A stretch of DNA of 34,794 bases, taken from the IMG/VR virus record IMGVR_UViG_3300008107_000386, positions 1-34,794 of that record; one strand, written 5' to 3'. The stretch is from a virus. The translations under genes were made by a program, and so were the position numbers. How positions within the stretch are numbered: the stretch's first letter is position 1; the number at the start of each line of letters is the position of its first letter. Below are positions 1 through 34,794 of this stretch, one piece after another. The notes beneath the pieces were generated by a model. It worked only from the letters and a program-made list of their open reading frames with translations, had not been told where the DNA came from and made no database searches.

Positions 1-2
1 AT

Positions 3-632
3 GAGACTAAAACTATATTCTCAAGCGATAGAGATTTGACCCAACTTATCTCTGAGAAAGTATCAATTTATTCACCAACTACAAAACAATATTACAAGTT
101 GGGGGATAAGATTAAATTACATGACATTGAAGTACCTCACTTTAATGTTAAGACCGTAAAAATTCTCACAGGTGATAGTTCTGACAACATTGATGGAATC
201 TTTTATCTAGGTGAGAAGACTTTGGTTAAATTATTTCCCGAGTTACTTGAAGAATTAGTACAATTACCCTATATTTTGAGTACAAGTACTAATTTACTTA
301 AAGAGGAAAAGGGAAACGTAGCTCTTCAGAATCTATTAAGTGGTAAAACTAAAGAAGGTATTTTTGGTGATGAATTTTTCGTAATCAACCAAAAACTTGT
401 CGACTTAGATGAACCACTCTTAAGTGATGAGGACAAAGAATTGGTTAGATTATATTACACTGAGTCGATGGATCCCGACGGAAGAGGACATAGAAATCTA
501 ATCAGAATGATGATGGAAGATGGATTCTTTAAATACCTACCTAAGGGTGACGACGCTTGGGTTAGTTTTTTGAAACCATTTCTAAAATTGACAAGAAAAG
601 AAAAACAAAAATTTAGAAACAAAAAAAATTAA
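3..632 (+). CDS. rnh: RNase H / FEN-type 5'-3' exonuclease, C-terminal part (T4 Rnh-like), truncated by window edge
   Basis: The reading frame is open to the left edge, so this is a 3' fragment of 209 codons. A TTG at 36 is internal and not a start. The fragment opens with SSDRDLTQL, the metal-binding SSDxDxxQL block of T4 RNase H and other FEN-family nucleases. The helix-3-turn-helix region follows at about fragment residues 57-75 (GDSSDNIDGIFYLGEKT), which grips duplex DNA. The Lys/Arg-rich tail resembles other T4-type enzymes. In T4 this nuclease removes RNA primers from lagging-strand fragments. The N-terminal catalytic residues lie outside the window. The helicase gene starts 8 nt downstream, which fits a replication operon. 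The family is clear from these motifs; the T4-type assignment rests also on the neighbours. Confidence 0.85.
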   Translation, partial: ETKTIFSSDRDLTQLISEKVSIYSPTTKQYYKLGDKIKLHDIEVPHFNVKTVKILTGDSSDNIDGIFYLGEKTLVKLFPELLEELVQLPYILSTSTNLLKEEKGNVALQNLLSGKTKEGIFGDEFFVINQKLVDLDEPLLSDEDKELVRLYYTESMDPDGRGHRNLIRMMMEDGFFKYLPKGDDAWVSFLKPFLKLTRKEKQKFRNKKN

Positions 633-640
633 AAAACAAA

Positions 641-2263
641 ATGAAAGAACAAGATATAACAAAAGTCGAATTTTTGTTAATGTGTAACGATAACATCGTA
701 GTTCAAAGGTTCTTTAATGTCAGGAACTTTAATAAGAATGCTCACAAATCGGAAGAGTTTTTCTATCACATTACAAGTCTTTGTAATGAATTGAAGTATG
801 ATTTAAAGATGAGATCAGTGTCATATATGTTAGACAATCAATATGAAATTTCTGAAAATCCAGATGTATTAAATACATCGATTACTAACGGTAAAAATTT
901 TGAGTATTTGGGTAATACTTTTCAGTTACAATTATTAAATCAAATTATTGTTGATAAAGATTTTTCACACTCAATTATTGATGTGATCGAGAACAATTAT
1001 TTTGAAAACAAGTATTTTAAAATCATCATTCAGATGATTAGAGAGTATTATACAAAGTATGACCATACACCGTCGTTTGAAACGCTAGAACAAATTACAA
1101 AATCGGAATTACAACAAGAACTTGCATCTAAAATTGTTATGGATACAATAAAGAAAATTAAAGATGCACCTATCGAGGGAGTGGGTTTTGTACAAGAAAA
1201 GGCTTTAAAATTCTGTAAACAACAAGAACTACAAAAAGTAATGGGTAAGGCTCAGAAGATCATTGATGGTGGTGAGTTCGAGAACTATGATACACTTGAA
1301 GAAATGGTCAAAACCGCTCTTCAAGTTGGTGCAAAAGATACTTCTATGTTGGATGTATTCTCTAATCTTGATCAAGTACTTGAAGACGATTATAGACACC
1401 CAATTCCAATGGGAATACCTGGTATTGACAGATTGTTAAAAGGAGGTTTGGCAAAAGGAGAAATTGGTGTTATATTAGCTCCTACTGGAGTTGGTAAATC
1501 AACAGTCTTAACTAAGATGGCAAACCATGCGTTTAACTTAGGGTTCAACGTCCTTCAGATCTTTTTTGAGGATAACCCAAAGGTAATTCAAAGAAAGCAC
1601 TTCACTTTATGGACTAAGATTCATCCTGACGATTTGTCAGAAAAAAAAGATGAGGTGATGAAAAAAGTTAGAGAAATTGAGGATTCTATGCCAAATAAGT
1701 TAATTATGAAAAAGTTACCATCAGATACTATGACGATGTTACAAATCAAAAATCAAATTAGAAAAATGGTTTCTGATGGAATTAAAATTGATATGATTGT
1801 TTTAGATTACATAGATTGTATTGTACCCGACAAGAACTTAGGTGATGAATGGAAAAGTGAAGGTTCGGTGATGAGAGCATTTGAAGCTATGTGTCACGAA
1901 ATGAATCTTGTTGGTTGGACCGCAACTCAAGGTAACAGATCTTCCATATCATCGGAAGTTGTGACTACAGATCAAATGGGTGGCTCAATTAAGAAAGCAC
2001 AGGTAGGACATGTTATTATTTCAGTGGCAAAAACATTACAACAAAAAGAAATGAAATTGGCTACTATTGCAATAACTAAGTCTCGAATTGGTGATGACGG
2101 TGTTGTGTTTGAAAACTGTAAGTTTGATAACGCAATGATTGAAATAGATACAGAAAGCTCAATGACTTTTTTAGGTCTTGAAGAACAAAAAGAAGAAAGA
2201 CAAAGACAACGTGTTAAAGAACTTTTAGAAAAAAGAAAACAACGAGAAACACAGTCAAATTAA
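641..2263 (+). CDS. Replicative DNA helicase, DnaB/T4 gp41 family
   Basis: This is a 540-residue RecA-fold hexameric helicase that would unwind DNA at the phage fork and work with the primase encoded at 32624. The N-terminal half (to about 230) is a weakly conserved DnaB-like helical domain. The C-terminal half holds a Walker A motif (APTGVGKST, 280-288), a probable catalytic Glu in FFEDN (E310), a Walker B motif (MIVLDYID, 385-392), and ATQGNR (428-433), which corresponds to the DnaB TQxNR-type motif. It is somewhat longer than T4 gp41 (about 475 residues), with a charged Lys/Glu/Arg tail. The start ATG at 641 follows the RNase H stop by 8 nt and has an A-rich leader with no Shine-Dalgarno sequence. 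Confidence 0.93.
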   Translation: MKEQDITKVEFLLMCNDNIVVQRFFNVRNFNKNAHKSEEFFYHITSLCNELKYDLKMRSVSYMLDNQYEISENPDVLNTSITNGKNFEYLGNTFQLQLLNQIIVDKDFSHSIIDVIENNYFENKYFKIIIQMIREYYTKYDHTPSFETLEQITKSELQQELASKIVMDTIKKIKDAPIEGVGFVQEKALKFCKQQELQKVMGKAQKIIDGGEFENYDTLEEMVKTALQVGAKDTSMLDVFSNLDQVLEDDYRHPIPMGIPGIDRLLKGGLAKGEIGVILAPTGVGKSTVLTKMANHAFNLGFNVLQIFFEDNPKVIQRKHFTLWTKIHPDDLSEKKDEVMKKVREIEDSMPNKLIMKKLPSDTMTMLQIKNQIRKMVSDGIKIDMIVLDYIDCIVPDKNLGDEWKSEGSVMRAFEAMCHEMNLVGWTATQGNRSSISSEVVTTDQMGGSIKKAQVGHVIISVAKTLQQKEMKLATIAITKSRIGDDGVVFENCKFDNAMIEIDTESSMTFLGLEEQKEERQRQRVKELLEKRKQRETQSN

Positions 2264-2286
2264 CAAATAAATAAATTTTATAATAA

Positions 2287-3234
2287 ATGGAAAAAATACT
2301 AGTAGAAAATCCTGGTCGGTTCGTCATCTTCCCTATCGAACACAATGATATATGGGAATTTTACAAACAACACCAAGCGGCGTTTTGGACAGCAGAAGAG
2401 GTGGATTTAACTAATGACATTAGGGATTGGGAAAATTTAACAGACAATGAAAAATACTTCGTTAAGAACGTATTATCATTCTTTGCCGCATCAGACGGAA
2501 TTGTAAACGAAAACTTAGCGGAAAATTTTTACCGAGAGGTACAATACCCTGAGGCAAAATTCTTTTACGGGTTCCAATTAGCGATGGAAAACATTCACTC
2601 ACTTATGTATTCATTATTGATTGACACTTACATCAACAACCCCAAAGAAAAAGATGAATGTTTCAACGCAATAGATAGATTACCAGCAGTTCAAAAGAAA
2701 GCAAAGTGGGCTTTAGAATGGATTGAAAAGGCTTCCTTTGCAGAAAGATTAGTTGCATTTGCGGCTGTTGAAGGTATATTTTTTTCAGGTTCGTTTTGTT
2801 CTATTTTTTGGATGAAATCAAGAGGAATTATGCAAGGATTATGTAACGCTAACTCACTTATTTTCAAAGACGAAAACTTACATTGTGATTTTGCAATTCA
2901 CTTATTAAATAATCACTTAGAGAATAAACCGTCTGAAAAAAGAATTAAAGAAATTTTATTGTCGGCTCTTGAAATTGAAAAAGAATTCATTACAGAATCA
3001 CTTCCTGTTTCTTTAATCGGTATGAACTCAAACTTAATGAAACAATATCTTGAGTTTGTGGTTGATGGATTACTGATGAAAATGGGATGTAGTAAAGAAT
3101 TTAATGTGGAACAACCATTCAAATTTATGGAACAAATCGCTGTTGAAACCAAGGGTAATTTCTTTGAGTCGAGAACAATGGAATATCAGAAAGCAAAACT
3201 GAATGAAACAATAACATTTACAGACGACTTTTAA
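2287..3234 (+). CDS. nrdB: Class Ia ribonucleotide reductase, small (beta/R2) subunit
   Basis: This 315-residue subunit houses the di-iron tyrosyl-radical cofactor that starts reduction of ribonucleoside diphosphates by NrdA. All ligands are present at family spacing: D70, E101, H104, E162, E196 and H199. The radical tyrosine is Y108, in the ExxHSxxY motif. The C-terminal tail (TITFTDDF) matches the short acidic/aromatic peptide with which R2 docks on R1, so the protein looks intact. It lies 23 nt after the helicase and just upstream of nrdA. The order B then A is the reverse of T4. The leader is A/T-rich with no Shine-Dalgarno sequence. The phage probably uses it to raise dNTP pools during replication. 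Confidence 0.96.
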
Positions 3235-3244
3235 ATATTAGATT

Positions 3245-3307
3245 ATGTCATTAAAAATTATTAAACGAGGTGGTGAGGTTGTCTCATTTAATCCACAAAA
3301 GATTTAA
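3245..3307 (+). pseudogene. Displaced N-terminus of NrdA (ATP-cone start in another frame)
   Basis: The ATG at 3245 lies 10 nt after the nrdB stop, the normal spacing for the next gene. It opens 20 codons reading MSLKIIKRGGEVVSFNPQKI and then TAA. This matches the first strand of the ATP-cone of R1 proteins (vIKRdGrvvpFdpqKI). The rest of NrdA continues in the +1 frame from about 3306 (NVNSDEIF). Compared with T4 NrdA from memory, about 10 residues (an RI...A..G helix) are also missing at the junction. This suggests a deletion of roughly 31 nt and not a simple 1-nt indel. Confidence 0.7.
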
Positions 3308-5642
3308 TGTAAATTCAGACGAGATCTTTATTAAAGTTATTACTTCAGTACCAACTGAAGGTGAAGTAACCACAAAAGAACTTGACAAGTTGGTTTACGA
3401 GATTGCAGCATCTTATACAGGTAGTCATCATGACTACTCAAGATTAGCGTCATCGGTTGCAATTTCTTCATATCATAAAGAAACAAATGATAGTTTTTCA
3501 CAAACTATGATGCAACTTTATGAGGATGGGATTATAAATAAGAAACTTATTGAGACCATTAAAGAATACGGAGAAGATACAATTGATGCGGTAATCAATC
3601 ACGAAAATGATTATAACTTTGATTACTTTGCTTGGAGATCATTACAAGAAATGTATCTACTGAAACGACCAAATGGAAAAGTAATTGAAAGACCACAACA
3701 TATGTACATGAGAGTTGCATTATGGGTCACTTCAAATATTACAGACGCATTTGAATATTATAGATCATTATCTGAACAACTAATTTCAAAGGCAACACCA
3801 ATTATGATTAACTCAGGTACTAAAGTTCCTCAATTAGCATCTTGCGTACTTCATTATAATGACGCTGATTCAAGAAAAGGTTTGTTAGATACATTGACAG
3901 ATATTTCTACGTTTTCATCCGATGCTGCAGGTATTGGATTATCTATGTCTAACATTCGTAGTAAAGAAAGTAGAATTTCTAGTTCAGGCGGATATGCTGG
4001 AGGTTTGTTAAAATATTTAAAAATTGTAAATGAATCACTCAGATTCTTCAATCAGCAAGGTCGTCGACCAGGATCGGCAGCAATATATCTTGAACCATGG
4101 CACAAAGATATATTTGATTTGTTAGACATTAAAAAGAACACAGGAGCCGAAGAGTTAAGAGCCCGTGATTTATTTACAGCTCTGTGGATTCCTGACAACT
4201 TTATGAGGGCGGTAAAAGAAAACAATAATTGGTATCTATTCTGTCCTAACGACATAAAGAAAGCAGGTTTGAAACCATTACAAGAATGTTATGGAGATGA
4301 ATATGAAGAGGTTTATGACAAAGCGGTAACTATGGGACTTGGTAAAAAAGTTAAGGCTCAAGATATTTGGAGTAAAATTGTAGAGTCCCAAGTAGAAACA
4401 GGAGTTCCATACCTTTGTTCTAAGGACAATGCAAATCGTAAAACTAATCATCAGAACATTGGTGTCATTAAACAATCCAATCTTTGTAATGAGATTTATC
4501 AATATACTGACGAAGAAACAACCGCAATTTGTACACTTTCATCTATGGTATTGAAAAACTTTATTAAATCAGGAAAATTTGATTTTGAACTTTTATTTAG
4601 TGAAGTTCGTAAAGTTGTCCGATCTTTGAATAAAGTAGTAGATATAAATAACTATTCAACTGATAAAGGTAAAAAAGGTGGTTTAGAGCAAAGAGCAATT
4701 GCTATTGGTACTCAAGGGTTGGCGGACGTGTTCTATTTAATGGATTATATTTTTACTTCCGAAGAGGCGAAAAAATTAAACAGGGATATCTTTGAAACTA
4801 TCTACTACGCTGCGATTTACGAAAGTAATCAATTGTGTATGAACGGTAAATACAAACCATACAATTTTTTTGAAGGGTCACCAATGTCCAAAGGAACATT
4901 TCAATTCGATATGTGGAATTTGGATGAAACAAAACTTTCAGGAATGTGGGATTGGAACAAATTGAAAGAAAATGTTAGATCTTACGGTGTTTGTAATTCA
5001 TTGTTTACAGCTCAAATGCCAGTCGCTTCATCAGCAAAAATTACTGGTTCATACGAAATGACAGAACCTGCACATTCGGCAATTTTTAATAGACGAGTTG
5101 TTGGAGGTGAAATTATGATTGTTAACAAATATCTAATCAATGATTTTGAAAAAATTGGAATTTGGTCTGAAGATTTAAAAAATGAAATTATTTTTAATGA
5201 AGGATCAATTCAAAATATTAACTTTAACAATTATTTAGATTCCGAAGATAAAAATTACAATAAGAAAGTTAAACGAATTGAACACTTAATTCCTAAATAT
5301 AAAACAATTTGGGAAATTTCACAAAAACAACTTATTGATATGGCGGCAGATAGAGCGCCATTTATTGACCAATCACAATCGATGAATATCTATATGTCTA
5401 ACCCTACATTATCAAAAATTACTTCGTCACATTTTCACTCTTGGGAGAGTGGATTGAAAACACTTTGTTATTATGTCAGAACTAAGGCAATTTCAACAGG
5501 AGCAAAACACTTGGCGATGGATATATCCAAAAGAGAAAAACCAAAGTCAACACCCGAACCTCCTAAAGTGGATTATTCACATTTAAATTTACCAGCAAGA
5601 CCCGATAATTCTGACTTTGAATGTTTTGGTTGTTCATCTTAA
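3270..5642 (+). CDS. nrdA: Class Ia ribonucleotide reductase, large (alpha/R1) subunit, 5' end disrupted
   Basis: This catalytic subunit reduces NDPs to dNDPs with NrdB. The 790-codon frame holds the active-site set: C192 (SCVLHYND), N404/C406/E408 (NLCNE), C421 (AICTLSS), the radical-relay pair Y734/Y735 (CYYVRTKA) and the C-terminal redox pair C785/C788 (ECFGC). The barrel core is complete. The start is odd: this frame can only begin at GTG 3270 (MVRLSHLIHKRF), which does not resemble an R1 N-terminus. The expected ATP-cone start, KIIKRGGEVVSFNPQKI, is encoded in another frame from ATG 3245 and stops at 3307. The ATP-cone (allosteric activity site) therefore lacks its first part, while catalysis and the specificity site should be preserved. 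A sequencing error cannot be excluded. Confidence 0.93.
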   Translation: MVRLSHLIHKRFNVNSDEIFIKVITSVPTEGEVTTKELDKLVYEIAASYTGSHHDYSRLASSVAISSYHKETNDSFSQTMMQLYEDGIINKKLIETIKEYGEDTIDAVINHENDYNFDYFAWRSLQEMYLLKRPNGKVIERPQHMYMRVALWVTSNITDAFEYYRSLSEQLISKATPIMINSGTKVPQLASCVLHYNDADSRKGLLDTLTDISTFSSDAAGIGLSMSNIRSKESRISSSGGYAGGLLKYLKIVNESLRFFNQQGRRPGSAAIYLEPWHKDIFDLLDIKKNTGAEELRARDLFTALWIPDNFMRAVKENNNWYLFCPNDIKKAGLKPLQECYGDEYEEVYDKAVTMGLGKKVKAQDIWSKIVESQVETGVPYLCSKDNANRKTNHQNIGVIKQSNLCNEIYQYTDEETTAICTLSSMVLKNFIKSGKFDFELLFSEVRKVVRSLNKVVDINNYSTDKGKKGGLEQRAIAIGTQGLADVFYLMDYIFTSEEAKKLNRDIFETIYYAAIYESNQLCMNGKYKPYNFFEGSPMSKGTFQFDMWNLDETKLSGMWDWNKLKENVRSYGVCNSLFTAQMPVASSAKITGSYEMTEPAHSAIFNRRVVGGEIMIVNKYLINDFEKIGIWSEDLKNEIIFNEGSIQNINFNNYLDSEDKNYNKKVKRIEHLIPKYKTIWEISQKQLIDMAADRAPFIDQSQSMNIYMSNPTLSKITSSHFHSWESGLKTLCYYVRTKAISTGAKHLAMDISKREKPKSTPEPPKVDYSHLNLPARPDNSDFECFGCSS

Positions 5643-5665
5643 AAACTTTTAAGTTTATTAAAATT

Positions 5666-5695
5666 AAAAATCACGGATACTCGTGATTTTTTTTT
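5666..5695 (+). terminator. Intrinsic terminator after nrdA
   Basis: The arms AAAAATCACG (5666-5675) and CGTGATTTTT (5682-5691) pair around a 6-nt loop (GATACT), and the T-tract continues to 5695. The hairpin begins 24 nt after the nrdA stop and separates the nucleotide/replication genes from the baseplate genes. Confidence 0.85.
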
Positions 5696-5715
5696 ACTTA
5701 AAAAAAACCTAACTT

Positions 5716-5723
5716 ATATTTAT
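5716..5723 (+). promoter_or_regulatory. Putative late promoter -10 element (ATATTTAT) before the gp25-like gene
   Basis: ATATTTAT ends exactly 7 nt before the ATG at 5731 and lies just after the terminator. The same element and spacing recur before 25922, 27621 and the minus-strand start at 32548. It resembles the T4 late promoter (TATAAATA) in composition and position but not in exact sequence. A start site about 7 nt downstream would place +1 at or beside the ATG. Confidence 0.55.
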
Positions 5724-5730
5724 ATGTGAT

Positions 5731-6189
5731 ATGGCAAATGGTATAACTTATGGAATTTCGTTCCCTTTTGTGGATTCGTTTACAGGTAGATATTTGGACG
5801 TTACTAATTCTACTGAAGGTGAAATTAGATCTAATCTTGTTCATTTATTATTAACTAGAAAAGGTAGTAGGTATTTTTTGCCTGATTTTGGTACAAGATT
5901 ATATGAATTTATCTTCGAACCGTTGGACGGTCCAACGTTTTCCGATATTGAGTCAGAAATAAGAGACACAGTAAGGACTTACATGCCTAATTTACAGGTA
6001 ACTAATATAACCGTTGAACCAGGTTCTGCCGGTTTAGAGGACAAAGGTTATACTGTAAATCAAGATGGTGAAAGAGAATTTAGAGTTACTAACATTTCTA
6101 ATTTAGAACATACGGCAAGAATCAAAATTGATTACAGAATAACAGATTCGGCTTTTGAATCACAGGATTTTGTGATATTAAATATTTAA
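5731..6189 (+). CDS. Baseplate wedge protein, gp25/GpW family
   Basis: This 152-residue protein has the GPW/gp25 (lysozyme-like fold) domain at about residues 28-130. The diagnostic run is NLVHLLLTRKGSRYFLPDFG, followed by LYEFIFEP. In T4, gp25 joins the wedge core to the inner baseplate and starts sheath assembly; this is the likely role here. It is slightly longer than T4 gp25 (132 residues). It is the first gene after the terminator at 5666, follows a TATTTAT element 7 nt before its ATG and has no Shine-Dalgarno sequence. The gp6-like gene follows after 6 nt, the same 25-6 order as in T4. Confidence 0.9.
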   Translation: MANGITYGISFPFVDSFTGRYLDVTNSTEGEIRSNLVHLLLTRKGSRYFLPDFGTRLYEFIFEPLDGPTFSDIESEIRDTVRTYMPNLQVTNITVEPGSAGLEDKGYTVNQDGEREFRVTNISNLEHTARIKIDYRITDSAFESQDFVILNI

Positions 6190-6195
6190 TAATAT

Positions 6196-8037
6196 ATGGC
6201 AGAGAAAAAAATATCCTATACGGTTAGGGATTTCCAAGGAGTAAGAACAGAGCTTATAAATTTTACTAGAACTTACTATCCTGATTTAGTACAAAATTTC
6301 AATGACGCTGGTATTTTTTCAGTCATGTTAGATTTGAATGCTGCAGTAACTGATAATTTAAATTATCAAATAGACAGAAGTATTCAAGAAACCGTTTTAC
6401 AGTTTGCACAACAAAAAAATTCCGTTTATAATATTGCAAGAACTTATGGTTTAAAAATACCAGGTCAAAGACCTTCCGTTGCGTTAGTGGACTTTTCAAT
6501 CACAGTTCCGGCATTTGGAGATAGAGAAGATATAAGATATTGTGGTGTCTTGAGAAGAGGTTCACAAGTAAATGGGGCTGGACAACCTTTTGAAACTGTT
6601 TATGATATTGATTTTGCATCACCAATAAACGCTGAAGGATCACCAAATAGAGTAAAAATCCCTAATTTTGACTCTAGTGGTAAGTTGATCAACTATACAA
6701 TAGTTAAACGAGAAGTTGTAGTTAACGGGATCACTAAAGTTTTCAAAAGAGTAGTTACCCCAAATGATGTAAAACCATATTTTGAATTATTTTTACCTGA
6801 AAAAAACATTTTAGGAATTTCAAGTGTGTTATTAAAATCAGGTACACAATATTCCACTATACCAAATCCACAGGATTTTCTCACATTAGGACCTGAAAGA
6901 TGGTTTGAAGTTGACGCTTTAGTACAAGATAGGGTATTTGTTGAAGACCCAACTAAAGTATCTGATCAACCTGGTATTAAAGTAGGTAGATATATTACAA
7001 CGTCCAACAAATTTATTTCGGAATATACACCTGAAGGATTTTGTAAAATAACATTCGGTGGGGGTAATATTTCCGCTGAAGAACAATTGAGAGAATTTGC
7101 TAGAGATGGTAAAGGATTTGATTTGAGTAGATACACCAATAATTATTCTTTGGGTGCCGCTCTAACACCAAATACTACTTTGTTCGTTCAATATAGAATT
7201 GGTGGAGGACTTGCTAGTAATGTCGGTCTAAACACTATAAATCAAATAGGTACAGTATCATTTGCGGTTAATGGACCTTCCGAGTCTGTAAACAGAAGTG
7301 TTATAAACAGCTTACAGTGTAATAACGTAACTGCCGCAATTGGAGGATCAAATATACCAACGACTGAAGATGTTAGAAATTTGGTTTCATTTAATTTTGC
7401 AGCACAAAACAGAGCGGTTACGGTAAATGATTACAATTCTTTAATTAGAACAATGCCTTCTCAGTTTGGAGCTCCTGCAAAAGTTGCAATCACAGAAGAA
7501 AATAATAAGATAAGAATAAAAATGTTATCTTATGATACAAGTGGTAGTCTTACTAATGTTGTCTCTAACACCTTAAAACAAAATGTTGCAAATTATTTAT
7601 CAAACTATAGAATGATAAATGATTATATTTCAATCGAAGCTGCAGAAACTATAGATCTTTCAGTAACTGTTGACGTTGTGTTGGATAATAGTCAAAACCA
7701 AGGTGCGATTATTTCTAAAACTATACAAATAGTTTCTGAGTTCTTTAACCCACTTGTTAGGGAGTTAGGTCAAAATGTTAATATATCTGAATTAAGAAGG
7801 TTAATACAATCCGAAAATGGAATTGTTAGTCTTTCTGACATTTCGTTCTTTAATCAAGTTGGAGGTCAGTATTCATCGGCACAAACATCAATGCCATATT
7901 CAAACCCATTAACAAGACAAATCCAACCAACTGCGGATACTATCTTTGCAACCCCAACACAAATCTATCAAATTAGATATCCAAATAAGGATATAAATGT
8001 TAGGGTTCTCAACCTTAAATCGGTTAACTTTTCATAG
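6196..8037 (+). CDS. Baseplate wedge protein, gp6 / baseplate J-like
   Basis: The 613-residue product fits the T4 gp6 / gpJ-like wedge family in length (T4 gp6 is about 660), position just after the gp25 homologue, and pattern. It has an N-terminal helical segment with the YTVRDFQGVRTELINFTRTYYPDL type of opening. The central part is beta-rich, and the C-terminus (about 520-560) has the FFNPLVRELGQNVNISELRR type of segment seen in baseplate J proteins. In T4, gp6 dimers form the ring that holds the wedges together around the hub. The ATG follows the gp25-like stop by 6 nt and no Shine-Dalgarno sequence is present. Individual functional residues are not known for this family. Confidence 0.82.
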   Translation: MAEKKISYTVRDFQGVRTELINFTRTYYPDLVQNFNDAGIFSVMLDLNAAVTDNLNYQIDRSIQETVLQFAQQKNSVYNIARTYGLKIPGQRPSVALVDFSITVPAFGDREDIRYCGVLRRGSQVNGAGQPFETVYDIDFASPINAEGSPNRVKIPNFDSSGKLINYTIVKREVVVNGITKVFKRVVTPNDVKPYFELFLPEKNILGISSVLLKSGTQYSTIPNPQDFLTLGPERWFEVDALVQDRVFVEDPTKVSDQPGIKVGRYITTSNKFISEYTPEGFCKITFGGGNISAEEQLREFARDGKGFDLSRYTNNYSLGAALTPNTTLFVQYRIGGGLASNVGLNTINQIGTVSFAVNGPSESVNRSVINSLQCNNVTAAIGGSNIPTTEDVRNLVSFNFAAQNRAVTVNDYNSLIRTMPSQFGAPAKVAITEENNKIRIKMLSYDTSGSLTNVVSNTLKQNVANYLSNYRMINDYISIEAAETIDLSVTVDVVLDNSQNQGAIISKTIQIVSEFFNPLVRELGQNVNISELRRLIQSENGIVSLSDISFFNQVGGQYSSAQTSMPYSNPLTRQIQPTADTIFATPTQIYQIRYPNKDINVRVLNLKSVNFS

Positions 8038-8088
8038 CGATTTATTTTTATAAAAACAAGTTTATCTTTTCTAAAATAGGAAATAAAC

Positions 8089-8095
8089 TATTTAT
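8089..8095 (+). promoter_or_regulatory. Putative late promoter element (TATTTAT), 17-nt leader
   Basis: TATTTAT lies in the 75-nt gap before the gene at 8113, in the context AACTATTTATG, nearly the same as that before 17270 (AACTATTTATT). It is 17 nt from the ATG, so a short leader is expected here, unlike the N7 class. An inverted pair AGTTTAT/ATAAACT (8059-8065 and 8083-8089) also sits in this gap, with no clear function. Confidence 0.45.
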
Positions 8096-8112
8096 GAAAA
8101 AACGAATTTTTA

Positions 8113-8760
8113 ATGCCCAAATCATATAGAATTAGGACTGAAGTTGGTGTTGATAAATATATCAATGTGAACCTCGAACAAGATTGGGAATCTTTAGAGA
8201 TACTTTCTTTGAAGATTTTAGCCGATGACTTATACACACGTTTCTGTGCCGATTACGGTGTTGTTGTTGGTAGAGTTTTTGTAAATAATGGTTTTGGTTT
8301 ACCAAAGGCGAAAGTATCGGTATTTATTCCTTTGGAAGATGCGGATGAATTAGACCCTGTGATATCAGAACTATATCCATACAAAACAATTACAGACACT
8401 AACGAGGCTGGTTATAGATATAATTTATTACCAAAACTACCATCATACAATGGACATCAATCGACAGGATCATTTCCTAACGTTGGTGACGTTTTAATGG
8501 ATGAATCATATATTGAGGTTTATGACAAGTACTATAGATATACGGTTACCACAAATGAGAGTGGTGACTTTATGATTTTTGGAGTACCAATCGGAAATCA
8601 AACAATAGTAATGGACGTTGACCTATCGGATATTGGATGTTTTTCACTATCCCCACAAGACTTGATACAACAAGGATTGGCAACAGAAACTCAAGTTAAT
8701 GGATCCACTTTTAGGACATCAACTAATTTGAGAGAACTACCTCAAATTAAAAATTTATGA
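8113..8760 (+). CDS. N-terminal part of a giant baseplate/tail protein (frame-split)
   Basis: This 215-codon frame encodes the start of a larger protein that continues in the +1 frame (8819-13468). It begins PKSYRIRTEVG. At about 50-190 it has a carboxypeptidase-regulatory-like beta domain: GRVFVNNGFGLPKAKVSVFIPL, then DTNEAGY and TNESGDFMIFGVPIG, the usual G.v...G.pl.ga.V...TdxxG.f....p pattern. It ends LRELPQIKNL at TGA 8758-8760. The +1 frame is open across this stop and reads IYDDDALKVSCKPK into the downstream frame. The likely full protein is about 1,780 residues. A single extra A in the AAAAA run at 8749-8753 would explain the break, but a larger deletion or real +1 frameshifting is also possible. 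The role is inferred from context only. Confidence 0.75.
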   Translation: MPKSYRIRTEVGVDKYINVNLEQDWESLEILSLKILADDLYTRFCADYGVVVGRVFVNNGFGLPKAKVSVFIPLEDADELDPVISELYPYKTITDTNEAGYRYNLLPKLPSYNGHQSTGSFPNVGDVLMDESYIEVYDKYYRYTVTTNESGDFMIFGVPIGNQTIVMDVDLSDIGCFSLSPQDLIQQGLATETQVNGSTFRTSTNLRELPQIKNL

Positions 8761-8818
8761 TGATGATGCTCTTAAAGTAAGTTGTAAACCAAAAAACAAC
8801 ACAGGAAATCTTTGTGAA

Positions 8819-11800
8819 TTGGTTTCAGGTCCAGGTGAAATTAAATCTGTTAGACAGACTATAAACACAGATTCGAACGGACTTCCTTTACTTGAGGTTT
8901 ATGATATTGAAGAAGAAGGAAAAGTTATAGATGGTGATGGGACATTTTTAATGAATGTACCAATGAATTTGGATTATGTTTTTACAAATGAATTTGGACA
9001 ACAAGTTTTATCGGATGATCCATCGAAAGGAATCCCAACAAAAGGAAAATATCGATTCAAATTTAAATGGCAAAATGACCAAGGACTACAAGGTAATTTT
9101 CAAAGGGCAGATTTTTTAGTACCTAATGTCAAAGAATATGGTTGGACTGGTAATTCAGACCCTTTTAATCAAAATCCAACTACCTTTACTTACCCTCAAA
9201 TTCCAATTGGGTCAACTACAGGAACAACATACACTTCACCCTCAAGTGTTGGATTGTCAAACCCTGTAACAATTAACGTAGAATCTTATTCTATCTATAT
9301 TAACGGTGTTGTTTATACAGGAACTTTAAATTCAATCACATTAAATCAAAATGATACTTTGTTGATTGTTGCAACACCTGTAGACCCTACTCAAGCACAA
9401 GATATTAGTTTTACTGAATATCCATTACAATTATTTAAGTTGTTAAAATCATATGCTTTCAGCACTGATTGGGATGACTACGTTAATCCTCAAGAAGCTA
9501 TAGATTGTGAAGATACTTTCTACGAATTTAAATACAACAAAGTATACACTACCGCAATGTTTTTGGATAGATATAAAAACGGCGTAGGTAGGGCAAAACA
9601 TTTAGGTATTAAAGAAATTGATAATAGAACATGTAAATCTACTGTTAACACATTTCCTGTAAATGATATTATTAGAAACTTTGATTTTATATTTTTTGTG
9701 TTCAACATACTCATTAACATTTTAACATTCCCAATCTTAGTTTTATTATTTGTAGCGCATTTAATTGCACTACTTTGGCCAATTCTTAAATACCTATTAT
9801 TATTCTTAGGTCCTTTCATAATTGCTATGGGAGTACAGGCTGGTGTAGATTTGGCTTATTATATTGCTGAAACTTTTGCATTTACGCCACTTGGTGGACC
9901 TGTAGTTAATTTTGGTACTTATCTACAAATTATTGCAAAAGGAATATATGCGTTGGCATTAGTCGCTGCCGGTGTCGTATTCACAATTTTTTATACAAAA
10001 TTCTTTAAAGAAAGTTTAGATAATGGAAGAGTTTCTAACTTTCCAAGAATCGGTTTACCAATGATTGCATACCCTGATTGTACAAGCTGTGATTGTCAAT
10101 GTGGTAATGCGACAATTGAGGATGGTTTTGATGAGAATGATATACAACAAGAAATTCAAGACGCTCAGGATGATTTAGGTGATTCATCATCAGGTTTTGG
10201 TTATGATATAACTTTTGCAGAACCAAATACGGTTTTAGCACCTTTGAGTTCACCAATAACTTATGAATTCGATCACCCAAATTTACAGGTAAATCAAGAT
10301 GGTGATGATCCTTATGATTGTGGTGGTGCTAGTCCTATATTTAAATCATTACAAACTTTAATAGGTAATGACGATATAGTTCCTGATTTAGCTGTCAGAG
10401 CAGTCCTTGATTTCAAAAGACTTGCGTCAGGTTATGATGTTCTGTCATCAACGGATCCGAACGCTTATTATACTGAGTTTTATTTATTACATGCCCCACA
10501 ACCATTTTTATTTTCTGGAAAAGATAGTGCGGGTAGCGATGAAAGATTCTTTGGTTACCCAACATCAGTAACTTTACCTCAAAAATTGAACGACTTCAAC
10601 ACACGAGACAAATATTTCTATTCAAACACGTCAAGTGCTGCGGGTACAGGTGTGAATAGAATCAAAACTACCGTAAATCCCGGTTCGTTTCAGGACCCAA
10701 AATATACTGACTCACAATCTAGTAATAGATTGATCAACTTAACAGGTGCAACTACAAATCAGTTCAATAATACCGCAATCACTGGTACTACTCTTACAGG
10801 ACAAACTTCAGTAACCATAAATTACGCAAACCCAAGTAACCCAAACGCCTCTATTCCTGTTACAGTACCATTTATACAACCATCTATAAGCCAACTACCT
10901 GTCGCTGGTAATCCGACCGTAGAACAATCTTATTTACAATACGCCACAGACGTAGAATATTTTCAGTTAATAACTGGTATTACAGTTTCTGATTTTGAAA
11001 CTAACTCGGGTTATAATGGAGGTAATTCAGGTTATTTTCCAAGCTCATATTTATTTCACAACATAACATATAGAATATCATCATGTGGGGCTCCTTATAG
11101 TTTATCTCAACAAGGTTCTATTTCAGATGTTTTAAGATTTGCAACTAATTATCAAAATTATGAAGTTTGTATATTTGTTAGGGGGGTAGATCCATTCTCA
11201 GCACCACAAACTATTAAGTACGACTTGTCTAAAATTTTTGGTAATACAAATTATGGTACGGTTACAGTTGAAGGTAGTTATTATTTAAATCAACCAATAC
11301 AAGCTCTACCAACTGGTTTGAAACCAACAAGTCATAATACAACAACAAACTCAAATACAACTTTATATTTTCCTTCATTTACGTTTACACCCGACCAAAC
11401 TCAATTTACCGCATTTACCTCAAACCTACCTTATTTCTATTCAAGTATAGATGATACTATTTCCTCTTCTTACATTCCAGCTCCTATTTGGTCAACAAAT
11501 AGTACACAAACCTCGGGTGGTTTAACAACACTATCTTCTGTAAGATCTGTACCTCTGAGTCAAACTTCTTATATGGTGGGTGGATCATATTTAGCTTGGT
11601 GGGATACAACATTAAGTAATCAACCGTTTATGACTACAGATAACAACCCCCCTTGTAATCAAGATTGTCAAAAAACACAATATTTTAATACAAATAATGG
11701 ATCTTTCGTGACAGCACCAAACAATGGTAACCTAACTGCTCTATATTCACCGGCTTACTATAGATACATTGGGTCAGGATCATTATCAGGACCTATTCAA

Positions 11801-13468
11801 TTCAATTTGGCAAACTACAATCGAATAGTTATGAGGAGTGATAGATTACCTACATCCACTGGCATACAAAATGGTGCTAATTTAAGAACAGGATACCTTT
11901 TACACCAAAATGATAATTTTTCAATTTATACATTAACAGGTGTTTTGGAACCACCAACAATAAACACAGGTGGGGACTTACCTAATGGTGATGGTCTTGA
12001 TAGTGACTCAATAACATCAGGATTAACAAGTTCTTTAACATGTGAGGGCATGGTTCCTTTGGAATGTTACTCAGGATCAGGTTCAAATGTTGGCATAATA
12101 CCCTCAAATCAATGCTCGATTCCAACTAACAGAATGATAAATGGTTGTTATTGTTTATTAAACAGGCGTTATGTTAAAGAGTATGGAGCGGATGTCAGAC
12201 TATTTTTAGAGTGGAAAGTAAGGTTTACAATGAACTTTGCCGCTTGTAGAGGAGTATTTGCACAAGTTTTCCAAAACAATTGGATCAATGGAGTTCTTTA
12301 TATGTATAGTTTCAATAAAAGAACAACATTCGGATTAGACCCAACAAACCCTACCTACAACTACTGCGACGATGTTATTATATTCAATGATTTAACTAAT
12401 AATTTCTTTTATAGATCATCACCATGGAATGAACAACAACAAAAATTTATTGGTAAACAATCCCCCGCTCCTCCTAATATACCCGCACAATTTTTAGTAT
12501 TTCCTGGTTTAGGTTATAATGTTAGACAAATACAATTCCCAACTACAATTGTTGATATGGGACCGAGAGATAGTTTTATCAACGAAATATGTTGTTCTGG
12601 TGTTGACGGATTTGGTTCATATTTTGCTGATCAATTAAAGGCAACTTCTTATCAAGACAATTCTGACATTATACAACTTGGATTCTTATCAAGAATATTG
12701 AATGAGGGTGTAAGACAAAGAATTATACCAATAGGACAAGGTCAAAACAATACTGAAGGTAAAGGAATTGAACAATTTTTTAATAGCGATAGAGGTGGTT
12801 ATAGAATTGACGGAGATTGGGCTCAAATGTTATCGATAAATTCCGAATGGAAAGTATTACCTTTTATTACTGAAAACGTGCCGAGTAATAGTTATATCTA
12901 TTTTGGTGACAATTTGAATGGTCTATCTTCTGGTGTACCTTCGGATGAAATAAAACCTATCTTAGGTTTATTTTTTACCGCAAATACTCCCGAAATTAGA
13001 TATCGAAAAATAATGTCACCTGGAATTGAAACTTATAACTTCAATCCGTTAATTGAAGAGAAATTTGGATATGGTAAATCACAAGTTGTTCCTCACTATA
13101 AATGGTGGATAAAAACACCTACAACCTACGTTGGAACACCAAACATTTTTGGATCTGAAGATAATAATTGGTACACACAAACATATTCTTCAGGTTTCTT
13201 TCAGAAAAAATATCAAGATTTAGATTTTACAACTTTGGGTGAGAAGTATATGACAACACAAACAAAATATGGATACATAGCTAGCTTTAATTTAACTGGA
13301 GGTACAATGCCAATTACACCATTGACTAATATACTACAAGGAGACCCTAGCACAAATTCAAGTAATGCTGTTGTTGTAGGTGCACCATACCACTTCTATT
13401 TTGGTTTGAATAATGGAAAAACTGCGATAGATAGATTTTATAAACTTTATGTAGCAACTCAAGATTAA
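8819..13468 (+). CDS. Main part of a giant baseplate/tail protein with membrane-like segments
   Basis: The frame has 1,549 codons from TTG 8819 but is open further upstream (through 8759), so this TTG is probably not a real start; the true start is likely ATG 8113. It opens with a conserved-looking stretch (GPGEIKSVRQTI, MNLDYVFTNEFG, GIPTKGKYRFKFKW). At about residues 288-400 a long hydrophobic region could form three or more membrane helices, followed by a Cys cluster (CTSCDCQCG, about 422-430) and an acidic segment. The rest is Asn/Thr/Ser-rich beta-type sequence typical of virion proteins, with a Cys-bearing region near 1090-1120. It lies between gp6-like and other structural genes. Membrane segments are unusual in a baseplate protein and suggest contact with the envelope during infection; this is inference. 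Confidence 0.75.
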   Translation: MVSGPGEIKSVRQTINTDSNGLPLLEVYDIEEEGKVIDGDGTFLMNVPMNLDYVFTNEFGQQVLSDDPSKGIPTKGKYRFKFKWQNDQGLQGNFQRADFLVPNVKEYGWTGNSDPFNQNPTTFTYPQIPIGSTTGTTYTSPSSVGLSNPVTINVESYSIYINGVVYTGTLNSITLNQNDTLLIVATPVDPTQAQDISFTEYPLQLFKLLKSYAFSTDWDDYVNPQEAIDCEDTFYEFKYNKVYTTAMFLDRYKNGVGRAKHLGIKEIDNRTCKSTVNTFPVNDIIRNFDFIFFVFNILINILTFPILVLLFVAHLIALLWPILKYLLLFLGPFIIAMGVQAGVDLAYYIAETFAFTPLGGPVVNFGTYLQIIAKGIYALALVAAGVVFTIFYTKFFKESLDNGRVSNFPRIGLPMIAYPDCTSCDCQCGNATIEDGFDENDIQQEIQDAQDDLGDSSSGFGYDITFAEPNTVLAPLSSPITYEFDHPNLQVNQDGDDPYDCGGASPIFKSLQTLIGNDDIVPDLAVRAVLDFKRLASGYDVLSSTDPNAYYTEFYLLHAPQPFLFSGKDSAGSDERFFGYPTSVTLPQKLNDFNTRDKYFYSNTSSAAGTGVNRIKTTVNPGSFQDPKYTDSQSSNRLINLTGATTNQFNNTAITGTTLTGQTSVTINYANPSNPNASIPVTVPFIQPSISQLPVAGNPTVEQSYLQYATDVEYFQLITGITVSDFETNSGYNGGNSGYFPSSYLFHNITYRISSCGAPYSLSQQGSISDVLRFATNYQNYEVCIFVRGVDPFSAPQTIKYDLSKIFGNTNYGTVTVEGSYYLNQPIQALPTGLKPTSHNTTTNSNTTLYFPSFTFTPDQTQFTAFTSNLPYFYSSIDDTISSSYIPAPIWSTNSTQTSGGLTTLSSVRSVPLSQTSYMVGGSYLAWWDTTLSNQPFMTTDNNPPCNQDCQKTQYFNTNNGSFVTAPNNGNLTALYSPAYYRYIGSGSLSGPIQFNLANYNRIVMRSDRLPTSTGIQNGANLRTGYLLHQNDNFSIYTLTGVLEPPTINTGGDLPNGDGLDSDSITSGLTSSLTCEGMVPLECYSGSGSNVGIIPSNQCSIPTNRMINGCYCLLNRRYVKEYGADVRLFLEWKVRFTMNFAACRGVFAQVFQNNWINGVLYMYSFNKRTTFGLDPTNPTYNYCDDVIIFNDLTNNFFYRSSPWNEQQQKFIGKQSPAPPNIPAQFLVFPGLGYNVRQIQFPTTIVDMGPRDSFINEICCSGVDGFGSYFADQLKATSYQDNSDIIQLGFLSRILNEGVRQRIIPIGQGQNNTEGKGIEQFFNSDRGGYRIDGDWAQMLSINSEWKVLPFITENVPSNSYIYFGDNLNGLSSGVPSDEIKPILGLFFTANTPEIRYRKIMSPGIETYNFNPLIEEKFGYGKSQVVPHYKWWIKTPTTYVGTPNIFGSEDNNWYTQTYSSGFFQKKYQDLDFTTLGEKYMTTQTKYGYIASFNLTGGTMPITPLTNILQGDPSTNSSNAVVVGAPYHFYFGLNNGKTAIDRFYKLYVATQD

Positions 13469-13469
13469 G

Positions 13470-15269
13470 ATGACAGTTGATCCATCATATAGAATAATAC
13501 TATCCACAGAAAGATTTAAATCAGCTCCGAGAACTGATCAAGCAATCAATGTGCCGTTCGCTCAATCAATGAAAGAAATTATTGAGTTTGACCGATCTAT
13601 TGATTTGAATTTAGTTGATGTATTTGATCAAGAAAGACAAACATGTACAATTTTCAGACCTGTAACTAAGTTTACAATTCTTTTTGAAAACGCCTTTACT
13701 GGATCAACAGTTTATGAACCTTTTAGGGATAATTTGTATTACACTAACCCAATCAATAATGCGTCTTCATACTACCCTTCAGGTAATGTACCATCTGTAC
13801 CACCATTACCTACAGATCAAACTATTCCTTGGGAAGGGTTTCCACAATATCCTGAATTTGATTTCATAAGAACTGATAAAGATGTTGTTGGATACACTTA
13901 TCCACCAAATAACCATTTGAATTTTAAAAACGTTAGTGCCTCAACTTATAATTGGTCTCATTATATTAGTTATGCTTATGGTAATGTTTATAACAAAACT
14001 CTTTTTACGGTTGAACCTGACAGTAATATAAATTGGACTTGGGTTGCATCAGACGGAATTCCTTTTTACATTGTTGAAGGTAGCGATAAATTACTAACTA
14101 ATATAACATTCAAATGCCCCGTTGAACATGGTTTGACAGTTGGAGAATTTGTTTATATGTCAATTAACTACAATGGTAATCAGATGTTTCAGGTCTCAAG
14201 TTTAGGAGATCCTGCTTATGGATCAAATCTTTACATTTTTAACTTAAGAAATGTTGGTTATACAGGTAGTACTTTTGTTACCAACACCCAAGGAACATTT
14301 AAAAGAGTTATAAACGCTGCTAATTCTGCTGATACAATAAGTGAATATTACATTAGAAAACATAAAATAATGACTACACCTGATTGTACAGTATTATCTA
14401 ACGCAGGATTTGAGAGGAACATCTATGGGGACAAAACAAAATGTGAAATAAAATCTTTAACACCCAATCAGAAACAAAGAACATCAGTTAAAGAAGGATC
14501 AAGATCTTACACTTTAGCGTTCAATTGCGATATTGATATTGAAGGATTGAAAGACAACCAAGGCAGACCATTGACAGAATTATTTTTTACCTCAATTTGG
14601 AGAGGATATTTTGGTTGGACAAGAAATTTGAAACAAGGTTGGTACTTCAACACCTATTTAGAAAATAAAAAACCTCAAACATGGTGGGACAACAGCAATG
14701 TTAATTCAAACGTTACAATACCACAATATTCTTACAACTCATTATTGAATAAAGGTCCTTTTTTTTATAATTCATTTTTAACCTCAGGTGATACTATTGA
14801 CGGTGATTTTTGTGAATGGAATGACTACAATCAATTTGAGAGAGTAATTTCAATTTACCAACATAAAATAAAATATAATGAAAATTGGTTTAGGTTAGAC
14901 AACCCATTACCAACATCTAATCAACCTGGTTATTTTTACAGACCACATAACCCGATTCAAATAGGTGCATTTTCTGAATATATTGAAGAAGGGAGTTCAA
15001 CAAACGTTGTCGGAATACCTGACTATGCTTACTACTCAACATTATCGGCTCTATTTAGGTGGAGAGATAAATACCCTTATGGTTATGTTGATACAGACGG
15101 TGTTGGTGTTGATTTTCCATATTTAAATAATGCTCACTATCCTTTTATAGATACTATTTTTAGAATTACACCTGAAGATTATAATATCCCAAGTGATTAT
15201 GCATCATTAGGATCGGTTCCTGCGAACATAACTACAATATCTGACCCTGTTGCCGATGAATGCGAGTAA
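13470..15269 (+). CDS. Tail/baseplate structural protein of unknown function
   Basis: I do not recognise this 599-residue protein. It starts 1 nt after the preceding stop, so it belongs to the same transcription unit. The sequence is rich in Tyr, Trp, Asn and Pro with few charged runs, typical of beta-structured virion proteins. An N-terminal segment (ILSTERFKSAPRTDQAINVPF) could be a docking region. Features such as WSHYISYAYGNVYNKTLFTV and LTELFFTSIWRGYFGWTR are conserved-looking but not known to me. There is no signal peptide or membrane segment. Position suggests a wedge or peripheral baseplate component. The stop overlaps the next gene by 14 nt. Confidence 0.7.
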   Translation: MTVDPSYRIILSTERFKSAPRTDQAINVPFAQSMKEIIEFDRSIDLNLVDVFDQERQTCTIFRPVTKFTILFENAFTGSTVYEPFRDNLYYTNPINNASSYYPSGNVPSVPPLPTDQTIPWEGFPQYPEFDFIRTDKDVVGYTYPPNNHLNFKNVSASTYNWSHYISYAYGNVYNKTLFTVEPDSNINWTWVASDGIPFYIVEGSDKLLTNITFKCPVEHGLTVGEFVYMSINYNGNQMFQVSSLGDPAYGSNLYIFNLRNVGYTGSTFVTNTQGTFKRVINAANSADTISEYYIRKHKIMTTPDCTVLSNAGFERNIYGDKTKCEIKSLTPNQKQRTSVKEGSRSYTLAFNCDIDIEGLKDNQGRPLTELFFTSIWRGYFGWTRNLKQGWYFNTYLENKKPQTWWDNSNVNSNVTIPQYSYNSLLNKGPFFYNSFLTSGDTIDGDFCEWNDYNQFERVISIYQHKIKYNENWFRLDNPLPTSNQPGYFYRPHNPIQIGAFSEYIEEGSSTNVVGIPDYAYYSTLSALFRWRDKYPYGYVDTDGVGVDFPYLNNAHYPFIDTIFRITPEDYNIPSDYASLGSVPANITTISDPVADECE

Positions 15270-16065
15270 GATTAAAATATTAAAAACAGATCTTGATCAA
15301 TTTGTAAATGTCCCTGTGAACATGCAGTGGGATTTTTTAGGTAGAGATGACAGTATTTCGGAATATGAAACAGATGTTCTTAGAAGAGTTATTGGTTTAC
15401 CTATTGATTTTGAAATTGCAAAATTTGATCATAACGTATTTCCAAATATGGATTCGGCAATCAACTACGAATTTTATTTTTATGATGATTTACAACCAAT
15501 AACCGCAAATACAATTCCTCTAACTGCATGGACGGTTTCATATTTAAATAATGGATTTAGTGCTGAGGAAGTCTATTATTACGCAAAACCGTTTACTAAA
15601 TCATTCTTCAAGCTTGACTTGTATGATACTACCGAAGAAAGAACACAACAAATATATTTGTCCATAATATTACCTGTACAACAAGGACAAACTCAAACAG
15701 TAAGTTTATCACCAATTACTCCACCGGTTGAAATTAAAAAACCAAAAATGAACTTAGATTATATTGGTGATAAAGAAGGATTTGCAATTTATTGGTTAAG
15801 ATATAGAGATTTTATCGATATAGATACTTTCTTCATGACCGCCAAATTTTTTGATGCAAGATTAGGAGTGTTCAAACAAATGACAAATACGGTACAAACC
15901 TCAATAACTCCAAATAAATTTAATTTTAATAATGCGGATTATTTCTACTATAGAGTAGATTTAAATTATAATGACAAAACATACGAAGTGTTTTCAATAC
16001 CAACAAATCAAAGAATTGGGGATACAGTAACACCGATAAAGTTTTTTGAATATGTGAACCCATAA
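15256..16065 (+). CDS. Tail/baseplate structural protein of unknown function
   Basis: I chose ATG 15256 (MNASKIKILKTDLDQFVNV, 269 residues) over the TTG two codons upstream at 15250. Either start overlaps the previous gene's 3' end. The protein has an opening segment of the form LKTDLDQFVNVPVNMQWDFL, then mixed beta-type sequence and a Tyr-rich C-terminus (NADYFYYRVDLNYNDKTYEV). No known motif, signal peptide or membrane helix is visible. The stop overlaps the next start by 1 nt (TAATGG), a tight junction that suggests coupled translation and perhaps a fixed ratio with the following protein. Function is unknown beyond the virion context. Confidence 0.7.
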   Translation: MNASKIKILKTDLDQFVNVPVNMQWDFLGRDDSISEYETDVLRRVIGLPIDFEIAKFDHNVFPNMDSAINYEFYFYDDLQPITANTIPLTAWTVSYLNNGFSAEEVYYYAKPFTKSFFKLDLYDTTEERTQQIYLSIILPVQQGQTQTVSLSPITPPVEIKKPKMNLDYIGDKEGFAIYWLRYRDFIDIDTFFMTAKFFDARLGVFKQMTNTVQTSITPNKFNFNNADYFYYRVDLNYNDKTYEVFSIPTNQRIGDTVTPIKFFEYVNP

Positions 16066-17240
16066 TGGAATTACAGGAATATAAATTCATAGTTTCACCT
16101 GAAAATATAAAAAGTGATATTATTTTCGTAACCTACACAGGAGATACTGATATTACGACAATTATAGATCCTTGTTGTCTTACGGCGTCTACTTTTAGTG
16201 CGACTACAACAGGAACTACTGGTGTGTATCTTCCAATGGATTATCTTTTATCAGGGAATACTGGTGGAACATCTTTTCTAACGGGTTTATCTGTCAACAT
16301 TATGATTACCGAATCGGCTGTTGATATTGGTTGGTATACACCAACCGACGGTTTAATTTTACAGGCAGACGTTTTGAATAACTTCATTGTAACCGCGAAT
16401 ACTTTGAATCCCTACACATTTACATTTTATAATACTTCGGATTTAGAACTAATAAAATTCTTACAACTTGTAACGTATACTTTAGATTGGGGAGATGGTT
16501 CACCACAACAACCTGTTTTAGGTATTACACCAATAACACACATTTATCCAACAGCACCAAACAATTATACAGTCACGTTAATCGCAAATTCTCCTTGGGG
16601 AATCTCAAAAGTACAAAAAATAGTTAATGTTCCATATACAAATGCTGTTATATCTAACCCTCAAGGGTCTATAACTTTTTTTCCTGCGGGTGGGAATTGG
16701 ACAGGGTCTCCTATAAGTTATGATTATATTTTTACGGGAGATTCTAACACAAATATTAACGATTACTATTCCTATAACTACACATCGGTACCTTTTGTTG
16801 TTTCTGGTTATACACAATCAACATTAAATGATATCGCACAATTTGGACCAAAAATAAATTTAGCGGGAGGTAAATATAAATTAGGAATACAGGTTACAGG
16901 TACAACAGGTGCCATAGGGACCTATTGGGGAGTAGACCAAACAAACACATATTCTGCATATACTATAAATGGTATTAACTACTTTGATTATGAAGATTTT
17001 ACAATTTATGTTACAGATTCCTATGGTCTTGTACCTGGTGAAATTGTATTGAGTGCCATTACAAAAAATGAGGCTTTATTAAATGTCATTGACCAACCAG
17101 AAATTATAACTAATGTTTATATTGAACGAGGTAAGTATACACCATTAGAAAATGTAATGAGAATAGGAGAAGTCGATAATGTCGGGGACTTAGAAAAATA
17201 CGGATACAAATATTTCAATGTAGAAAAAGTATCAACATAA
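16065..17240 (+). CDS. Structural protein with a PKD-like beta domain
   Basis: The protein has 391 residues. A PKD-type domain is visible at about 135-190: LDWGDGSP (140-147), then HIYP (159-162) and YTVTL (168-172), the usual order in PKD domains, which are Ig-like adhesion or spacer modules. The N-terminal 100 residues are Thr/Gly-rich. The C-terminus (about 350-391) carries VYIERGKYTPLENVMRIGEV followed by DLEKYGYKYF, a pattern I associate with phage structural proteins, perhaps a docking segment. It starts in a TAATGG overlap with the previous gene. The leaderless-type motif TATTTAT follows its stop and probably serves the next gene. The likely role is a tail or baseplate surface component. 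Confidence 0.72.
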   Translation: MELQEYKFIVSPENIKSDIIFVTYTGDTDITTIIDPCCLTASTFSATTTGTTGVYLPMDYLLSGNTGGTSFLTGLSVNIMITESAVDIGWYTPTDGLILQADVLNNFIVTANTLNPYTFTFYNTSDLELIKFLQLVTYTLDWGDGSPQQPVLGITPITHIYPTAPNNYTVTLIANSPWGISKVQKIVNVPYTNAVISNPQGSITFFPAGGNWTGSPISYDYIFTGDSNTNINDYYSYNYTSVPFVVSGYTQSTLNDIAQFGPKINLAGGKYKLGIQVTGTTGAIGTYWGVDQTNTYSAYTINGINYFDYEDFTIYVTDSYGLVPGEIVLSAITKNEALLNVIDQPEIITNVYIERGKYTPLENVMRIGEVDNVGDLEKYGYKYFNVEKVST

Positions 17241-17241
17241 C

Positions 17242-17248
17242 TATTTAT
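17242..17248 (+). promoter_or_regulatory. Putative late promoter element (TATTTAT), 21-nt A-rich leader
   Basis: TATTTAT lies immediately after the stop at 17240, in the context AACTATTTATT, and 21 nt before ATG 17270. The intervening leader is almost all A. It shares the AACTATTTAT core with the element at 8089. Confidence 0.45.
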
Positions 17249-17269
17249 TAAAAAAAAGAAAAAAACAAA

Positions 17270-18175
17270 ATGGCAACAGGCAATTACGGAACAATAAGAC
17301 CATCAGATGTTAGTCCTGAAGACGTAGAAATCGTTATGGTTTATACCGAATCGAGGGACGACACGCAAAATTTTACACTTACAACTTTGAATGCTCAAGA
17401 CGTTCTTAGACCATATTTTAATAATGATGCTACAGGTGGTGATACTGTTGAGGTTTTAGGTGGTTTGTACAATTTGAAATTACCGGCAGATCAATTTAAT
17501 AAGTTAGGTATATACACTCTTATGATAAGACCTGCTCAAATTAGAACTTTAATAACTGATTGTGGTGTTTTATCCTCTCTACCAAATGTAAAAGGTATAG
17601 TCATTGACTTGAATAATGTACCAACACAATATAAAAATAAATTTGTTAATCAAGGATTGGTAGGATTTAGAGTTGAGTACTTAAATCCCGACGGAACAAA
17701 AATTCCTAACTTTTTTAGAATAATAACTTCCTCATTTTACTGTGAACCAGTCATTCAAAACTTAACAAACACAATTCAAAAATCTATCAGATATAGATAT
17801 GTAGAAGGAGCAACTAATTTATTGTTTTGTACGTTGTCACCATCATCATCCCCCACTAATAAACCAAGTGCCACTCCATATATAGGACAACCAAATCAAA
17901 ATATTATAATTACAAATACATTTTTTAATCCTATATCTACTGAAATTGAAATTGTTGATCAAGATATCTCAACCCTTGCAATTGCACTTTACGGTAATCA
18001 GACTAAGTCTATTGAAGATGGTATTTACACAATCTACGATTCGGATAACAACATTTACAAACAATACAACTTGTATGAAATCAAAGATCAGTTTAATACG
18101 TTACTTTATGAAGTTAGACAAGATCGTGGTGAGAATATTGATTTCTCTAAAGCTTTTAATAATATAACTGCTTAA
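17270..18175 (+). CDS. Virion structural protein of unknown function
   Basis: This 301-residue protein is not one I recognise. It begins ATGNYGTIRPSDVSPEDVEI and has mixed alpha/beta sequence to about 180. A short Ser/Pro/Thr-rich linker (LSPSSSPTNKPSATP, about 188-202) divides it from a C-terminal part ending ENIDFSKAFNNITA. The N-terminal part contains a regular hydrophobic pattern (GIYTLMIRPAQIRTLI) suggestive of a folded beta domain. It has an A-rich leader with no Shine-Dalgarno sequence and its stop overlaps the next start by 1 nt (TAATGG). The context points to a tail, neck or baseplate component. Confidence 0.7.
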   Translation: MATGNYGTIRPSDVSPEDVEIVMVYTESRDDTQNFTLTTLNAQDVLRPYFNNDATGGDTVEVLGGLYNLKLPADQFNKLGIYTLMIRPAQIRTLITDCGVLSSLPNVKGIVIDLNNVPTQYKNKFVNQGLVGFRVEYLNPDGTKIPNFFRIITSSFYCEPVIQNLTNTIQKSIRYRYVEGATNLLFCTLSPSSSPTNKPSATPYIGQPNQNIIITNTFFNPISTEIEIVDQDISTLAIALYGNQTKSIEDGIYTIYDSDNNIYKQYNLYEIKDQFNTLLYEVRQDRGENIDFSKAFNNITA

Positions 18176-21162
18176 TGGCAATAAATAAATTTACTTGTCC
18201 GCCTCAGAGTAGCGCAGCCAATCAATTCTCAAATAATTTGGTGGGTGTTCAGTTAGTAACTGGTGGTGGTTTAACGCAAGCAAATTTTAACTTCACAACA
18301 AATATTACTGAAAAACAAAACCGAACATTTACTATCGGTACATTTTCAGACCCAATAAATCTTGAGTCAATAAATATTGAAAACAATATTGAGGCTGCGG
18401 ATATATTGGCCAACAACTATAGGGTTTATCCTAATTATGATCTTTCACAAGTTACTAACTTTACACAATACGGTTCATTAACAAAAAGATTTTCAGTATC
18501 CATTACAAAAATAATAAATTATTTTCCTGCGGCATTGGAGGTGTCTCCCCAAACAGCCAGTTTTATAACACAAGAAACCGCAATAAATATTTCCTACGAC
18601 CCGGTAGAAGATGATACAACTTTTGAAATTACTCTTTCTTCAATAAGAAACCCGTTTGATATAGACTATTCAATTAACGCAGACACAAATTCTTTATTCA
18701 ACGAAAATGAAGTTTCTCCATTAAGAAACTTAAAACGAGAGTTTAAGAAATATGCTTTAATTATTGGTGGTAATGAATATCCAGTAAATTATATTTATCC
18801 AACCGACAGTTTATCAACCACATTAAAACTTATCGTTGATGGTAACCCATTTAATGGTAATCAAATATCTTACGATTATTTAGTTATTAGACCAAACAAT
18901 TATGAGGTTAATAGAGTTTTTAATTTGAACTTTGATGCGGTTGAAAACTTTTTGTTGAATAGACAAATCACACCGGCCTACACCGCAACTTTAAAAGTAC
19001 CAAAAGAACAAGATAATGGTACATACAAAATTACAACAGAATTAGTAACATTCCCAAGAGCTGGTTTATGGAATTTAGATATCATAAGTGCAAGTTTTGA
19101 TAATTATTTGAATCAATTAAATGATTTTGCTACAAGTTTAGATGAGTATACTACAAATATAGTATCAAGATTTTTAACTACAGGGGCTTTAAAAGAGTTT
19201 GACACCCCTGATCAAAGATTTGAAAAATTATTACAAATTTACGGAAGAAGTTTTGACGAAACAAAAACATTCATATCTGCATTAGGTAATATGAATAGTG
19301 TTCATTATACAGTTAAAAATGACATACCTTCTCAACTTTTAAAAAATTTAGCTCAAACTTTAGGGTGGGTTACTAATTTCTCACCAATATCTAATGAAGA
19401 ACTTTTACAGGCGGTATTCACAACTCAACCAAACAGATTTCCTGGTTTACAAATAGGACCAACACCTGAAGAATTAAATTACCAATTCTATCGTAACTTG
19501 ATTTTGAATTCTGCGTACCTATTTAAGTCCAAAGGAACTAGAAAATCAATTGAGTGTCTTTTAAGAATGGTTGGTGCACCTGAAGCTTTGATAGATTTCA
19601 ATGAACACATTTATGTTGCCGATCAAAGGATTAACATGAGTGAGTTTACAAAACAATATTATCAAATTACTGGCGGTACATATGTTGAACAATTACCCGT
19701 TTTACAGGGGGATAATACATTTTCAATTCAGGGAATTCAATACACTGGTTTTACAACAACTTCAACTAATATCAATGTTTTAACTACTAGAGGAGACTAT
19801 CCGGTTGATGATTTGGGTTGTCCAAAAATGCCAACACCAACTGAAGAGTATTTCTTCCAAATTGGTGGAGGTTGGTATGAATCAACACCTGATCACAGAA
19901 TGCCTGAATTCGCAGTACCAACAAATATTGTGTTTACAGGTAATAACCCAAATTTTCAAACTCAACTTTTACCTTTTAATTATGGTGAAGAATATCTTAG
20001 TAGATATAGAAACTTCCCATACATGAATTTAGGGTTTAAATTAAGACGAATACAAGACAATAAAAAAAGTTGGGTAGACACTGACCCTACATTACGAGTT
20101 AGTTCTGATGGTGGTTTTACTGCGTACTATGAGGTTGGTGAAGAATGTTTAACATTGAACGTAAAAAATACCGACATAATGATGAATCCTGCACAAGGAT
20201 TAGTTTATGATGTTTGGTCAATGTCAAGACAATACAATTTCCCAATACCTGAACAAGGTTTATTTTACACACCACCGTCTCCTTGTGATATACCTAACCC
20301 GTACCCAAAATTAGGTGGAGTTGATTGGACAACTATAGTACCAAAACCCAAACAAAAAACTTTCTTTGAGTTTGCCCAAACATTTTGGAGAAATATGGTC
20401 AACACTCGTAATCGTCAATTTATTACTGACGGTAAAACAGGAGGTTACCCAACTTTACAGTCAATATATTGGAGATATTTAGAATCTCAAAATTTGGCAG
20501 GAATACAAAATGATAATTTCACCTATCAAACCATGATAGACTATGTTAATGGTATGGGTGATTATTGGATAAGATTAGTTGAACAAATGGTTCCTGCAAC
20601 TACAATATGGAACACAGGTGTCAGATTGGAAAATTCAGTTCTTCATAGACAAAAATATGTTTGGAGAAGACAACCTGGATGTAAGTTTATTCCAGTTCCT
20701 TGTAAACCTTGTAACTTGACGACTGAACTTTATGTTTTTGATTGTCCTGTACAAGAGGTAATTTGTGGATTATATCCTTGGAACAGTGATCCACAAGCTT
20801 CATCCTTTGGTGTTGTTTTAACTCAAACTTTAGAAGGATTTTACATTGACAACGGATTAAATCCATCAACTTGTCAAATAAATACTGTAGTGGTCGATTG
20901 GTATGTAGATATTAGACTTAACAGCGTTGTTTTAACACAATACCAATTTTTAACAACCGTTGGGCCATCTCAATACCCAACAAGTACACAATGGGTCAAT
21001 GCATTACAGACCGCATTAGGTAGTTTACTAACATCAGGATATAGTTATAATATTGATGAAGATAATGAACAGGTGATCGTATTTAACAATAATTGTCAAC
21101 CAAATTTTGATGACATCCAAATAAACGTAGGACTCGAGTTCGATATATATTGTAACGGATAA
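18175..21162 (+). CDS. Large baseplate protein with gpI/gp7-like segment
   Basis: The protein has 995 residues. The best signal lies at about 385-480: SQLLKNLAQTLGW, then NLILNSAYLFKSKGTRKSIE and LLRMVGAPEALIDF. This matches the P2 gpI / T4 gp7 tail pattern, in which a helical 'LxxLAxxLGW' block precedes 'xxKGTxxAIExxLRxxG'. T4 gp7 (about 1,030 residues) is similar in length and lies after gp6, so a wedge role is plausible. The N-terminal 300 residues are beta-type (LNRQITPAYTATLKVPKEQD). The C-terminus has a Cys cluster (CKFIPVPCKPC, about 856-866) and a final domain of about 90 residues that resembles the C-terminus of the next gene's product. It starts and ends in TAATGG overlaps. Confidence 0.72.
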   Translation: MAINKFTCPPQSSAANQFSNNLVGVQLVTGGGLTQANFNFTTNITEKQNRTFTIGTFSDPINLESINIENNIEAADILANNYRVYPNYDLSQVTNFTQYGSLTKRFSVSITKIINYFPAALEVSPQTASFITQETAINISYDPVEDDTTFEITLSSIRNPFDIDYSINADTNSLFNENEVSPLRNLKREFKKYALIIGGNEYPVNYIYPTDSLSTTLKLIVDGNPFNGNQISYDYLVIRPNNYEVNRVFNLNFDAVENFLLNRQITPAYTATLKVPKEQDNGTYKITTELVTFPRAGLWNLDIISASFDNYLNQLNDFATSLDEYTTNIVSRFLTTGALKEFDTPDQRFEKLLQIYGRSFDETKTFISALGNMNSVHYTVKNDIPSQLLKNLAQTLGWVTNFSPISNEELLQAVFTTQPNRFPGLQIGPTPEELNYQFYRNLILNSAYLFKSKGTRKSIECLLRMVGAPEALIDFNEHIYVADQRINMSEFTKQYYQITGGTYVEQLPVLQGDNTFSIQGIQYTGFTTTSTNINVLTTRGDYPVDDLGCPKMPTPTEEYFFQIGGGWYESTPDHRMPEFAVPTNIVFTGNNPNFQTQLLPFNYGEEYLSRYRNFPYMNLGFKLRRIQDNKKSWVDTDPTLRVSSDGGFTAYYEVGEECLTLNVKNTDIMMNPAQGLVYDVWSMSRQYNFPIPEQGLFYTPPSPCDIPNPYPKLGGVDWTTIVPKPKQKTFFEFAQTFWRNMVNTRNRQFITDGKTGGYPTLQSIYWRYLESQNLAGIQNDNFTYQTMIDYVNGMGDYWIRLVEQMVPATTIWNTGVRLENSVLHRQKYVWRRQPGCKFIPVPCKPCNLTTELYVFDCPVQEVICGLYPWNSDPQASSFGVVLTQTLEGFYIDNGLNPSTCQINTVVVDWYVDIRLNSVVLTQYQFLTTVGPSQYPTSTQWVNALQTALGSLLTSGYSYNIDEDNEQVIVFNNNCQPNFDDIQINVGLEFDIYCNG

Positions 21163-23351
21163 TGGCTATAAGTGTATATAACTTAATTGTAAGTGGTGAT
21201 TGTAATAATACAGGGTCAGGAGCCGTTTCTTTTGGAGTAACGGGAGGTACTGCGCCATACGCAATTACTTGTATAAATTCTACATTACCACCAACATCAG
21301 CATTAACAGGGCCTTACGATTATACTGCGATCTCATTGACTGCTGATACGTATTTTTTACAAATTACTGACGCAGGATCTTATTCAATTATCCAATCAAT
21401 ATACATTTCATCAGGAACTACAGCCACAATAGATAGTACACCAACCTCTTGTGGTTTGAATAACGGATCCGTAACAGGTTTTACATCTGGCGCATACGGA
21501 AATGTTAAATTTTCTTTATATGATGGTTCAGATAATTTTATAATTTCGGCACAAACACCAACTTCATATTATGAATTTTTATCTTTATCGGCAGGAACAT
21601 ATTACATTGTTGCGGATGATGGTGGTGGATGTACGGGAATAACGGCATCAGTTATTTTAACACCATCAACAGGTTTTACTTTTGGTGGTTATGTTGTTAA
21701 TGATGGTAGTTGTCTTGGTGGTGCTAGTGGAAAAGTTTTTATAACAGGATTAACCCAACCAACTTCCGCTTACACAATAAATTGGTCAACAAATGTTGGT
21801 TCTCAAACAGGATTTACTGTAACAGGTCTAACTGGCGGAACATATATTGCAACAATTACTGATTCTCAAGGATGTGTTGGTAGTCAATCTTTCACCGTCA
21901 CAACAGTACCTCCACTTGCATCGGGAGGATTTATCACAATAAGTCAACCAACTTGTTTTGCTAATGATGGTATTGTGGAATTTATTGTAGTTGATGGAAC
22001 TGCGCCTTATTTTTTCAGTGGTTCATCAGGACAAGTTGAAGTAACTTTTGATACTTCCGTAACGTTTACAGGATTATCCTCAGGTGCTTACAGTTTTCTT
22101 GTAACAGATGCGGGTCTTTGTACTATTTACGATTCTGTAAGTTTACAAACACCGAATTCTTTTAGTTCGGTCATGGTAAATACCACAAATGCGACATGTT
22201 CAGCAAACGACGGAACTTTACAAGTCATAGTTGATAATGGGTTAAGTACTGAAGCGAGTTTGCAGATATCAATTTCAGGGTCAACAGGAATCAGTCAAGT
22301 TGGTAGTTTAGGTAGCTCAACTCAAACTTTTTATGGGTTGACAAATGGGACCTACATCTATACAGTTTCATCAATTGGTTGTACCTACACGGGACAAACA
22401 ACTATAAATTCAAGTAGTTTATATAGTGCAACTACCCAAGTTACAGGTACAACTTGCGGAACCAATAATGGTATCGTACAAGTAACCGCATCAACTGGAG
22501 GAACATTACCCTACACTTTTACATTAACAGGACCTAATTATAACCCATCAACTTATACAGGACCCCTAAGTACTTTTACTAACTTACCATATGGTAATTA
22601 TACTTTAACAATCCAAGACTCAAGTACACCTTCGTGCACACAAACATATCCTGTTTATGTTGGATACAGCCAAGGGGTTTATTTTGATTTATACCCCCAA
22701 AACCCAATTACAGGAAATGACGGGTCTATTACCGCTTTTATATTATCAGGGGAACCTGAATTTGATCTGACTTGGAGTAGTAATGTTGGTGGTCAAACAG
22801 GATCTACAGTAACGGGACTGACTGCGGGAACTTACAGTCTTAGCGTAGTTGATGCAAGTGGATGTTCATTAACAAAATCGATTGTATTGACAGGAACCAA
22901 AAAATATTCAAGTTATAGATATTATACGGTATGTGAAGAACAATTCTTTGACAGTGGATTGGTGACTAAAAGATCAATGAGGGCCATGTATTTAGAAGGG
23001 TTTGGAGATTTAACAAGTGGTGATACAGGTTGTATAATTAACTCCGCAAACTTTTCAATTTACGCACAAGTTGGTAGTCAGTCTGCTCAGACAGAATTTT
23101 ACACTTCATCGGGAGCAACAGATTACCCAAGTGATGATCTTTGGGCAGATACGATAGTATCAACTTTAGATTCTTTTGTTGGAATATCTGGAGTTACTTA
23201 CGACATAATAACAAATAGAATAAACATAAGTTCATCTTGTGAACAAATTACTGATAATTGTGGTACAACAACCATAAATCCATTGCAGGACAATCAGATT
23301 ATTGTAAATTTACTCATTGATTACAATATATCCTGTGTAAGTTGTACATAA
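21162..23351 (+). CDS. Tail protein with seven SprB-like repeats
   Basis: The 729-residue protein contains about seven tandem repeats of roughly 80 residues (residues 8-580). Each has an NDG/NNG-type turn near its start (for example CSANDGTLQV, CGTNNGIVQV), a GLTxGTYxxxVxD motif (GLTGGTYIATITDSQGC, GLTAGTYSLSVVDASGC) and one or two Cys. This is the SprB repeat pattern, known from the gliding adhesin SprB and other surface proteins of Bacteroidota. After the repeats comes a Tyr-rich linker (KKYSSYRYYTVCEEQFF) and a C-terminal domain similar to that of the preceding gene's product. No signal peptide is seen, as expected for a virion protein. The likely role is an elongated receptor-binding or spacer component on the tail. 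The TAATGG junction suggests co-translation with the 995-residue protein. Confidence 0.82.
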   Translation: MAISVYNLIVSGDCNNTGSGAVSFGVTGGTAPYAITCINSTLPPTSALTGPYDYTAISLTADTYFLQITDAGSYSIIQSIYISSGTTATIDSTPTSCGLNNGSVTGFTSGAYGNVKFSLYDGSDNFIISAQTPTSYYEFLSLSAGTYYIVADDGGGCTGITASVILTPSTGFTFGGYVVNDGSCLGGASGKVFITGLTQPTSAYTINWSTNVGSQTGFTVTGLTGGTYIATITDSQGCVGSQSFTVTTVPPLASGGFITISQPTCFANDGIVEFIVVDGTAPYFFSGSSGQVEVTFDTSVTFTGLSSGAYSFLVTDAGLCTIYDSVSLQTPNSFSSVMVNTTNATCSANDGTLQVIVDNGLSTEASLQISISGSTGISQVGSLGSSTQTFYGLTNGTYIYTVSSIGCTYTGQTTINSSSLYSATTQVTGTTCGTNNGIVQVTASTGGTLPYTFTLTGPNYNPSTYTGPLSTFTNLPYGNYTLTIQDSSTPSCTQTYPVYVGYSQGVYFDLYPQNPITGNDGSITAFILSGEPEFDLTWSSNVGGQTGSTVTGLTAGTYSLSVVDASGCSLTKSIVLTGTKKYSSYRYYTVCEEQFFDSGLVTKRSMRAMYLEGFGDLTSGDTGCIINSANFSIYAQVGSQSAQTEFYTSSGATDYPSDDLWADTIVSTLDSFVGISGVTYDIITNRINISSSCEQITDNCGTTTINPLQDNQIIVNLLIDYNISCVSCT

Positions 23352-23352
23352 A

Positions 23353-23652
23353 ATGCCAAATCAAGTTGTTATATTATCTGCAACTGGCGTTACATCCCCA
23401 TTCAGTGGTACTGCTTGTGATGTGTACGGTAACAATTGTTCCTATATTGGTAGCGGCACAACATTTCCTGTACTTTTTATTCTACCATCACAATTTGACA
23501 CTGCACCAGCACTACAGTTGACCTTAACTGATTCATTGGGTTGCTCAATTTCAGAAATAATATATTGTACTGGTGGTGGAGGACCAGACAAACAATTCCA
23601 AAATTTAGAATATTTCTTCTTTATGAGTGGAGATATCTATCAATTCCAATAA
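23353..23652 (+). CDS. Small Cys-containing protein, paralogue of the product at 32327-32548
   Basis: This 99-residue protein starts 1 nt after the previous stop. It reads MPNQVVILSATGVTSPFSG, then ACDVYGNNCSYI, a hydrophobic LPSQF segment and LTDSLGCSI. The same order (MPxQ...PF...ACD...C.YI...LP....DS..C) occurs in the 73-residue minus-strand product at 32327, so the two are paralogues. The last 25 residues (KQFQNLEYFFFMSGDIYQFQ) are an extension absent from the paralogue. In both loci the small gene directly precedes a large adhesin-like gene, suggesting an adaptor or chaperone for fibre attachment. That function is inferred and no family is recognised. Confidence 0.65.
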   Translation: MPNQVVILSATGVTSPFSGTACDVYGNNCSYIGSGTTFPVLFILPSQFDTAPALQLTLTDSLGCSISEIIYCTGGGGPDKQFQNLEYFFFMSGDIYQFQ

Positions 23653-23656
23653 GACG

Positions 23657-23664
23657 ATATTTAT
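23657..23664 (+). promoter_or_regulatory. Putative late promoter element (ATATTTAT), N8 spacing
   Basis: ATATTTAT starts 5 nt after the stop at 23652 and ends 8 nt before ATG 23673, one base longer than the N7 class. Its place just before this ATG supports 23673, and not an upstream in-frame ATG, as the real start of the fibre gene. Confidence 0.5.
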
Positions 23665-23672
23665 TATTTGAT

Positions 23673-24887
23673 ATGGCATTATTAACAGACCAAATTTTAG
23701 CTACAGGTGTCACCCCAAGTGATTTAATACACATAGTAATAACTGGTGATACCTCACAAAATCCTGCGGGTTCATCATATAAGGCACCAATAAGCCAAGT
23801 TCTTTCTTTATTTACAGGAACTACTGGTGGGAATGAAGGATATTATGGACAGTTTTATGTTAATACAAATCTCTTTGCACCTACATCAGGGACATCTAAT
23901 ACCATACAATTCAGTGGTACTGAATTATCAAATCAGGTAAGTTTGAACACCATGTCGTTAACCAATGACTCAATTATTTTTAATCAGTCAGGTAAATATC
24001 AAATCTATTTTAGAGGTACTTTATATAATGGGGCGTCAACTAAAGAGAGTGTAAGTGTTACATCATACCTCGGATCAAACATTGTAAGATCGGCAATAGA
24101 TAATGTTGACGTTGAGGCAAATGGTGGTTATGAGACAATAAGTTTTGAAAGTTTGGTGGATGTTGTTTCAGGAGAATCTCTATATTTTATATGGAAAACA
24201 TCCAATATATTAACGGGTTTTATAAATAGTGCAGGTCTTTCGACAGGATATAGTATAAACGTTAGTGTTTTTAGTGTTGGAGATGTTTTGAGTGGTGCTT
24301 CAGGTACTAATGGAACTTCAGGAACTAGTGGTGTTAATGGGACTAGTGGTACCAATGGAACCAGTGGAACTAATGGAACTAACGGCACAAGTGGAACTAA
24401 CGGCACAAGTGGAACTAACGGTAGTTCAGGTACTAGTGGTGTTAAAGCTTGGGGATCGTTTATTTCTACAGTCGATCAAACTATTGGTGTGGCGGGAACA
24501 ACTTATAAAATGAGTGCGGATACAACTACAACTAATTCGAATGTAACATTGTCAGGTGGTAGTAGATTTGTTGTTACAAATGGTGGTACGTACAACATAC
24601 AGTTTTCCGCTCAAATAAACAAATCATCAGGAACTCAAGGAAGTGTTTGGATATGGTTGAGTAGAGGAGGTACACCTATTACTGCCACAAACACTGAAGT
24701 TTACTTAGGTGGATCAAGCAATGAAAGAACAGTGGCGGCTTGGAATTGGGTTGATGAGTGTGACGCAGGTGCATATTACGAAATAGAATGGACCGCTGAA
24801 CATAATAATGTGTTTTTAGATTATACCGCATCACCAACATATGGACCGGCAGTTCCATCTTTAATTGTTACTTTGACACAAGTTTAA
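23673..24887 (+). CDS. Collagen-like tail fibre with two C1q-like beta domains
   Basis: I start the 404-residue protein at ATG 23673 (MALLTDQILATG). The in-frame ATG at 23541 would overlap the previous gene and add an implausible Trp/Arg-rich leader. Residues 58-205 form a beta-sandwich resembling C1q/TNF-type heads (QFSGTELSNQVS ... SGKYQIYFRGTLYNG). Residues 208-257 are 16 collagen-like G-X-Y triplets, nearly all GTS or GTN. Residues 258-404 form a second C1q-like domain (TTYKMSADTTTT ... NGGTYNIQFSAQINKSSG), ending PSLIVTLTQV. Such an architecture gives a trimeric fibre with globular ends, probably binding host surface glycans or proteins. The short N-terminus may attach to the baseplate. 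Confidence 0.85.
   Translation: MALLTDQILATGVTPSDLIHIVITGDTSQNPAGSSYKAPISQVLSLFTGTTGGNEGYYGQFYVNTNLFAPTSGTSNTIQFSGTELSNQVSLNTMSLTNDSIIFNQSGKYQIYFRGTLYNGASTKESVSVTSYLGSNIVRSAIDNVDVEANGGYETISFESLVDVVSGESLYFIWKTSNILTGFINSAGLSTGYSINVSVFSVGDVLSGASGTNGTSGTSGVNGTSGTNGTSGTNGTNGTSGTNGTSGTNGSSGTSGVKAWGSFISTVDQTIGVAGTTYKMSADTTTTNSNVTLSGGSRFVVTNGGTYNIQFSAQINKSSGTQGSVWIWLSRGGTPITATNTEVYLGGSSNERTVAAWNWVDECDAGAYYEIEWTAEHNNVFLDYTASPTYGPAVPSLIVTLTQV
24294..24443 (+). repeat. Collagen-like G-T-S/G-T-N triplet repeat inside the fibre gene
   Basis: Sixteen consecutive G-X-Y codon triplets plus a partial one encode residues 208-257 of the fibre. Two 18-nt units (24375-24392 and 24393-24410) are identical, followed by a partial third. 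Other units vary mainly at third codon positions. The reverse strand of the same stretch is an artefactual Pro/Leu/Val repeat. Confidence 0.9.
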
Positions 24888-24925
24888 TCAATTCACTTTT
24901 ATTTAAATTGACTTAATTTTCCTTT

Positions 24926-25906
24926 ATGGAAAAAATTCTTTTTGTCTCCGCACAGCCAGATGTCCCGTACTTTATTTGGCAAATTAAAATTTATGTAAAT
25001 AATTTTATTGAAAGTGGTATTGAACCTCAGCAAATACATGTCGTGTTAGGTTTAGTTAATGGTGAAAAAACTCTGTCCAAGAATGCAGAACAATTAAAAG
25101 AATTGGGTATTAACATTCATTTTTTTGTTGATGATAGAATTAAAAAAAATTACATACCAAGTATTAAACCATATTTAATTTCTAAATGGTTACAGTCCAA
25201 TAAAAGTTTTGGAAACCTTTTTTTTCTTCACGACGCCGATATTGTGTTTAGATCACTACCAAATTTTGATAAACTACTAAATGATAACATTTCTTATTTG
25301 TCAGATACTATTGGGTATATTGGTTATGATTATATTATGGATTGTTGTAATAGGTATGAATTAAAACACCCTAATTCACAAAAAGGACAATTGATAAATG
25401 AAATGGCTGAGGTTATTGGTATCGATATTGAAACAATTAAAATTAACCAACAGAATTCAGGTGGAGGACAGTATCTTATAAAAAATACAACACCTGAAAT
25501 TTGGGATAAGATCTATAAAGACTCAACTAAACTTTATGATCAAATGTTGGATTATCAAAAAAGATTCCCAATCAATCCAGGCCAAATACAATTTTGGACT
25601 GCAGAGATGTGGTCATTACTTTGGAATTTATGGATGTACGGATATAATACAAAAATAACGGATGAGTTAAGTTTTTCTTGGGCTACTGATACTATTGAGA
25701 TTTATGAAAAACATAGAATATTACATATGGCAGGAGTTACCGATGATTTAAAATCTACAAAATTTTATAAAGGTGATTACATTAACGTAGACCCAATTTT
25801 GAAATTAAGACAAAACCCAAATCATTTTGATTATGTCGATAAGAATAGTTCCACAATAAAATATATTGAGAATATGAAATCATTTATTCAAAAATACAAC
25901 ATTTGA
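24926..25906 (+). CDS. Glycosyltransferase, GT-A-like with DxD motif
   Basis: The 326-residue enzyme opens EKILFVSAQPDVPYFIWQI and has a Rossmann-like pattern. FLHDADIVF (residues 100-108) contains a DAD motif (D103/D105), the metal- and nucleotide-sugar-binding DxD of GT-A enzymes. NSGGGQYLIKN (177-187) resembles the NxGxxxxxxN acceptor-side motif of this fold. WTAEMW (224-229) and ILHMAG (H267) could supply further ligand contacts. There is no signal peptide or membrane helix, so it should act in the cytoplasm. It lies between the collagen-like fibre and an SprB-containing protein, both rich in Thr/Ser. Modification of fibre or host glycan are both possible. The leader lacks a good N7 TATTTAT element; a weak ATTTAA sits 19 nt upstream. 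Confidence 0.75.
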   Translation: MEKILFVSAQPDVPYFIWQIKIYVNNFIESGIEPQQIHVVLGLVNGEKTLSKNAEQLKELGINIHFFVDDRIKKNYIPSIKPYLISKWLQSNKSFGNLFFLHDADIVFRSLPNFDKLLNDNISYLSDTIGYIGYDYIMDCCNRYELKHPNSQKGQLINEMAEVIGIDIETIKINQQNSGGGQYLIKNTTPEIWDKIYKDSTKLYDQMLDYQKRFPINPGQIQFWTAEMWSLLWNLWMYGYNTKITDELSFSWATDTIEIYEKHRILHMAGVTDDLKSTKFYKGDYINVDPILKLRQNPNHFDYVDKNSSTIKYIENMKSFIQKYNI

Positions 25907-25907
25907 T

Positions 25908-25914
25908 TATTTAT
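25908..25914 (+). promoter_or_regulatory. Putative late promoter element (TATTTAT), N7 spacing
   Basis: TATTTAT begins just after the glycosyltransferase stop and ends 7 nt before ATG 25922. There is no room for a leader with a Shine-Dalgarno sequence if transcription starts 6-8 nt downstream. Confidence 0.5.
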
Positions 25915-25921
25915 ATAGATA

Positions 25922-27592
25922 ATGATGAATTCAACAACTCCAACTATTAGAAGACCAAATGAATGTGATGTTATTACGATATTTCCTATGGGAGTCGAAT
26001 GCTCGGTATTACAACCTTCAACCGAAAGATCTTTTGATGGTGCAGCAACACTAATAATTACAGGAGGTACACCACCTTATACTATTTTTTGGGAAATTGG
26101 TAGTTTTGCACCGGCTTTGGCAAATATTGGTGTTGGTGAATATAGAGCGACCGTAGTAGATTATTACGGGGATTTTACCGCAAATACAACTTGTGTATTA
26201 ACAGCAACTACCGAGACTTATTCGGGGGTTTGTTTTGTTCTTTCAGGAATTTTACAAAATGAATTAGTTTATATTTCATCCGAAAGTTTAGGGTTAAAAA
26301 ATGGAAAACCATATTATAAAATACAATATGGTGTTGAAACTTATGGATATGTTTTTTGGGATCCAAATAATAATCAATGGATATTCTGTAATACCTTAGA
26401 TTGTCAAGGTAATTATTACAATTATTTAGATAACGGTAATTTCTTTTATCCAACTGGGAATACAGCTCCTGATAATTGGAGATTATACTCTGACTCACCA
26501 TATATAATTACAGAATCAGTTTTAGGTCTTTGCTCAATACCAAAACCCGAAGTAGAACCAACGGACTTATGTGGTACTTTAATCACAGTAAATAACAAAG
26601 GAGGAGGATATTCACTTGTTGAAAATATACAATTTGAGCCGAGTATCGACATAAACGGAGAATCTAGTTGGACTGCGATAACAAATGATTATATTATTTA
26701 TTGGAATACAGGATCAACACCATCACAATGGACTCTTTCAGGATTTAGTAACGTAAATGCAAATGTTGTAAATAACGACCCCTCAAATCCACCAATTAGT
26801 AATTGGCAAGTATTCGGGGATCCTACTATATTAAGTTTTGATGCTAACGTAGGTTTGTGTTCATCGGCTTATACCATTTCAGTTCTTTCTACAGTCAATA
26901 ACGCTGGATGTGAGGCGACAGGTAGTATTATTGCACAAGCATCGGGAGGGCAAGCACCATATCAGTATTCAATAGACGGAGGAGTTACTTATGTAAATTC
27001 ACCAATATTTAACAATCTTACACCTGCGTTCTATACGGTTTATGTTAAAGATTCAAATGGAGTTGTGGGCGTTGGTCAGACAGTACAAATAACAAGTACA
27101 ATACCAACTTCTTATACATTAACATTAAGTGTCAATTATTCAAACAATACATTCACTATTACATCTCCTGTATTACCAGTTGGAGTTACAATAACAGTCA
27201 ATTTAAATCATTTATCAACTTTTAGTTTTTATCCGTCTTCATTACCAAATCAACCAACCTATAATAATGTTACCACAATTAACACTGTTGGACCTATGAC
27301 ATTAGTTAATACATCCAATAACAGTTATCCATTGGCAGGACCTTGTACCGCGGACTTCCCTATAACAGTTATACAACAAACGAATCAATACACAAATACT
27401 TTAAATATAGGTAGTAATCAAACAATAACAGGATCAATTACTAATAATATTATAAATAATCCAAATGGACCTTGTGAGTATGCATCTGGATATTACACTT
27501 TGACCATTTCAAATGGGGTGTTAAATAATTGTACGTGTTGTAATTTAAATTTAGTAAATACGACACCACCATCACAAAATCCTGTACAATAA
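25922..27592 (+). CDS. Putative fibre/adhesin with SprB-like repeats and paired unknown domains
   Basis: The start is ATG 25922 (a second ATG follows directly). The 556-residue protein has an SprB-like domain at about 28-95 (TGGTPPYTIFWEI ... IGVGEYRATVVD). Two related domains follow: A (98-205) and B (216-314), each with a Tyr/Trp-rich core (YGYVFWDPNNNQWIF; YIIYWNTGSTPSQW) and ending in W...GLCS. Then comes a classic SprB repeat at 319-391 (NNAGCEATGSIIAQASGGQA ... VKDSNGV). The C-terminal 165 residues are Thr/Asn/Ser-rich beta-type sequence with a final Cys pair (CTCC). There is no signal peptide. The N-terminal Cys and SprB domains suggest an adhesive structural role. The 7-nt TATTTAT spacing supports the start. 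Confidence 0.7.
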   Translation: MMNSTTPTIRRPNECDVITIFPMGVECSVLQPSTERSFDGAATLIITGGTPPYTIFWEIGSFAPALANIGVGEYRATVVDYYGDFTANTTCVLTATTETYSGVCFVLSGILQNELVYISSESLGLKNGKPYYKIQYGVETYGYVFWDPNNNQWIFCNTLDCQGNYYNYLDNGNFFYPTGNTAPDNWRLYSDSPYIITESVLGLCSIPKPEVEPTDLCGTLITVNNKGGGYSLVENIQFEPSIDINGESSWTAITNDYIIYWNTGSTPSQWTLSGFSNVNANVVNNDPSNPPISNWQVFGDPTILSFDANVGLCSSAYTISVLSTVNNAGCEATGSIIAQASGGQAPYQYSIDGGVTYVNSPIFNNLTPAFYTVYVKDSNGVVGVGQTVQITSTIPTSYTLTLSVNYSNNTFTITSPVLPVGVTITVNLNHLSTFSFYPSSLPNQPTYNNVTTINTVGPMTLVNTSNNSYPLAGPCTADFPITVIQQTNQYTNTLNIGSNQTITGSITNNIINNPNGPCEYASGYYTLTISNGVLNNCTCCNLNLVNTTPPSQNPVQ

Positions 27593-27605
27593 ATGTAACA
27601 TAAGA

Positions 27606-27613
27606 ATATTTAT
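27606..27613 (+). promoter_or_regulatory. Putative late promoter element (ATATTTAT), N7 spacing
   Basis: ATATTTAT ends exactly 7 nt before ATG 27621, matching the element before 5731 in both sequence and distance. Confidence 0.55.
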
Positions 27614-27620
27614 CTTTTAA

Positions 27621-30119
27621 ATGGCATATATAATTAAAAACACATCGGGTTTAGTAAACACAAGAGTTACAGATACAGGAAGACAAAGATTGTCGGAAGG
27701 TAGATTTAACATTGTTTATTTCGCAGTAGGAGATAGTGAAGTATCTTATGATGAATTACCATCAACTTACAATCAATCGAATACGGTTATATTAGAACCA
27801 CAATTTAACTCACAAAATAGTTCGGGGGTTCCTGAGTCAAATAGACAATATATAAAATACCCATATTTAGTTGACGAGGGTGAAACAAATATTTATGGAA
27901 TTCCTTTTATGGATTCTGGAATTGAATCTGTTTATAATAGAGCCGCAATGAGAGGTTTCTTTACAGGGAACACAACCGCATCCACTATAGATTGGAAGGC
28001 TTTAGTAAACAACAGTTACGTTGTTACGGCTAACTATGTTGTAAACATGTATACACTAAATGGTACTAACGAAATTAACGTCTACGCTTTAGGTGGTAAT
28101 GTACAAAATACTAATACACCACAAGTTGGTGATTTTATTACAATATATTACGATGGTAGAGGATCTACTGACACAAGCTGTAGCAATTTCCCAACGCCCA
28201 CACCAAGTGCTTCTGCAGGTCAAACACCAACACCTACACCAACACCAAGTTCTACAAATGGAAATCCTTGTGCTTCACCAACACCAACACCTACACCAAC
28301 ACATACCCCTTGTCTAACACCATCCAACACACCACAATGTCCTGTACCACCACCACCTGATTGTGTAAAAGACGTTGTAAGTTGCTTCTCAATCCTCACA
28401 TATAGAATAACCGCAGTTTGTGGTGATAAATTAACTCTTGATAGACCAACACCTGACTTTACTAACTTATCCTCAGATTGTATTGCAAGAACAATTATTT
28501 ATCCACCACAGATGGTACCTTTATATGATAGTTTTACACCTGAACCACATTGGGCTCAAAGTGTAATTGATTTTGAATCGGTTTGTGACACAGATCAGTT
28601 TGATGTTAAAATATGGAACATGAATATTCCGTGGACTGAAAGTCCTGCGGGATTATCGTCAACACAATATCAAGACTATACTAAATTTGGATCAATAAAT
28701 TATATAGGTCAGAAAGAATATTTTGGATATAATTCTTCTGATGGACAAACATCAACTGATGATGTTTACTATTACAACTCGTTCGGAGAAAAAATTGTTG
28801 TTACCCCAGAAAATCAAAAAGCAATAGCGATCATTCACTATACAAATCAAACAATCGATTTCTTCTATGGTGAAAAATTTGCATTAGAGCCATTTGATTC
28901 TAACAATGTTGATAACACCCAAGGACAAGCCAGAAACTTCAAATTGCACATGCCAACCATAATGTGGCATAAAAACCCTGAATGTTGTTTTGGTCAAACA
29001 TTTTGGGTTGATCCTGCAGGATTTGAAGGTAAAAATTTATTTGAAGTTCAATATATTAAGTCAAAAATATCAGATCAAATGAATCAACCTGGTATAAGAT
29101 ATTATAATCTTTGGGACACTTTTGCACAACCTAATGGATTACCAAGTAGAGTTGGTAAAGTATTTCCCGATTCAAAGTTAATTGTTATTGATGATGAAGA
29201 GTTAGTTGCAGCATTATCTTATAAATCAAATAGAAATTGGACTTTACCGGCACCTCAAGTTTCACTGATAACCCCTAATACATGTGGAGTATCCAACTCA
29301 ACAGGAGTTTTAACAGGTGGGTCAGAAACACTTTGGATTACATACCGATTATCGAATACAAATACATTTACAAATTCACTACATAGTAATTACTATACTA
29401 GTGTTGTTGGGACCCAAAATGTTTGTAGTCCTGACACACCTCAAAATGTGGCGGTTAGATTCGGATCTGAATTTCCATGTTTGGTACAACCTGGATTCAA
29501 TCCAACAACAACTACCACAACAACATTTAACCCAACCACAACAACAACCACAATACCTTACACGACAACAACTACAACTAGTTGTCCTGTTTGTGTTGTA
29601 CCGGCTGGATTCTACGCACAACAATTCCAAGTTTTGGCACAGAAAACTCCTATAGGAGAAAGACCAAATCCTGAACTGTGGAAATTGATTGATTTTACAA
29701 GTCAAATTAGCCAAAATTTTATCAACGGATATGTAACTCAAGAATCCTTAACCGCAACTACATTTATTGTTACTGCGGAAAATTATAGTTCTGCACCTTA
29801 CTACAATCTTAATGATTATATTGATTTAGTTCCCAACGGCGCAACAGGTCAGCAATTGAATTTTGGTGATGAATATTATTTTTATGGTAACTTGGAAACT
29901 GACATACAAGCAACAATTTACGAAATGAAATATAAAATAAATTTGAGTTCTAGCGAGTTTTTAGTTTCACAAAACCCAACTTGGACATTTGGAACTCAAT
30001 CTTATATCTCTGAAATTGCTTTAATGGATGAAAATAAAGATATATTAGTAATGTCAAAAATGCAATCTCCCGTATTAAGACAAGGAATTCAACAATATGT
30101 TATAAAGTTAGATTTTTGA
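27621..30119 (+). CDS. Virion structural protein with Pro/Thr and poly-Thr linkers
   Basis: The 832-residue product begins MAYIIKNTSGLVNTRVTDTG, followed by GRFNIVYFAVGDSEVSY, a pattern I associate with T4-like and related phage structural proteins. A PTPTPTP-type linker lies at 190-246, and three blocks of six or seven Thr (FNPTTTTTTTF, NPTTTTTTI, YTTTTTTSC) lie at about 627-660. Folded beta segments surround these linkers. The C-terminus (YISEIALMDENKDILVMSKM then a KLDF ending) looks like the terminal domain of several baseplate/tail proteins. The linkers are mucin-like and could be O-glycosylated. The promoter element 7 nt upstream marks the start. Confidence 0.75.
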   Translation: MAYIIKNTSGLVNTRVTDTGRQRLSEGRFNIVYFAVGDSEVSYDELPSTYNQSNTVILEPQFNSQNSSGVPESNRQYIKYPYLVDEGETNIYGIPFMDSGIESVYNRAAMRGFFTGNTTASTIDWKALVNNSYVVTANYVVNMYTLNGTNEINVYALGGNVQNTNTPQVGDFITIYYDGRGSTDTSCSNFPTPTPSASAGQTPTPTPTPSSTNGNPCASPTPTPTPTHTPCLTPSNTPQCPVPPPPDCVKDVVSCFSILTYRITAVCGDKLTLDRPTPDFTNLSSDCIARTIIYPPQMVPLYDSFTPEPHWAQSVIDFESVCDTDQFDVKIWNMNIPWTESPAGLSSTQYQDYTKFGSINYIGQKEYFGYNSSDGQTSTDDVYYYNSFGEKIVVTPENQKAIAIIHYTNQTIDFFYGEKFALEPFDSNNVDNTQGQARNFKLHMPTIMWHKNPECCFGQTFWVDPAGFEGKNLFEVQYIKSKISDQMNQPGIRYYNLWDTFAQPNGLPSRVGKVFPDSKLIVIDDEELVAALSYKSNRNWTLPAPQVSLITPNTCGVSNSTGVLTGGSETLWITYRLSNTNTFTNSLHSNYYTSVVGTQNVCSPDTPQNVAVRFGSEFPCLVQPGFNPTTTTTTTFNPTTTTTTIPYTTTTTTSCPVCVVPAGFYAQQFQVLAQKTPIGERPNPELWKLIDFTSQISQNFINGYVTQESLTATTFIVTAENYSSAPYYNLNDYIDLVPNGATGQQLNFGDEYYFYGNLETDIQATIYEMKYKINLSSSEFLVSQNPTWTFGTQSYISEIALMDENKDILVMSKMQSPVLRQGIQQYVIKLDF

Positions 30120-30173
30120 CAACTATTCAGTTTCAGATCAAATTGTATATTTTAATTTAAAAGAATCTTATTT

Positions 30174-30779
30174 ATGGCAAAAAGTCTCAAAAATTCACCA
30201 AAAGTGTTAGGTCTCGATATTTCCACTAAAACTATTGGGTGGGCATTGTTTGATATAAAAACACAAGAACTGTTAGAATTAACACATGTTTCACCAAGAC
30301 CTAAGATGGAAAAGGAAGATGATGACAAATTGAAAGAACTTCTTCTCAAATCTGAAATTTTTGCAGAAAAGTTAAGACAATATAAAGACCTTGGAATAGT
30401 CAGAATTATAATTGAAGAACCACTACTTAATTCAAATAATATTTATACAATCCAAACATTATTAAGATTCAATAGTTTTGTATTCAAAGAAATCTATAAT
30501 ATATTAGGAATAGTTCCTGAATTTATCTCAACTTACAACTCAAGAAAGTTCGCATTTCCCGAGTTAGTTCAAGAAAATGATAAGAAGAAATTTGTTTTGT
30601 TTGGTGGATTACCGAAAGACGTTGATAAAAAAATGATTATATGGGAAAAGGTTGCAAAAAGAGAACCACAAATCAAATGGTTATATACTAAAAACAACAC
30701 CTTGAAGAAAGAAAACTTTGACCAAACAGATGCTTATACATGTGCATTGGGATTCATGAAATTTAAAAGTATTTGGTAA
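30174..30779 (+). CDS. RuvC-like Holliday junction resolvase
   Basis: This is a 201-residue RNase H-fold nuclease. VLGLDISTKTIGWALF (11-26) contributes the first acidic residue D15; RIIIEEPLL (77-85) the Glu (E81 or E82); FDQTDAYTCALGF (182-194) D183 and D186. These four positions are the metal ligands of the RuvC/resolvase fold. The enzyme likely cleaves four-way junctions before packaging, a job done in T4 by the unrelated endonuclease VII. The gene lies alone after the structural genes, with a 54-nt AT-rich leader and no N7 TATTTAT element. A hairpin terminator follows its stop. Confidence 0.85.
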   Translation: MAKSLKNSPKVLGLDISTKTIGWALFDIKTQELLELTHVSPRPKMEKEDDDKLKELLLKSEIFAEKLRQYKDLGIVRIIIEEPLLNSNNIYTIQTLLRFNSFVFKEIYNILGIVPEFISTYNSRKFAFPELVQENDKKKFVLFGGLPKDVDKKMIIWEKVAKREPQIKWLYTKNNTLKKENFDQTDAYTCALGFMKFKSIW

Positions 30780-30807
30780 TAATATCCTTTTAAATACCGA
30801 TAATTGG

Positions 30808-30839
30808 AAATATCGTCTTTATAGACGATATTTTTTTTT
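30808..30839 (+). terminator. Terminator between convergent genes
   Basis: The 10-bp perfect arms AAATATCGTC (30808-30817) and GACGATATTT (30824-30833) with a 6-nt loop are followed by T residues to 30839. It ends the resolvase gene transcript (+). On the minus strand it follows the stop of the 30838-32325 gene directly; the T-run is weaker there, so bidirectional use is uncertain. Confidence 0.85.
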
Positions 30840-32325
30840 AAACACAAACTGTGTTTAAGAAGTCTACAACGATGTTTGAAGAAGTTGAGGTTGGAGTTGT
30901 TGTTGAACAAATTATTATTGCTGAATAAGAAGTTACAGAACTACTTTCACTACCAGTACAATTATTGTAATTAAATTTAACTATTGAAGGGCTATTATTA
31001 GTAACTCTGTATTGATATAAAACACAAGGACTAACACTTGGAGTTGGAGTTGGTGTATTTGTTGGAGTTGGAGTTGGGGTTTGAGACAAATTAGGTATAC
31101 ATTGTAAACAAGCTCCATCGGTTTGAGAACCAATTTCAGTGGTTAGTGTTACAGAATCAACACCACTTATATTTTCAAAAAGACCATCAAACAGAACACA
31201 CAATCCTTGACCATTTATTACCGCATTGTAGACATAACCTTGTTTTGGTGATGTTTCTCCTGAAACCAAAACTAAATCTGAAGTGTAATAATGTACACCT
31301 GTAAAACAATCAGTAAACCTTTTACTGTTTGCACATTGTAAAATTTCAGAAATTGTACTAAATGTGACATCACCACTAAACGAACAAGGTCTTGTCACAT
31401 CTGGTGATGGTGACGGTGTTGGAGTATTTGTTGGTGTTGGTGTTGGTGTATAACCACTTGCGGTGACCAACATAGAAATACCACCACAAATCGCGGAAGA
31501 TGTTGGGGTTGGAGTTGGTGTGGGGGTTGGGGTATTTGTTGGCGTTAAACTTGGGGATGGTGTTACTAAACAATCAAATATCGCGGAAAAATCAAAATCA
31601 ACACACGGATTTGTGGTTGTTGTCGTAGTTACGCAGTATCCAGTATAAGCAACTGTATCATCAAAATCAGGACAAGTAGACGTACTACCATATGGGCCAA
31701 ATTGATCACATGGATCACCTAAATTTTGTGCCAAACACCATCTTGTTTCACCTGTTGAGTAAAACATAAAATATCCTGTTGTTTGACCTGTATAATAAAA
31801 TTGACCACCGTAAACACTGGCTTGCTGATATGTATCATCGTATGTGGAGTCATTTTCAACACAAAAAAATTGAGTACATGTACATGCTGAAATTCCAATC
31901 AGTTGACCAGTAAAATCTGTTTCATATACATCAATACCATCTGAATAGTATGCTAAAGTTGTTGAAATAGTACATCCTGAATCTGAAAATAAAAATTCAC
32001 CAATAGTTAAAGAGTCACCATAAATTGGGTTTATTAAAGGTGCTCTACACGAGGAATCTGGATCTGCTGTTGCGGAAAATAATCCCAAAAAGTTACAAGA
32101 ACAACCTGATATTCCTAATTTAATGGCTCCTGTACCACCAGTTTCAAAAATATTATTACCATTACTTAAGAAATAATTATCCAAGGTGACCGTACAACCT
32201 GAGTCTTGATAAACTAAATTACCAGGGTATAAAGAAGTACCATACAATGTGGTTGTTGTTGCTGATGTACACAACAATGGGTTATTAACACTATCTATCG
32301 CAAACGAACCTAAACTAACGCACAT
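30838..32325 (-). CDS. Cys-rich, mucin-like putative adhesin (minus strand)
   Basis: This 495-residue protein has about 27 Cys. Two tandem domains at 18-77 and 92-150 share a YGxS ... YxDSGCT ... FET ... GISxCxC pattern. A Tyr/Trp-rich domain (155-231) follows. Poly-Thr (233-238) and three Pro/Thr linkers (254-276, 292-309, 415-430) separate further small domains, such as FSGDVTFSTISEILQCANSK to CLQC and a C-terminal beta domain (YQYRVTNNSPSIVKFNYNNC). No signal peptide is seen, so it is more likely a virion protein than a secreted one. It follows the small 73-residue gene by 1 nt in an isolated minus-strand block. A virion fibre or decoration is the best guess. Confidence 0.68.
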   Translation of the reverse strand: MCVSLGSFAIDSVNNPLLCTSATTTTLYGTSLYPGNLVYQDSGCTVTLDNYFLSNGNNIFETGGTGAIKLGISGCSCNFLGLFSATADPDSSCRAPLINPIYGDSLTIGEFLFSDSGCTISTTLAYYSDGIDVYETDFTGQLIGISACTCTQFFCVENDSTYDDTYQQASVYGGQFYYTGQTTGYFMFYSTGETRWCLAQNLGDPCDQFGPYGSTSTCPDFDDTVAYTGYCVTTTTTTNPCVDFDFSAIFDCLVTPSPSLTPTNTPTPTPTPTPTSSAICGGISMLVTASGYTPTPTPTNTPTPSPSPDVTRPCSFSGDVTFSTISEILQCANSKRFTDCFTGVHYYTSDLVLVSGETSPKQGYVYNAVINGQGLCVLFDGLFENISGVDSVTLTTEIGSQTDGACLQCIPNLSQTPTPTPTNTPTPTPSVSPCVLYQYRVTNNSPSIVKFNYNNCTGSESSSVTSYSAIIICSTTTPTSTSSNIVVDFLNTVCV

Positions 32326-32326
32326 A

Positions 32327-32548
32327 TTATAAACTTAAATTTTCTTTTACTATACAATTATTACTATCTACAACTTTAACACCACAAGATGCCATACCTT
32401 CTAAAATAAATGGTAAATCAAAAGAATATGGAACCTCAGATGTTCCAATGGTATCAACGTAAATACAAGTTGTATATCCTGTATCACAGGCATAAACATC
32501 AAATGGGGATAATCCACTTAAACTTGAGATTGTTATTTGTGTTGGCAT
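32327..32548 (-). CDS. Small protein, paralogue of the product at 23353-23652 (minus strand)
   Basis: The 73-residue protein reads MPTQITISSLSGLSPFDVYA, then ACDTGYTTCIYV, LPFILEG and VVDSNNCIV. The order and spacing match the 99-residue product at 23353. It stops 1 nt before the start of the large minus-strand adhesin gene, the same 'small gene then adhesin' arrangement as on the plus strand. An ATATTTAT element 7 nt upstream of its ATG suggests that it is the first gene of a late minus-strand operon. No known family is recognised. Confidence 0.65.
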   Translation of the reverse strand: MPTQITISSLSGLSPFDVYACDTGYTTCIYVDTIGTSEVPYSFDLPFILEGMASCGVKVVDSNNCIVKENLSL

Positions 32549-32555
32549 ATCATCA

Positions 32556-32563
32556 ATAAATAT
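32556..32563 (-). promoter_or_regulatory. Putative late promoter element (ATATTTAT) for the minus-strand operon
   Basis: On the minus strand ATATTTAT ends exactly 7 nt before the ATG at 32548, the same arrangement as before 5731, 25922 and 27621. The element sits in the 75-nt divergent gap. On the other side, the primase gene has a TATGTTTA (32605-32612) that loosely resembles the Bacteroidota TAnnTTTG promoter element; this is weak. Confidence 0.55.
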
Positions 32564-32623
32564 AAAAGAACTGAAAAGTTTGTGTAGTTGATGTATTGAA
32601 ACTTTATGTTTATATTGTAAGGG

Positions 32624-33523
32624 ATGGAAGAAAATGAGGCATTAGTTGAGTTATTAGAAGAAGTTCTTGGTGACCACGGACTTCACTACCCCAATCGTGG
32701 ACAAATTTCATTTAATTGCCCCGTATGTGATGACGGAAGAAATAAACACAATTTGGAAGTTAACTATATTGATAATGTTTATAAGTGTTGGGCTTGTGGG
32801 GATAGTGAAAATACACACGGAGCTTTAGGTAGAATATTTGACAAGTATGGAAATAAAAAACAAAAAAAACTTTATAACGTTTTAAAACCTGAAACAGTAG
32901 TAAAAAGAGAAAGAAAGAAAAAAACACTCAAACTACCCGAAAGCTTTACCCTATTCAAAGACTCAAGTTCGGTATACCCTGTTAGAAGACAAGCAATGAA
33001 CTATCTTAAAAGCCGTGGAATTACAGATGAGATGATAGAAAAATTTGGTATTGGATTTTGTGATAAGGGTGACCACGCTGGTAGAATTGTTATTCCATCT
33101 TATAATAAAAAAGGCGAATTGAACTATTATATCGCAAGAAGTTGGAACCCAACCTCAAAGGCTAAATACAAAAATCCTGAGGCTGAAAAAGACAAAATTA
33201 TATTTTGGGAAAATCTAGTTGATTGGAAGAAAGACATTTATTTGGTTGAAGGTGCATTTGATGGGTTGTTTTTGGATAACCCAATACCTATGCTTGGAAA
33301 ACATATGTCCGAACTTTTGTTTGAGACAATATATAAAAATGCTAAAGCTAATGTAATTATTTGTTTGGACGGAGATGCTTGGCAAAATGCGGTCAAACTT
33401 TATCACGAATTAAATGGTGGTGAGTTATATCAAAAAATAAAAATACTCAAACTTCCTATGGATCAGGATGTTTGTGATCTAAAGGGTCATATTGACTCTT
33501 ATTATGTAACAATAAAGGACTAA
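32624..33523 (+). CDS. DNA primase, DnaG-type with zinc-binding and Toprim domains
   Basis: The 299-residue protein has an N-terminal zinc-binding domain with CPVC (C32/C35) and CWAC (C55/C58), the CHC2-like finger that reads the template. The core runs from about 105 to 200. The Toprim domain follows: VEGAFDGLF (E209, D213) and ICLDGDAW (D249, D251), which bind metal for RNA primer synthesis. It is similar in length to T4 gp61 (about 340) and would work with the helicase encoded at 641. The start is ATG 32624; an AAGGG lies too close to be a normal Shine-Dalgarno sequence. The stop overlaps the next gene's ATG (TAATGG). Confidence 0.88.
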   Translation: MEENEALVELLEEVLGDHGLHYPNRGQISFNCPVCDDGRNKHNLEVNYIDNVYKCWACGDSENTHGALGRIFDKYGNKKQKKLYNVLKPETVVKRERKKKTLKLPESFTLFKDSSSVYPVRRQAMNYLKSRGITDEMIEKFGIGFCDKGDHAGRIVIPSYNKKGELNYYIARSWNPTSKAKYKNPEAEKDKIIFWENLVDWKKDIYLVEGAFDGLFLDNPIPMLGKHMSELLFETIYKNAKANVIICLDGDAWQNAVKLYHELNGGELYQKIKILKLPMDQDVCDLKGHIDSYYVTIKD

Positions 33524-34386
33524 TGGATTTAAAAAAAATTGCTGAGGAGATAAGAGAAATTATCACTCAAAAACAAAAAGAATTACAACTTACCTTCGAA
33601 GAGGAAAGTCATAAATACACAATGTTGGATAAAGATGGTAATCTACGATCAGACTTTCCTTCAGTGTCTAAAGTAATGAAGATATTTTATGATGACTTCC
33701 CAACTGAACAAGCCGCTTATAACAAAGCTGGTGGCGATCCTGATGAGGCTGAAAGGTTAATGGAAGAGTGGGCGGAAGCCGGTAAAAAATCAACAAACTT
33801 GGGATCAAGATGTCACTTCTTTTTGGAGGAACACGTATTAAACGAGTTTGATATTGATAAAAAAGTTCGTCAACCAATCTTTGATTGTGATGCCGAACAG
33901 ATCATCAAAAGTGATACGATGATTATTGCTGGTAAACGATATATTGATTTATTAAAGGAAAGAGGTTGTGTGTTGATTGATACGGAGATGGTATTAGGTC
34001 ATCCTGAACTTGAATACACAGGTCAACCTGACAAAGTTTGGTTGGTTATTGGTATTAACGGAAAGGTTGGTATTTTGATTACTGACTGGAAAACAAACAA
34101 ACCAAAGAACTTTGCGACCACAAGGTATACAAAACAAATGAAAAAACCATTTGAAGATCTACCAGATAATGCGTTGGGACACTACCAAACGCAATTACCT
34201 TTTTATGGTAAACTTTTGTTAAAAATGTTAGAAGGTAGTAAGTACCAGGACATACAGCTTTTTGGTTGTATTGTTGTTTTAATCACCGAAGAAAGAGAAT
34301 ATCACGAATATAGAGTATCCAAAAAAACAATGAATACAATTCTTGAAATGGATATGAAACATTATTTGACTAAACTTAAGAAATAA
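33523..34386 (+). CDS. PD-(D/E)XK family nuclease (RecB/Cas4-like)
   Basis: The 287-residue protein has the marks of the RecB/Cas4-type nuclease fold: GSRCHFFLEEH (94-104; H98 the likely first metal contact), EYTGQPDKVW (D170), ITDWKTN (D188 and K190) and QLPFY (224-228; the QxxxY motif). Together these form the canonical H...D...DxK...QxxxY order. It is likely a DNA exonuclease or repair/recombination nuclease of the phage. No Fe-S Cys cluster like that of Cas4 is visible. Tight coupling to the primase (TAATGG) supports a replication or recombination role. Confidence 0.85.
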   Translation: MDLKKIAEEIREIITQKQKELQLTFEEESHKYTMLDKDGNLRSDFPSVSKVMKIFYDDFPTEQAAYNKAGGDPDEAERLMEEWAEAGKKSTNLGSRCHFFLEEHVLNEFDIDKKVRQPIFDCDAEQIIKSDTMIIAGKRYIDLLKERGCVLIDTEMVLGHPELEYTGQPDKVWLVIGINGKVGILITDWKTNKPKNFATTRYTKQMKKPFEDLPDNALGHYQTQLPFYGKLLLKMLEGSKYQDIQLFGCIVVLITEEREYHEYRVSKKTMNTILEMDMKHYLTKLKK

Positions 34387-34399
34387 ACTATTATTGAGT

Positions 34400-34492
34400 A
34401 TGACATTAACAATTACCCCCACTTGGGTAACAACGACTAGTTGGGACCAATTATTACCTATTAAAATAAACATAAATTATATAATAAAATGA
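34400..34492 (+). CDS. Possible small ORF of 30 residues
   Basis: ATG 34400 opens a 30-codon frame (MTLTITPTWVTTTSWDQLLP to YIIK) whose TGA overlaps the ATG of the next gene by ATGA. It fills the otherwise unexplained 102-nt gap between two genes. The Thr/Trp-rich start is plausible as peptide sequence, but length and composition alone cannot show that it is real. Confidence 0.35.
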   Translation: MTLTITPTWVTTTSWDQLLPIKININYIIK

Positions 34493-34707
34493 GTGACGAT
34501 ATTATAAGACCAAAAATCGACTTACGACAACAAACAACAATCAAATGTGAAAAGTGTGAGTCTAAGTTCTTCAAAGAAGTAACTATGTTGAAGAAAGTAC
34601 CAAAATTATTGACAGGAAGTGCCGAAGACACTATTGTACCATTCCCTACATACATGTGTAATGAGTGCGGTCACGTAAATGAAGACTTTGAATTATTCAT
34701 AGACTAA
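34489..34707 (+). CDS. Small zinc-ribbon protein
   Basis: The 72-residue protein has two CxxC knuckles: CEKC (C20/C23) and CNEC (C57/C60), the pattern of a zinc ribbon. The N-terminus is charged and the C-terminus acidic (NEDFELFID). The central segment (MLKKVPKLLTGSAEDTIVPF) resembles a linker loop. Such proteins can be transcription or nuclease cofactors, and here one lies among replication genes, but no specific role can be assigned. The ATG at 34489 is preceded by an AT-rich leader, and the stop overlaps the next ATG (TAATGG). Confidence 0.7.
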   Translation: MSDDIIRPKIDLRQQTTIKCEKCESKFFKEVTMLKKVPKLLTGSAEDTIVPFPTYMCNECGHVNEDFELFID

Positions 34708-34794
34708 TGGAAATAGGTAAAATGACTATCAGTGAAGCAGAACCATACTTAGAAAGTATTGCAATGCTTTATGGATTAAACTTGGGTAAAGTTA
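34707..34794 (+). CDS. Unknown protein, 5' fragment cut by the window edge
   Basis: ATG 34707 overlaps the previous stop (TAATGG) and opens 29 codons that run off the right edge: MEIGKMTISEAEPYLESIAM then LYGLNLGKV. The segment is helical in character. Too little is visible to name it. The tight junction suggests that it is in the same operon as the zinc-ribbon gene. Confidence 0.6.
   Translation, partial: MEIGKMTISEAEPYLESIAMLYGLNLGKV

Follow-up and report, generated by a model that had tools for sequence, protein, structure and literature searches.

Late transcription in bacteriophage T4 initiates at promoters with a short, nearly invariant A/T box located about one helical turn before the start site (PMC2988020). 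This box, TATAAATA, occupies positions -13 to -6, and late transcription uses the sigma factor gp55 together with gp33 and the gp45 clamp; T4 genes often carry Shine-Dalgarno (SD) sequences. The window analyzed here, which is the whole 34,794-base record IMGVR_UViG_3300008107_000386, and its relatives contain a box, TATTTAT, that is likewise short, nearly invariant and A/T-only, and that would lie about one helical turn before its predicted start site. As in T4, the box marks virion genes; more complete box-bearing genomes encode a putative sigma factor with a gp55-like domain 2. The two systems differ in the sequence of the box, in the C terminus of the sigma factor, which here lacks the clamp-binding motif and carries an extra conserved domain, and in the gene starts, about half of which look leaderless here. 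A literature search, covering open-licence papers, retrieved no report of the TATTTAT motif.

Two cultured phages offer further points of comparison. Flavobacterium phage vB_FspM_immuto (Immutovirus) carries TATTTAT-AATAAA boxes at virion genes, among them those for terminase, portal, sheath and tube; TATTTAT is the top-ranking word of the structural region (100-150 kb), and a homologue of the sigma factor described below, annotated as hypothetical, is encoded at 78130-78828. Immuto differs from the phages studied here in that its boxes are mostly leadered, its gp6 shares ~24% identity and its genome measures 160 kb. Rhodothermus phage RM378 has a box of its own, TATTTAA, 40 of whose 61 genomic copies are located upstream of genes. 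Eleven TATTTAA copies stand exactly 13 nt before an ATG and are followed by an A run, forming an apparent near-leaderless promoter, and the sheath and tube genes have longer leaders; the annotated sigma factor of RM378 (199 aa), however, has no detectable similarity to the one found here. TATTTAT was not used in the 50 kb examined of Microcystis phage Mel-JY01, nor in positions 1-50000 of Tenacibaculum phage PTm1. The top word upstream of PTm1 starts was ATACATA (10 copies versus 0.33 expected), which stands at the sheath and head-completion genes among others and represents a candidate late box. Given the different boxes in immuto, RM378 and PTm1, the late boxes of T4-like phages seem to have diversified in this part of the bacterial tree.

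The primary sigma promoter of Bacteroidota, the phylum that probably includes the hosts of these phages, is TAnnTTTG, with its first T at -12 in the studied host (PMC6847099). TATTTAT shares T-12 and A-11 with this element; its core differs, and the box does not conform to TAnnTTTG. A GTDB scan for host clues yielded no relative.

From the evidence set out below we conclude that TATTTAT is very probably a divergent T4-type late promoter of large T4-related phages, with about half of its genes predicted to be leaderless. This would supply an explicit rule for late promoters in a phage family that is abundant and mostly uncultured, by which late genes of unknown function could be recognized from sequence; immuto, which is cultured on Flavobacterium sp. 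LMO8, offers a system for testing the rule. It also points to leaderless or near-leaderless translation on a large scale in phages whose probable host phylum is represented by F. johnsoniae, the studied host, in which most mRNAs have leaders of over 10 nt (PMC6847099).

TATTTAT boxes, gene order and gene classes

The window contains 29 copies of TATTTAT on both strands together. A first-pass annotation had listed seven gene starts preceded by the motif, and all seven were recovered at the spacings given there (Table 1). Only ~0.13 copies are expected at -27 to -11 of the 24 starts, as against the seven seen, one of which falls just outside this interval (P ~1e-10, a Poisson value that, as for the other motif counts, ignores local composition). 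Five of the seven boxes begin at -15 to -14 and two at -28 to -24. The terminator-like hairpin preceding the first box is not significant on its own, the window holding eight terminator-like sites versus 8.0 expected in shuffles.

Table 1. Positions of the putative late promoters, the genes behind them and an associated hairpin in the window.
Feature	Position	Strand	Remarks
Terminator-like hairpin with T run	5666..5691	+	Between RNR (early) operon and first late promoter
TATTTAT box, near-leaderless type	5717..5723	+	N7 to ATG 5731, gp25-like baseplate gene; predicted start site ~5729 (A)
Baseplate wedge genes, presumed unit of first late promoter	5731..8037	+	PHROG baseplate wedge families
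gp25-like gene	5731-6189	+	PHROG baseplate wedge family
gp6-like gene	6196-8037	+	PHROG baseplate wedge family
TATTTAT box, leadered type (TATTTATGAAAAAA)	8089..8095	+	17 nt to 8113; predicted start site ~8101, leader ~12 nt
Closely packed gene run behind promoter 8089	8113..17240	+	Tail/baseplate inferred by position; no PHROG match
TATTTAT box, leadered type (TATTTATTAAAAAAAA)	17242..17248	+	21 nt to 17270; predicted start site ~17254, leader ~16 nt
Genes behind promoter 17242	17270..23652	+	No PHROG match
TATTTAT box, near-leaderless type	23658..23664	+	N8 to ATG 23673, tail-fibre gene
Tail-fibre-like gene (23673-24887) and phrog_4417 gene (24926-25906), behind promoter 23658	23673..25906	+	
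TATTTAT box, near-leaderless type	25908..25914	+	N7 to ATG 25922
556-aa gene behind promoter 25908	25922..27592	+	
TATTTAT box, near-leaderless type	27607..27613	+	N7 to ATG 27621
832-aa gene behind promoter 27607	27621..30119	+	
Two genes (73 aa, 495 aa) behind promoter 32562	30838..32548	-	
TATTTAT box, near-leaderless type	32556..32562	-	N7 to ATG 32548; diverges from primase operon

The placement of the box after gaps, noted earlier for the window, holds generally. Genes with a box almost never abut the gene upstream: the median gap was 53-60 bp with a box as compared with 5 bp for other genes (P=2e-30), gaps below 8 bp were found at 1-4% of box genes versus 53%, and genes inside tight operons hardly ever had one. 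The association of the box with virion genes was also borne out, boxes being present at 7/11, 8/11 and 10/13 virion homologues in three genomes and at 1/10, 1/10 and 1/7 early genes, with modest single-genome tests (P 0.007-0.024) on genomes that share orthologues and are not independent. A hand-made gene list for one relative (G021) gave 17/22 virion versus 2/16 early genes (P=1.9e-4). The early exception in every genome tested was the helicase. The first-pass annotation had stated that the motif does not precede the helicase; this is correct for the window, but in four relatives the replicative helicase has TATTTAT at -30/-31 (G001, gene 58303; G021, gene 235573; also G005 and G036). It had likewise placed no copy before the resolvase. 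In fact the start at 30174 overlaps a TATTTAT at 30169, a copy that is kept in none of eight relatives and probably arose by chance. The box is specific for virion genes with the helicase excepted, and late timing of their expression is presumed. No box was found near the major capsid gene nor, in two relatives out of three, near that for the portal; both genes would need readthrough.

Enrichment, conservation and spacing in related phages

Relatives were collected from IMG/VR through the gp6-like protein, one protein query yielding at least 597 of them; their contigs, 60-304 kb in size, are partly incomplete, and related genomes were pooled in some counts. The enrichment that the late-promoter proposal predicts was found genome-wide. 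TATTTAT-N5..8-ATG occurred 17, 15, 17 and 43 times in G001, G002, G003 and G005, respectively, compared with 2, 4, 3 and 11 occurrences of the same pattern read backwards. In a blind test of 7-mers upstream of starts, TATTTAT was the top word in eight of ten genomes (G001, G002, G003, G004, G005, G021, G036 and G041; P 1e-17 to 1e-56); it came second in G009 and shared third place in G006. The identical code applied to T4 returned ATAAATA, which forms the core of that phage's late box. Exact TATTTAT was enriched 47-fold in the near class of sites and one-base variants at most 5.5-fold, a near-invariance of the kind seen in T4-type late promoters.

The sequence TATTTATA is the exact reverse complement of TATAAATA from T4, a point missed by the first-pass annotation. 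A T4 promoter read on the other strand was rejected because the orientation of the box is fixed and ATAAATA, the reverse complement with identical composition, forms no comparable peak upstream of starts in the relatives.

Footprinting, with up to 81 loci and contigs alignable to a given site, revealed an intact box in 66/71 aligned relatives at 5717, 76/78 at 8089, 31/33 at 17242, 3/4 at 23658, 1/1 at 25908, 3/5 at 27607 and 8/8 at the minus-strand site 32562. The share of aligned relatives keeping a start-linked box was thus 60-100%, and 93-97% at the three sites with the best coverage, whereas the other alignable copies were intact in only 0-47% despite similar flanking identity. Because start-linked copies mostly stay intact and other copies mostly do not, the alignments indicate that selection holds the start-linked sites, most clearly the three sites with many relatives and the minus-strand site.

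The distance between box and ATG is bimodal; a uniform spread was unlikely in each genome tested (P=5.6e-4 and 6.2e-5), and the same shape recurs in a third lineage (G036). Gene starts were defined as the longest ATG open reading frames (ATG only), which biases the box-ATG offsets given here. The near class peaks at -14 to -11 and so places the box ~12 bp before the start codon, as in promoters of leaderless mRNAs (cf. PMC3160421). In this class the A of the ATG, usually preceded by T, occupies the +12 place, counting from the box's first T. Of the far-class sites, 92-95% have AA at +12/+13; its position tracks the box for box-ATG distances of 20-24, and does so less sharply for 25-27, a range with 22 sites only. 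When far-class sites are aligned on the ATG instead, the A signal is blurred. Longer leaders would thus open with an AAA whose position is fixed to the box and not to the ATG. At the sheath and tube genes, the products of which are required in large quantity, the boxes lie at -39 to -45 and precede A-rich leaders. A look upstream of the box for a -35 element showed only a weak A/T-only tract, located at a distance of ~15 bp.

These arrangements suggest that transcription begins ~12 nt downstream of the box's first T, a position predicted from geometry. With the start set at +12, the inferred leaders in the three genomes of 290-304 kb measured -1 to +1 nt at 100 sites, 2-6 nt at 22 (3-6 nt at 16) and 7-12 nt at 111. 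Predicted leaders thus cluster at -1 to +2 nt and at ~8-12 nt, lengths of 3-6 nt being depleted. TAnnTTTG of the host type also stands exactly 12 nt before ATGs in these phages (8 copies where 0.32 are expected and 6 where 0.36 are), in support of this geometry and of a host among the Bacteroidota. The proposal of leaderless mRNAs is refined as follows: about half of the promoters are predicted to be leaderless or near-leaderless, and the remainder would have A-rich leaders of 8-16 nt. Within the window, the five near (N7/N8) sites would probably start 1-3 nt before the AUG, whereas the promoters at 8089 and 17242 are predicted to be leadered. SD cores were at or below background, in agreement with the lack of SD sequences reported at first pass. 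The candidate late-promoter interpretation is supported as a whole, conservation and SD absence agreeing with the enrichment and with the sigma factor described next.

A candidate late sigma factor in the relatives

The suggested search for a gp55-like sigma factor yielded a candidate in the more complete relatives. The PHROG gp55 family matched one open reading frame of G005 (E=1.8e-4), a match that is weak alone, 7/14 control genomes also giving one. A profile of the family built on this frame recovered the immuto homologue (QQO92070.1) with E=2.7e-17 and T4 gp55 weakly (0.024), and the G021 member matched T4 gp55 directly (3e-4). Profile-profile comparison with gp55 (hhalign) gave a probability of only 18%, and the match to Pfam sigma-70 region 2 was below cut-off. 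The AlphaFold model of the full-length protein is of low to moderate confidence (pLDDT 73.5, pTM 0.39). Foldseek searches with it returned sigma factors as nearly all top matches, every E-value being >0.1, and domain-2 fragments matched known sigma factors with probabilities of 0.93-0.97. In a viral library, too, phage sigma factors were prominent among the best matches (lowest E 1.2e-4, for an entry without a name).

The C-terminal 89 residues, modelled alone, reached a pLDDT of 89 and read like a helix-turn-helix; a fold search with this domain gave no convincing match. The C terminus is conserved and unlike the clamp-binding motif of gp55, LDFLYE in T4. Searches for the T4 partners gp33 and gp45 gave no credible match, PHROG 254 producing only weak matches inside long open reading frames and PHROG 223 none; divergent versions of both are possible.

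The family is abundant in IMG/VR and occurs in contigs carrying the gp6 gene, including relatives with 67-79% identical gp6. No member was found in the window or in the nearest long contigs (G001-G004, G006 and G009), which are incomplete; near-complete box-bearing genomes and immuto do encode one. On the basis of this co-occurrence of box and sigma factor in the relatives and in immuto, we regard the sigma, with its gp55-like domain 2, as the factor most likely to guide RNA polymerase to TATTTAT.

We therefore propose TATTTAT as the putative -10-type box of late promoters in phages of up to ~300 kb whose hosts are probably Bacteroidota. The phage-made sigma factor would most likely bring RNA polymerase to the box, and transcription would begin at an A ~11-12 bp after its first T. 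At about half of the promoters this A would be that of the start codon or lie 1-3 nt before it, resulting in a leaderless or near-leaderless mRNA; at the other half it would open an AAA-rich leader of ~8-12 nt, longer for the sheath and tube genes.

An extension of this model is possible but, taken as a whole, doubtful. The protein may be a natural single-chain late sigma acting at promoters that set the mode of translation: its gp55-like domain 2 would be joined to the helix-turn-helix-like C-terminal domain, the latter would stand in for sigma region 4 or gp33 and make separate clamp partners unnecessary, and a start A followed by ATG would specify a leaderless mRNA, AAA an A-rich leader. 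A review of the T4 system asks why no fused late sigma has been found (PMC2988020). If a late sigma here does join two functions that T4 keeps apart, this question of T4 biology becomes testable.

Competing readings of the box

The reading of TATTTAT as a promoter, and not as another DNA or RNA signal, derives from sequence comparison and was weighed against four alternatives. The box could be read by the main or an alternative sigma factor of the host instead of the phage sigma: it shares its TA with the host -7 element, TAnnTTTG, and TAnnTTTG boxes do exist exactly 12 nt before ATGs in these genomes. We consider this unlikely. TATTTGT, like other one-base variants, shows no enrichment at near sites, for which reason the host TAnnTTTG was rejected as the late box. 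Furthermore, TATTTAT marks virion genes, whereas the host-type boxes mark other, mostly unknown genes, and both immuto and the near-complete genomes with the box encode the phage sigma.

Alternatively, TATTTAT might act in the mRNA as an element aiding initiation without SD sequences. The box does sit no more than 30 nt from start codons, the genes lack SD sequences, and initiation contexts in Bacteroidota are A-rich and Kozak-like (PMC6847099). Such a translation signal would not, however, be expected to fall into two separate distance classes or to demand stringent identity over 7 bp. The AAA, moreover, keeps its distance from the box and not from the ATG, which favours a promoter, and the box is nearly absent inside tight operons, whose genes need translation equally. 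A role in translation is for these last two reasons judged quite improbable.

Only slightly more remote is the possibility that, as in phiKZ or AR9, the phage reads the box with an RNA polymerase of its own, either multisubunit or single-subunit. Several relatives approach 300 kb and so match such phages in size, and phiKZ late promoters consist of a short TATG element (PMC5312081); against this, a simple pattern search for the beta-prime DFDGD-type signature in G021, G005, G001 and G003 found none, and the structural genes are T4-type. Finally, an artefact of A/T-rich intergenic DNA, conceivable in genomes of 30-35% G+C, is practically negligible and was rejected, because the reverse-complement control of identical composition is flat and footprinting separates start-linked from other copies.

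Beside the late promoter proposed here, the genomes contain other repeated elements. TAnnTTTG exactly 12 nt before ATGs in G021 (8513-18481) and elsewhere suggests leaderless early transcripts, and the G021 genes at 13668 and 48611 carry both TAnnTTTG and TATTTAT. In immuto another element recurs upstream of genes, TTTAGGT near -32 combined with TAATTAAAA near -20, and is probably another promoter class. Two of the jumbo relatives carry large clusters of 22-24 tRNAs, at ~103-115 kb in G021 and ~222-228 kb in G036, and G005 has one; no tRNA cluster has a box upstream at a consistent distance. The phrog_4417 protein of the window, whose function is unknown, is shared (~35% identity) mainly with phages of Lactobacillales.
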